Source: Polytrichum commune (taxonomy: Eukaryota > Streptophyta > Polytrichopsida > Polytrichales > Polytrichaceae). From it: a stretch of DNA of 64,000 nt. Numbering within the stretch: the stretch's first letter is position 1; every line of letters begins with the position of its first letter. Below the pieces are notes generated by a model. It searched no databases. It was not told where the DNA came from and saw only the letters and a program-made list of their open reading frames with translations. Of the stretch, positions 1 through 64,000 are shown one piece after another. The translations under genes and the position numbers were made by a program. The stretch covers positions 4,900,501 to 4,964,500 of the forward strand of contig OX485808.1 in assembly GCA_950295325.1 (NCBI GenBank), written 5' to 3'.

Positions 1-1640
1 CAGCATAAGCTGGGTCGCTTTACTTGGAATAGGGGTCCCTTTAGGAGTCAATGCCTCTCTCAATACCTCCACCACCTGTGCCATACAAAATAAGCCATAG
101 ATCAGATTTGGTTTCAAGTTTTCTTCCAGTACTGGAGGAAGAACAATTGAAGCTACTGCTTGTGATGTCAAGATGTACTGACATTGAGACTAACATGAAC
201 TAATTTCCAGAAGCTGCTCAAAGTAAACAATCTGCAAAATATGCGCATCATGACCAGTCGTGTATGGTCGCATACCTCTCCAGCGGCTTCTGCATTATGA
301 AGAGCAAACCCATAGCTTCTCAAATGTAGCTTCTCTCAAGTGTTAAGGCACGGAGCATATCCTGAGATTCAGACCATTAGCGAATGCTCGTTCTTCATCC
401 ACCCTCTGAGCACAGCCAAATCCTAACATTTATATCCAGATGCGTAGGATAATATCTATGGCGAAAAAGCACAATTTCATGTACTGAAGTTGTCTCCCAA
501 GATTTTTTTTGGAAAATCTTGATTACAACGTCTATTGCAGCCCAATCACACTTTTTGTGTCTCGATTGATGCTTCACAACAAAATCCAATGAAGTCACCT
601 TGCCTCTCCCCGCAGCGAATGTAGTAGGCTTCTATTCTCGGTCAGGGCTTCTATTGAATTTTTGGAGTGGCAATGCAGGAGGTAACCATCTGCAACACAA
701 AGGTGGCAAATATACTGCATACTGGAAGCTCTTAGGTTGCCAATTGGTTTTCCATGCTCTTGCAAACATTGTGTGTACTCTAGCGACCTATGCTATTGCC
801 CGCTATTACTCCTCCTAAACAGATGCAAACTCTCTTATTTCGGCGATTATAGATGCCTCAACCTTAAAGCTTTCCATTTTTTCCCACACGCTGGGCCCTT
901 TCCTTTTCTTGGGGACTCACCCAGATGCGTGCCTATTCATTCCAAGAATTTTGATGGAGAGGCCAAGCATGGTCGTATCAACACTGGCAGTGGTGCTTGA
1001 ATTGGCGCTCAAAAAGTGTCATCCCATGACCCCCTGTGCAACGCGCGCTGAAGTCAACGGATCAGGCCCTCGATCAGGCCAAACTTTTTCTCACAAAACG
1101 CGATTCACCTCAGCATTGAAATTATCAACATCTCCTTCGCCTCTACGCCCTTTCCATCCAAGGTGATTGGCCACTTGCCGCCTCCAATAATAACAAAAAT
1201 TCTGTTGCTCCAGCAGGTCAGCGCGGCATGCGCCTGCAATTCAGAGAAGTGGACAAGGTGCGCAAGAAATTTTCATTCAACAACACCAGGCAGAATGAGA
1301 CTTGATTGCAAGTGGCACGAAACTCCTCCGACTCCAACCATCTGTAATCACAACAACCTCTGTTGCAAATCATGTTTGTGGTCCTGAAAGAAACCCATCC
1401 ATTGTGAATTCATTTGGCGCTCAAGCGCAAAATAATGGGAATGCAAATTCAAAGTGGCCAAGAGTAATGCAACTCCAATTATAATGTTCACCTACTCCAC
1501 TGTGAATGGGAAAAATTGATCTGCAAGGAGAATTGAGCTAGGGCATTGTTGCCAAATTCGGAAGTGTGACTGAACAGCCGTGGCTATCATGGTCATCAAG
1601 TGAGAGCGTGCATGGGCAACATTGAATGAGAACATGCCAC
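1..1640. other. Region with no recognised gene
   Basis: Only short reading frames (up to about 99 codons) occur and none resembles a known family. No tRNA, rRNA or long repeat was recognised. Homology with sequences at 52140-52440 begins near the right edge of this stretch. Confidence 0.5.
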
Positions 1641-2954
1641 ACGCACAAATTATTCATGGTGCGAAGTAACATGATTGACAACGAAGATGACTCTATTGTT
1701 GCGACTGGCATGAATTGTGGGGGAGTTGTGGTGTTGCTTCATTTTTGAGATAGTTCTAAGTCTATATGTAAATCCAAAATGGGCATCATGAGAATTACAG
1801 GCTCCCCCAAGACTACTGCCTCCTTGCAAAGGTGAACGCAAATGACAACCATTGCTTTAGAGGTCACTGAAGATACCATCAGAAGCTCAATGAAAATTTA
1901 TTTTAACAAATTCAATGATATACCTATATCTCCATTAAATCATCTTGGCTTCAAAGTGCATCTCTTTACAATATCCCATGAAAATTTAGAGAAAGATAAT
2001 TTCTTAGAGATGCCATATTATTGGAAACATGACTGCATGATAACAAGAAGTAAAACCTACCTTCCTTCCCTCCCTTGCATCTTCTCTCCTTCCTCTATTT
2101 CTTGCAACTTTCCTCCTTTCTTTCCCTTCCTTCTGACATGATGCATTGAACCTTGCAATGGGTCTTCCCTTGCCCTCATATACATATTTGGTAGTTCTAG
2201 GAAAATACAAGATTGGGAGTATGTGTTCCAAGGAAAAACAAAGACATGTATAAAAAAATGAAATAACCAATGGAAATAATTTTAAAAAAAAACATGCACA
2301 ACTACATTATACAATACTACATTAAAAGCCTTGATTGTCCAATGCATCCTGAGTCAATTTAGTCCTAACGAATATCCTAGAATTATGTACATGTCATTAC
2401 ACCTTGCTCTTATTGGTTGTTGTTATTTAGTTTCTAGACATTTTTAACACTCATGGGCCCACACTAATGATGAGCCCAAAGGGAACAAGACTCAACACAT
2501 TTTGAGAAATTATTCAATATAGCCAAGACGGACTAAATAACCAACAAGAGGAGAGCGGCTCATCATCCACCTACTTGAACTGGATAACAATCATAGCTTA
2601 CTCATGGACATAATCTAGGAACTATGAATGATATTGCATCTCCATGAATGACAAATTGTGACAAGTTTTGAGAACTCTTCTGCTCTTGGATGAGCAATTA
2701 TCTTTGATCAAATGATGCAACTGGCATGTGAGCACTGTCGAGCAAAGAAAAGACTTGGTATCGGTGTTGGAGTTGGAAGAAAAACTGATGAATTGCGTAA
2801 GGAATTGCTTCGATCAAGAATTTTGTCACACAATGAGTAGGGTGTTTGTAGGATAAAACCCACACACATATATATATATACATACAGGTGAAGCGAAACA
2901 AGTCTGCAACCTATGGAAAACTTTAAGCACAGCTATGGCGTATATACTCTGTCA

Positions 2955-3065
2955 TCGTAATCTTCCTCAAAGGCACCTTGGAGTTCACAGATTCAAGATG
3001 GTTGTTGTTGGTGGTCCATCACGGACATGGCTCGCCAATTCCAAAGACAATTATCTGCAATCAGG
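2955..3065 (-). pseudogene. Relic of a DUF247 gene 5' end
   Basis: This stretch aligns with the first codons and 5' flank of the intact DUF247 gene (4890-4975), sharing the segment for the acidic N-terminal part, the region just before the ATG, and the following tract containing ATCTGCAATCA. It is broken by substitutions and indels and has no downstream coding sequence. It lies about 490 bp downstream of the 3' end of the intact gene, suggesting an old tandem duplication of which only this stub survives. An equivalent stub sits at about 16760-16840 in the second duplication copy. Confidence 0.6.
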
Positions 3066-3550
3066 ACCCAATTTAGATCTATATGATTCGGTTCCTAAAT
3101 TGTTGACGGTGAAGAAGGTCTAAGTTATCTACCGGAAAAGTTGTTCCCTCGGTCCAAAGTATGTACATAAAAGAAGTTCAATGCAAGAAACGCAACATCC
3201 CCAACTTACTTGTGATGACCTGCACAGTCCAGCAAACTAAGCCAGCATATTATACACAACATGTTAGAAGAAAATAGGTGCTGTTTATATTGGACATTTT
3301 AATCTACCCCTTCCATGATATCTTCTGACTTCCAAGTCATTCATGGTAGTATGACCCACAATATAGTTTCTACTGAATTGCCACTACTTCTCAATAAAGT
3401 TATGAAATGGAAAGGGAGCATCTCTAATTAGGAGGTACTAATACATTCACAATGAACACAACGTCATCAAGGGGGGAACTCATAGATGATGCATCTAAGA
3501 ATTTGAGATATGGTGAAGTACCTATCGCTTCTTCCTTAACAGTTTGTTGT

Positions 3551-4957
3551 TTAGTGAGGAAACTGTGGCTTCATCCCATTTGAACCAATCACGGCCGTGT
3601 AAGCTTGAATGCATGTGGCGATTGTTACCAAGCTGATTGTCAGAACAGATAGTACAAGCCAAGGTCGAGAGCAGAATGTCTTCTTGAACTCGAACCAGTA
3701 CAAATTTCTCTTTGATTTGGCAAGCTTGTTGATTGTCTTCAAAGTTGTATGTAGCTCCTGTGAGACCAATGGGCAAGGCGTTCCATTTTTTATTCGCTTC
3801 CATATTCTGTGGTCGCCTATTTCATCGTTGTCCAAATGGAGTCTAATAACACCAGAATTAACTAGAAGCTTTATATCATCTTCGGTTTTCACCAAGTCAT
3901 CCATAATCGTTGTGGAAATGTTACTAGCTGGCCGAAATTCTCTGAGATAGAGAACTTCGTAAACTACAAGGTTGCGTAAATTCACTTCTGTCCAATCATC
4001 TACTTCAATTAATGGAATTGTCAAGCACCCATTTTTAAATACAATATCTCCGAGGAAAGCTCGAGATTTTCCGTTGATAGTGACCCCTGCAATATGTAAA
4101 GTACTAGCTGAAGGAATATGTATGTATGGTTTTGGAGCTGCAGGTTGTGTGTCCTTCAATCCACAATAGACGTAGTGCATCACATCCATGTTGTGATGGA
4201 GCCTGTTGAAAACACCATTTGTTGAAACACCTTCTCTAAGCTTCTCAATGTGTTCCTTCCACAAGCGGGAATTATGGTGTTTCGTTGTGACACCAAGAGA
4301 GGTATGAAGATGGATCATTGTAGCATGCCAAAACCGTGTGTCCCATTCTGGTAACTTCATTTCTTCGGAATCACAAACTGTAATGTCCCTCAGCTTCTCA
4401 ATGACCCTTTTCAATAATTGGAAAGGCACTTGATTCTCCACCAGAAGCATGTCTTGCGGCATTGTGAGCGTGTCATCTTTGTTTTCAAATATGTGTCCGA
4501 AAGAAGGAACAAATCGATCGTCCTCGACATGAAGGGTCGTATGACTCATATATTGCAAATATGCAACTAAACATAGAGCATCTAGAGTCAAAAGCCACCT
4601 TATCTCCTCCAGAGTGTAAGGAGGTTGGGAACAATCCGTTACACCATAGTACATGAAGTGTGAACTCTTAGGATCCGGTACCACGCTCTCACAAAATTCA
4701 GTCCATTGAGTCTTGGTGAGACCAAGTTTCTTTGCTACACGGATCTTCACGCTTTCGGTGCGACCGATATCCAACACACGACGGTTGTGTAGCCCAAATC
4801 GCCACTCAATGGGCTCAAAATGCTTTGAGTTGGCCCCATATATATCCGGGACCTTTCTGATAAAGAATTCTGGTGTATGATTATCATCATCTTCTTCTTC
4901 AAGGGCACCTTGGACTTGACAGATCCAATCACTTGTTGTTCGGACCACCGTGGACAT
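3551..4957 (-). CDS. DUF247 (UPF0481) membrane protein, copy 1
   Basis: A 468-residue protein of the plant-specific DUF247/UPF0481 family (Pfam PF03140). Visible hallmarks are an N-terminal stretch ending in R-K-V-P-D-I-Y, the following F-E-P segment, the central V-E-N-Q-V-P-F-Q motif typical of the family, and a single hydrophobic segment near the C-terminus (about residues 438-460, LVLSVLTISLV) with a short tail. The layout predicts a soluble ectodomain anchored by one C-terminal membrane helix. The ATG at 4957 is followed by an uninterrupted frame to TAA; there is no intron, which is usual for the family. Family functions are mostly unknown; some grass members act in self-incompatibility, but nothing here supports that role. 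It is about 90% identical over the first 110 residues to the copy at 20485-21891, with differences concentrated in the middle. Confidence 0.9.
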   Translation of the reverse strand: MSTVVRTTSDWICQVQGALEEEDDDNHTPEFFIRKVPDIYGANSKHFEPIEWRFGLHNRRVLDIGRTESVKIRVAKKLGLTKTQWTEFCESVVPDPKSSHFMYYGVTDCSQPPYTLEEIRWLLTLDALCLVAYLQYMSHTTLHVEDDRFVPSFGHIFENKDDTLTMPQDMLLVENQVPFQLLKRVIEKLRDITVCDSEEMKLPEWDTRFWHATMIHLHTSLGVTTKHHNSRLWKEHIEKLREGVSTNGVFNRLHHNMDVMHYVYCGLKDTQPAAPKPYIHIPSASTLHIAGVTINGKSRAFLGDIVFKNGCLTIPLIEVDDWTEVNLRNLVVYEVLYLREFRPASNISTTIMDDLVKTEDDIKLLVNSGVIRLHLDNDEIGDHRIWKRIKNGTPCPLVSQELHTTLKTINKLAKSKRNLYWFEFKKTFCSRPWLVLSVLTISLVTIATCIQAYTAVIGSNGMKPQFPH

Positions 4958-6460
4958 GATGGATTAATCTGCAATCAAGTTACATCCTGCAAAATGATCA
5001 TGGCAGATATCTGACAACCTGAGCCTATCTAGATGCGCATACACAAATCAATCAGCAAACATGTGTTGACTGCGAGAGATCAGTCGGGGACAAGGTGAAG
5101 AGTCGGATGAGTAAGTAGCATTATTCTTACACACTGTACAGGAGGTGCTTTGGAGGTGGCCTAGGATTAGCAAAATTGCAGCATTTGTCTAGGAGGAAAC
5201 CTTGAATAATCGAACCATGGAGCAATGAAACCAAGCTTCTAAGTAGGAGCGGATATAGATCTGGGATGATTGTTTAGTGGTAAGAATCTGGGAACGAACT
5301 TATCTGACAGTAGATTTAATCGTATTTGACAAGTAGTTGATACGACGAAGGAGACTATGAACTAGATAAGCAACGAGAGGAAAGTGGATGGCTAGCCGCT
5401 CTCGAGTTGGTTATTAGCTCATGGATAGAATCTGAGATTTATGGATGATATCGTGGCTTTCATGGATGTAAGATTGTGACAAGTTATGATCTAACCCTTC
5501 ACCTCTTGGATGAGCAACCAATTATGAGCACTTGGAGCTCTAGAGGTTCTAGTGGATAGGGTACATCAGTCCCTCACCATGTCTAAAGTTGCAGGTTCAC
5601 ATCATTTTACAATCTCATACTTGTCGATTTGGAATGCGTTTGAGTGACGATGTAAGATGCTTTCAACTCTTAATCAAAGCCCTCTTTAGAGTTGAGGGTT
5701 CGGACTTGCAATTGTTGGGTATTTGATACTTGGATTTTACAAGATTTCACTCATCAAAATTTTGGAGAACTTGATCAATCTTCAAATTCTCCATAGATTG
5801 AACAAGTATAGGGTGGTCCTTCTTACATGTCAAATTATATTAAGGGGGAATGATACTTATAAAACAAAGGAGATGAGCTCATGACATATCAAAGCATGCT
5901 TAAATGCATGGATGGTTTGGGGTCCACAAAACGAGAGCTTGAACTCTCAACATTCCTAAGCGACCGCCATGAGACAACGTTCATGAAGAGCCTGTCTTAA
6001 ACTTTCCACATGGGTTTCATCAAGATACCATCTTAACGCTATAAGCAAAATATTAAGTAGTTGAAGGCCCCAAGTGGAAAGCTCAAATGTAAAGTGAACA
6101 ATCATGACTAAGAAACACCCTTCCGCTAATGAGAATCTGAACTGCCTCGTTGGAGCTCTCAACCTCTCTAGTGTAAATGTTGCCTTTAGCCTCACATCGA
6201 TCTCCTTTGAAATGCACATGACTGGCAGGACACCAAGGCCCCCCTGAAGGCTGTCAAGCTATACATGGACGTGAGAGCTATGGACACCCAAAACCTCCTT
6301 GAAAACACACGCCCTTCGTTAGCGAGCCGCCACAACATGCCATATTATTCAACACAATATTGAACGAGTAAGACAGATCAGGGTTCCAGACTCAAGCACC
6401 TCACTGAAGGGCCAAAGCAGAGGCCCTGATGAAACGTTCTGCCAAATGAACGTCCTTAAG

Positions 6461-6900
6461 TTCCAGACTCCTCACGATTTGTTGTTCGAGCATCCGTTGC
6501 CAAGTGCAATTACGACAGCCGCGGCAGCAGATCATTGAAAGTTCCACTCTCGCACACACTTGACTTGCGGGGGTTAATAAGTGCCCTCAGAGCACATACT
6601 CAAAAGTTACAGACTCCTCAGGGTTTGTTGTTCGAGCATCCGTTGCCAAGTGCAATTGCGACAGCCGCGGCAGCAGATCATTGAAAGTTCCACTCTCGCA
6701 CACACTTGACTTGCGGGGGTTAATAAGTGCCCTCAGAGCACATACTCAAAAGTTACAGACTCCTCAGGGTTTGTTGTTCGAGCATCCGTTGCCAAGTGCA
6801 ATCGCGACTGCCGCGGCAGCAGATCATTGAAAGTTCCACTCTTCCACACACTTGACTTGCGTGGGTTAATAAGTGCACTGATGAGAGCACATACTCACAT
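6461..6900. repeat. 146-bp tandem repeat, three units
   Basis: The marker GTTGTTCGAG recurs at 6481, 6627 and 6773, exactly 146 bp apart. Units share the GCATCCGTTGCCAAGTGCAA tract and a GCCGCGGCAGCAG segment. The orthologous place in the second duplication copy has two units. Confidence 0.9.
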
Positions 6901-6996
6901 TTCTAGATTCCACACAAGCCTACTTGCCACTGATGATGCAGATCAATCCTCTGATACTAAATTCAAGTTCTAAGAAGTCGGCCACTTCATACTTGG

Positions 6997-7017
6997 GAGA
7001 GAGAGAGAGAGAGAGAC
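6997..7017. repeat. GA microsatellite
   Basis: A short run of GA dinucleotides; a shorter GA-rich run sits at the equivalent place near 23796 in the second duplication copy. Confidence 0.8.
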
Positions 7018-7047
7018 CAGGCGATTGATCTAAATCCTTAACTCTAA

Positions 7048-8216
7048 GAAGCTGACGCTAACCGCTCCCCTACGAACAAACTTTCGGGGTAAGGAATGAA
7101 GGCAAGACAAGGGCCGCTGCCCGCCACCCTCCAGCAGCCCCGAGGAAAAAAACATTCGATTATGCTTTTAATCCCACCGAAAATTCGCTGCTCGTCCTGC
7201 CCGATTTCAAAAAAAACTTTGGCACAGGTCATCTTGTTCACAAAACTCATATTGAGTGTATGTCAACTTCAAGGTCCAAAATCCAATGTGTATATGTTCA
7301 CTTTCACTTAATAAATAAAAAATTGATTGGGTTTTTAAATTCTTAATCGAAACCGTCAATAAAGTGTGTAATCATCTTGGAAGTAAGAAATATGAAAAAA
7401 AAATCCTCATTAGCAATGAGGTGATGCATTCTTAGACTTATCATTTGAAAGGGCTTTTTTCATTTTATAATTGACTTTAGGAAAATGCTTTTCTTTTAGC
7501 TTTTTAAATTTTAATATTCAATTATTGTCCTCTCCTTTCACAAACATTCATACACATTCAAAGTAATTAAGAGTGATTGAATGTATGTAATTCAAGCTAA
7601 TTATGTAAAATGTGCTTAGTTACATTTAATCACGAATAATTAGTTTGAATGTGTGAATAAATCAGCAAATGCGCTTACCTGAAGGGAAATGCGCTTAATT
7701 ACTTATAATCACACTTAAATTAGCTTGAATGTGTATGAATATTTGTGACAGGTGAGGACATAAATGAAATTTAAATAAAAAAAGAAAGATAAACTAAGCA
7801 GATTTTCTTGAGTTTGATTATAAAATGACAAAAGCCCTTTCAAATGATAAGTCTAAAAATATATCACCTCATTGCTAATGAGGGATTTTTTTTCCATATT
7901 TCTTGCTTCCAAGTTTGTTACATACTTTATTGACAGTTTCACTTCAGGAATGAAAGCCCAATTAATTGCGTATTTATTGAGTGGAAGTGAACATGTATAT
8001 TGGACTTTGGACTTTGAAGTTGAGATACACTCAATATAGATTTTGTGGACAAGGCAACATTCAAGAATGCAAGGACAAGGTTTCTTTTTGTTCTTTTTTG
8101 AAGTTGGACAGGTCGGACAACATTTTTGGTCAAATTAAAAAAAAAAACTGAGAATTTTTTGTCAGGGGTTGCCCAAGAGTCACTTCCCTGAAAGTTCACA
8201 GGGAAAGGGTTAGCAT
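7048..8216. mobile_element. Foldback (long inverted repeat) element 1
   Basis: Two arms of about 400 bp face each other: the left arm (7048-7460) and the right arm (7800-8216) are imperfect reverse complements. Paired landmarks include the AATGAGGTGAT tract near 7420 with its mirror near 7860, the CCGTCAATAAAG tract near 7350 with its mirror near 7930, and terminal GCTAACC (7050s) with GGTTAGC near 8197. The core (7470-7800) is itself AT-rich and palindromic. No transposase frame is visible, so it is non-autonomous. The left arm belongs to the segmental duplication and recurs at 23853-24127. Exact ends and target duplication are uncertain. Confidence 0.75.
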
Positions 8217-8221
8217 CCCTT

Positions 8222-9190
8222 GGACCGAAACCCAGCAAACATTAAACACCCCCCTACAAACTTTTGGGGGTGTTAGATCCGGGCGGGGGCAGCTCTCCCA
8301 GGATATTTGTAGAACCCAACTGAAAACTATTGCCCGCCTCGCCCAACTTCGAAAAAAAAATATTGCCCTTGTAATTTTTTGAAGGCCGCTTGACTACAAA
8401 TCCCATATTGAGCGCACTTCACCTTCAAGGTCCAATACCAATATATATGTTCACTTGCATTGAGTAAATAAGCAATTGATTGGGATTTCATTATCAAAGC
8501 GAAACCGTCAATAAAGCATGTAATCGACTTGGAAGTCAAAAATATTACAAAACCCACACTAGCACTGAGGTTATAATTTGTGACTTACAATTTGAAATTG
8601 TCTTTGTCATTCTAAAATGACACTTAAATTAGTGTGCTGATTTAGTATGCATATTTTATTATATTTTATGTCATGTTTATTACATTTAATCATACTCAAT
8701 TAGTTTGAATACATCTGAATACATGTGAAAATAGATGACATTACTTAAAATATAATAAACTATACATATTAAACCAACACACTAATTTAAGTGTCATTTT
8801 AGGATGACAAAGACAATTTCAAATTGTGAGTCACAAAAATTATAACCTCAGTGCTAGTGAGGGTTCTGTAATATTTTTGACTTCCAAATCAATTACATGT
8901 TTTATTGATAGTTTCACTTTGATGATGGTATCCTAGTCAATTCTTTATTTACTTAATGAAAGTGAACATACATATTGGACTTTGGACCTTGAAGGTGAAG
9001 TGCACTCAATATGAGATTTGTAGTCAAGCGGCCTTCAAAAATACAAGGGCAATATTTTTTTCGAAGTTGGGCAAGGCAAGCAGAAGTTTTCGGTCGGGTT
9101 CAGAAATTTCCCGGGAGGGCTGCCCCTGCCCGGATGTGACACCCCCGAACGTTCGTAGGGGGTGTTTAATGTCTGCCCCGAAACCCTGAT
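8222..9190. mobile_element. Foldback element 2
   Basis: A second, better preserved member of the same family lies directly beside the first. The left arm (8226-8634) and right arm (8770-9190) are near-complete reverse complements, both ending in CATTAAACACC-type sequence with a short CCCCTACGAAC/GGGGGTGT stem at each tip. Only about 135 bp of AT-rich sequence separates the arms, so a single strand could fold into a hairpin of about 400 bp. No coding capacity is seen. Confidence 0.85.
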
Positions 9191-9360
9191 CCTAGAATAG
9201 AAAATACATTCCTGACTCAGATACAGTAGTATACTGCTAACATGCATGCACTGCTGCAAGTGCCACTTTTGGGGATGGGTTAAACCCTAAACCCGACACA
9301 GGTGATCGCTTTATATTAATTAATTTAACCAGAGTAACCTGGCCTCATCATAAATGTTGA

Positions 9361-9860
9361 GGGCCACTTCACACACGAGCCAAGAGCCGTGACCATGAAA
9401 TTGTGAGAGCCCAAATGAAAGTGCCCAAAGGCCGTCCCAACACACCTCCAAACTCATGTAGTGTGGTCGCAAACTCTCAAGTGTAGTGTGAAGTCATATG
9501 TGACCGGGCCCTCAACCAAATACTATTTCAATGAATTTTTAATCATGCGGGTCTTCACACATGATATAAATAGAATAAATCAACGGTTGCGAGCATTCAG
9601 AGTGCCATGGTCTCCCGATTTTGTGTTAGGCATGTCTTCAGAAGGTGGTTCTTGAAAATAGTCCAAGTGACCATGAAACATGATCCAATCGATGCCATGT
9701 AGGAATCCATGTAGACTTTATCTCCATCTTGCAATTGCATACTCCGTTGGTCCCTCAAGTGTAGTGTGAAGTGAACTTGGACCGGCTCTGCTTTTTCCAC
9801 CAATGAGAGTGCTTGAAGTGTAATGGTGGCAGGCTCTCAGTCTCATGTGTGAAGTGGCCC
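9361..9860. mobile_element. 500-bp MITE, PIF/Harbinger type
   Basis: Terminal inverted repeats begin GGGCCACTTCACACA on the left and end with the matching complement at 9860. Flanking triplets are TGA and TAA, compatible with a TAA target site with one later mutation. Three further elements with GGGCC termini and TAA flanks lie in this window. The PIF/Harbinger assignment rests on the 3-bp TAA target site and G-rich ends. Confidence 0.7.
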
Positions 9861-9944
9861 TAAGTCATGCAAGATTTTCTTACCAAAATGGCAACATGTA
9901 TTGTTTCCATGACCCCCTCAAAGGCATCCCCATATTTTTCATTG

Positions 9945-10345
9945 GGGATGTTAACGTTCCCCTACAAGCTTTTGGGGGGCGGAGCTGGGGCCCGTAATCC
10001 ACAACCCTCGGGCAACCGCAAAACATAATTATTGTGCATGTCCCAAAAAACATTGCCCGTCCTATCCAACTTCAAAAAAGAAGGTTACTTTTGCAGTCTT
10101 GATGGTCGTCTTATTTACAAAACCCAAATTGAGTGCACCTCACATTCAAAGCCAAAAATTCAATGTATATGTTCACCTCCATTGAGTAACTAAGCAATCG
10201 GTTGTGATTCATCCCTGAAGCAAAACCGTCAATAAAGCATGTAATTAACTTGGAAGTTTGAAATATGAAATAATTCTCAATGTGAGCAATGAGGTGAAAA
10301 TTTTCGTGACTTACCATTTGAAAAAGCCTTTGTCATTTAAAATTG
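9945..10345. mobile_element. Foldback element, single arm
   Basis: This stretch matches the left arms of the two complete foldback elements (the CCCCTACAAGCTTTTGGGG tip, the CCGTCAATAAAGCATG tract, the GAGCAATGAGGTGA tract) in the same order, but no facing right arm follows. It is a half element, truncated on the right. Confidence 0.7.
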
Positions 10346-11081
10346 AACTTACAATATTGTGTCGATTTTAGCTAATTCATTTTTGTAATATTTTGGTTGA
10401 CATTTCCTGCTTTCACAACTATTTACACACAAATGTTGATAAATGAAGAACATGCACAATTGGATGCTTTAATGTCTAGTCTAACAATAAACTTGTTCCA
10501 TGAAGTCCCTTGATGGTGCACTAAACAATGCTATTATATTGAACCACAATAATTTTCTAGAGCCCAATGCTAATTCATCACCTTTCCACACTATTTGGTT
10601 TTCTTATCAAGGTAACAAAAATAAACATGTTATATTTTTCAATGTGGTTGCCATACGGATTGATGAACAAAGTTATAAGTTTTTGTGATAAGTTATGACC
10701 CAAGGTCATTTGCATGGGTATAGAGGCAGCCTATTCACGAAGGCAAGCCTTATTGCACATATCAGTGTAGAAGTCCCCTACCAAGTCTGATGGTTTACAA
10801 AAGTGTAGGATTCATTTACCAACATCTTTGTTCATGGTTGCAGACTAAGTTAAGAAGGCACAATATTGTTGTTTGTATCAGCAAAAATTCGGATGGCTGT
10901 TTTAAAGAGTGAATTGTTGCAGTAAATATATAATGTGGTAAGTTAAGTCTTGTGTCTTTTTTAATCCATCAGCATCCAAAGGAGTAAAACTTATGTGCAT
11001 GATGCTCCTCGTGTATTTCTGCTCTGGTGATGCTGAGCTGTGAATGTAATACAATTGGACCAATTTAGGTTGATTGCTTAA
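10346..11081. other. Intergenic, nothing recognised
   Basis: AT-rich sequence with one 62-codon frame (10500-10688) that resembles no known family. I see no repeat structure or RNA gene here. Confidence 0.5.
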
Positions 11082-12469
11082 GGGCCACTTTACACTTGGG
11101 GCCGGATTGAGGGCCGGCCGGAACTCTCAAAATTTGAACCAATAGGATCGCTCGATTTTATCAAATCGGGCCCAAGGGCTTTATACTTGGGGCCGGCCCG
11201 AACACTCACCTATCCCATGTGGCGTCTTAGGTGGCACAATTTTGGCGCCAAACCATCGGGCCCTAGATGAGATTTCGGGACGAGCTTTTCCTCGTCCCGA
11301 ACTCCCATCTAGGGCCCGATGGGGCTCCTCCGTTGGATTGTTCCAATCTTGTCCGTCAATCAATAGGAGGGGTAAAAGCATTTCCTCTCCTCCTTACTAC
11401 TCTCCCCTCCACCTTCCCCTTCTCACCTTCCACCTTCCCCTTAATTATTTTTTCATAGAATTAGTGTTAGACATAAATGCGCCACCACCTTCCCTACTAC
11501 CATGTCCCTTCTCTTTTTCTCATTGTTAAATTTTTTTCATATCCTTCCTAACACTAAATTCGTGCATGTAACTTTCACATATTACCATGGATGATATTTA
11601 GTGTTTGATTTTACATTTAATGTTACTTACTTTCATAGGGTTAGTGATATTTAGTCTAGTGATCGTATTTATAGTATCTCACACTAAATATCATGTTTAG
11701 TGTAGTGACTCCACAATTTTAACCATAACAAACACATTCCAAAAATAAGCCAAAGATAGTTTCCAAGTGGAACCATGCTCAAAAGTTTACACACACTTAG
11801 ATCCAACAATAATGTAAACTTATACTATGGTTAGAATTTTTTTTTTAATAAAACCTCTTATCTATAAAGAGAAAGTTAATTGAGGCTTTAGAAAGGTTGA
11901 TTAAGTCTATAAATTTATGTAGCTTGAAAAATAAAAAGCACGACAACAATGTTGGCGCAATGCCTACTTACAATCAATAACCCACACCAAAATATATGCT
12001 CAATGTCGTCATGTTCCCGAACGGAATGAAGCCAATTAATATCTACAAACATAGATTACTCTATAATGAATATTGTATCATTGCAACTCTGGTTTTTTTT
12101 TTTGTTACCGGGTACATCGGTTATTCCATTGTACATGGTAGGTGAATTTATATGAGCATTTTGACACCGGAATTAGATTCAAAGGGCTCGATATAGTCTA
12201 ATGGGACCCAAGGTTGACCCCCTAACCATAAGCCTATAGAGATCATCCCCCATAGTAAAAGCCGTGTAACTAATGCTCAAGAGCACCGGGCATTGACCAC
12301 GGTAAGTTCCATGAAACTTAACCCTCAAGACCATCGGGCCCTAGAATCAGGCCTCACCACTTTACATGCGACAAGGTTGGGCCGGAAAAAAGTCCATAAA
12401 GTGCGTCCCGATTGAGGCCTCAATCGGGCCGGTGCTCCGGCCGGCCCTAGGCCGTGTATAAAGTGGCCC
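11082..12469. mobile_element. 1.4-kb non-autonomous element, TAA target site
   Basis: The left end starts GGGCCACTTTACACTTGG and the right end is its approximate complement, ending at 12469. Perfect TAA triplets flank both sides (11079-11081 and 12470-12472), the PIF/Harbinger target length. A second GGGCTTTATACTTGGGG-like motif near 11167 suggests nested or internally repeated ends. There is no transposase frame inside; at 1388 bp it is long for a MITE and may contain captured sequence. Confidence 0.7.
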
Positions 12470-12515
12470 TAAGTTGGGACTGGTTTTCCTGCATAGTGGT
12501 TGTGCTTGCTTCTAA

Positions 12516-12675
12516 GGGCCGGTTTACACTAATAACCATGAAGTCAGATGAAGTCGGACCATGGAAGATGGCGTTTGTCAATGGTCCGACTTCATGGTCC
12601 GACTTCCATGATCTGACTTTATTAAAAAAATTAGTTTTGAGAGCTATCATGGGCTCCTCACTAGGTGTAAACCGA
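12516..12675. mobile_element. Small MITE with GGGCCGG terminus
   Basis: The left end (GGGCCGGTTTACACTA, preceded by TAA at 12513) matches the terminus of the MITE at 29434. The right end near 12668 retains only GGTGTAAACCG and lacks the last bases and the second TAA. The interior has repeated AAGTCGGACC/GGTCCGACTT inverted motifs. Confidence 0.6.
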
Positions 12676-12852
12676 ATATGAACCAAGAGGAAAGATCTTG
12701 GAGCGAAAAGTGAAGGTGATGATTTTTTTACTATAAGCACAAAAAAAACAGTTTTCAAAAAAACTCAACTTTGACCATTCTCTTGGCTTCAATAATCTTG
12801 TCTTGACCTCACTTCTTCTTTTCGTTTGTATTCATTTTGAATTTCAGCAAGT

Positions 12853-13284
12853 ATGATTGCAATGGAGGAGGAGAGGAGGAGTCTTATTTTGCTTTTAGGA
12901 TTATACATGTGTTTGTACATGCTTGTGAAGTATGTTGTGGACATTCAAGCAATGCTTTTGCAAGGAAAGTGGGAGAAGGTTGCAATTTTAAGCTTGATGT
13001 ATGAGAGTATGGGACATAGAAAGAAAAGCATATGGAGTAAAAAACGGATGTCCAAATTTGTGAAACACTTGTTGTTGGGATCGTGAACGGAAAGAGAGTT
13101 TAGAAAGTGAATTCGAGTGACATATAATACTTTTATATTTTTGTGTGAGAGGTTAGGACCATATTTGAAGAAAGAGGAAAATCGATTTAGAGTTACTCTA
13201 CTGGTGCAAGAAATAGTAGCAATGTCATTGCATAAGTTAGGTAGCGCCAATGGACTGCAATGTATAGGATACTGCAAAGTATAG
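12853..13284 (+). pseudogene. PIF/Harbinger-like transposase N-terminal remnant
   Basis: Reading one frame from the ATG at 12853 through stops at 13084 (TGA) and 13108 (TGA) to TAG near 13282 gives an N-terminal-like segment followed by a stretch resembling the region just before the catalytic core of HARBI1/PIF transposases: a Y-N-T-F-I-F-L-C-E-R-L-G-P-Y-L pattern, then basic residues and I-V-A-M-S-L-H-K-L-G. The DDE catalytic part is absent. It lies about 180 bp from MITEs with TAA target sites, which this transposase type would mobilise. The family call is from pattern recall and should be confirmed by profile search. Confidence 0.55.
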
Positions 13285-14449
13285 CCCCGTTTTGGAGGGA
13301 GGGGGGGGGGGGCAAAGCCTTCTACGGCCCACATACGCCCTCATACTCCCTCATACACCCGCATTCAACCTCATTCAACCTCATTCAACTTTTTTTTTTT
13401 TTTTAAAAAAAATTTCAAAAAAAATTACTGTTGAATTGAAACATTACTTACCTTGTTTGTTTACAGTTTTTGCAAACTCTTTGTCCGTCTCGCCTCGAAT
13501 GACAATGAGGTGATGCACTTTAAAGTCCCTCTATTTTATTGTTGCCGTCTCTTCTTTTTCCTCTTCAGATTCACCAACTTTGATTATGTCATTCATCGTC
13601 CCTCTTCGTCTTTTTCATTTCTTCTTTTGTTATTTTTCTTCTCTTATTCTCTGGAACATGTTTTGATGTTGGTGTTGGTATTATTGCTTCAATAGATATT
13701 GTTGTTGTTGCTATTGCTCCTCCTGCTGTCACTGTTGTTGTTGTTCATGTTGTTTCAACTTGTCCATTTATTTATCGACCTTCTAAGAAATTGAACATCG
13801 GAGGTTGTCAAAATATATTAGAAGGTGCAGACAGTAAATTAGGACCATGCCGCATTTCCGAAATGGACAATTGTTACTCCTAAAAAATGGAAGTCTCATA
13901 TCTTTTATCCATTGCGAATTCTGTGACCACTCTCCTTGTGATTCTATACGTGACTCTGCATCTGCAGTATCCCTCCATTCTTACCAAAAAAAATTGAGAC
14001 TACTACAAAATGCCACAACAAGTTTTGAAAAAAAATGAGAGCATGTAGTATATAACAATCTTATATACAAATTTTAGTTTAGGGATCGTGTTACTGTTTT
14101 ATTATAACCTGTATTTTTTTTTTACTATCTTCATGTTATTTATTATTCTTTAACATTCCAATGACTTTTTCGATGAAACGTTCTATTGTTTTAATTTAAT
14201 TTAACCTTGATTGGGCGCATTTTGACACTCTCCTTTGTAACTTATTGTATTCTTTGAATAAAAGTGCTCATCAAGGCCATCAACTTGGACTGTAACCTAC
14301 ATATCTACGCTCTTGGATTCTTCACTTTCAATTGCTTAACTTACACAAAACGTTAGGTTCCTATGATGTGACCAGAAGCTTCATTGAGCACACGTTTCTT
14401 ATCATTTTGGACAAATTTATTTTGTTTGTAGTTGAAGATGAACCTGTAA
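13285..14449. other. Intergenic, low complexity
   Basis: Contains a G-rich run (near 13303-13312), CATTCAACCT repeats near 13370, poly-T and CTT-rich tracts. No supported gene. Confidence 0.5.
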
Positions 14450-15660
14450 CGAATTATTCATGAGCAAATTTTTGTGTCAAAGGACCACTGAGGATACCAT
14501 GACAAGGTCATGCAAAATAATTTCAACAACTTCAATGATATGCCTATACCTCTACTTATTCATCTTTGCTTCCAATAGTCTATTCCTTATAATATCCCAT
14601 GAAGATTACAGAAAGATAATTCTTTAGAGATGCCACGTTGTTGGAAAGGTGACCACATATACTATAGAGGGCTCTCTATTCCAACACAAAATAATTATTT
14701 TCCCTCAATTTTTGCCATGTGTCATGCTCACATTCGCTGAGACCACTTGTATCCCACACGGAAACTACACTCTAGCACATGTAAAGATGAAATAAAGAGC
14801 CCTTTGCGAGCAGTCTAACAACAAGAATTAAAATATAAGTTCCTGCCCTCCCTACCATCTTGTCTTCCTTCCTCTCTTCCACAAAGCTTTCCTCCTCTCT
14901 TTCCCTTCCTTCTTACATGATGCATTGAACCTTGGGTCTTTCCTTGTGCTCATATGCATATTGTTTAGTGAGTCTCTAGAAAACTCTAAGATTAGGAGTA
15001 TGTGTTCCAAGGAAAAACAAGACATGTAAAAGACATGACATAACCAATGAAAATAATTAATAAAACAACATGCACTACTATTCAGTACGAGTAATACTAC
15101 ATTAAAAACCTTCATTATGCAATGCATCTTGAGTCAATTTGGATTTAGTGGTCATGAATATTGTCCCATAATTACATACATGTCATTGCACCTTGCTCTT
15201 ATTGGTTGCTGCTATTTAGTTTCTAGACTTTTCTACGGCTCTCAAGCCCACACTAATGTCGAACCCAAATGAAACAAGACTTGACACAATTTTAGACATT
15301 ATGCAATCTAGCATAGATGGACTAGATAACTAACAAGAGAAGAGTGGCCCGTCATCCACCTACTCACAATGGTTATCAATCATAATCAATCAACTCATGA
15401 ACACATTATGGGATTTATGGATGATATCATATCTCCATGGATGACAAATTGTGAGGACTTCTAATGGCTCTTGTGCTCTTGGCAGAGTGATCATTTATGA
15501 TGTCATAATGAAACTAGCACACAAGCACTGTCAGGCACGTCTTCAAAGAAAAGACTTGGTATCAATGTTTGAATGGCAAGAAAACCTAATGAATTGCGTA
15601 ACGAATTGCTTCAATTAAACATTTTATCACACAATGAATAGGACAACTCACGTGGAAGAC

Positions 15661-16639
15661 ATCTCTCTCTCTCTCTCTCTCTCTCTATACTTTGTTTTTA
15701 CTGTGCCATGAATGAACAAATTTGGTAAAAAAAAGCATAACCCTAATGAACTTAATGTTCTAGGGCTAAGTGAGGTTTACCTAACTGTTTTCAACCATAG
15801 ATCTCACACTAAGGATCTACGGATGAGAGCTTTTACCTAATCATATATGAAGGGTAGGGTAAGCATTGAGCCCTCCTCTCAAAGTTTACAACTGCTTAGG
15901 CAGTTTTACTCTAAATAACTACTCTCATTAGTGTAAGTTTGTGAGGATTTGTGGAAGGTGTACACTACCGGCCTCAGTATTGTTACACACTAAGCTCAAA
16001 TGGCCAAGGAACAGGTAGAGTACTTAATATTGTTTAAGTATTCTTAGATACAAACCATATGATTTTACCGTATTCATTTGTGTGACATAGATAACAATTG
16101 GGTTCTGTTGTTATTCACCTCGTGTACGTTACTGACCCTCTCTTTGGATTTGGTTGGTGGCATGGGCACATGTGAGGCAGACCCTTTACATTTTGGACGG
16201 CCATCTGAGGTTTTGTATTTCATCTTCATGCAAATATGTTATGTGTGCAAGGCTTATTGTAAAGCCTCTCTTACTTGTGAATGAGACTTGAAGTATTTTT
16301 TTGGTAAGAGGCACTTAATCGTTTGTTTAGTGACTTGATATGTATCGGATATACTATGTATTATTCCACTTAAGGGTGGAATAACTTACAACCTTAGTGA
16401 TGGGAATACTCAAAAGTTTTTAGTTATGCTTTAAGACACATACCAAGTCGAGACATTTTGTAAATACTTAGAAGTAATCTTGCAATGTTATGATCAAGAG
16501 GGATGGTCCCACCCACCCTCCCGGGTTTTGGAAGGTTTATAGATATGTAATGGAATGATATGGCCTCTAAACAAGAGGATGTACTAAGAAGGAACTATGC
16601 TGGAAAGTAAGCATAGAATCTGTTCAAGCAAATGCCCAA

Positions 16640-16672
<33 letters not shown>
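15661..16672. mobile_element. About 950-bp insertion bounded by CT microsatellites
   Basis: Copy 1 of the duplication has a single CA/TA-rich microsatellite at 2861-2885. Here the same place has a CT run at 15661-15686, about 950 bp of unrelated sequence, then a second CT run followed by TA repeats (16638-16672) before homology resumes at 16685. The inserted sequence has no recognised gene. Its identity (solo LTR, MITE or slippage-associated insertion) is unknown. Confidence 0.55.
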
Positions 16673-16759
16673 CTGGTGTACTCAAACAAGTCTGCAACCT
16701 ATGGAAACCTATAGCTATGTTGAATATGTACTATGTCATGATAATCTTTTTCAAAGGCA

Positions 16760-16840
16760 CTTGGAGTTCACAAATTCAAGATGGTCGTTGTTGTTGGTCC
16801 ATCACGGACATGGCTCGCCAACTTCAATATAGGACCCAAT
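16760..16840 (-). pseudogene. Relic of a DUF247 5' end (copy 2)
   Basis: Counterpart of the stub at 2955-3065, with the same AAAGGCAC-TTGGAGTTCACA and CCATCACGGACATGGC tracts related to the DUF247 start region. It is shorter and non-coding. Confidence 0.5.
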
Positions 16841-16889
16841 ATAGATGTATATGATACGGTTCCTACATTGTTGAAAGTGAAGGTCTAAG

Positions 16890-19800
16890 TTATTTAGATT
16901 TTTAGATGTAGGAGATAGGCGTCAATGTCTTGATACCAAGAGCGTCTAGATTACTTGAGTCCATATGTGGCGTGGAGTAGGAGAAGGACCCAATGTTCCT
17001 TGCTTTTGATCACAAAGCCAGGTAAATGAAGCATGTAAACCCGTTGTTTGAGGTAGGCAATCTTGACATCCTTGTGTAGTTTAGGCTAACCACGATGGGC
17101 AACAACAACTGCGGTGGATTGTAATGTATTCCATTTGGCAACGGAAGCATAAGTCTCATCATAGTCAATGCCAGCATGTTGTTGACAACCACGGACCACA
17201 AGACAAGCCTTGCATCAATCATGCATTTCCAAATGGCTGGTTTTGATGGCGAAAACCCATCTACAAGAGACAATAGGAGTGCCTAGAGGGTGTTCGATAA
17301 GTTGACAGGTATTGAAGTTTTGTAGGGATCATAATGTTTCCTGCATGGCGAGGTGCCATTGGGGGTGGTGAAGAGCTTCCTGAAAGGTAATTGGTTCTGA
17401 GGGAGCTGTGGTTAGGCACTCTGTGGCCTCTACGAAGTCATAGAGGTGTCTGGGAAAGAGGGGTTGGCGTGAGGAGCGGCAAAGAAGGGGTTGTACAGGG
17501 GGGTTGTTGTCTATAGGTGGGAAGGGGGAAGGGGTGAGCGAGGGGGGGGCGGGTGTGAGTCGGGGAAGACGGAGAAGAAAGGTATGGGGTAGATGATAAA
17601 GGAGTGAGAAAGTATGTTGGAACTGGGACTCGAACTGAGAGTAAAAGGTGAGTGGAGGGAAATAATTGTTCGAGGGATGGAGGCGTTTGTGGATTGGGTT
17701 CAGGAGAGGAAGTTGGTGGTGAATATCGATGTTCGATGAATTCCACATCGCGAGACAAATATATGTTGTGGGTAATGGATTCAAAGCAACGATAGGTTTT
17801 GCTTGGAATGTCATATCCTACTAGAATACATTTGGTAGTTTTAGGAGACAATTTGTCTGTTTTGTTTGAGGGAATGTGTACAAATGCAGTGGAACCAAAG
17901 ACACGGAGGTGAGAGACATCAGGCTTGTATCCGAAACACAATTCTTCAGGGGTAGAATGTGAGTGACTTTACTAGGTAGTCAATTGTGGAAGTATGTTGT
18001 TTCCGCCCAGAGTCGTTGAGGTAGGTCCTGATTGGCAGTGAGGCATGCGGCGGTTTCGAGGAAGGTGCGGTTGCGTCTCTCAACGATGTCGTTTTGTTGA
18101 GGGGTGGCAGCCATGGTTAAATGGCGTTGGATGCCATTATCTTGGCAATGTTGGTTGAATGTATGTGAAGTAAACTCTCCTCCTCTGTCTGTCCAGATGG
18201 TGATGATTTGTAGCCATGTTTATTATCCGCCATGCTTTGAAAAGCTCGGAATTTGTCGAAGGTTTCTCCCTTTTTGTGAGAAAGTAAATCTAGTTCTTTC
18301 GGTTGAAGTCGTCGATGATGGAAAGGAAGTAGTGAGCTCCTGAATAAGACGCAACATGTGCTGGTCTCCAGAGGTTTGCATGTATTAGTTGTAGGGGCTT
18401 AGAAGCCCTATGTAATGTAGCTTGAGGGAAAGGGAGTCTGCACAGTTTGTCGGCTACGCAGGTTTCGCATGTTGTAGCATTCTCCGGGAGGCTTGCCGGT
18501 AATCCATGCGCTAGTTGTTTGTGAACAAGGGTATGAAGTCGCCTTTTGTTGGGGTGCCCTAGTCTGGCGTGTCATAGTGTGGCAGGATTAATACGAGAGG
18601 TGACATTGATTTCTATGCAATTGACAAAGATGGAGTCCTTAATGCGGTAGAGGGAGTTGATTGAGTCTCGGACTCCTTTGATGAGAGTCTGGTTAGTATG
18701 CTTGTCTACAACATGGCATACATGAGGTGAGAAATGGATTGTGAGGCCTTTATCTTCTATTGATCCTACATAGAATAGGTTCTTGGTGAGGCCTGGGACG
18801 TAAAAAATGTTTCCTATGGTTTTTATTTCTCCACTTGGTAACTTGATGACGACAAACCGTATTCCTTTGACGGATAATGATTGACCTCCTGTTGTGTGAA
18901 CTACCTTGTCATGTTCGACTGGTCTGATATGAACTAAAAGATTACGGTTGCTTGTGACGTGGTTTGATGCCCTTGAGTCAAGGTACCAAGCAACCAAGTC
19001 ATCTACGATGGCGAGTGCGTTGTTGCTATGGTTTTGTGAGATCATTTCAGTGAGCAAGGTTTTTGTTGTAGCTGTCTTGGGGTAAGGCAGAGTTGTGTCT
19101 TGAATGTTGTGTTTGTCCTCGTGTTCATCGCTTCGGACGTTATGCTTGAGTCGGCCTTGGTGATGGTATTCGTCGGAGTCTTCTTCCGAGTCGTTTTCAA
19201 GGTCGTAGACAGAATGAGCTTTTGCTTTGCAAAGGTCACGCCTCCTTAGTTTGAGTTTGCGTATTTGCTCAGCTATTGACTTGAGTGGGCACTCTCTCCC
19301 TCTCTCAGTGTCTTGCTTGTCCACAATTGTCACACTTGCCATCTCGATGTCTGTTAGATTCTCTAAATCTGCCTTCAAAATCTCGTGTGCGTCTCTCGTG
19401 TCCTCGATTGTTTCTCCCTCTAAAGTTTGAAGAGAATCGAGGTCTCTCTCCTGACTTGTACGACGAATGTCTTGTCTTGTAACAGAGCATCGTCTATAGG
19501 ATCTGGTCTGTCGCTTTTGAGGCTGATTTCCTCAGATATGAGCTTGGCTTCTATGTTTCCCAAGGGAAGAAACTCATCTCTACTGACTAGGGACTGTACA
19601 AAACCTTTGTACAGTTTTGGCATGGCATTTAGTACCATGATGGATATGAGTTCCTCTGGTAGTGCTAGGGCTATTTCTCCTAGCTGGTCGACCAAGGTTC
19701 TGGTCTCTAAGAAGAAATCGTCCATCTTCTGTGTGTCACTCATTTTGAGAGACAGAAGCTTCTTTAGAAGCATGATCTTCCTAGACGAGCTACTTGAAGC

Positions 19801-20220
19801 GTATCTCGTTTTGAGAGCATTCCATATGTCATATGGATTTTTGAACGTTCTAACATACTGATGAAAAGAGTGATGAATAGATAGGTTGATGATAGAAGAG
19901 CACGTTGTCTCAGTCTTCGTTCCTCTTCTGTTGCATCTTATGGTTTCTAAATTCTGAAAAACCTCACATTTCTTCTCTACGCAAAATATTCTCTAAAATG
20001 AAGTTCCAAGATCCATAGTTGGCATCACCGGATAACTTATAGGTTTCATGTATTGTGGTATCACTCTTCATGATGAAGGAATTGGACTGGTCCACAAACT
20101 CCAAAATGCGGGTGATCGTACAACTCCTCCTTGTGAAAATTTTGGCGTAACTTTCCAAAGCCATATCTAACAGAGTATCTCTCTATTCCAAAACTAACAG
20201 GATTCTAAGGTAACTCCCAT
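16890..20220 (-). pseudogene. Truncated Ty1/copia polyprotein
   Basis: On the minus strand, from 20164 downward, broken frames cover copia domains in order: gag (ATG at 20164; further gag at 19420-19773), a zinc-knuckle remnant (C-D-N-C-G-Q-A-R-H near 19310), protease (W-Y-L-D-S-R-A-S-N-H-V-T near 18985, with the usual G of D-S-G replaced by R), pre-integrase and integrase up to the conserved H-L-R-V-F-G-S segment (about 17900), then the beginning of reverse transcriptase down to about 16890 with many frameshifts. The rest of RT, RNase H and the 3' LTR are missing. The right side keeps its primer site and one LTR. It inserted into the segmental duplication. Confidence 0.8.
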
Positions 20221-20234
20221 GTGCTCTGATACCA
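20221..20234 (-). other. Primer binding site of the truncated copia element
   Basis: On the minus strand this reads TGGTATCAGAGCAC, the standard complement of the plant initiator tRNA-Met 3' end, placed directly inside the LTR edge. It fixes the orientation of the element as minus. Confidence 0.85.
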
Positions 20235-20444
20235 TGTTGGAACATACACAGTTAACTCATGTGTAAAGAGGATACTTTGCTGAAGGAGAGTAACAATATA
20301 TATACATCCTCAGAGAGATGAAATTTAAACATGGAGTAAAGAAAGGTGGGCTAATAATAATAACCCTAATTTCCTAATCTATCTTGGGAGGTAAAAGATC
20401 TAGAATGATTCACCGCCTAAGTATTTCTAGGAAACTACTGAACA
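20235..20444 (-). mobile_element. LTR of the truncated copia element
   Basis: Begins (plus strand) TGTTGGAACATAC directly after the primer site; the far end is placed at ...GAACA near 20444, giving TG/CA ends and about 210 bp. The far end is uncertain because no second LTR is present for comparison. Confidence 0.55.
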
Positions 20445-20484
20445 GTAAGGTTGTTAAACGAGTTCATCCTTTATAGTTTGTTGT

Positions 20485-21891
20485 TTAGTGAGGAAACTGT
20501 GGTTTCATCCCATTTGAACCAATTACGGCCGTGTAAGCTTGAATGCATGTGGCGATTGTTACCAAGCTGATTGTCAGAACAGATAGTATAAGCCAAGGTC
20601 GAGAGCAGAATGTCTTCTTGAACTCGAACCAATACAAATTTCTCTTTGATTTAGCAAACTTGTTGATTGAGTTCAAAGTTGTATGTAGCTTCTCTGAGAC
20701 AAGTGGGAAATACGTTTGATTCTTAATTCGCTTCCATATTCTGTGGTCGCCTAGTCCATCGTCGTCCAGATTGTTCCTAAAAACACCGGAATCAACTAGA
20801 AGTTTGAAGTCATCTTCGGTTTTCACCAAGTTACCCATAATCGTCGTGTAAAAGTTGGCTCCATGTTTTGTTGTATAGAGGTCTTCGTAAACTACAAGGT
20901 TGCGTAAAAACACTTCTGTAAGATCATCTACTTCGATGAATGGAATTGTCAAGCACCCATTTTCAAATACAATATCTCCCAGGAAAGCTGGATGTTTTCC
21001 ATTGATTGTGACACCTGCAATATGTAGAGTAGTAGCTGAAGGAATATGTAGGTATGGTAATGGAGCTGCAGGTTCTGTGTCCTTCGATCCACACCGAATG
21101 TAGCGCATCACATCCATGTTGTGATGGAACGTGTTGAAAACACCATTTGTTGAGATACCTTCTCTAAGCTTCTCAATGTGTTCCTTCCACAAGGGAAATT
21201 CAGGGTGTCTCGATGTGACACCATAATAAAAATAAATGTGAAGAGCTATCATTGTAGCATGCCAAAACCGTGTGTCCCATTCTGGTAACTTCATTTCTTC
21301 GGAATCACAGACTGTAATGTCCCTCAGCTTCTTAATGACCCTTTCCAGTAATTGGAAAGGCACTTGATTCTCCACCAGACACATGTCGTGCCGCATTGTG
21401 GGCATGTCATCTCTGTCATTAAATATGTCGCCGAAAGAAGGAACAAATCGATCGCAGTTGACATCAAGGATCGTATGACTCATATGTTGCAAATATGCAA
21501 CTAAACATAGAGCATCTAGAGTCAAAAGCCACCTTATCTCCTCCAGAGTGTAAGGAGGTTGGGAACAATCCACTACACCATAGTACATCAAGTGTAAACT
21601 CTTAGGATCCGGTACCACGCTCTCACAAAATTCAGTCCATTGAGTCCTGGTGAGACCAAGTTTCTTTGCTACACGGATCTTCACGCTTTCGGTGCCACCG
21701 ATATCCAACACGCGACGGTTGTGTAGCCCAAATCGCCACTCAATGGGCTCAAAATGCTTTGAGTTGGCCACATATATATCCGGGACCTTTCTGATAAAGA
21801 ATTCTGGTGTATGATCATAATCATCTTCTTCTTCAATGGCACCTTGGACTTGACAGATCCAATCTCTTGTTGTTCGGACCATTGTGGACAT
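20485..21891 (-). CDS. DUF247 (UPF0481) membrane protein, copy 2
   Basis: A second intact 468-residue DUF247 protein, the same length as the copy at 3551-4957. I start it at the ATG at 21891, which aligns with the start of copy 1; an in-frame extension upstream to 21951 has only a TTG. It shares R-K-V-P-D-I-Y, V-E-N-Q-V-P-F-Q, and an identical or near-identical C-terminal membrane segment and tail. Differences cluster in the middle (about residues 215-240) and around residues 325-375, whereas the ends are almost unchanged. No stop or frameshift has accumulated despite transposon insertions on both sides of the unit, which suggests either recent duplication or continued selection. Confidence 0.9.
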   Translation of the reverse strand: MSTMVRTTRDWICQVQGAIEEEDDYDHTPEFFIRKVPDIYVANSKHFEPIEWRFGLHNRRVLDIGGTESVKIRVAKKLGLTRTQWTEFCESVVPDPKSLHLMYYGVVDCSQPPYTLEEIRWLLTLDALCLVAYLQHMSHTILDVNCDRFVPSFGDIFNDRDDMPTMRHDMCLVENQVPFQLLERVIKKLRDITVCDSEEMKLPEWDTRFWHATMIALHIYFYYGVTSRHPEFPLWKEHIEKLREGISTNGVFNTFHHNMDVMRYIRCGSKDTEPAAPLPYLHIPSATTLHIAGVTINGKHPAFLGDIVFENGCLTIPFIEVDDLTEVFLRNLVVYEDLYTTKHGANFYTTIMGNLVKTEDDFKLLVDSGVFRNNLDDDGLGDHRIWKRIKNQTYFPLVSEKLHTTLNSINKFAKSKRNLYWFEFKKTFCSRPWLILSVLTISLVTIATCIQAYTAVIGSNGMKPQFPH

Positions 21892-23407
21892 GATGGATTG
21901 ATCTGCAATCAAGTTACATCCTCCAAAATGATCATGGCAGATATCTGACAACCTGAGCCTATCTATTTAGATGCACATACACAAATCAATCAGCAAACAT
22001 GTGTTGACTGCGAGAGATCAGTCAGGGACAAGGTAAAGAGTGGGATGAGTAAGTAGCATTATTCTTACACACTTTACAGGAGGTGCTTTGGAGGTGGCCT
22101 AGAATTAGTAAAATTGCAGCACTTGTCTAGGAGGAAACCTTGAATAATCGAACCATGGAGCAATGAAACTAACCTTCTAAGTAGGAGCGGATATAGACCT
22201 GGGATGATTGTTTAGTGGTAATAATCTGGGAACGAACTTATCTGACAGTAGATTTAATTGTATTTGACAAGTAGTTGATACGACGAAGGAGACTATGAAG
22301 TAGATAAGCAAGGAGAGGAAAGTGGATGGCTAGCCGCTCTCGAGTTGGTTATTATCTCATGGATAGAATCTGAGAATTATGGATGATATCATGGCCTTCA
22401 TGGATGTAAGGTTGTGACAAGTTATGATCTAACCCTTCAGCTTTTGGATGAGCAACTAATTATGAGCATCTAGAGCTTTAGAGGGTCTAGTGGATAGGGT
22501 ACATAAGTCCCTCACCATGTCTTAAGTTGGAGGTTTACATCATTTTACAATCTCATACTACTGGATTTGAAACGCATTTGAGTGACGATGTAAGATGTTT
22601 GCAACTCTTAATCAAAGCCCCCTTTAGAGTTGAGGGTTCCGACTTGCAATTTTTGGGTATTTGATACTTGGATTTTACAAGATTTCATCCATCGAATTTT
22701 TGAGAACTTGACCAGTCTTCAAATTCTCCATAGATTGAACAAGAATACCATGGTCCTTCTTACAAGTCAAATTATATTAACTTAGGGGGAAATGATACTT
22801 ATAAAACAAAGGAGGTGAGCTCATGACACATCAAAGCATGCTTAAATGTATGGATGGTTTGGGTCCACAAGGGGAGAGCTTGAAGTCTCAACATTCCTAA
22901 GTGACCGCCATGAGATAGCATTCATGAAGAGCTTGTCTTAGACTTTCCACATGGGATCCATCAAGATGCCATCTCAACAATATAAACAAAATAAATAGTT
23001 GAAGGCCCCAAGTAGAAAGCTCAAGTGTAAAGTGAACTTGATGAACAAGCATGACTAAGAGGCACCCTTCCACAAATGAGAATCTGAACTGCCTTGTTGG
23101 AGCTCTCAACCTCTCTAGTGTAAATGTTGCCTTTAGCCTCACATCAATCTCCTATGAAATACACATGACTAGCCCGACACCAAGACCCCCCTGAAGGCTA
23201 GCAAGCTATACATGGACATGAGAGCTACGGACACCCAAAACCTCCTTGAAAACACACGCCCTTGGTTAGCGAGCCGCCACAACATGCCATATTATTCAAC
23301 ACAATATTGAACGAGTAAGACAGACCAGGGTTCCAGACTCAAGTACCTCACTGAAGAACCAAACCAGAGGTCCTGATGAAACGTTCTGCCAAATGAACGT
23401 CCTTAAG

Positions 23408-23700
23408 TTCCAGACGCCTCACAGTTTGTTGCTCGAGCATCCGTTGCCAAGTGCAATTGCGACAGCCGCGGCAGCAGATCATTGAAAGTTCCACTCTCCC
23501 ATACACTTGACTTGTGTGGGCTAATAAGTGCACTCAGAGCACATACTCAAAAGTTACAGACTCCTCAGGGTTTGTTGTTCGAGCATCCGTTGCCAAGTGC
23601 AATCGCGACTGCCGCGGCAGCAGATCATTGAAAGTTCCACTCTCCCACACACTTGACTTGTGTGGGTTAAGAAGTGCACTCAGAGCACATACTCACATTT
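23408..23700. repeat. 146-bp tandem repeat, two units
   Basis: The marker occurs at 23428 (GTTGCTCGAG) and 23574 (GTTGTTCGAG), 146 bp apart. This is the copy-2 counterpart of the three-unit array at 6461-6900. Confidence 0.9.
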
Positions 23701-23852
23701 CTAGATTCTACACAAGCCTACTTGCCACTGATGATGCAGATCAATCTTCTGATACTTAATTCAAGTTCTAAGAAGTCGGCCACTTCATATTTCAGAGGGA
23801 GAGAGAGAGCAGCCGAGTAATCTAATAAATCCTAACTCTAAGAACTTAAAAG

Positions 23853-24127
23853 GGGACGCTAGCCCTTCCCCTACGAACTTTCGTGGTAAGGGATTGAAGG
23901 CAAGACAAGGGCCAATGCCTCCGACAAAAGAAAACCAATTTTCTTTAATTCCACCGAAAAACGATGCTCACCACACTCAACTTCAAGAAAAACCTAGCCA
24001 CTCCATTCGTGAAGTTGCCTTGTCCACAAAACCCATATTGAGTGTACCTCAATTTCAAGGTTCAAAGTCCAATATATATGTTCACTTTCACTTAATAAAT
24101 AACCAATTGGCTAGGCTTTCAAATTGA
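23853..24127. mobile_element. Foldback left arm, cut by the Ty3 LTR
   Basis: Matches the left arm of the foldback element at 7048, including the CCCCTACGAACTTTCG tip and the ATATGTTCACTTTCACTTAA tract. The homology stops at about 24127, just before the Ty3 LTR at 24136, so the element was interrupted there. Confidence 0.75.
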
Positions 24128-24135
24128 AGTGATAC

Positions 24136-25424
24136 TGTCGCGTACCTCTCCATGAGGAGTGCCCGAAACACCATGGGCACAAGGGGGACCCCAGAGTGAC
24201 ACCCGGGACTTGTGGTGCCGTTGGTGAGAGGACTTAAGTGATCCTAGTGTGGGTGAGGGCCCTAGGCGTTATGAACGCCTCCCACCCAGGGAGACTAGGA
24301 GGCACAAGGGTGAGGCAATGAGCTATGCGTAGCTTATGACATGTAGATTCTAGAATGCTCAAGAACACCTCAATCGGAGGTGTGAGCTAGGAGTTATGGC
24401 AATTTCAGTGGGACGTTGTCCTCAGGGGGTTCAGTGGTGAAAATCGAAGGATAACATGCGATAAAAAATAGGGTCCAATATATTCATTGTAGATAAATTT
24501 TGGAAAAAATGTACATGTAAAATAGGGGATTTTAAAATAATAAAACATGTTTACATGTAAAATACCATCACATATAATATTTTCAGGCTTTTTACATGTA
24601 AAATACCATCACCTTATAATCTTTTCTGCAAGGTAAATAACCCCCCAATAAATAGGTCATGAACGCACGTGTATGCAAAATATAAGAGGGAGTGAACCCC
24701 CCGGGACGTTGTCCCGGAACAGCGCCCTGGTACAGCAGTGGCCTGGGAGTGGCTCCCGGGAATGCCAAGGTTTAACCAAGCATAACTTCCTCAACACTTG
24801 CCCGAATGAGGCAAGTGAGGAGTCCATCGGCATATACGTGAAGCGTAGATGAAGATGGAGTGGTTTTTTTGTTAGCATCAGACATTATACATGGTGGTTA
24901 TGATGGTTAAACCTGCTATGATGGTTTAAAGCTGCTGGGGGCTTCGAGGCCCAGCGGCTAAGGGAAAATGTCTACTTGGCCCCAACTCTTGGTAAGAAAG
25001 ACAAAAGGTTTCTTGACGGTGGGGTAGGGCCCCGCGTAGAGTGCTAGAGGCTTATATGGGTGAGGTGGTGTGGCCTCACCCACTCGAGGCCGAACGGCAA
25101 AGCGTCCATGAGTTTTTGCCTAATGTGAGGCCAAAGTTGCCAAGTATGGTTTGGGTTGTTGAAGTGTTATTCCGGCAACGCGATGATCAACATAAGATTG
25201 GACTTCTATGAATGAAAGTCCACATCTAGGATTTAGGTTACCGATTAAGGGGTGAGTCCCGAAAGAACAAAGTAGGAGGGTTGGTTCCCCTCTTATGAAC
25301 TATAAGGTCCGGGGTAAGAGGAGCTAACCATTAGCATGGCGGAATGCTGAGGGTTAGCGCTCATAACCTTTGTTAGAAATTAAAAATGGCAAGATTGTTA
25401 AGGGGGCTAGCAAGGGTTGCGACA
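24136..25424 (+). mobile_element. 5' LTR of a Ty3/gypsy element
   Basis: Starts TGTCGCGTACC and ends GGTTGCGACA, so the LTR has the 6-bp inverted ends TGTCGC/GCGACA. A primer site follows at once. The length is about 1289 bp. GATAC (24131-24135) would be the left target duplication; no matching 3' LTR was found in the window. Confidence 0.75.
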
Positions 25425-25426
25425 TG

Positions 25427-25440
25427 TGGTAACAGAGCAG
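25427..25440 (+). other. Primer binding site of the Ty3 element
   Basis: TGGTAACAGAGCAG, one base off the usual initiator-tRNA-Met complement, two bases after the LTR end. Confidence 0.8.
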
Positions 25441-25479
25441 GGTTCCAATTTTTGAGCTAGTACTTTGAGCGAGACATGG

Positions 25480-28150
25480 CTATAAAAAATGCAGATTATG
25501 ATGGTGAGCCCGGGGTTTCCAAAAGGTTGTGAGGCTCAAATTGGAACAAGAATCATGTGCAAGTGGATTTTGACCATACCATTGATTCTAATGACAATGA
25601 TGGGCATGAGGGTGGATTCTGTGGGGAAAATGGAGGAGTCCTTTGAAAGGGCTCCCACAAACCTCAAAAAATATTTGGAACTAGAATACCGAATGCACCT
25701 TAAACCTTGGATGGTGTTAATGTTGGATTGAAACTCTAATCCAAAATGCTTAGAATGTGATGATATTGGAATAACCTTGGTGCAAATAAAACACCTAGGG
25801 TCTTTTAAGGCCTATGTGCTCAAATGTCACATCCAAACGAATGGTACATCTAAGATGGACGAGCTTTCTAAGAAATGCATCGTTTTAGGTGGGGTTTCAA
25901 AAGCGGGTGGTGAATATCATGTTCGAATTTCAAAAGTTTATTGGGGTCGTGGTGGGGGTCATCAAAATTGCCAAAAGCATTAAAGCCGATGATCCCGAAA
26001 AGAAGTTTGGCGGTACGGTGCTTTACAACAATGGGCGTTGAGGGGAGATAGGTCCCAAGGCAAATCATGCTCATGCCGCGGACGGAATGTTGGAAGGTGG
26101 CTTTGTGTCCTAAAAGTATTTTGAGATAGGATTGCAAGTGAATGCCAAGTCATTGCGGTGGCATGATAGTTTGGCGCTTATGAAGGTGAATCTGATCCAC
26201 AAACCGGACCGTGGAATTGTGGTGCCGGATGCGCTAAGTAGACGGGAAGAGTTCCAAGCAATGAGAACCATCCAAACCTTGTGGTTAATGTGTGCTGACG
26301 AAGGAAACTTGTGATGTAAGATACGGGAGGGGCTCGGGGGGGGGGCAGTGTGTTAAAAATTTAAGGATATAGGTGCGAACAACCACTATTTTATAGGGGG
26401 GTATTACCTTCAATTCTCTTCTTTTTTTCACATGCTATCATTATGTTAATTTCTACTTTGGGTTAATAGAAAAATGGCTTGCATTACTTATAATTCCAAA
26501 TTACCTATTATTCCATACCCTATAGTACTTTAAAGATGTCCAGTGTCATTTTTGATACCCTATATTACTTTTAAGTCCATTTATAATTTTTTGCCCCCAT
26601 GTTTTTAAAATACCCTATCATTTGTTCGCACGTATATTGCTACTCCAACCAATGACTACCCCCCCCCCGAGGGGAGGGATAAATTAACTACCCCAAAACA
26701 CAAAAGCGTTTAGGTGAGCTTTACAAGAGCAAGGTGCTCAAAGAGGTTAAGTTGGTGGACAAATTGTTCAAGTGTAAGCAAAGTTGGATGTATGTACCAC
26801 AAGGCAAGTTGAGGCTATCGGTTTGGAAGGAAGAATGAAATAGTCCTATTGCCGGCCATAGAGGAGAAAGAAAAAGCCGTCATAGAATGGTGTCATGGAG
26901 ATACCATTGGCGGTGCATAAAGGAGGATATTGCCCACTTTGTAAAGGCTTGGATGAAGTGCCAAGTGAATCGAGCCTCTTACCAAAAGCAAGGCGGTTTT
27001 TTACAACCGTTGCCTATCCCGCCGGGGCCATGACATAGTATGTGCATGGACTAGATCATAAGTTTGTTGGAGTCACATGAGTATGATGCCATCTTCTTGA
27101 TGGTAGAGTAGTTTGCCAAGTTGGCACACATGGTGCCGATTGTGGGAACCGCGACCGCATTGGAGACCACATAGCCTTTCCTCAAAGGATGGTTGAGGCA
27201 CCACGGGTTGCCAAGAGTGATTGTGTCGGATCAAGATCCAAAGTTCACAAGTGCATTTTCAATGCACTTCTCTAAGGAGGTCGGAATGAAACTAAGATTT
27301 AGCACGGCCTTACATTCCCAAATGGATGGGAAAACAAAGCGTGTGAATGGAGTCTTGAAGCAATACTTGAGGAACTTGGTGGGGGCGGACCAAGGAGATT
27401 GGGCAAACTATGTGGGTTGAGCGGAGTTTAGTTGTAATGTAGCCATGTACTTGGCGATGGCAACCAAGGGGTTGTCTTTCGTGGTGGCTTATGGAGTGGA
27501 TGCGCTCCAACCTACTAATCTAGCTCTCGAGGGGGCACATTCAACACTAGAGTTCAACCAAGATGGTGAGGACTTGGCCAAGAAGCGTGAACATGTCTTG
27601 GACATGACCAAGTTGTTTTTGGGGAAAGCCCGAAAGCGCTACGAAGAGCAAGTCAATGCCGGAAAACGCAAAGTGGAGAATGGGGTGGGCCAAAAGGTGT
27701 TGTTGAATGTGTACAACTTCACGTTGCCCGAAGGCCTCACTCTAAAGTTCATGTCCAAAATTGGAGCTCCGTTTCCCATTGTGGAACGAGTATTCAAGGA
27801 CATATATAAGTTGGAATTACCACCCGAGATCAAAGTGCATCCGACATTTCATGTCTCATTACTAAAGCCATTTAAGGAAGACACCTTGTGGCCTGATCGC
27901 AAGTAAGTGATTAGGCCACCTCCCGACTGTGTGGAGGTCATTTGGAACATGAGGTAAGAAGGCATCCTCAAGTGTAGGAAGCCCAAGGGAAAAGAAAAGA
28001 AAATTTACAAAGGAGTACTCGGTGGAATGGTGAGGATACCATGATAAAGAAGCCGCTTGGGTAGCGGCAAGAGACATGATGAACGGCAAGGAATTGGTGA
28101 AGCACTTTGAAGAAACTAAGGCTAGACATTCCAATAAAAAGAAGCGTAGG
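25480..28150 (+). pseudogene. Degenerate Ty3/gypsy (chromovirus-like) polyprotein
   Basis: Gag and most of protease/RT are unrecognisable or deleted. The end of RNase H is visible near 26140-26260 (V-V-P-D-A-L-S-R-R motif), then after a 270-bp insertion the integrase zinc-binding region (about 26860-26990), the core (H-H-G-L-P-R-V-I-V-S-D-Q-D near 27195, with H-S-Q-M-D-G-K-T-K-R-V-N in place of the usual QTDGQTERVN), and the C-terminal region ending in K-V-H-P-T-F-H-V-S-L-L-K-P-F (about 27835-27880). In-frame stops occur near 26836, 27031, 27055 and 27418. The element cannot be autonomous. Confidence 0.8.
26367..26637. mobile_element. Small inverted-repeat element inside the Ty3 remnant
   Basis: The 16-bp ends 26367-26382 (ATATAGGTGCGAACAA) and 26622-26637 are complementary with one mismatch, and pairing continues weakly inward. 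The element separates the RNase H end from the integrase of the Ty3 remnant, so it inserted later. Poly-G and poly-C runs lie just outside. Superfamily unknown. Confidence 0.55.
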
Positions 28151-28159
28151 CATTGATGA

Positions 28160-28412
28160 GGACATCAATCTCCTTTAGTGGGGGAGAGACGCTAGTGGCA
28201 CACTTAGCTTCGAAAAGTTTTTGCATGTCCACGTCCAAAAACCTTGAATTGAAAGGCAAAAATAATTGCAACCCGTCCCAAAACCGGTAATTTCTAAACC
28301 AACCCGTCCATGGAAAGGTTAAAGAAAAAACAACCTGTCCCAAAACCGGTTTGGAAATGAAAACACCCGTCCCGCAAGACGTATAAATAAGTCTCTTACA
28401 ATGTTGGTAAAA

Positions 28413-28443
<31 letters not shown>

Positions 28444-29430
28444 CCAAAAGATGTTGACATGTGACTGTTTGCACTTGGAAACAATAGGATCTTGACAAAT
28501 TATGCCTTCAATGCCCATCAGTTATCTGTTTTCTACTGTCGATTCTCATCTTTCCAGTACATCCCATTCTAATTTCCTCTGCCACTACCATTTCTTTTTA
28601 TTTCTTGTCCTTCAATCTCCCATTTCTTTCCCCCACAATCTTTCCTCAAGGTGTTTCCATCACCTGTCATCGCCCATCCGTCACCACCCGCATCCCTCCA
28701 CAAGAGGTGTTTTTCTAAACAAAACCTAATTAAAAGTCATCTACGTAGTAGTTTGAAGTTAGAGACTTTAGATACTTTGATGCGCATTTCATGTGCAAAT
28801 ATTCCAGTTGAAAACATCAATTGGAATGCAGTGATGCTTGTTTGGAGAAACATGAAGGATAGGAGAATTCATCCACTTCTTTGAAGGGTAAGTAGCTCTT
28901 TATTTTTAAATTTTTGAGCATATTTATATATACTAATTTTTATTCAATTGCTAAATTTACCTTCAATTATAATCTTTGACATTATGTTAAAAAAATTCTA
29001 AATTTTGTGGTTGATGAATTAATGTATCTAAACGAATCAAGCACTTCAAGATGGATATTTTGATTGGGTATTAATGGTTTGATTGCATTATGCTTATATT
29101 CACAAGTCATATATGACATAAATGTAATTGATATTTGTACCATTTATTTTTTTGAAAAAAATAATCAAAAAATTTGTTGTTTTTAAAACCCGTCCAAAAT
29201 GAATTTGACACGTCCAAAAACCAGATCATATTCTAAGAACCCATCCATTGGAAATGTTTTTTTTTGGTGAACATGTCCCTGGACATGTTAGGGACCTTGT
29301 GAGAAATCACCACTGTCCCCAATCATAAGCATGCAAGTAAGTAAATCTGAGTACCTAGTAAGCAGGCCTACCTACCTAGTAAGCAAGCCCAGTGCCTACC
29401 TAGCCCCGACTAGTTGTCCACTTACTACAC
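28160..29430. other. Intergenic with dispersed CCCGTCC motifs
   Basis: Repeated AACCCGTCC and CCGTCCCAAAACCGG motifs (28258-28375) and AACCCGTCCAAAA-type motifs (29187-29250) sit on both sides of AT-rich sequence, possibly the ends of an unrecognised repeat. Short repeats of CCTACCTAGTAAGCA follow at 29350-29405. No supported gene. Confidence 0.4.
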
Positions 29431-29433
29431 TAA

Positions 29434-29807
29434 GGGCCGGTTTACACTACGGTGGAGAAGGCCTCCGGTCGGTCAAGAATGCTTGGCCAAGACATGGTTA
29501 TATGAGGCAAATGGTGGATGTGCCAGAGAAGAATTAAAGGCAATAAAATATCTTTATTGAGTTGGGCTTCTCCGGAGGAGGAGTTTCTTGTCCGGCCTCT
29601 TGAGGCCGGAGAAGCCCAACTCCAAAGAGTGCCGCCATGTAGGCGGCCATGTCATTTTATCATCCATGAGAAAAGTTCACCACCATTGTTTTCTTCACCT
29701 AGTGTAAACACCCACCGGTCAAGAGTTGCATTTTCGACCAATCACAATTGAGAAACGCCCTTTTTTTCTTGACCGGTGGACTTCTCCACCGTAGTGTAAA
29801 CCGGCCC
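29434..29807. mobile_element. 374-bp MITE with perfect 27-bp TIRs
   Basis: Ends 29434-29460 and 29781-29807 are perfectly complementary over 27 bp (starting GGGCCGGTTTACACTACG) and flanked by identical TAA triplets at 29431 and 29808. An inner inverted repeat (GGGCTTCTCCGG near 29565 with its complement near 29610) adds further structure. There is no coding capacity. The perfect ends suggest recent insertion. Likely PIF/Harbinger. Confidence 0.9.
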
Positions 29808-29810
29808 TAA

Positions 29811-30660
29811 GTATGAAATTTAGTGTCACTAATTCTAATTGTCTGGCTCAGTACTAATTGTAAACCGTGGTATAGTGTCCCCAACACTATTAAATGTAAA
29901 CTTACATTATTTGTCATTCCTTGTAATTGTATTGGGGGCTAATAGAGTTACAGTGTTGCAATTACTGTCACTTACCAAGTGAATGTTCATCCAAATTTCA
30001 ATCATCCATGACAACATTTCATCACAAGTTGCTGACAAGAGAAGGAAGGCTTCGGGCTAATGGATGAACTCATCCATTACCCATGACAGTATTTGTAAAC
30101 TTATCATAAGCAGTGTCATCCGAAAAGTTACATAGTGACATCAAATATCATATAACACTATATTCGTTAAATTGAGACTTTCTCTAGTTTCAAATTAATA
30201 TATGGATCAAACAACATTCCGTATTCCGAAACTATATTGAGAACAATCTCAAATATATTATATGTTCTAATATCCCAAATCTATTTTGTATGGACTCAAC
30301 ACCAACTTCATCAACAAAAACACTTTGGGTAGAGCACTCCAAACTAGTCTCACCCAATCAACATATAAAATGATTTCTATTATTAGCATGGTCAATAAAA
30401 TATGCACCTTGCAACATACAAAATGCATGCAATAAATGCGTATTTCTTCAATGGAAAATTTAGTCCCAAACTTAATAAAAAAATAAACTTCACAATTGTA
30501 TTGAAATATAGTAAATGGATATTCATCCAACCCCAAACAATATAGCATTCGCAAGTTCTACCCAAACTTTGCCCCAAGTTTGAGGAGCACACATATGAGT
30601 AATATATATTCGTCGAATTACTGTTTACACTATAATCATGCTAACACAATCCTACCAACT
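29811..30660. other. AT-rich spacer
   Basis: No recognised gene or repeat; separates the MITE from the DUF7869 gene of cassette A. Confidence 0.4.
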
Positions 30661-30662
30661 TC

Positions 30663-33600
30663 TCATTCAACGTGGGTTGCTTCTTCTGCGATCCGAGCAA
30701 GGTTGTCTTTTGCAAAAGTTATGTACTTTTGAGGGATGGACACCGATCCACTATGATTTTTCCGTGGTTTCCATGCTATGAATATGGAATCTGTATCTAC
30801 CCAAGATGGACCGTGCTCAGAATCCACCTTCCACCGAAAGTGTTGGTTTGTATCCCAGCCTGTATAATGCCGAACAACATCTTCATTCCGTGCTGTCGGT
30901 CGGTAGTACTCTACTTGTATTTGTCGAAAATGAGGGCTAGAAGTCACAAAATTTGGTTTGGACAAAGCTCTTACCACCCACACTGGCTTTGCATATGTCT
31001 CATCTCCCGGGCGCAAAATGAGCATATAACCTTCATGACAATCCACTGCAATGCGGAAAGATGGTGGCGGACGACTACTAGCAGGCCCCACGTAATGGTC
31101 GTCCACATCAAACTCCTCTCGAACCTCTCCATTTCCCAAAAGACTAGCCTCCGAAGGTTGTACATTGACACGTGTTTGTGGCCAAAACCCATGCCTTGAA
31201 GTAAGGGGTGTATCTTGATGAAGGTTTGCCAAAGCGCCACGTACACGTGTCCAATATTGTATCCAACTTCCGTAACGAAGCCAACACGATCCACCAACAT
31301 CCGCTACCCTCAAACTCTCCCAATATTGTATGAAGCCTGATATGCCTTTACCAATGTCCTCCAAATTCTTCATGGGTATTGGTTTGCAAGGCTTAGGCTC
31401 TCCGTCCAGCAACATCGTCCTTCCCTCCCCATCAACACGCCATACAAGGAGACCCTCCGGCGGGCTCCAGTCTTGTGACGTGCACAACAACTTGTATTGC
31501 ATGGCAGGGACACCATCGTCACGCACGTAGAACCGAAATTGTTGTGCCTTCGTATGCCCGATCAATCGGTGAGCTCCGCTTTGAATATACGGTTCTATAA
31601 ATGCCTTGAAGTCTGGAACCTCCTCGATCATATGGGGGATGACGGGAATGTTCTCTAAATCCATGTACGACTTCATCAACAATGGGATTGTTGGAAAATC
31701 CTCCTCGCGTAACTTCATGCTCCACCGCCCAAAAGATGCATCAATATCATCGTACGTGTGGCCTACCAATAGAAAGGACACAAAAACCTCCTTGAAAATG
31801 CTTTTCGCAACCAACAACGACCAATATGCAAAAACATATCTACTTTTATTGTCCTTCGCACAATTGTCCAATTGGACACGTAGAGTTGGGGGCGAATTAT
31901 TAGCAATCACATCTTCACTTGGTGGCTCCGGCAACGAGTGCACGCACACATCTCTTCCATCCAAGACCGCTTCATATAGAGGTGTTGATCCCGAGTTTTC
32001 AAATAACAATCTTGATGAATAGGACGGCGGTTTCTCCAAATCACGTAAAAGCTTCGCAAATGACCCTATCGTGTGGTTTGAATCTGCCGGATACAAATCA
32101 AGAGCATAATGAGCATACTTGACATCACCATGTCCATGTGCAATCATTCCTGCAATGCGAACCCAATGATTTAGTATTCAACTATAACACAAAAAAATTC
32201 ACATGGTGTACATCTATCGCCCCAAGCACAAACCTAAGAGCACAAAATTGTGTTTAGATAATGCATTGTAATAGTTTTCAAAATCACCTGTAACCGATAC
32301 AGGAAGCTTAAAAAGGCCGTCCGTGGCTTTTATTCGATTTGCAAAACATGGTGAGGCTGTTTTGGCATGGTCCATTTTGTCATGGATGATTGTAAGGACC
32401 TCCAAAGGCCTAGAGATGGACAAAGCTCTATTTGTATAGTAATCATTACGGTGTGCCTCTTGCATGTTCACATGCTTGAAATAGTTCATTTGATGTGCTG
32501 CATAGGACTCTGTCCCCATCGTGTGTGCATCTCGAAGGCGTTTCAACTTCTCGCATTTGGAACAACGGGCAAATTTGTCACCACGTCTTTTTGTAATGTA
32601 TTCGCTAAAGTTCGATTTTTTTATTGCACTCAATTTCGACAATGAAATTGGGTCCAACCCGGCCTTTTCGCCAACTGCGTTTACGTCCAACAATATGTCT
32701 TTCCATTTCGTGCCTGTAGGAAGAACCTTCTCCACAACCTTTTCGCCGGTTGCGAGTGTGCGTGTTTTGTGCGGCATTGCATCAGCAAGGGGGACAATGA
32801 TGGTTGCCAGAGTGGCTGTTGCTTGTCTCGTTGCTTCACTTGGTTTCTTTAAGCCCGTGTTCCCATGGTGACGGGAACGGCGGCCTTCCTTGGCATACGC
32901 GGCTTGTCTATAAAATTCCGCTTTCGACACACCGTGAATGGTGTACCATGCCGTACAACACACGTCTATGCTCTCAAGGGTGATGACCTTGCGACCCACT
33001 CCGTTCACATGTATCGCCCTATGGATATCAAGTTTTTTAGTGGATCTTAGACGGAAATCTCCAAGCCACATTTCCTCACGGATGGCCTTCAATTTATCCC
33101 TTGGGAACAATTGGCAACAACAATGTACACAACAATCCTTTGTGGCAACTTCTCTAATAGACTCCTCACAGAGCAACCTTTGACGTTTACACTCATTTGC
33201 AGACGGAGTAGGACGTGCCAATGTATCGTACTTCCGTAGGCCTTTGCGTGGCCGAATGTTTGCTTGGAGTTCCTGTTGGATTTGGATGTGTCGTCGCTCA
33301 TGGTCATGCAAGCTAACCCCCTCAATTGTCACATTCCTCAACGGCCACCTTCGCAACGAGAACCTATGAGTTGGATTGACTTCGGAATGTACGAGTGATT
33401 CCAATATAACAACTCCAACATCCTCGGTGCCAAGGGGGTTTTCATCAATGCAATCTTGTGGATGTGTGTTACGACAAATACCCTCCGCCACAGCAACTCC
33501 ACTGTCATTAACAAGTACCACATCCAAATTCACCCATGAAGCTCGTGAAAGCCCTGCACATTCCACTGTGGGGCAAAAAGGTGCGGATGGCGAAGGACCC

Positions 33601-33752
33601 CCCAAAGGACCTTCATCTGCACTGTCATCAAAACTATCCTCCCCGACAATGTCTAGCTCATCCCCAGACGGAGATGAAGTGGTGCCCATGTAATCAGAGA
33701 AGGAATCACATCTTCCCCCAACTCCCTCCATTGCGCCTACACATGTGCACAT
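30663..33752 (-). CDS. DUF7869-type, transposase-like protein (cassette A)
   Basis: Two exons: 33752-32288 and 32149-30663, joined by a 138-bp GT-AG intron (32287-32150, phase 1), giving about 983 residues. The intron is supported by the second gene (52414-55589), which is continuous at this point. The C-terminal half matches the DUF7869 type: a H-D-K-M-D-H-A-K segment (Asp458/461), V-Q-L-D-N-C (Asp583) and G-H-T-Y-D-D-I-D (about 618-625). Spaced acidic residues of this kind resemble an RNase-H-fold DDE transposase. Cysteine clusters (about 207-213 and C-S-K-C at 397-400) look zinc-binding. A shorter start at 33731 is possible. No stops or frameshifts interrupt it. The function is not established; the transposase reading is inference. 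Confidence 0.75.
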
Positions 33753-33930
33753 GAAACCTCAAATAAAATGGACAAAATATAAGGGTACAAAAGAATCAAT
33801 TGATGGAGAAGGCAAGACATAATGATCATTTGGGACAACGCGGCCCGACACATGTGGAACACATCTACTATGAGATCTCCTAATATTGTGCATCAGTCCA
33901 AAAATGCTCCACAACATAGTTTGGGAGCGG

Positions 33931-34705
33931 GTTTGGGTCGACCGACTCAAACCTTGTACCACGATGCATCCAGGTCCATTTACAATTCGTTCACGGAATG
34001 GGGTTTGGGTTTGGGTCGACCGACCCAAACTTTATAGGGTTAACCCACCCACACTGGAGTACGGGTTTGAGTCGGTCGACCCAAACCTTATCAAGGTCAT
34101 ATTAAAACCTCTCACAGTTGGGCAGGGGTTTGAGTCGACCGACCCAAACTTGATCAGCGTAAATCCACCCACAGGGGGTAGTGGTTTGGGTCGGTCGACC
34201 TAAACCTTAAAACATGATGCGTTTAAGCTAGTACTGAGTCCGTCTAACCCTTCTGAGCATATGAATTAAGGGCCATTAACAATTCGTTCGCGATGTGGAA
34301 AAAAGTTTGGGTCGACCGACCCAAACCTTCTCAATGTCATATAAAAACCTTCCAATGTGGGGAAGGGGTTTGGGTCGACCGACCCGAACCTCCTCAGGGT
34401 CACACCATATCCGCCAACATTGGGGTGTGGGTTTGGGTCGACCGACCCAAACCTCATCAGGGTCATACCTTATCCTCCAACAATGAGGTGGGGGTTTGGG
34501 TCGACCGACCCAAACCTCCTCAGGGTCATACCCTCCCTCGAAAACAATGTGGTGTGGGTTTGGGTCGACCGACCCAAACCTCCTCAGGGTCATACCCTAC
34601 CCTCGAACAATGGGGTGTGGGTTTGGGTCGACCGACCCAAACCTCCTCATCGTCGTACTCAATTCGCCCACAATTGGGTGTGGGCGAGGGTCGATGGACC
34701 CTAAA
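33931..34705. repeat. Palindrome array upstream of DUF7869 gene A
   Basis: Eleven near-perfect 22-bp palindromes built from the half-site GTTTGGGTCGA start at 33931, 34009, 34065, 34128, 34184, 34305, 34368, 34431, 34494, 34558 and 34621, plus a decayed one near 34684. From 34305 the spacing is 63 or 64 bp, with similar linkers, so the array is also a 63-bp tandem repeat. The centre is usually CGACCG; in two units it is flipped (GTCGGTCGAC). The array begins about 180 bp upstream of the ATG of the DUF7869 gene. Confidence 0.95.
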
Positions 34706-34749
34706 TCACCGCAAAATCCGGCGTTTAATGCGGCGGAAATCGTGAGGTG

Positions 34750-37035
34750 GGTTGGCTTTTTGCTCATTGCAAAGTTCACAGTGGGGTTGCATGCTGTGGA
34801 TAGCTGTTCATGAACGACAGCATGCACAAACCTTGAAGTACAGCTCCGACTGAGAGTTCTCCCTACGAATTCAGGAGTGTGAGAACAACAAAAAAAACCG
34901 ACTTTTGAGGGGTGCGCCCCTTTATACCATCCACCTCCGCTTCCCCGACTTCCTCATTGGATGCCTTCACCGCCTAGTTTCCCGCCTACTTCTCTAGGTT
35001 ATTTCAAACCTCCTGACAGAATCCCCCAGTTTTTGTTAATTAAAGAAAATGCGCATCTAACCTCAGCCGTCATCTGGATACCCCAGCCGTCATCTGAGTT
35101 AGCGTCTGACTGTATTGATAGTGCGTATTGAAAGTAATGTGGATATTTAATCCGTTTTTCATTGTTTTGTGTGGTTATGACATGCACCATGCACATATGT
35201 GAGGAAGGGTGGCGGCCACATTAATTTTTTTAAATGTCATGAGGAGAGAATGTTTGTGATAAGTGATTTAGAACAAAAACTTCTACAATGTCACCCTAAT
35301 GCATCATATACATATTAAATGATGATATTGATCTACTTTAACTCAAACATTACAGTATGGCATTAACCAATATGTAGACAAAAGAAGTCTAAACATTGTG
35401 TAACGCCTTATGGTAAGAGTCACTAAATACAATAGTTAAAGTGGTTATGAAGATCCTCGCAAGGGAAATTATTAATTTTGAAATCAAATTATGTCATGAC
35501 AAAGTTCATTTATTGTTCCAAATCTGAATTTGCAACAATGCAAGTGACAAGAGCTTTTATATATAATATGTTGTCATCCCTAAACCCTAAACCCTACAAT
35601 ATTGTCCTATTCTCTCGCATGCAAGTGTGGCAATGACGAATGTATGTGGACGTCGATAAGGGGATACTAACTACCAACGTCGCTTTTTAGTTCAATATTT
35701 CCATGCTAATTGAATCCATCCTCGAGTTCACTTCAAGCTTACTAATGTGTGTGAACAGAACATCCAAAGTTGAACCCTAAACCCTTATAACATCCACAAC
35801 ATGAAATACGTATTGACTAAACCCTACACCAATTAGTATATCATGTTTAGACGTTCCAAATAACATATTCACATGATCAAGATTGTGTTCACTATAACCT
35901 TCCTATTAGACTCTTCTTAATATACAAACAACATTTGTTATATCTTTCTCCATTATCTAATATACGTGGAGGGAACAATGAACAACAACACGATTGCTTG
36001 CATGGCTTCATTTGATGTTGTGCTCAACCGATTTACGTTTATATCACATTCCATATATTAAATACATCACGAACCATGGTTTATTGGCGACTATATGATT
36101 CATCAAAGGGAGCAAAACATCCAAAGTTAGACCCCTAAATCCTAATAACATCCACAACATGAAATGCTATTTGAATAAACACAAGACCAATTAGTATATC
36201 ACGTTTAAACGTCCCAAATAACAACTTAACATACTCAACATCATCTTTACTATAACCTTCCTATAAGACTCTTCTCACCAGTAAGTCAATGTTGTACGTT
36301 AATATTGGATAGATTAATATGTTATAACCCTGACTTTTAAACCCTAAACCCTAAACCCCAAATCTTGTAGTTGTTCAGTGCTACCTCCATATACAAACAA
36401 CATCAAGTTTATCTTGCGCCATTATCTAATATACTTGGAGCGAACCTTCAATAACAACATGATTGCTTGAAGGGCTTCATATGATGTTGTGGTTCTCCGA
36501 TTTGCTTTTATATCACATTCCAAGTACATATATCACGATCCATGGTTTATTGGCGACTTTGTGATTCATCAAAGTGAATATCTAGGGGATACCCTATAAA
36601 ACTTGAGCATGTTAGCATTTTGAAATAAAGATCATGCAATTCCAAACCCTCACAATATGCACTTGGGGAAGGTATTCATTTAGGCTCCACATTCAAATAT
36701 CCTCAATTTCCGAATTTCATGTTGGGGGGTGGGGATTGTCATTTTTATTCATTGCATATTGTGTGAGTTGTTGGCATCAATGGTAAAGTCTAAATGTCAA
36801 TGATTACATCGTTAAATGTCACGTAATTGTATTAATTTTTTTTTCTAACGTGCTCAAACAAACGAGAAACCAATGACTTCAACTTGTTTGGAAAATTTAG
36901 TTAATGGTGTCATGTAAGTAGGGGTTAAGTATTAGTGTTAGCATAAAGTTGCGTTGTAAAGATGCATTAGTTGTATAAATGGTTTAATTTTTTAGAATAC
37001 CTCATTTGATGTATACCTTAGGCTACTCCAAAGTC
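34750..37035. other. Non-coding spacer with diverged tandem duplication
   Basis: AT-rich, no supported gene. Units 35757-36117 and about 36118-36581 are diverged tandem copies (shared tracts: AACATCCACAACATGAAAT, CTATAACCTTCCTAT, CCATGGTTTATTGGCGACT). CCCTAAA telomere-like tracts occur at 35579-35600 and 36337-36359. Confidence 0.7.
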
Positions 37036-37039
37036 TATT

Positions 37040-37930
37040 GAAAATTGTAATACCCGCTAAGGGTTTACTCCTTAGAGGGATGGGAGTTAGGGTTCCCCGT
37101 AACCCTATTCCCGTTGCTGCCCTAATGACGTTGGCACCCTATTCGTGCGGTTGGGGGCCAATTCCCGAGGCCAACAAAACCCTAGCCGCCAAGCATTCTC
37201 CTCCTTTCTCTCTCTCTCCTCCCCAACCTTTCGCTCTGCGCCTCTTGTGGAAGCGCCGCCTCTCCTGAAGCGCCGCTTTCGCGAAGCACCGTGGCGATTC
37301 AGGGTGGCACTTTTGTTGACATTCTTTCTCCACCCTAGTTTTTCTTCTCCTTCCCTCCCTTCTCTTGCTGTAGCGGGAGATTGCACTTCTGCAATTTTAG
37401 AAGTTAGGAAATGTTGCAATATATAGGATTGTTGAAGTGTTTTCCAGATTGTTGAAGGGTTTTTCAACATTCTATGTGAGCTTTAGCCAGTGCTTGTGAG
37501 AGTTAGAAGTGCGGATGAGTGCTTGTGAGTGCATGTGAGTGCTTGTGAGTGCATGTGAGTGCTTGTGAGTGCTTGTCAGATTAGGAAGTTCTATAAGAGA
37601 TACAAAAGTGATACAAAAGTGATTTCAAAGATTTAGTTATTGTTTTGAAAGATTCAGTTGTTGTTTTAAGAGACTCAGTTGTTATTATGAGAGATTCAGT
37701 TGTTGTTTGAGAGTTACAATTGTTGTTTGAGTGATTCAGAAGAGACTCAGGAGTTGTGTGAGAGATTGTGGGGTTATTGAGAGATTCAAGAAAGGTTTGA
37801 AATCTCTGGTAGTTGTTTGTGAGTTTTAGCGTGTCTGCGAATAGGATTTCACTGATTTTGTCTTAGTCGAAGAAGAGCACTTGTTCAAAAGCAACCATCT
37901 GCAACGACTACAACAGCAAGTGTCAGCAAA
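37040..37930 (+). promoter_or_regulatory. Putative promoter / 5' leader of the large cassette A gene
   Basis: A CT-rich, GC-richer block (37195-37370), a 10-bp tandem repeat (GTGAGTGCTT/GTGAGTGCAT, 37505-37570) and GATTCAGTTGTTGTTT repeats (37640-37740) precede a good donor-like AAAG/GTATTG at about 37930. The next acceptor, TTGTCGTGCAG at 38504, is directly before the ATG at 38505. This suggests a 5' untranslated exon and a leader intron holding the 32-bp-period palindrome array. Inferred only; no transcript evidence. Confidence 0.35.
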
Positions 37931-38049
37931 GGTATTGTTTTTTAAGAGGTTCAAATATGTGTTTCTTAATTGACAGTGTTGTAGCATACACAATGCATAA
38001 GCATTGTATATGCTACATGCCAAGTTTAAAAAACAATATTAAAATAAAC

Positions 38050-38295
38050 AGTTTTGGGAGACGACCCAAACACAACCTCATGTTTGGGTCGAGCGACCCA
38101 AACTCAGCCTCAAGTTTGGGTTGAGCGACCCAAACTCAGCCTCAAGTTTGGGTTGAGCGACCCAAACCTAGCATCTTGTTTTGGCCGGTCGACCTAAACA
38201 CAACCTCATGTTTGGGTCGAGCAACCCAAACCTAGCATCTTGTTTGGGTCGGTCGACCCAAACCCAACCTCATGTTTGGGTCGAGCGACCCAAAC
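38050..38295. repeat. 32-bp-period palindrome array
   Basis: Eight palindromes of the GTTTGGGTCGA family; seven start at 38082, 38114, 38146, 38178, 38210, 38242 and 38274 (exactly 32 bp apart), preceded by a partial one near 38051. Each unit is one 22-bp palindrome plus a 10-bp linker (such as TCAGCCTCAA). Centres vary (CGAGCG, TGAGCG, CGGTCG). A further single copy lies at 38457-38478 in the putative leader intron. The period is half of the 63-bp period at 34305-34642. Confidence 0.95.
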
Positions 38296-38504
38296 TTAAC
38301 CTCATTTTTATAAACGTATCAGGACATCAATGATGATAAAGACGATATAAAGTGCAGATCCACCTACAAATAACAAAGTACCATATTACCTTACAAATGA
38401 CTATTATATCACAATATACAATCCATGAAAAATATGCGTTTGTTCAATCTGGAGAAGTTTGGGTCGAACGACCGAAACTAACATTCTTTCTTCTTGTCGT
38501 GCAG

Positions 38505-39830
38505 ATGGCCACAAAGAAAAGACCTGGAGAAAGGTGGTTCATGCTTGCGCCAGACATGTTATGGCAAGAACACGAAACACCACAAGATGACTCCTATGTC
38601 CCTAAGGACGGGCTTGTCCTAGCCTGGTCTATTCAAGTGGTGAAAGCATCACTTTATAAAATGATATTTGTTGTGAAAGTTGGGACCGTAGAGAAGCATA
38701 CATGGGCCACTCTTACGGGGTGGGAGGTGGCATCGGTTCAAGCTCTTGGAGACTACGTGGATGTCGTCCTCGAGAACACCGCTATGCAGAACACCCATAT
38801 GTTCATGCACCAGTTCTCCGAACCCTTTGACGCTATATATGCAAAGGAGACGTGTGTGGATCCAGACGTCATCAAACCGGAGTCAATATTCATCGACGGA
38901 AGTATATCGAACACAAAGGTGTCGAGCCGGTTTACAAAACTGAAACATGCGATCAGCGTGCTGAACAAGACCCTGCAAACCAAGTCCAAATCTCAGCAAC
39001 CAGTGAGGCGGAAAACACCAGCTGAGGAAGGTGCAGGGTCGTCAAGGCCCCAATCGGTGAGGAAGCCGCGACCAGTACCGGCTGACTCAAGACGAACCAC
39101 TCCCTCTGAGACACCGGCGGATAGCGAAACTCCTACGCCCTCAGGGAGCCGGCAAACAACTCCGTCCAAGAGGGCCAGAGAGTCATTTGTGATGACTGAC
39201 GAGCCAGTCTCTCCTGAGTTGCGTATGCCGAAGCCCGGCCAGGAAGTGGATGCAGGGGAGATCCAAAAAATCGTGAACAATTTCACGACAAAATGCTCCC
39301 ATTGTTTTTTCATGGGCAGGGATTTCAAGTTCGACGTGAACATCAGCCAGTGCCATCTAGCGCCACCAAAAAAGTGTGTCCGGGCAAAAAAAGACGCCTA
39401 CATCGACTGGATAATTGCACAGATCGTTAGCGAGCAATTCAAAGACGACAGGCAAACGATTGTAGTGATGCCACAAGGACAGAAGAAAATGCCCACACCT
39501 GAGATGTGGCCGACAATTCAGAAAGGGGATTTCTGGCTGATAGACGGCCAGTACAACGTGGAGATGTCGAAGAAAATCCAACTGATGACTGAGTGGGACG
39601 ATCCCAACCATCAGAAGGAGAAGTTGAAGGTGTGGAAGGCATTGGTGGTGTGGTCTGACGATGAGACCCGACTGAGCGACATCTCCCGTTATTTCAACAT
39701 GGGGAATAAGAAAAGGGCCTACCAAGCTTCCTGGATAAGGAATATCATGGCCTCGCGGGAGGTGTGGGAGTTCTATGGTAGGCCTCCCAAGGAGAGGGAG
39801 AATGCGAAGGACAAAAATCCAAAGTGGGAG
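38505..39830 (+). CDS. Large cassette A gene, exon with ParB-like segment
   Basis: A 442-codon exon from ATG 38505 (directly after a TGCAG acceptor) to a GAG/GTGAGT donor at 39830. Residues about 185-275 are Ser/Pro/Thr/Arg-rich and probably disordered. Around residues 325-375 lies G-D-F-W-L-I-D-G-Q-Y-N-V, which resembles the I-D-G-x-H/R-R motif of ParB/sulfiredoxin-fold domains, followed by a Trp-rich stretch (W-K-A-L-V-V-W-S). ParB-like domains fused to or next to DNA methyltransferases are known in prokaryotic mobile elements. The N-terminal 180 residues are unrecognised. The frame itself is intact, but downstream exons carry stops, so the gene may be dead. The ParB reading is weak. Confidence 0.55.
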
Positions 39831-40063
39831 GTGAGTATTGTGAGGGCCTTCCATTTGTGGTTTGGGTCGTTCGACCCAAACTCTTGTTGCAGTCCTGTTA
39901 GTTTGGTTTGGGTCGATCGATCCAAACTAGTATTGTAGCCTTGCTTTTTTGGGTTTGGGTCGATCGACCCAAACTCTTGTTGAAGTTCTTGTTCATGATA
40001 TTGCTTGAGGACCAAATGTACATATCTAACAAACATTCCAATGTTTGTTTTGTTCACATGCAG
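39831..40063 (+). other. Intron packed with three palindromes
   Basis: GT-AG intron of 233 bp, phase 0 (donor GTGAGT, acceptor TTCACATGCAG). It contains the 22-bp palindromes at 39860, 39906 and 39953, whose centres are CGTTCG, CGATCG and CGATCG. Reading frames that span the junctions agree on both sides, which supports the intron. Confidence 0.75.
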
Positions 40064-41395
40064 GACTTTAAATACCAAATGATAAATAAATTCTCCTCTA
40101 TTGATAATGCTAGTCACAAACAGAAGAAATACAACGAGCTGAGAGGGGAGATTTATTTAATTACAGCATCCGACTCCGTTTGGGCGAAGTGGAAGAGTGT
40201 GTTTGAAAAGCATGAGACGGGGGAGCTCATCGACCCAGACACATGAATGTACTTCAACCAAACCGCGCGCTTCAAACAAATGAAGCCGCTCGTGAGAGAG
40301 TTCTTTAGAACTCTTCAAGGGCTTTCAGAGGCGGAGGTGGAGAAGGCGGCGTCGCACATCCTGCACGTGGAGCCCACGGCGAAGAGGTGCTGGGTGCATC
40401 CGAAGATTGTCTTCCTAAAGCCCAAATCCTTCGTTCCTTCATGCTACACCATGAAGGAATGGACGGAGATTAGGAAGAAGAGGACGATTATCGTGCATGA
40501 GCTGCATAAATTGGTTCCGGAGAAGAACATTTTCGTGGATGGCGAGGTCCATGTGGAAAACTGGAGAGCATTCAAATCTGAATACAAGTTTACCAGTGCC
40601 TCCATAGCTGCTTTCGTAAGGGAGGCGAGAGAAGACTTCTTGCGGTCCAAGTTCGTGAAGGGTGGAAAGAACCGGGCGCTTCCGGATCACTCAGCGCGTG
40701 CGTTCTCCAACTTCATCAAGGAGAAAAAGATTGTCCACTTTGAGGGGGACGCTTACTTCAACCTTGTCACCTTCGAGCCTCTGAAAATTTAGGGCTGGCC
40801 AAGTCAAGACGCCAGAATGGCAATAAGGACGAAAGCAAGGGACCGCTTTCCTTTTGGAATGATTGATTTCAGGAACATTCCTGGAAGCTCATTTGAGGGC
40901 ACGATGAGCACCCTCTTCTACGACCCCTTCCTATCCAAGTTCGTCGATTATGCGAGCCCTAAGTTCAGGGAGGTAGATATCTGGCTTTGGATAGTCGAGG
41001 ATAGGAGGGCGGAGCAGGTGTATGACCTTGTGCGGAAGTTGCAGCCGGAGTATGCTGTCTCCAAGTCTCACTACATCGCCTCACCGGCGGAGGGGGCTTA
41101 TACGACGTTGAGGGACAAGAAGACCAAGTTCGTCAACGTCTTGTGTTTGTACTTTGTGTACAAAGCGGAGTTGCTGAAGGTGCCGAACCACCCTATATCC
41201 CGGATGGATAAACTCTTCCAAGTCCCGGAAGGGTTGGGTGCCAGCAAGTGCCTCTACGACGAGGCGAAGTATGCGAACTATCCTGCAGATGAGCTGCGGA
41301 TGGAATTTTACGTGAGAATGATGAGGACGCTGACGAGGAGAGGAGACTGCATCTTCAACGTCTTCGGGGGCTCGAAACCCATCTACGCAGCCATG
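40064..41395 (+). pseudogene. Large cassette A gene, exon with possible methyltransferase fold
   Basis: A 1332-bp, phase-0 exon broken by two in-frame stops, TGA at 40244 and TAG at 40790, with protein-like sequence in the same frame on both sides. After the second stop a Y-D-P-F motif (40919-40930) and, near the end, R-R-G-D-x-I-F-N-V-F-G-G-S-K-P-I-Y-A-A (about 41340-41390) recall motifs IV (DPPF) and I (D-x-F-x-G-S-G-T) of amino-methyltransferases in the order used by the beta class. The catalytic residues are altered, so it is at best a degenerate or non-catalytic fold. Both stops lie where a C-to-T change in a CG or CHG context would create them. The 5' half of the exon is unrecognised. 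Confidence 0.5.
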
Positions 41396-41516
41396 GTAAG
41401 TGTCCATCACATAGCTCGTGCGCAGTTTGGGTCGATCGACCCAAACTATATATTATTTTTGGTCTTATTTATGTCCCTCGCCTAATTCTAATTTCCATAT
41501 AAATTGGATTGTATAG
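41396..41516 (+). other. Intron with one palindrome
   Basis: GT-AG, phase 0, 121 bp (GTAAGT donor, TTGTATAG acceptor). The palindrome at 41425-41446 has the CGATCG centre. The flanking frames run smoothly into each other. Confidence 0.8.
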
Positions 41517-42997
41517 ATGTTGGGGTTGAACATCTACTCATACATAGAGGATGGCGATTTGCAATTTTACAAGACGCAGAAATCGCTGGCGAGGGAGATG
41601 GACATCCTCGATTGGATCCTGGGTAGCTACGTAGACGAGGTTGTTCAGGGGGGTGAAAACTCTCTTGATAGGGCGAGGCGGATCAACCCGGAGGAAATGG
41701 CCACGAGGGCCACAACCCAAGTACCCGAACCTCTTGTCGGGTTGCATCCGGGCAATCCGTCCCGCACAGCAGGTGGAGAGGTGGAGGAGGTGGATGAAGA
41801 AGAGGAACACGGAGAAGAGGAAAAGGAAGGCGATGTGGAGGAAGGGGCAACGGGCTTCACGCAAGAATCCGAAGCCCCTCAACGGAAGAAGGCCATGCGG
41901 GTGGCAACCCCTCAGAGCAAGTTGGTGCCCGTCCTGACGGTGGATGATGCGAGGGACATGTTCTTCAGAGACGCGACTGCCACGTTCAGGGAGAGGAGGA
42001 GGTTGAAGGGAAGAAGCTCTATGGCGACTACGCAGTGGAGGAGACCATCGTCATAAGCAGCGAGGACGACGACGACATTGAGCTCGCCAAACGGCTCAGA
42101 TCGGATCCCCCCTCCTCGACAGCGTTCGCTGGCATGGTTAGGGTGAAGCCCGAGGTCCTGACTGTGGAGGAGGCGAACGAGAAGATGGGGAGGGACAAGG
42201 AGCAGCGAATCCGCCTGCAGAAGGCTGCCGCGGAAGAACCCTCAATGCGGAACGAGGTCGCAGAGCTGAGGGCTCTCCTGTTGGAGCAGGAGCGTCAGAG
42301 GGCGATGGCCCAACCTCCGTCCCACGCAGACTTGATATCACAAGTGATACAAGGAATGTGGGCGCAAGGATTGGTGGTGGCTCCGTCTAGCTCGTTTCCG
42401 CACTTGCCCCCCGGCTTCCCAGCGCAGAACATCCCTCAGCACCCAGTGTCGCAGGGGTCATTCAGCTTCCAGCACATGCGGCCGCACCATGTTCCGTACG
42501 CCCCGATCCAGCAAGTAGACGATCCCACCATCTGGCGCGTCCCAGGAGCCTCCTCCCCTTTGGGCCCTCCACCACTTCGGCCCCCCATAGCCATGCCACC
42601 CCCTCACCAACAGGACGACCCTATGATGTTTGGGTCGACCGACCCAAACCCAACATCCACTGTAGGTCCCCAAGGCACCTCTCCCGATGCGGGGCAGTTT
42701 GGGTCGGGCGACCCAAACCTCGGTGCATATCAGTCTTCCCTTGACCAACATGGGTGTCAAATAAACACGGCCATGTTAGATGTTGAAGGCCTGCAAGGGC
42801 CTGGTGATACCTCTACTCCCAACCAAATCGATGAACCTATGCATGATGCACATGCGGAGATTGGTTTAGGACAAGGGCCTGATGCTGAACCTTTGCAGGA
42901 GAAGGTTACTGACGTCGTCGGAGAAGGCGGTGGCGAGAGAGGCAGGGCAACGGGGACGGTGGAGGCTTCCACATCGTCGAGACATGACCAGGGCGAG
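41517..42997 (+). pseudogene. Large cassette A gene, acidic and coiled-coil-like tail exon
   Basis: Begins with M-L-G-L-N-I-Y-S-Y-I-E-D, continuing the methyltransferase-like core, then a Glu-rich stretch (41770-41860). A one-base frameshift between about 41985 and 42010, inside a GAGGAGGAGG run, moves the frame; beyond it comes an acidic S-S-E-D-D-D-D-I-E segment, a short heptad-like helix (42170-42310) and a Pro/Gln/His-rich tail. Two palindromes (42628-42649 and 42697-42718) lie inside this coding frame and encode F-G-S-T-D-P-N-P and F-G-S-G-D-P-N-L. The exon ends at a GAG/GTAATA donor (42998). The frameshift could be a sequencing error. Confidence 0.5.
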
Positions 42998-43018
42998 GTA
43001 ATACACTGAGCCCTCCCA

Positions 43019-43040
43019 ATTTGGGTCGACCGACCCAAAC
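43019..43040. repeat. Single palindrome in an intron
   Basis: Same half-site family (TTTGGGTCGA with CGACCG centre), placed a few bases after the inferred donor at 42998. Confidence 0.9.
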
Positions 43041-43481
43041 TTCTTGGGTCATTGTCTTGTTGGCCTGGTCGTGTCCCCCTTGCTAGGAGGAAATGCACAC
43101 CCCCTCCCCCTCTCATGCTCAACACTTGCCCCCCCTCCCCCCAACGTGCCCCCCGCGATCCTTTTCGTCTCACCTGCACTCGACTACGCTCGACCTTGGC
43201 GGCGCGCAACCAATTTTGTAGATGTAGAATTAGGATAGTGTGAATGCCCTCGTTCACCGCCCCCCCCCCATCAAATTGTACATAGAGATTTGTAAAAATA
43301 AAATTATTTTTTTTGGCGCCCATATGTTAGCATCCGTGTCCCAATGTATGTTGTTCCCCTTGTATGTTTTTGTTGCCACCAATGGTCCAATTCTTCTTGT
43401 GTTTGCACAAAATTTCCGTTCTGCTTGAATTAAACATAGCATAACATAGTCCTCGCCGCCTTCTCTCGCTCGTCGCCGCAG

Positions 43482-44295
43482 GGGTCGGAGCATAGCGTCG
43501 CGGCTCCCCACCGGTCCTCCCCGAGGAGCGTGGAGGACAGCGTGGTGGTCCCCCCCGATTTTGCCCTCGCCACCTTCGCCTCCCAAGACCCGATTCCTGG
43601 TGCTAGACCTCAACGGGGTCCTTGTCCAGTGCGTGCATTGTCCGAGGGTCCCCACGGTACCTTTCTGCAAGCCCGAGGACGCCAACTACGATGGACCCCC
43701 CGTGTACATCAAAAGCAAGCTAGTGTACCTCCGCCCGTGGCTTCGGCGCTTCCTGCAGGTCGCCCTATCCAAATGGTGGGTGATCGTGTGGAGCTCCATG
43801 AAGTCCGAAACCACCCAGGCCGTCGTGGAGTTCATCTTCAAGGGATTCCAACCCCCGTGCTTGGTCCTAGGACAGGATTCTTGTAGAATGTTATACACCC
43901 CCGAGGGCAAGGTTGTGAAAAAGCCCAACAACCCCGCCGTAAACCAATTTCTTAAGGTCTTGAAGCCAGTCGTATGGGACCAGCGTCCGACCATGGTCGG
44001 CTGTCCCTACGACGTTCGCCCCACCCGTGACAACACGTTGATGGTGGACGACAGCGCTTCCAAAAACATTTTGAACCCGACCTCGAACTTCATAGTTTGC
44101 CCCACGTGGACGGTCGAGAAGGTCCGAGACCGCTTTTTGTTAGACCTACTTAAGTACATTCAAACGCTCGTGGGGAGCGGACTACCCGTGCCCCGGTTCC
44201 TTAGTTGTAATCCGATAGGCGAAAGATACATGGATCCGAAGGACTATATGTACAGAGAGTTGTACGCTCACGCGAAATATAATAAACTCATTTGA
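43482..44295 (+). CDS. FCP1-like HAD phosphatase domain (cassette A)
   Basis: After a C-T-rich tract and CGCCGCAG acceptor, the frame at 43482 starts with a Ser/Pro-rich stretch. The phosphatase frame from about 43555 carries F-L-V-L-D-L-N-G-V (HAD motif I, with the second Asp replaced by Asn), V-W-S-S-M-K (motif II region) and L-M-V-D-D-S-A (motif IV), ending at TGA 44293. Plant FCP1-like proteins with D-L-N-G are a known group; with the general-acid Asp missing, catalysis may be altered. The two frames differ by one base across a C7 run near 43550, so the upstream exon and phosphatase may be one gene with a homopolymer frameshift, or the phosphatase may have its own start. The domain also occurs in cassette B. 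Confidence 0.7.
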
Positions 44296-44421
44296 GATAC
44301 TACATGGTGTGCCATTGTGTGTGATATATTATGCCTCAATTGTATATCGATTTTCACATGCTCCCCCCTCCCCCCCTCCCCCCCTCCCCTTGGGTTTTGT
44401 TTGTTTTAATTTTGCCATCAG

Positions 44422-45214
44422 CGTTTGGAGCCCTCGATTGAGATCGTCAGCGAATCAAACTTGGGGAGCTTCTTCTACGAGACCGTCTACGATGCCGCGT
44501 CCACCATCGACTACTCCAAGGAGCCTATTGACGCCGGTGTCGTCGATAGCCCCCCAACCAAGCAAATCTTCCGGCGATCTCCGTCCCCGTCGCCGCTCAA
44601 GGGCATAAATCGCAAATGCGTCCGGACATCCCCTTCTCAGCCCGGCGGCAGTATTACACCTCAACGGCGGCTACGGATGGACACTTGGCCAACGAAGAGT
44701 GGAACCCTTCCTATTCCTTTGCGGGACGCATTGCCCCTCCTCGCCAACTACGACGGGAATGCCCCCGGTGACAAGGTGAACCCCCCCCCCCCCGAAAAAA
44801 ACATGGTTAACCGCGCATTACAATCATCCCGCACTTAAAAAATGAACGTGTGACACGTTTGGGTCTTCCTCCCTAAACTAACACGTGTGTTCTTGCATTC
44901 ACGCGTTGCAGGTTGCTCCCACCCGTAAACCTATGCAGGCTAGTGTGTCCGTCGAGTTGGAGCGTTTCTACTCCATGACCAGAAATGCAAGACAGTCCAC
45001 TTCATCATATTCAAATTCTTCGTCGTATAATTCGGGCGGCCGACGGAATCCAAAATGTGTTATTGATGGCGGTCACCCCAAGAATGGCTATAGTCGCGGG
45101 GCGGAGATTTTCAGGAATGTTGAAGCAATGCGAGCAAAAGAAGCCGCAACAAAAGAAAAAGAGACAAAAGAAAAAATTGCAAAAGACAAAGAGGCAGTCT
45201 CCGAGGCTAGATAG
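44422..45214 (+). CDS. Downstream exons of cassette A phosphatase locus
   Basis: Two phase-0 exons, 44422-44775 and 44912-45214, joined by a GT-AG intron (GTGAAC donor, GCGTTGCAG acceptor). They encode a Ser/Pro-rich segment and a C-terminal Lys/Glu-rich helix ending at TAG 45214. There is no start codon at the head of 44422, and a strong pyrimidine tract and CATCAG acceptor precede it, so these exons are continued from something upstream; the joining donor in or after the phosphatase exon was not found. No family is recognised. Cassette B has the same arrangement, with unnamed exons right after its phosphatase. Confidence 0.5.
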
Positions 45215-45379
45215 GCCATAGTAGGCGTAGGGTTTTGGGGGCATAGGCAACATCATTTTGGGTCGCACTATCCAATGGATGTGTGGTGTTAGCATGCTAT
45301 GCATTTTACATGCCATAATTTGTAGTTTTTTTTGCAATAATATAAGTGTCACATGATTTCCCCTTCAATATGGTCTAAG

Positions 45380-45590
45380 GTTTGGATTGCCCTACCTAAA
45401 CCATCGCAAATATGAGTTTGGAATATTTTGTATGTTATATTATATTGGTTCACATATTTCCCCTTCAATATGATCTATGGTTTGGATTGCCCTACGTAAA
45501 CCATATTCATACAAGTTTTTGTGCGATAATATGAATGTTTTAAGATTCCCCCTTCAACTTGGCCTAAGGTTTGGATTGCCCACCCTAAAC
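45380..45590. repeat. Three decayed palindromes
   Basis: GTTTGGATTGCCC with facing TAAAC occurs at 45380, 45480 and 45569, each surrounded by CCCCTTCAA-type repeats about 90-100 bp apart. They look like diverged members of the GTTTGGGTCGA family and mark the last trace of cassette A on the right. Confidence 0.6.
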
Positions 45591-45922
45591 AATCCCAAAT
45601 ATGAGTTATTAATGGGGTTCTTGTTCTAAACACCTGCTTCAAAGTGTTCGCATCTTACAACTTTCTCCAATATGTGTTCCATTTATCCTTGTTCTTATTT
45701 CTGTGAATGTCTCAAAATGCCCAAAAAGTCTCAATTTAACGAATATAGTGTTATATGACACTAAGTATAATATTTAGTGTATTTGGCTCCTTAAGAAAGT
45801 AATCCGGCTCATCATAAGGCCCATGTCAGTGTTCGCCCATATCCCACCTCACCTTGGTGGCAAGTACCAACCCTTGCCCACATCACATAGGAATATTGAG
45901 GCCCTTGGATAGGCCTTGGTGG

Positions 45923-46114
45923 TATTGGAAGATAGTGTTAGGTTGCATCGGTGACATTGTCCCATATGGGTTGTCTACGCTGGTCCTAACCCATACATAT
46001 AAATAAAGGCATAAGGGAAGGAACTAATCACTCTCTCCATTGTATGCAATCCTTGTGTGTTGTGTTCTACCTTTCTACGCTGATGTCTTTGCTTTCTCCT
46101 CTCATTTCCCAATA
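45923..46114 (+). mobile_element. 5' LTR of the copia element
   Basis: 192 bp; TATTGG start, CCAATA end; a TATA-like TATAAATAA at 45998-46006 is the probable promoter. Confidence 0.95.
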
Positions 46115-46127
46115 GGTTATGGGCCCA
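46115..46127 (+). other. Unusual primer binding site
   Basis: GGTTATGGGCCCA follows the LTR directly. It does not match the common TGGTATCAGAGC. It resembles, with one mismatch, the complement of the anticodon stem-loop of initiator tRNA-Met (a GGTTATGAGCCCA-type sequence), which would mean priming by an internal tRNA fragment as described for Drosophila copia. Inference from memory of the tRNA sequence. Confidence 0.55.
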
Positions 46128-46368
46128 CTTTGCTTTAGAGCTTAGAGATCAACTTAGGAGGAGGTAGGAGAGAGCCGGATCTGATCGGAGGCGATTTGGA
46201 GGTGTTTCAAGCTTTTGGTGGAGTTTTGGAGTTTTGGAGCACTTTTGGAGCGCCTTGGAGCATTCTTGGACACTTGGACCAGCGTGGAGGACACCTTAGG
46301 TTGAGGTTCATTGTATCTTGAGTGTTTACGTGAGATCGATTCGCATTTTGAGGGTTTGAGGTGATTAG

Positions 46369-46930
46369 AGTTCCAAAAGGCTTAGTTGTGGCTTTTTGAT
46401 GGTTATATAGTTATTAAGCTTAGTTTTGGAGTAGAAAGGTGCTGACTTGAGAGATCCATCCATTCTATGCTTACTTTGAGGTGTTTTGAGTTCCAAAAGG
46501 CTTAGTTGTGGCTTTTTGATGGTTATGTAGTTATTAAGCTTAGTTTTGGAGTGGAAAGGTGCTGACTTGAGAGATCCATCCATTCTATGCTTAATTTGAG
46601 GTGTTTTGAGTTCCAAAAGGCTTAGTTGTGGTTTTTTGATGGTTATGTAGTTATTTGGCTTAGTTTTGGAGTGGGAAGGTGCTGACTTGAGAGATCCATC
46701 CATTCAACACTAACTTTAAGGTGTTTTGAGTTCCAAAAGGCTTAGTTGTGGTTTTTTGATGGTTATGTAGTTATTTGGCTTAGTTTTAGAGTGGAAAGGT
46801 GCTGACTTGAGAGATCCATCCATTCAAAACTAACTTTGAGGTGTTTTGAGTTCCAAAAGGCTTAGTTTTGGCTTTTTGATGGTTATATAGTTATTTGGCT
46901 TAGTTTTGGAGTGGAAAGGTACTGACTTGA
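46369..46930 (+). repeat. 120-bp tandem repeat in the copia leader
   Basis: Units starting GAGTTCCAAAAGGCTTAG recur at 46369, 46489, 46609, 46729 and 46849, exactly 120 bp apart; the last is partial. They lie between the primer site and gag. The minus-strand frame here is only a by-product of a period divisible by three. Confidence 0.95.
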
Positions 46931-47046
46931 GTGTGTGAGAACCTTGAATTAATTCCAAAGTTTAAAATCAAATTCTAAATTTTTTCGAGGGTTTTTTAGC
47001 CCTCGTGGTACATTAAGTGAGTGGGAGCTTGCATTTGAGTTGCAAA

Positions 47047-49530
47047 ATGGCTTCTAGTGAGGGCGATGGCCACATCACGCTCGACAAGTTTGGCGGCGAC
47101 AACTTCAACCTCTACAAGTTCAAGTTGGAGATGGTGATGTCCACCAAAGACCTTTGGGAGATCGTGGAGGGTTCGGAGTTGCCGCCACCGTCCACGGCGA
47201 GCGACGAGGTCAAGAAGGCGTACGAGCGTCGATGCAAGAAAGCCTTCGCCATCATTGCCACGAGCTTGGTGGACAAGGAGTTGGCGCACATCAAAGGGTG
47301 TAAAGGACCGGCGGAAGCATGGAAGACGTTGTGCAACATCCACGAAACCAAAAGCTTGTCCAACATCTTGTTCATTAGGCGCAAGTTTTTCACCATCAAG
47401 ATGGACGAAGGCGCCGACATCCTCGACCACATCAACAAGGTAAAATCTCTCGCCGACCAACTCACATGCTTGGAGGTGCCAATGAAGGAGGAGGATGTGG
47501 TCATGACCTTGCTCGATAGCCTACCGCCTTCATTCGACCATTTGATCACGGCGTTGGAGACGCGCCCCATGAAGGAGCTCACGTTGGATTTCATCACCGC
47601 ACGTCTCATGCACGAGGTGTCCAAGAGGAAGGAGAAGGAGCCTCAAGGAGACGATGCGGCCATGTTGTCCCGCCAACCTTGCACGTTCGACAACAACGAG
47701 AGGCGAGGTGACGGCCCGAGGTGCTACAATTGTGGTAAGTTGGGCCACCTTGCTCGCAATTGTCGATTGAAACGCAAGGTGAATGCCAACATCGCGAGGT
47801 CGAGCGATGATTTTGCATTTGTTGTGAGAGATGGGGCGTCTAAAACCTCCACCACTAGATGGATAGTTGATTTGGGGGCCTCGAACCACATGACACCGCA
47901 TAAGCAATTTTTCGACACGTACGAATCCATTTCGGGCCGTAAAGTGTTTATGGGTGACAATGGCATTGTAGAGGTCCTAGGCAAAGGCTCCATTCTAGTG
48001 GAAACACGTGTGAAGGGTCGTGCACGGAGCATTAGAATGCACGACGTGCTTCACGTGCCCGACTTGCATTCCAACTTGCTTTCGGTGAGCAAACTCATAT
48101 CGCGGGGTTTAAAAGTGCATTTCAACTCGTTGGGATGCGTGGTGAGGGCGAGCAACGGCGAGATGTTGGCCGTGGCGTCGTTGGAGTCCAATTTGTACCA
48201 ATTGGACACGAAGGTGATGCATGAGGCCGAAACGAGTTCTTTGGCGCATTCGGAGGCCAACTCGCATCCTTTGGAGCTTTGGCACAAGAGGTTGGGGCAT
48301 CTCAACGCCAATAGCGTGAAATCGCTCCAAACCATGGTGAGCGGCATGGACGTGCAAGCGGTGCCGAACGACGTGCATTCGTTCGCGTGCGAAGGATGCG
48401 TCCAAGGCAAGCAAGCGAGGCGTCCGTTTCCCACGGAGGGAGGCACCCGCGCCACCAAGATCTTGGACCTCGTGCATTCCGACGTGTGCAGGCCGATGAA
48501 AACGCCGTCCATCGGAGGGGCAAGGTATTTTCTCACCTTCATTGACGATTTTTCGCGCAAGATTTGGGTGTATGTGCTCAAATCCAAGAGCGAGGTGTTG
48601 GCAAGGTTCAAAGAATGGAAAACCTTGGTGGAGAGGCAATCGGAAAACGTAGTGAAGGTCCTTAGGACGGATAACGGTGGGGAATACATTTCTAAGGCAT
48701 TCGATGATTTTTTAAGCAAACATGGCATCGCACGCCAAAATTCTTCACCTTACACGCCGCAACAAAACGGGGTGGCCGAACGGGCCAATCGCACCATCGT
48801 GGAGATGGCGCGGTCCATGATTCATGCCCAACGCCTCGGCCACGAATTTTGGGCGGAGGCGGTGTGCAATGCGGTGTACGTGCGCAACCGGTGTCCCACC
48901 AAGGCCGTGGAAGGTAAGACGCCCGAGGAAGCGTGGAGCGGGAGGATGCCGCACGTATCCCACATGCGCGTGTTCGGTTGCGTGGCTTATGCGAAGGTGC
49001 CGGATCAACGGCGGACGAAGTTGGACGCGAAGGGCGTCAAGTGTTTGTTCCTCGGATATTGCGAAGGCACGAAGGCATACCGGCTCATTTGCTTGGAGAC
49101 GAAGAAAATCATCAAGAGTCCGGACGTGGTGTTTTTCGAGGACAAAACGCATTTGGAGGATTGTCCAAGTGGGAGCATTGACGAAACACCGGCGGTCAAG
49201 GTGGACATATCCGCCAAATCGGACGTGGACGAGTCGGAGGCCAACGGCGACGATCCTTTGGAGGAGCTCGACATCGAGGAGGAGGAGGAGGATGCGGAGG
49301 CCAACATTCCGGCCACGAAATCCACTCGTAGCACGGAGGCATCGAAACTTGACAACGGTAAGAAACCCGCAACCAAAGCACCTCCACCACCGCAACATAG
49401 CAATGAAACCATGGGCCATTCTAGGTATCCGGATAGGGCACGCAAACCGCTCGGGGAATGGTGGAAGAACCACATTCCACCGCCCCAAGACAAAGAGCAT
49501 GCAAATATGGCAACCATTGGGGAACCTTGA
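47047..49530 (+). CDS. Copia gag-protease-integrase
   Basis: From the ATG at 47047 (preceded by AAA and chosen over an upstream in-frame GTG) about 827 residues. It shows a UBN2-type gag, a zinc knuckle C-Y-N-C-G-K-L-G-H-L-A-R-N-C (about residues 225-238), a protease core W-I-V-D-L-G-A-S-N-H (near 272; Leu replaces the usual Ser), the pre-integrase H-K-R-L-G-H-L-N motif and an integrase with H-S-D-V, D-N-G-G-E-Y and N-G-V-A-E-R segments. It ends at TGA 49528-49530, and the RT frame continues in the same frame just after. The stop could come from C-to-T change in a CG context. Confidence 0.93.
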   Translation: MASSEGDGHITLDKFGGDNFNLYKFKLEMVMSTKDLWEIVEGSELPPPSTASDEVKKAYERRCKKAFAIIATSLVDKELAHIKGCKGPAEAWKTLCNIHETKSLSNILFIRRKFFTIKMDEGADILDHINKVKSLADQLTCLEVPMKEEDVVMTLLDSLPPSFDHLITALETRPMKELTLDFITARLMHEVSKRKEKEPQGDDAAMLSRQPCTFDNNERRGDGPRCYNCGKLGHLARNCRLKRKVNANIARSSDDFAFVVRDGASKTSTTRWIVDLGASNHMTPHKQFFDTYESISGRKVFMGDNGIVEVLGKGSILVETRVKGRARSIRMHDVLHVPDLHSNLLSVSKLISRGLKVHFNSLGCVVRASNGEMLAVASLESNLYQLDTKVMHEAETSSLAHSEANSHPLELWHKRLGHLNANSVKSLQTMVSGMDVQAVPNDVHSFACEGCVQGKQARRPFPTEGGTRATKILDLVHSDVCRPMKTPSIGGARYFLTFIDDFSRKIWVYVLKSKSEVLARFKEWKTLVERQSENVVKVLRTDNGGEYISKAFDDFLSKHGIARQNSSPYTPQQNGVAERANRTIVEMARSMIHAQRLGHEFWAEAVCNAVYVRNRCPTKAVEGKTPEEAWSGRMPHVSHMRVFGCVAYAKVPDQRRTKLDAKGVKCLFLGYCEGTKAYRLICLETKKIIKSPDVVFFEDKTHLEDCPSGSIDETPAVKVDISAKSDVDESEANGDDPLEELDIEEEEEDAEANIPATKSTRSTEASKLDNGKKPATKAPPPPQHSNETMGHSRYPDRARKPLGEWWKNHIPPPQDKEHANMATIGEP

Positions 49531-51111
49531 AATGTGAGAGAGGCCATTCAATCGAGTGATGCGAGCGAGTGGGAGTTGGCTATGCAAGAGGAGTTCGAAT
49601 CTCTCATTGCCAATGGCACGTGGGAGTTAACTCCATTGCCAAAGGGCCGCAAGGCCGTGAAGTGCAAATGGGTGTTTAAAACGAAAAAAGATGCGAGAGG
49701 CGTGGTGGTTCGTTTTAAAGCAAGGTTAGTAGCAAAGGGGTGCTCGCAAGTGGAAGGCGTAGACTTTAGCGAAACCTTTGCACCGGTGGCCAAATTCAAC
49801 ACCATTCGAGTCATACTCGCATTGGCGGCGGCCATGGGCTTGGAGATACATCAAATGGACGTCAAGACCGCATTCTTGAACGGCGAATTGGACGTGGTCA
49901 TCTACATGGAGCAACCGGAGGGGTTCGTGCAAAAAGGCCGAGAGCATCTCGTATGCAAGTTGAGGAAATCGCTCTACGGATTGAAGCAATCCGGACGAGC
50001 ATGGTACGAATGCATTAACGTGTTCTTCGTGAACAAAGGCTTTACGAGGAGCCATGCGGATCACTCGTTGTATGTTTTGCAAACTTGCAACTACATTGTG
50101 ATTGTCATCATATATGTGGACGACCTCGTGATTTTGTCGGACGACGTGGATATGATCAACGAGTTGAAGGCTAGCCTCGAGCGCGAATTCGAGATGAGCG
50201 ACCTCGGCGAGTTGCATTTCTTCATCGGCGTTCATTTCGAGAGGGATAGGAGGTCGCGCACCATCACCATGCATCAACGAAGCTACATCGAAACCATTTT
50301 GGAGCGATTCGGCATGAGTGATTGCAAGCCCATCGCAACCCCGCTCGACACCAAGACATCGTTGCCGAAGCTTTCGGATGACGAGCACGAAGAGCATTTG
50401 CATGAAATGAAGGACGTTCCATACCAAGAGGCGGTGGGGTCGTTGATGTACGCCATGGTGGCCACAAGACCGGACCTCGCATTTGCGGTAAGCGTGGTAA
50501 GCCGGTATATGTCGAAACCGGGTCCGATGCATTGGATGGCGGTCAAACGGATCATGCGCTACTTGAAGGGCACCTTAGATATGAAGTTGCGCATCGGAGG
50601 CAATCATATTAACGTCAAAGGGTATTCGGATGCGGATTGGACCGGCGATGTGGAAAACCGTAGGTCCACGTCCGGGTACGTATTATTTGTTGGAGAGGGA
50701 GCCGTTTCGTGGAATAGCAAACGGCAACAAACGGTGGCACAATCAACAATGGAGGCGGAGTACATGGCCATGAACCGATGCACGAGGGAGGCCATTTGGC
50801 TAAGGCAATTAATGGAGGATTTAGGTTGTGTACAAGAGGAGGCCACGACCATCATGTGCGACAATCAAGGTTCTATGGCATTAGCTAAGAACCCAACCAA
50901 CCATGATAGGTCGAAGCATATAGATGTGCAACACCATTTCATTAGAGAAAAAATTGAAAACAAAATTGTAGAGTTAGAATATTGTCCAACGCAATATATG
51001 GTAGCGGATATTCTAACAAAGGCTTTAGCGAGAGATAGGCATGAGGGGTTAAGTGAAATAATGGGGTTGGAGTACAATGCCACCTCGCAAAGTGGGAGTA
51101 TTGGAAGATAG
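49531..51111 (+). CDS. Copia reverse transcriptase-RNase H
   Basis: Continues the gag-integrase frame beyond the single stop. RT hallmarks include K-T-A-F-L-N-G, Y-G-L-K-Q-S and the catalytic Y-V-D-D-L; RNase H has A-D-W-T-G-D and the final T-K-A-L segment. There is no ATG at its head (the first ATG nearby, 49532, is out of frame and stops at once), so independent translation is unlikely. The stop codon (51109-51111) lies inside the 3' LTR. Confidence 0.93.
   Translation, partial: NVREAIQSSDASEWELAMQEEFESLIANGTWELTPLPKGRKAVKCKWVFKTKKDARGVVVRFKARLVAKGCSQVEGVDFSETFAPVAKFNTIRVILALAAAMGLEIHQMDVKTAFLNGELDVVIYMEQPEGFVQKGREHLVCKLRKSLYGLKQSGRAWYECINVFFVNKGFTRSHADHSLYVLQTCNYIVIVIIYVDDLVILSDDVDMINELKASLEREFEMSDLGELHFFIGVHFERDRRSRTITMHQRSYIETILERFGMSDCKPIATPLDTKTSLPKLSDDEHEEHLHEMKDVPYQEAVGSLMYAMVATRPDLAFAVSVVSRYMSKPGPMHWMAVKRIMRYLKGTLDMKLRIGGNHINVKGYSDADWTGDVENRRSTSGYVLFVGEGAVSWNSKRQQTVAQSTMEAEYMAMNRCTREAIWLRQLMEDLGCVQEEATTIMCDNQGSMALAKNPTNHDRSKHIDVQHHFIREKIENKIVELEYCPTQYMVADILTKALARDRHEGLSEIMGLEYNATSQSGSIGR
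51089..51098 (+). other. Polypurine tract
   Basis: AAAGTGGGAG directly before the 3' LTR; it is also part of the coding frame. Confidence 0.8.
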
Positions 51112-51290
51112 TGTTAGGTTGCATCGGTGACATTGTCCCATATGGGCTGTCTACGCTGGTCCTAACCCATACATATAAATAAAGGTATAAGGGGAGGAGC
51201 TAATCACTCTCTCCATTGTATGCAATCCTTGTGTGTTGTGTTCTACTTTTCTACGCTGATGTCTTTGCTTTCTCCTCTCATTTCCCAATA
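51099..51290 (+). mobile_element. 3' LTR of the copia element
   Basis: 192 bp, five differences from the 5' LTR, same TATTGG/CCAATA ends. Confidence 0.95.
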
Positions 51291-51295
51291 GGTGG

Positions 51296-52445
51296 ATCAA
51301 TGGCCTAGACGAATCATGCCTGCAACCACACAAGGTGCATTCACATCGCCTCAGTGACGCGGGTTGGGCAGGGTTGATAATACACATGGCAACATCTAAT
51401 TGCAACCCCCTTGTAAAAGCTAACAGCTAAAATTATCAACTCTATAGTTTTATTTACTTTCTAAAATAAGGATTTGGAACTTTATCAGCAAGTATCGATG
51501 CATTTTGTAATAAATTCTTTGCTAAGCAAGTGGTTACCTTCAATGACCTTCTCACAACCTTCTAACTAGACAAAAAAACATACTTAAGTTCATCCCATAA
51601 CATTAAGTAGTAAGCTTGAAATGGCCTCCTCAAAAGAGCATCAAATGGGCGCGTGTTGGTTTGATGCTCTTTCTTTCATAAAGGTAGCACTACCTTCGAG
51701 TTTTTCTAGGGTTATTTTTTGTATATTTGGGTAGTTACTTTCACCACTTAGAATTAATTATGTCAGTTTTAAGGAAGAGAACACTAATCCCAAGTGACGG
51801 TAAAGATCTAGGCTAAATTAGAAGCTAAACAAACCTAAATAGCTATAAAGCAATGAAAAAAGTTGGTAGGGTCAAAAAGGTAGTTGAGTTTTTTGGAAAA
51901 GTCTTCTGAAACCCACATTGAAAACCTTTTCGGCACCTTTTTGAAACCATTATTTTTTTGTTAATTCCTCATTCATTCACCTGTGCATTGCAAGTTTTTC
52001 TCTTCTTGTTGAGGTAATATAGCACGTATTCAAAGGATACCCTGCTAGCATTGCTACTAAATGTTATGCAGTTAGAAAAATAAGGGCCTCATGGGCAATT
52101 AAGGGTTAACAAAAGTGTATTAATGACAATTTTTCAATTGTACAGGGTTGAAATATGCAAAAGGCCAAGAAAGATGAGTCTAATGTTGCGGATGGCATGT
52201 CATATTAGAGAAGTATGGAATTGCTTCATTTTTCAGATAGTTTAAATCTATATGTAATCAAAAGACGCTTGAATTAGAGGTCCCCACCCCAAGACTACAA
52301 CCTCCTTTTAAAGGTGAATGCAAATGACAACATTTGTGTCAGAAGGCCACCAAAGATACCATCACAAGGTCATGCAAAATAGTTTCAACAATTTCAATGA
52401 TATGCCTATACCTCTACTTATTCATCTTTGCTTTCAATAGTCTAC
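51296..52445. other. Spacer ending in a dispersed repeat
   Basis: No gene recognised up to 52140. From about 52140 to 52440 the sequence matches the left parts of the segmental duplications (about 1700-1920 and 14470-14575). The match to 14575 stops at about 52443, inside the 3' end of the DUF7869 gene, so this is a candidate left boundary of cassette B. Confidence 0.65.
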
Positions 52446-55400
52446 CAGTTGCACGTCCACGACCTCCAGTTCCACGTCCACGACCTACTCGTCGCGCACT
52501 CGGCAGATCAACGTCCTCCTCAACCGCCATCCCTCCGCGCTCTTGCTCAGAACAACGGCGAAGGTTGTCTTTGGCAAATTCAATCTGCTCTGGTGGAATA
52601 GTAATCTTAAGGGGCTCAACATCTTCATGTGCAGGTAGAGGCCATGCTGCCAAGATGCAGTCAATTGGTTGCCAGTCGGGGATGGAATATTTCGAATCGG
52701 CTTTCCACTTGAAGTTCCTGTTGGAGTCCCAACCATGGTATTTCCTTGTTATGTCTCTAGCAGTTGAAGTGGGAGTGAACCACTGTACCAGAATCTGACG
52801 GGGATGGTCCCCAGTGACGTTCAAGTTTGGTGGACACAAAGCTCGGCACACCCAAATGGGTCTATCAATGTCTTGATCTTGGGGTCGAAGAATGAGGAAA
52901 TGCCCCTCATGCACGTTGTCGGCAATGCGGAAAGCAGGTGCAGGTCGAAGGTTAGAGGGGCCCACATAATGGTCATTTGGTTGGTGCTCCTCACGAAGTT
53001 CACCAGTATTCATGAAAGGATGTGCGTCCAATTCGATTCGGGAGGATGGCCAGAATCCCTCTTGGAGTGCCAATCCCGCAGTGTACACATTTGTGAGGGG
53101 TGCCCGTAATGCCTCCAGTACCCCAGTCCAGTATTGTAAAAGATGTGTTTGTGAGCCCCTATATGCTCCGGTCATGTCATGGTCACATATAGATTGCCAG
53201 TAGTCAACAAACCCTTGCAACCCAACAAGAACATCGTCCAGTTTTGCCATTTCTCGAGGTTTAGCAGGGTAAGGTTCCCCAGGTGGGAAAACTGGCTCCC
53301 CCTTTATGTTGGATTTCCACATCAATATGCCATCCTTGGGCAACCATTCATCATGCGTACTAAGCACCTTGTAATGCATGACGGGCCAACCATCATCCCG
53401 TACAACAAATTTGAATTGTTGGGCTTTCGTATGGCCAATGAGTTTGTCTTGGCCATCAGGAATGTACTCACTAACAAAAGCCCTCCAATCTGGAAGCTCC
53501 TCTATCATATGTGGGATGATAGGGACCTTCTCCATGTCCATGTATGATTTCATGAGCAAGGGGATAGTGGGGTAATCATGTTCGCGCAAGTCCATACTCC
53601 ATCTACCAAATGAAGCATCAATGTCATCATGTGTATGACCAACTAAAAGGTAAGACACGTGGACCTCCGTGAATATACCTTTGGCCGTGAGCATGGACCA
53701 AAATGCCTTCACATATCTACACTTGTTGTCCTTCCAACAATTATCGAGTTGAACATGCAAAACAGGTGGAAGCGAGACAGCTGGAATAGGCTCACTGGGT
53801 GGAGGTCGTAATCCTGACAAACATACATCACTCCCATGAAGAACAGCACGATAAAGCGGCGACCGACCCGCACCATGGAATAGCATGCGAGATGATGAAG
53901 CCGGGGGCTGTTCCAAATCGCGAAGAAGCCTCGCAAATGAGCCCACAGTATGGTTGCAATCACCAGGATACAAATCCAATGCATAATGAGCATATCTCTC
54001 ATCTCCATGGCCATGAGCCATCATGCCTGTCACTGAAAGTGGTAGTTTCGTGAACATATCAGTGTCTTTGTTCTTGTTAGCAAAGCATGGAGATGCAGTT
54101 TTGCCATGGTCCATTTTGTCGTGAATGATGGTCAAAACCTTGCGGGGATGCTCAATAGACAACGCTCTCATACAGCGGTAAGCATTACGAGCGGATTCCT
54201 GCTGTGCCTGGTGCTTCTCCAACTGCTTCGAAAACCCGGTGTGTGCGGCGGAACCTTTAACATGTTGTTGAATAATAGCCATAAGTGAATCGCATTTCCC
54301 ACAGCGAGCAAAATTATCCCCTGTTCTTTTTGTCACGTAGTGCTTAAAATAATTATGTCTTATTTGGCTCAGAGTAGAAAGAGAAATTGGTTGCAACCCA
54401 CATTTTTCATTCACCTGAAAATCATACCACATGCAACATTTAGACATTGCCTCAATCCAGGTGTTCTGATTTGTGAGGCTCAGACTAACATTGAAAACGG
54501 AATAAATGGAACATCATGAGCATACTAACCTGGTTGATTGTCTCCAAAAATTTCTTCCATTTTGTTCCGCGAGGCAAAACCATCTCCACTACTCGAGTGC
54601 CGTTAGGCAAAGTGCGGGATTTATGGGGCATCATGTCCGCTTTGTCCTCTAAGAGGTTGGAAAGAATGGCAGTGGCTTGCTGTGTGGACACACGATACCG
54701 TTTGGTGTTCAAGTTTCCATGGTCTCGTGGTCGCACCCCACAATTGAATTCTTGTCGATTTCTGTAGAACGCGGTTTTTGATATTACAAATATGTGCCTC
54801 CATGCGATGAGGCAAATATCACGTCCACTTAGTGTTACGACATTCGTACACGCCCCCGGAAGTGGATGTACTTGTCCGTGGACCTCAAGACGTTTTGCAT
54901 GCCTCATCCTTGTGGAGCAATCATAAAATTCAGTTCGAAGAGCGAATGCCTCATCTCTGGGAAAGAATCTGAGGCACTCGCGATCACAACACAGAATTAC
55001 AGATAGTTGTTGTATGCTTGCATTGGTCAATATTTGGGATTTTTTTGTTGGCTTACGACGCTCTGATATCCGGGATGTATCATACGCCCTCTTCCCTTCC
55101 TTCCTTCGCTTCTCCAGCATCTTAGTTTGTGCCCGCAATCTGTGGCCACTAACTAGGATGTGATGTGCCAGAGTGCATCCATCGTGAAAAACACGAGAAA
55201 TTGGCCAGGCCCTCAAAGCAAACATGGCCCCCATGTCCATCATGCCATCAATAGGCTCCATTATGAGGACACCAACGTGATCAGGTCCCAAACATTTGTC
55301 TTCCACGCAGTCAATTGGGTTTACATTACGGAAAATTCCTTTTGCCATATTCTGTCCACGTTCGTTCACAAGCATAACAGGTTTGTTCACCCAATCATCC

Positions 55401-55589
55401 CTATGAAGTCCACTGCAATTGGGGTCAATATCCTCAACTGGAACAGTTTCATCTTCCGAGAATATTGCGTCCGAAAGGGATGACCCCTGCACATCACACT
55501 TATCATTAATAAAACATATTCCAACATACAACGTTAAACATCTAAGTTTAGAAAACCACCTCCTCTGAAGTAGATGATTCCGCATCCAT
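52414..55589 (-). CDS. DUF7869-type, transposase-like protein (cassette B)
   Basis: Three phase-0 exons: 55589-55560, 55486-54530 and 54414-52414, with GT-AG introns of 73 and 115 bp, giving about 995 residues without stops. Motifs match cassette A: H-D-K-M-D-H-G-K (Asp about 428), V-Q-L-D-N-C (Asp about 553), G-H-T-H-D-D-I-D (about 589-595), and a C-G-K-C pair. The C-terminus is Gly/Arg-rich. The last codons extend into a dispersed repeat found elsewhere in the window. None of the intron positions is shared with the cassette A gene. It is intact and may be active; its role is inferred only from the DDE-like layout. Confidence 0.78.
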
Positions 55590-55735
55590 TCTCCGCAAAT
55601 CTGCACAAAAACACTTGCGCAGTCAGGGCTACAACTTGGCCTTCATATAGCTTCACGTACAATCTGCTATTTAATCATATTAGAGCTTGCACTCGCACTA
55701 TGTTGGCTGCCAGCACAAACAGCCTGCCAATGAAC

Positions 55736-56242
55736 TTTCACTCGATCGAGTGAGAGCTAATTGGGCTGGCACTATATTCACATAGCACATGTTGCAATGA
55801 AATCCTTTCCTAATATATGGGCTCTAAATAACTTCGCAATACTATATGGTTTGTAATAATGATACAGACTGCTTTTATGTAGTGTACTGACATTCATTTG
55901 CAATTTTGAATATCACAAAGCCTACCCTAGAGCCATCTGCTGGAAGACGCCAGTGCCCTTGAGGTTTCACTCGATCGAGTGAAACTTCAAGGGTTGGCTG
56001 ATAATTAAGTGGTGTTACGGCTCTGGGTAAGTAAAGGGGAAGTAAAAGGGTAAGTAAAAAGGTAAGTAAAATGGCCAGCCCAAGGGGTTTCACTCGATAG
56101 AGTGAAACCTCAAGGGCCATAAACTTAGCCATAGCCAGCCCATGGGGTTTCACTCGATCGAGTGAAACCCTGGAGGTTTCACTCTGGCTAAGTTTATGGC
56201 CCTTGAGGTTTCACTCTATCGAGTGAAACCCCTTGGGTTGGC
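55736..56242. repeat. Palindrome cluster upstream of DUF7869 gene B
   Basis: Palindromes of the half-site GTTTCACTCGA family centre near 55746 (partly decayed), 55975, 56098, 56157 and 56219. Some extend to 38 bp (55956-55993, CCCTTGAGG outward). It begins about 150 bp upstream of the ATG at 55589, the same relative position as the array of cassette A. Confidence 0.95.
56074..56242. repeat. 58-bp inverted repeat enclosing a palindrome
   Basis: Arms 56074-56131 and 56185-56242 are complementary at 57 of 58 positions, with a 53-bp loop that holds another palindrome. Each arm also contains one palindrome, so it is a nested hairpin. RNA from it could be processed to small RNAs. Confidence 0.9.
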
Positions 56243-56316
56243 TTTGGCTTCCAGGCTTTGGCTACACGTCCGTACTGTACGGTATAGAGGGATGATTAGA
56301 GGCCCTGGAAAACTAC

Positions 56317-56490
56317 CGCCACTGCAATGCTCCCTGCACATGGACCTGCACATGGACCTGCACATGGAACAACACATGGAACAACACCCCTTCGAGCAGG
56401 TGTGGTATTACCGCCATTGCAATGCTCCCTGCACATGGAACAACACATGGAACAACATATGCTACAACACCCCTTCGAGCAGGTGTGGTA
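56317..56490. repeat. Short direct repeats
   Basis: Two units of about 95 bp share CCGCCA-TGCAATGCTCCCTGC, repeated ACATGGAACAAC and CCCCTTCGAGCAGGTGTGG. Confidence 0.8.
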
Positions 56491-56499
56491 TATGTGTAG

Positions 56500-57700
56500 G
56501 ACCGAACCTTGTTTATGGATCCAGGGATGGGATAGCAACAAGAAGGTTGTGGTGCTGTGCTCCCTGGCAGAGGGCGACAAAAGAGGGTGCGAGTGTGCAT
56601 GTTGCCGGCTTATATAGACGGGTGTAGCAGATTTGGGTTTAGAATAGTGCCCTAATACAAATTTGAAGGTTCCCTCCCTGTCGTTTTAGGCCGTCACAGC
56701 TCCGGCGGAAGGACGGCTTTTGATGCCTTTTGGTGGGTATTTACATGCACATCATGCAATTGTGAACGTGGGAAATTTTGCCAGTCCGGTCCACCCCCAA
56801 TCCTGTAATGATACTTAGCACATCGCCCACTCTTGGGCATCACCACTATGAGCGCGTACTACCCGCTGGTACGCCTTTGGATCCAAGTTGGATTGATGGG
56901 ATGAAAACACGCCTGAATGTGGTCCTATCCATTGGTACCCTCGGCCCACCACTGCCATCACACTTGGGCATCATACCCTGCTATTGAGGCGCGTACAATG
57001 TTCCCAAGCAAAAAGGGAATTATTGAACACCCCCCAATATCGTAACATTTGACGAAGGGGACTAAAATCACAATTAAGTTTGCGGCACTTGGTCCAAGCT
57101 TGCCTACATATAATGTGATTTTGTTGTTTATTTGTTAGCTTTATAAATGTTAAGATTTTTATAGGGTTCAAAATAATAATAATTTTATAATAATTGTTAG
57201 CTGTTAACACCTCTATAAATGTTGTGGCGATCCCGAGGGTTAACATTTCTAGAGGGTAGAATGTAAAGAACACTATATTAAACATTTCGGGACTTTGGCG
57301 TGAATATGGGATTTCTGGAGTGTCCATTGAGATGGCGATGGGAACGCGTTGGGAACGTATTGGGAACAAAACCTGTGTTGTGTAACAGTGACCTCTAATG
57401 GACTCCCAGCTGATTGCAATACTACTTTGACCGGTTCAAATGTGTGGGTGAGTGGAGGCTACAGCCTTGTACTGGAAAGAAAAGAATTGGTAACTCATAC
57501 ACCAAGTTTGTAGAACAATTACTGTTTGAATTGAGATCTTTATTCCTGAAGCATATGTCGAATGCTTCATTCTTAGGCTACTACATACATGTTTGTCTAT
57601 ATATGTCCCCACCGATATGTGGCTAAAGGGGACGCATTATCAACTAGAGTATTTAATACATGTTGTGGCTTCTACAGGTCGCTCAATTGTAGTCCTGCCT
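56500..57700. other. Spacer, no gene recognised
   Basis: Short frames only. No repeat family recognised. Confidence 0.4.
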
Positions 57701-57702
57701 CG

Positions 57703-58504
57703 TCAAGCGATACGATTATTTGCACGGTCACCCAATCCAGCCCGCAAAAGTCGAACTGCCCTTGAATTAGGGCCTTGAGATTCAATGAGTGAAATTTGGT
57801 AGTCCCGTGTAGCAGCGGGGTGCACGATAGCCAAAGTTCCGCATGGAGGTGTTGAAGCATCTACGAGGGTGCACATACTGGTGTCAACGCCCTCCACATG
57901 GTTAATGGTGGAAGGGAGCTTCGTCATGGCGGGTTGAGGGGCATAAGTCTTCCCAAGTCCTGCCAATCCAGCACGTAGAAGACGAACACCTCTTGAGTCA
58001 GGGCCTTGCGATTCGATTAGCGCAATTTGGTACTCGCGGGTAGGGGTGGGGCGCATAATGGATAATGTATGGGCGGGTTGTGATCCATCATCCATTGGGG
58101 GGAGCATATTTAGGTCAACATCCTACAGCCCGACATTGGCAAAAAACATTCTCCAACTTATTGCCCCACAAATACCACCATCAACATTCATATACATGCA
58201 CATACATTCCACGCCAAATGTTGGAGATTAGATAGAGATTGAAAAGGAGATTTGCAAATATTTATTTGGGTAAGAACATTCCCAGGTGAACAAAATGAGC
58301 TATATTTACCAGACTCTGTCCTTCAGGGGTTGCTTCAGCGAGGGGTGACACACTTTGAGAGTTAGCGACCCGGATAGCTTCTACGCCCATGTGGGCGACT
58401 GAGAAGGGATGGCGGGCCAGTACTACGTTGTGTTCATGCCGCGGGGTGAGACACACGAATGCCGATCGCTTGGAAGTGGATGGTGTGTATCCAGCAGGAG
58501 GAAA
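57703..58504 (-). CDS. Downstream exons of the cassette B phosphatase locus
   Basis: Two phase-0 exons, 58504-58310 and 58122-57703, with good splice signals (TTCAG acceptor, CTG/GTAAAT donor, GCTGTAG acceptor), ending in a stop at 57703. The second contains two copies of a motif, R-E/D-Y-Q-I-A/S-L-I-E-S-Q-G-P, each followed by S-R-x-V-R-L-L-R-A-G-L. No start codon heads the first exon, so it is continued from upstream, perhaps from the phosphatase exon about 85 bp away, but no clear donor was found there. Function unknown. Confidence 0.5.
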
Positions 58505-58587
58505 CTGAACAAAGCATATAATACACAATGTTACATGCCATACAATTCATGAACCTTACATCCCCTAACCTAAACCCTATATGCTAA

Positions 58588-60484
58588 CTATCTTGGGACA
58601 ACAGTTATAGGCAGCAAGTCGGGTCGATTGGAGTGCTTGTTGGCCATCATAAGTGACTCCCTGACTGGATCGTTATGCGGGACCGGCGGTTGCCCAAATC
58701 TATGTGTGATCACAAAATCGCGTACGTCGCTCATTGTCGAATTGAACATACGTTGGAAGTAGGGGAGAAGAACTGCTCTCATATCCGCAGTTGCCTGTTT
58801 GTTGGTGGTGAAGGAATCGGGAAACAATACATTCCCGGGAGGATTACAAGCACCTTTGTAGGGGCTGTCATCCACAAGAACAGTGTTCTCAATAGTGGCA
58901 GTAACACGTCCGGAATCAAGAGATACAGGCGGCCACCAAAATGTTTTGTTTAAACTCTTGAAGAACAATACTGATTCTGGCTTTAAGGGGTTCCTGATCT
59001 GATTGTCCCAGATGTCTTTGAATGTGATGCAATCCTCCTGGCCAAGAACTATTGCAGGTCTTGACATCCCATTGAATAGAAACTCCACCACGAGGTCCAC
59101 AGTGGACTTTTTCATAGATGACCATATGCAAACATAGAACATTTGGGTCATTCTCTCCCAAAACTGCTTGTAACCCAGTCTAGGTAGGACAGCTTTGGGA
59201 CCGACAATCGCCGGACCCTTGTCTGGCGCACGATCTTGCACCATCCATGTGGGGAAAGCGGAACGGCCGCGAGGAATACAATGACAAAATATGCCATTCA
59301 AATCGAACACCAGAATGAACCTTCGGTCGGGTACAGCAGCTAGCGCCTGGCGACAGGAATCCACTGTCAACTTCTCCTGCTTTACTCGAATTACATATAA
59401 TGTTGCAACTAATGAAAATTGTGGAACTTCATATATTCAATAACTTACATTCATATATTCAATAAGTGTATATATTGATATGGGGGTTTATAATGAACTA
59501 CATATTAAAAGTTATTATGAACTGGGAAACCAATACCTCGAAAGTTATGGGATTGAATTCCCAGCGATCCGATGGTCCTAATGAAGGGTCTTGAGGGTCC
59601 CTAGAAATAAGTCTTTTAGCACACGCTATTCCCATCTCCCTCGTGAAAACTTGAGAGATGTTCCTATCGTACGTTGGGTAGTTGTCAACGTAAACAAAAA
59701 GTTTATCATAAACAACGTGTGGGTTGAAGGGCGCATCCACAGTCGTTTGCGCACTTTGTCCACCCTGAACCCAAAACTACGCGGAGATGAATGTTTGGGA
59801 CACAAATAAACCGGGTATATTGAAAAGAAAATCCAGTGGACCAAATGAAATTTTATTGAGAAGGGGAAACGAAGCTTACACAAACTAAGTTTTTTGAGAA
59901 GGGGAAACGATGCTTACACAAACTGGGAGAGTTGGCCGCACATGCAGCTCTGGGCAAGTGACCTCGGAACGGCTGGCGTGCATAGCCCGCCAAGCCTCAA
60001 ATGGACGTTCGGCTATTTTTGTATTGTCAGGGGGAAAGTCGGGGAACCTGTCGTCGCGTGGCCAACGTTCCACGACTTTCTTGACATGATGTGGGCCGAC
60101 AGAAGATGAAGGCTCCGTTGGATCGACGACAGCGGGCTCCGTTGCATCAACGACAGGAGGCTCCTCACAATGTGGAGCCTCGGGTTGGCAAGGGCCTGCA
60201 GAAGAGGAAGGTTCCGTTGGCTCCACGGTAGCAGTACAGTAACAAGGTGGTGATATTGGTTGCTGCAAGCCTGCAGATGATGACCCGGGCTCTGAATGTT
60301 CGATGACAGCCTGCTTCAGAGCAAGAGGTTTGATGGCAGCAATGTGGACCGGTGTGGGCGAAGGCGACTTGACCACATCATCGTCACTACCTATGGGCAA
60401 GAGGGGTGACCGATCCCCTTTGTCCAAAGGGGTGACGACAAGCGTTGGAGGACTTAGACATGTAGTGGCAATGGGGGCTTGCAT
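58588..60484 (-). CDS. FCP1-like HAD phosphatase-domain protein (cassette B)
   Basis: Three phase-0 exons, 60484-59918, 59764-59537 and 59376-58588, with introns of 153 and 160 bp, about 527 residues, ATG at 60484 and TAG at 58588. The N-terminal 190 residues are Pro/Ser/Glu-rich and likely disordered. The last exon has F-I-L-V-F-D-L-N-G (HAD motif I, about residue 290, Asn in the second Asp place), I-W-S-S-M-K-K, and V-L-V-D-D-S-P (motif IV). The same domain occurs in cassette A. No stops break it. A 32-bp direct duplication sits at the first donor (59865-59925). Confidence 0.65.
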
Positions 60485-60931
60485 GGGGCCAAATATAAGT
60501 GAGGTGTCCTCTTTGGCTTCTTATCGGTGGTATAATGATCGCTTTAACTTGGCGGGTGAGTAATACTTGGTATTTGCAACCTTGATCATGATGTTTGGGT
60601 TAGTCACCTTAAAGTTTGCAAATGTGAAACCAACAACATTTGTGATCAACAACATCTCTGGGGTATTTCGTAAACAGAAAACATTTCTGAATCAACAACA
60701 ATTTCAATTTTGCGCTGACAAACAAACATTCGGAAATTGTGCCTCCAACTAACATTCGAAATTTGTACCGCCAACTAACATTAGAGGATGCCGTCTCAAA
60801 TTGACCCTAAACCCTTGTACCCTAAACAAATTGACTCCAATAGTGTAACCAATAGGCGAAAAGTTGATGTGTGAGTTAAATATTAGTTAAGATTGAGTAG
60901 CCTCCGGAGGCCCATCAACCCTACTCCTCAC

Positions 60932-60961
60932 CGTAAACCCTAAACCCTAAACCCTAAACCC
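60932..60961. repeat. Interstitial telomere-like tract
   Basis: About four tandem TAAACCC units. Confidence 0.9.
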
Positions 60962-62570
60962 CTTACACTCTAAGTGCCACTTTGGTTTGCATTTTGAGCA
61001 AATTACAATGAATGGGAAACCAAAAAAAAACCCCAACTCAGGCTACGATTACAAAAACGATCCCAAATACATTCAATTTGTATATGGATTTACAAATTTC
61101 GTACTAGGTTCCTCAACTTCCAAGTTATTCATATTAAGTGCTATGTCTGAAATTCCTTGCACGCCAGGATTTTCTCACAAAAGGCTTACAATGTGCTAAA
61201 CATGAGGTGATTTGTTAGTTTGTTTTACCAATTAATATAATGGTCCCTGGCTACAGCTGCCTAAATCTAATTATTGGACCAAGCCCAATCTCCAACATAA
61301 TTTAAAATTAATGTGTTCATAAGGAAAGACAATTAATGTATTGATGTGAAATTTCAGTGTGGCATTCCAAGGGGTTCCGCTCACAATGGTAAATTAATGC
61401 TTCGGATCCACCATTCAATTTGGTCACAATGTATAGTTTCATATTATGTTAGGCCCAAGAGCTGACACATTATGGGATGGAGGGCTAAGCCATATACTAT
61501 AATAATCATGCCATTGGATCGAAACATTCTCAAGCCAAAATTGTCTAAATTAAATATGAACTAGGAGCTAACCCCTGAATTATGATGATTACTAGATGTC
61601 ATTCGAGACTAAGTTATATTCGGATGGAAGGGGAAGGGATTACTGACCCAAAATTGAGAAATCGTGCACACGGCTTTCATCTCAATGTTCATGTGCATTG
61701 AAGAGATGTGGATCATGATAATGTTCACACCAACCACCTACGGTGAATCTTACTAGTGATGCGTTACGTCATTATACATTGTTGTGTAACTCTTAATCGG
61801 ACAACTCTTTACATTTTGGTGTTAATAAATTTTTTAGTTTTCAAACGCTATTAAGGAATTTAAAATATAAGATGACAGTTCACAACTTAGGTAGGCAACA
61901 CCATAGATCCTATAACTCTTCAATCTATATTGTCACATGTATATTTCAAATTATTTGAATATATTGTCACATGTATATTATAAATTCCATCTATATTGTT
62001 TGACCAAGTTGTATATGTTTTTAAGCTCAATGACATATTGCTTACATGTTTGTATTCCCTACTATCAGATTAGAAGATTCTAGACCACCTGCCATAATAG
62101 GAATTTTAGCTGGTTTAGGGTGGCTTTCTGCGCTCCCCAAAGGTGTCATATTGACTATACTAAAGATTATGAACACTAGAAACATTTCCGCCCTATCCCT
62201 AGTCCCTTCGGCTACTTGCCTCTAATGGCTAAGTGGACTTCGTAACATTCCTGGACTATGAAGTAAATCCCTCAACTGGTCGTTGTCCCCTCAACTCGCT
62301 AGCTGGAATCGGTAGGTTTCCGACCTCAACATGATACACATGTCACGGTACCCCATCCCGAATCAGTCCATAATCAATTGGAAATCACCGCAAAACTATC
62401 AGCCGGCTCGTTACTAAACCGATGTACTGGCCGTACATTGCCACAGAACACTGTCATCATGGCTCTTCATGTGTGCTATGCAATTCATGCTATGTCTCCA
62501 CATATTGTTTATGGAGTAATTCATGGGTTCTACTATACATCCATTGTGTATGGGTTTGGGTTTCGTTTGT

Positions 62571-62636
62571 AGGGTTTAGGGTTTAGGGTTTAGGGTCTGG
62601 GTTTGGGTCTGTGTTTGGGTTTAGGGTTTAGGGTTT
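62571..62636. repeat. Interstitial telomere-like tract, degenerate
   Basis: TTTAGGG units mixed with GTTTGGG variants, in the opposite orientation to the tract at 60932. Confidence 0.85.
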
Positions 62637-64000
62637 TTTGGTTAAGGTACTTTAGTGAACTCCATACTGGCTTTGAATACTTTGATTGATATCATGATCA
62701 GGTCTGTGGCCACAATCCTATCATGTGAGCCAAGTGTTCCTTATGTTGATGGATGAGAAGTTTGTTTGTATGCAATCTTTGTGATTTAAGTCTTCTTTGT
62801 ATGGTCACCGTAAAAGTGTGGGGCAACCCTTAAGCTAGTATTATGCATGTAGGGAATTATATTACTCATCAAGTGTCGTGATATTGAGCGATGAATGGCG
62901 TTTACCCAGCGATGTCATTCATTAGAAGTTAGATTGTGATGCCACATCGGCTTAGGGCTAATGATCCACATGAGCACCCACTGTTTGGAGTGTTTAATAG
63001 AGCACAATGTATTGTTTGGGGTAGCAAACAATGCTGATTCAAGTTTAGGGTACCCTAAACCCTACTAGTAAACTTGTGGAGTAAACTTGTCAAAGCATAT
63101 TAATATATGGATGAAGTCTTGCAATTACAAATTTAGAAAGTGCATTCAAATTGTTGAATGCCACGCTTCATCCAACTCAATAAAGGGTTTCAAGTGACAA
63201 AATCTGCAAATGAATGTTATGCATGACCCTAGTAGATACCATGATGATGTTAAAAACTGATAGCTCTCAATAAAAATGGACAAAGTTTGAAGAGTGTCAA
63301 ATGCAACTATATTATGATCATTCCTTGTTAGCCTGCTTAGCCTAGTAAGTATGTGTGTACAACATTTTGATGCAACTTTCTTGACTTGACACACTTGGTT
63401 GCGCGAGATATAAGTAATAGGGCCACAGGGTGTGCTCCAATTTATCTGAATGTCATATTGACATAACATGACATGTTAACATAACATAACATTGACATAA
63501 CATAGTTATAAAATTACTTTTTTGAGCAATATACAAAATTCCACATTTGTAAATAGACGCAATTGTTAAGAGTCCTTGTGGGTGAATACCGTTCATAAAA
63601 TTACAATCCCCAATCAAAACTATAATTATATTGAAACACAAGTTTACAAATCACGGGTGAAATATGAATCAATGGTCCTTTGGTGAGATTCATTTGCATT
63701 GATTCCACAACTTCCAAATATTTCTCAATCTGCACCAAGAACAAACCCACATACTTGGACACATCACATGAACGTGTAGCCATGTACCTTCTAATGGTAC
63801 CAAAACTAGATTGTATGTCACCATAGGATGGAATATTATGGTTGTATTTCATTCGTTAACATTTATAGAGTCAAATTTACAAAGAAGGGAGTACCATTTT
63901 GTAAACAGTTAACACGTTTAACATTAATTTTATAGTGTGCAATATGTGGATTAATTCATATAGTTCACAATTAATGTTACTTACTTTCATCTAGGGTTAC

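Follow-up and report, generated by a model that had tools for sequence, protein, structure and literature searches.

VANDALs are Mutator-type transposons. In the available text of PMC5735166 and PMC10398659, the VANDAL/VANC system of Arabidopsis is described as one of family-specific short motifs, 8-9 bp long and all in one orientation within an array, that form tandem arrays of variable copy number in non-coding DNA, lying within introns as well as ahead of genes of the element itself, with related families changing the motif and the protein together. For En/Spm (CACTA) elements, portions of PMC2613891 report that the terminal repeat is more conserved than the repeated motif and that, for binding proteins of the TNPA/TNP1 type, divergent motifs go with divergent element-encoded proteins. 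RAYTs, as outlined in sections of PMC2817692, are IS200/IS605-type enzymes (Pfam01797) with two flanking REPs, further REPs lying between genes. The word DUF7869 was absent from the PubMed Central papers searched, and none of the titles found describes either DUF7869 or palindromes of the kind considered below.

The window analyzed here (the whole 64-kb stretch of Polytrichum commune DNA, within a surrounding genome of 408 Mb) holds two cassettes with DUF7869 genes, A and B (Table 1). Cassette A is a 15.6-kb transposon (30154-45752) with 28-bp terminal inverted repeats, contained in a 34-bp perfect inverted repeat (30148-30181/45725-45758), which enclose the DUF7869 gene, a partner gene, a NIF frame and every class-I palindrome found; the DUF7869 gene was placed between terminal inverted repeats in A, the one copy in which both ends were read. 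Similar to VANDAL/VANC, as far as the texts cited above describe it, these elements carry family-specific motif arrays in their non-coding parts. Unlike VANDAL motifs in those texts, the sites are 22 bp long and symmetric, and the target duplication, judged from one complete copy, is probably the 4-bp ATAT; hmmscan detected no Mutator-type (MULE) transposase domain in either the DUF7869 frames or the partner frames. Element A resembles En/Spm, as portrayed in the portions cited, in being large and in having a terminal repeat that is better conserved than the palindromes, and differs in that the repeat begins AACACTA and that a duplication of 4 bp rather than 3 bp fits in the single complete copy (at 3 bp, the bases outside CACTA are TAA and TTA, whereas at 4 bp ATAT fits). 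No CACTA-type transposase domain was seen in the DUF7869 frames, which had no Pfam match above the cut-off other than DUF7869. From CACTA on, L264, L267 and L268 match 26 bases of the A terminal repeat perfectly; L270, where the repeat lies beside a class-II DUF7869 gene, has 2 mismatches. AACACTATATTCG is common to the five ends (window A and these four loci), and a class-I and a class-II element have nearly one terminal repeat between them.

Table 1 Features of element A and cassette B in the window.
Feature	Position	Strand	Remarks
Left terminal inverted repeat, element A (AACACTATATTCG...)	30154..30181	+	ATAT outside at 30150-30153
Degenerate class-I site by left end of A	30323..30344	.	5 mismatches
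DUF7869 gene, element A; two open exons, intron 32150-32287	30663..33731	-	PF25273 E=3.2e-38; splice model
Palindrome array 1, element A; 11 class-I sites, often at 63-64-bp intervals	33931..34642	.	upstream of DUF7869 gene
Palindrome array 2, element A; 8 class-I sites, exact 32-bp period, first decayed	38050..38295	.	upstream of partner gene
Lone class-I site directly ahead of partner gene start	38457..38478	.	
Partner gene, element A	38505..43009	+	exon models 38505-39830, 40064-41395, 41517 to about 42998 (last by eye)
Partner intron 1, three class-I sites	39860..39974	.	at 39860, 39906, 39953
Partner intron 2, class-I site	41425..41446	.	exact palindrome
Partner exon 3 open frame, two class-I sites	42628..42718	.	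at 42628, 42697
Class-I site directly past exon 3	43019..43040	.	probably intron 3
NIF-type phosphatase-like open frame within element A	43450..44295	+	PF03031 E=7.5e-14
Further degenerate class-I site, element A	44857	.	4-5 mismatches
Degenerate class-I sites by right end of A	45256..45590	.	at 45256, 45380, 45480, 45569; 4-5 mismatches
Right terminal inverted repeat, element A	45725..45752	-	ATAT outside at 45753-45756
DUF7869 gene, cassette B; open frames 54485-55606 and 52414-54447	52414..55606	-	PF25273 E=3.4e-40
B-type array, GTTTCACTCG-NN-CGAGTGAAAC	55735..56229	.	sites 55735, 55964, 56087, 56147, 56208

The palindromes are genuine and far beyond chance, and the original prediction that each cassette has its own family is borne out: the pattern GTTTNNNTCGNNCGANNNAAAC occurs 22 times in the window (cassette A, 20; cassette B, 2) vs. 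0 in 100 dinucleotide shuffles, and the half-site GTTTNNNTCGA has 32 (shuffle mean 2.06, maximum 6). Palindromes of 22 bp with at most one mismatched pair number 24 in the window, compared to 0-2 in 5 Markov sequences; 15 of them are A-type, 5 are B-type and 4 are unrelated (12407, 30058, 40028 and 48186). In each site, a free 2-bp spacer separates two half-sites of 10 bp (10-2-10), and the centre, which had been taken as fixed, occurs in seven variants among the A-type sites (AC, GT, AG, AA, TT, AT and GG). Between classes, the half-sites differ on both arms, and the spacer varies inside most classes. The class-I site is GTTTGGGTCG-NN-CGACCCAAAC, and all examples found in the window sit in element A: 27 sites were identified there, one of them badly decayed (7 mismatches), with both halves exact in 14. 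Degenerate class-I matches arise as background at 0-2 per sequence (20 Markov sequences of 64 kb). The placement of the sites by DUF7869 genes, also part of the original prediction, holds for the arrays, which adjoin these genes, and has to be widened for the A-type sites in the partner introns and exon and for the degenerate copies by the element ends.

Cassette B is a truncated relative of A, cut at about 52444 (a break point set against a repeat shared with 14471-14582). No terminal repeat above shuffles was detected for B and no partner gene was found beside it, so that the partner may not be needed. For the start of the B gene, a splice model whose frame was riddled with stops was rejected. 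Two of the five B-type sites are exact, and the arms at 55956-55993 reach 19 bp at 95%. In the 408-Mb genome, 20 exact B-type sites were found in six loci, each of which is a copy of the 5' flank of the B DUF7869 gene.

To place the window among its relatives, 20 DUF7869 loci were picked by hand across frame lengths, not at random, with an array defined as three or more sites upstream, and with 30 gene-body stretches and 14 window pieces serving as controls. At no more than one mismatched pair, 12/20 loci had an upstream array compared to 0/44 controls (0/30 and 0/14, respectively); at no more than two, the counts were 14/20, with a 15th, AT-rich locus left uncounted, and 2/44 (2/30 gene-body stretches, each having three sites, and 0/14 window pieces). 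Every array locus has one class, GTTTGGGTCG, TTTACGGACG, CCCACGGGTG/CCCACGGGCG or GGGTGAGGCA/AGGTGTGGCA, and none is mixed, when CCCACGGGTG/CCCACGGGCG and GGGTGAGGCA/AGGTGTGGCA are each treated as one class; most GGGTGAGGCA-type sites have imperfections (3/20 exact in L235, none in L236 and L237). The genome search grouped by half-site that had been proposed was run in part, and these counts, together with the confinement of exact B-type sites to copies of one DUF7869 flank, uphold the view that each element has palindromes of its own and that these are linked to DUF7869. The 10-2-10 architecture is common to DUF7869 families, including those with CCCACGGGTG or GGGTGAGGCA half-sites, and because of these half-sites, GTTT followed by three bases and TCGA is not the general design that it had been thought to be.

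Six of the 20 loci had no counted array. Among these, L234, L238 and L240 contain in-frame stops and L239 and L243 have short frames (244 and 196, respectively), which might indicate decay; however, decay provides no clean account of the absent arrays because L248, also without one, has an open frame of 610, whereas damaged loci retain arrays (a stop in L235 and L236, short frames in L247 and L251). In the DUF7869 tree, class II (support 100/98), CCCACGGGYG (99/100) and GGGTGAGGCA/AGGTGTGGCA (100/100) form clades, and all label groups together require 10 changes, compared to a shuffled mean of 14.5, with a value as low in 0/200 shuffles; class-I rows did not group into a resolved clade, and the bootstrap had yet to converge. 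As far as the trees resolve, palindrome class tracks the clade of both DUF7869 and the partner. The sister rows P0148 and P0149 of the partner tree have different sites (GGG/CGG). Viral contigs contained palindromes at single places in 49 stretches and never in arrays, which was taken as background.

The partner copy of A has two in-frame stops at positions where relatives read through, and its exon 3 is spread across two overlapping frames, an apparent frameshift. Partner relatives have palindromes in the intron that matches partner intron 1 of A, and those taken from other records also encode them, chiefly where an intron is read through; class II was first decoded from proteins and later located in genome DNA. 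Class I was exact in 15/37 and 9/28 relatives of subfamily 1 and in 0/14 of subfamily 2, and class II in 6/14 and 0/65 partner relatives; among 120 DUF7869 relatives, neither class was found (exact matches in shuffles, 0.00). By sequence, no DUF7869 relative was detected in the PDB at E ≤ 10.

No known DNA-binding fold had a convincing match to the partner in Pfam or NCBIfam. Resemblance to phrog_1033 (ParB) was weak (4/14 members, best E 0.031), and hhalign comparisons with relatives of YbdM, SopB and YhdJ gave ParB-type profiles probabilities of 0.30 and 0.44 on a percent scale (reversed controls of the same profile, 0.04-0.27), which is not significant. The half of parS is GTTTCAC, with which the B half-site starts, and DGQH-type and GGSKP motifs were seen by eye in the partner, the former being, with the phrog_1033 match, a further likeness to ParB-parS; the spacing and length of the palindromes here differ from that system, and the likeness is a lead only. 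A ParB-methyltransferase fusion, searched for in Pfam and PHROGs (both parts), in NCBIfam (first part only) and in the PDB sequence set, received no significant support and is likewise kept as a lead.

We favor, at a probability of roughly 0.6, the reading that the palindromes serve as operators specific to each element, to which a dimer encoded by that element binds for self-regulation, most likely anti-silencing of the family. Under this scheme, A is a terminal-inverted-repeat DNA transposon and B its truncated relative within a large DUF7869 family. A symmetric dimer would take each 22-bp site, one subunit per 10-bp half-site, and the candidate binder, presumably the partner rather than DUF7869, would accumulate at the arrays that precede the DUF7869 and partner genes and at the partner-intron sites. 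The bound protein would control transcription of its own element, most likely holding the family active against silencing, and because half-site and binding protein would have changed together in each family, families would not cross-activate. The palindromes would be read by related DNA-binding proteins, as the original prediction had it, and the scheme would be best read as an anti-silencing parallel with VANDAL/VANC in an unrelated transposon.

The alternative that the palindromes are transposition sites, bound by DUF7869 as the presumed transposase for the excision complex in the manner of TNPA-type En/Spm subterminal motifs, appears unlikely. It would be consistent with the arrays adjoining DUF7869 genes, with a class that tracks DUF7869 clade, with the array that B retains without a recognisable partner gene and with the degenerate class-I copies by both ends of A. 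However, the good sites of A are internal, upstream of genes and in introns, which may set A apart from En/Spm with its subterminal repeats, and the copies by the ends are the degenerate ones alone; moreover, with a terminal repeat nearly shared between class-I and class-II elements, the part recognised by the transposase would have stayed nearly constant while the palindromes changed.

Improbable in our view is an origin of the arrays as non-functional, satellite-like repeats, produced by slippage and gene conversion and inherited within each family. Array periods are indeed regular, with co-repeated flanks (e.g. 32, 45-47, 56/64, 59-61 and 95-97 bp), near-identical copies of B differ in array copy number, and L242, L244 and L250 are near-copies, as indicated by an identical array layout. 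Such an origin is, however, difficult to reconcile with half-sites that keep their sequence and symmetry as the spacer changes, with both arms differing together between classes, with the motif occurring singly in introns and an exon of A, outside arrays, and with its retention in the corresponding intron of partner relatives.

A role as RNA hairpins in splicing or small-RNA production, for which the intronic position of several sites and the 61-bp, 97% inverted repeat of B (56074-56134/56182-56242) might speak, is very improbable, given that arrays are found upstream of start codons as well and that an RNA loop could not form over a 2-bp spacer unless pairs break. When spacers of 0-12 were tested in 12 genome array stretches, 2 was the sole pairing distance for exact half-sites in 12/12, as expected for a DNA-bound dimer.

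Hardly credible, finally, is the notion of independently mobile REP/REPIN-type units mobilised by DUF7869, for although the AT-spacer pattern with any three bases has 1739 places in the genome (reversed control 0), 26/26 class-I sites with at most 3 mismatches in the whole window lie inside element A, exact B-type sites are restricted genome-wide to the six copies of one flank, and no RAYT-type domain was found. Of the REP/RAYT parallel drawn originally, what survives is the co-variation of palindromes with a transposase-like gene family, as in the sections cited above; A is a terminal-inverted-repeat element, Pfam01797 had no match in either DUF7869 protein of the window at E ≤ 0.1 (first exons, none at E ≤ 5), and REP-like scatter between genes was found neither for A-type sites in the window nor for exact B-type sites genome-wide.

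Beyond the operator reading, we tentatively suggest, as a possibility short of an even chance, that a superfamily unrelated to VANDALs evolved self-recognition independently, with open-ended, mutually exclusive 22-bp palindromic addresses. The reader of these addresses would be an element-encoded dimer with a new, possibly ParB-like mode of DNA binding, and one genome would contain at least five codes, each of them sustaining activity of the family to which it belongs. If so, transposons other than the Arabidopsis VANDALs would have arrived anew at sequence-specific self-recognition, in another superfamily and with symmetric sites in which both arms change in concert. The half-sites GTTTGGGTCG, GTTTCACTCG, TTTACGGACG, CCCACGGGYG and GGGTGRGGCA would then form a natural series that, with the candidate partner proteins, makes the co-evolution of binding specificity and target arrays directly testable, and could, if the reading is correct, yield orthogonal 22-bp sites with their binders. 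The same reading would assign a first role to DUF7869 and to the unnamed partner protein.

In the window, GTTTNNNTCGNNCGANNNAAAC has 22 exact matches, compared with 0 in 100 shuffles, so that the palindromes described in the original prediction are real. The 11-bp half-site with a fixed centre that had been assigned to them is better described as a 10-bp half-site, the centre being a free 2-bp spacer; likewise, the GTTT-N3-TCGA design holds as a special case but not as the general one, the wider architecture being 10-2-10. Among the A-type sites (n = 27), i.e. those of cassette A (element A), both halves are exact in 14; C-to-T or G-to-A changes account for 12 of the 21 mismatches.

Features of the window, with positions where assigned
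Feature	Position	Remarks
Perfect 34-bp inverted repeat	30148-30181 / 45725-45758	bounds both the DUF7869 and the partner gene, one of the NIF-type phosphatase-like frames (43450-44295) and all class-I sites found
Two class-I arrays		upstream of the DUF7869 gene and of the partner gene; spacings often 63-64 bp and exactly 32 bp
Further class-I sites		partner introns 1 and 2, exon 3, and directly after exon 3
Degenerate class-I copies		near both ends of element A
Palindromes within the partner open frame	42628-42649; 42697-42718	coding FGSTDPN and FGSGDPN
Single perfect 22-bp palindrome, CCCGATTGAGGCCTCAATCGGG	12407-12428	outside cassettes A and B
NIF-type phosphatase-like frames	43450-44295; 58588-59436	in element A and adjoining cassette B, respectively; 31% identity
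Sequence like element A terminus	57269-57296	right-pointing; starts AACACTATATT, ends GACTTT, middle differs
Ty1/copia retrotransposon	45923-51290	nested between cassettes A and B; end repeats ~195 bp, 97% identical; 120-bp tandem repeats close to left end
Target duplication of Ty1/copia, GGTGG	45918-45922 / 51291-51295	
Copia-type polyprotein pieces	16954-18571 (minus)	40-46% identity to the intact copy
Dispersed repeat	52171-52444; 1684-1951; 14471-14582	latter two copies extend beyond the point matching 52444
DUF247 gene copies plus flanks	3529-6748; 20463-23695	duplication at 91% identity

When the P. commune genome (407.8 Mb, 64 contigs), in which the window occupies C6:4900501-4964500, was searched, GTTTNNNTCGATCGANNNAAAC was found in 1739 places (reversed control, 0) and GTTTCACTCGNNCGAGTGAAAC in 20 places at six loci (control, 0). 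All six of these loci are copies of the 5' flank of the DUF7869 (PF25273) gene of cassette B, the truncated relative of element A; at four of them the DNA continues into the DUF7869 gene with 99-100% identity to the window's B, and at the other two the flank alone was read (91-99% identity). An inverted copy of the flank (G000:C6:4974566-4974770; L232, L233) lies ~18 kb from the window's B, with 100% identity over the bases read. The number of palindromes per array varies among close B copies (L219-L229, L263, L265), as if B arrays expand and shrink. The cut point of cassette B is given by the dispersed repeat, which in its other copies runs on past 52444.

For the DUF7869 gene itself, a first look gave 1490 candidates; of these, 150 were scored and every one matched. 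For 20 of these 150, picked by us to span frame lengths and scores, 3-kb stretches located 1.5-4.5 kb upstream were analyzed. Arrays of at least three sites, each with no more than one mismatched pair, were present in 12 of the 20 stretches. Neither set of controls, 30 stretches from gene bodies (103,773 bases) and 14 pieces of the window, contained such an array. With up to two mismatched pairs, 15 stretches had arrays, of which 14 were counted, the AT-rich L248 being left out; at this setting, two of the 30 gene-body controls also had an array, both with three sites (one being AT-rich, the other CCCAAGGGTG adjoining a CCCACGGGTG locus), and none of the 14 pieces of the window did. This control slightly weakens the second count and leaves the first unchanged. 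The counted arrays fall into the classes GTTTGGGTCG (3 loci), TTTACGGACG (3), CCCACGGGTG (4), CCCACGGGCG (1), GGGTGAGGCA (2, with sites of this type imperfect for the most part) and AGGTGTGGCA (1), where L242, L244 and L250 share a common array layout and hence are not independent; six of the 20 loci (L234, L238, L239, L240, L243, L248) have no counted array. No array locus mixes classes when GGGTGAGGCA and AGGTGTGGCA, as well as the two CCCACGGG forms, are treated as variants. In the DUF7869 tree, the bootstrap of which is still unsettled, the classes are grouped except for the class-I (element A type) rows and window A, which form an unresolved set; the GGGTGAGGCA clade of 7 includes 4 rows without an array, and the CCCACGGGYG clade of 7 includes 2. 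The proposed element-specific recognition sites tied to DUF7869 were borne out across the DNA that could be read, whereas the comparison with RAYT, the transposase of bacterial REP palindromes, fails on membership. Named relatives of the DUF7869 proteins come from mosses only (Ceratodon purpureus and Physcomitrium patens), which, together with the DUF247 genes of the window, indicates land-plant DNA.

Palindromes are also recorded in database relatives of the partner, a large gene of element A. A peptide matching GTTTNNNTCGNNCGANNNAAAC exactly occurs in 25 of 66 relatives (mean of 0.15 in shuffled proteins); at one mismatch, the count is 36 of 66 against a background of 7.55, and because of this background only the exact count was used. 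Most of these peptides are located in protein tails, where the predicted translation runs past a splice site into the intron; the peptide is N-terminal in P0151 and present at both ends in P0136. A second subfamily of the partner, retrieved with P0157, has instead peptides that decode, in differing frames, to TTTACGGACG-CG-CGTCCGTAAA, the class-II palindrome. Fixed patterns detected exact class I in 15 of the 37 first-part proteins and 9 of the 28 second-part proteins of subfamily 1, and in none of the 14 subfamily-2 members. Exact class II was absent from all 65 subfamily-1 proteins and present in 6 of the 14 in subfamily 2, a count that on its own is partly circular because the pattern was derived from these same tails. 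Neither pattern matched P0157 and P0158, counted separately, or any of the 120 DUF7869 relatives listed out of 186. The independent test of class II is genome DNA, not protein counts. In the partner trees, all 10 class-II-labelled rows (6 exact, 4 with two mismatches) fall in one 13-row clade (SH-aLRT 100; P0187 was flagged as a long branch). The CGG/CGGG variants P0142, P0143, P0144 and P0146 form one clade (99/99) that does not include P0149, also a CGG row; 18 of 51 rows are without a class label.

Element A is the only element read complete, end to end. Its start was set at AACACTATATTCG because the ends of other copies begin there, and the first 6 bases of the 34-bp repeat were therefore taken as flank. 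In this single copy, each end is directly flanked by ATAT, consistent with a target duplication of 4 bp. The DUF7869 gene has 2 open exons; the partner gene has 2 in-frame stops at positions where relatives stay open, and its exon 3 is divided between two overlapping frames. In both NIF-type frames, asparagine stands at the position of the second aspartate of the usual NIF-type phosphatase motif. The sequence at 57269-57296 is perhaps the terminus of another element.

The 26 bases from CACTA on are identical in element A, in L267 and L268 (both class I) and in L264 (palindrome class not read), and recur with two mismatches in L270, which lies downstream of a DUF7869 gene of class II; for L269, the sequence read (1,100 bases) ends before the expected terminus. 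Thus, the ends of classes I and II are nearly alike and the palindromes differ, which is difficult to square with palindromes serving mainly as transposase sites and agrees with a separate regulator. The first candidate for the putative binder is the partner protein, because its own introns bear sites and partner clades track the classes; DUF7869 ranks second because cassette B retains an array and no partner gene was found beside it.

This anatomy resembles the logic of VANDAL/VANC, the Arabidopsis transposon anti-silencing system, as described in two reports (PMC5735166, PMC10398659), in the arrays upstream and in introns, one class per family, variable array length, a varying spacer and both arms changing symmetrically; unlike VANDAL/VANC, the 22-bp sites here are symmetric, and no Mutator-type domain was found. 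Given this combination, we propose that the palindrome arrays are operators, which would be read by a predicted element-encoded dimer and whose binding may have an anti-silencing effect.
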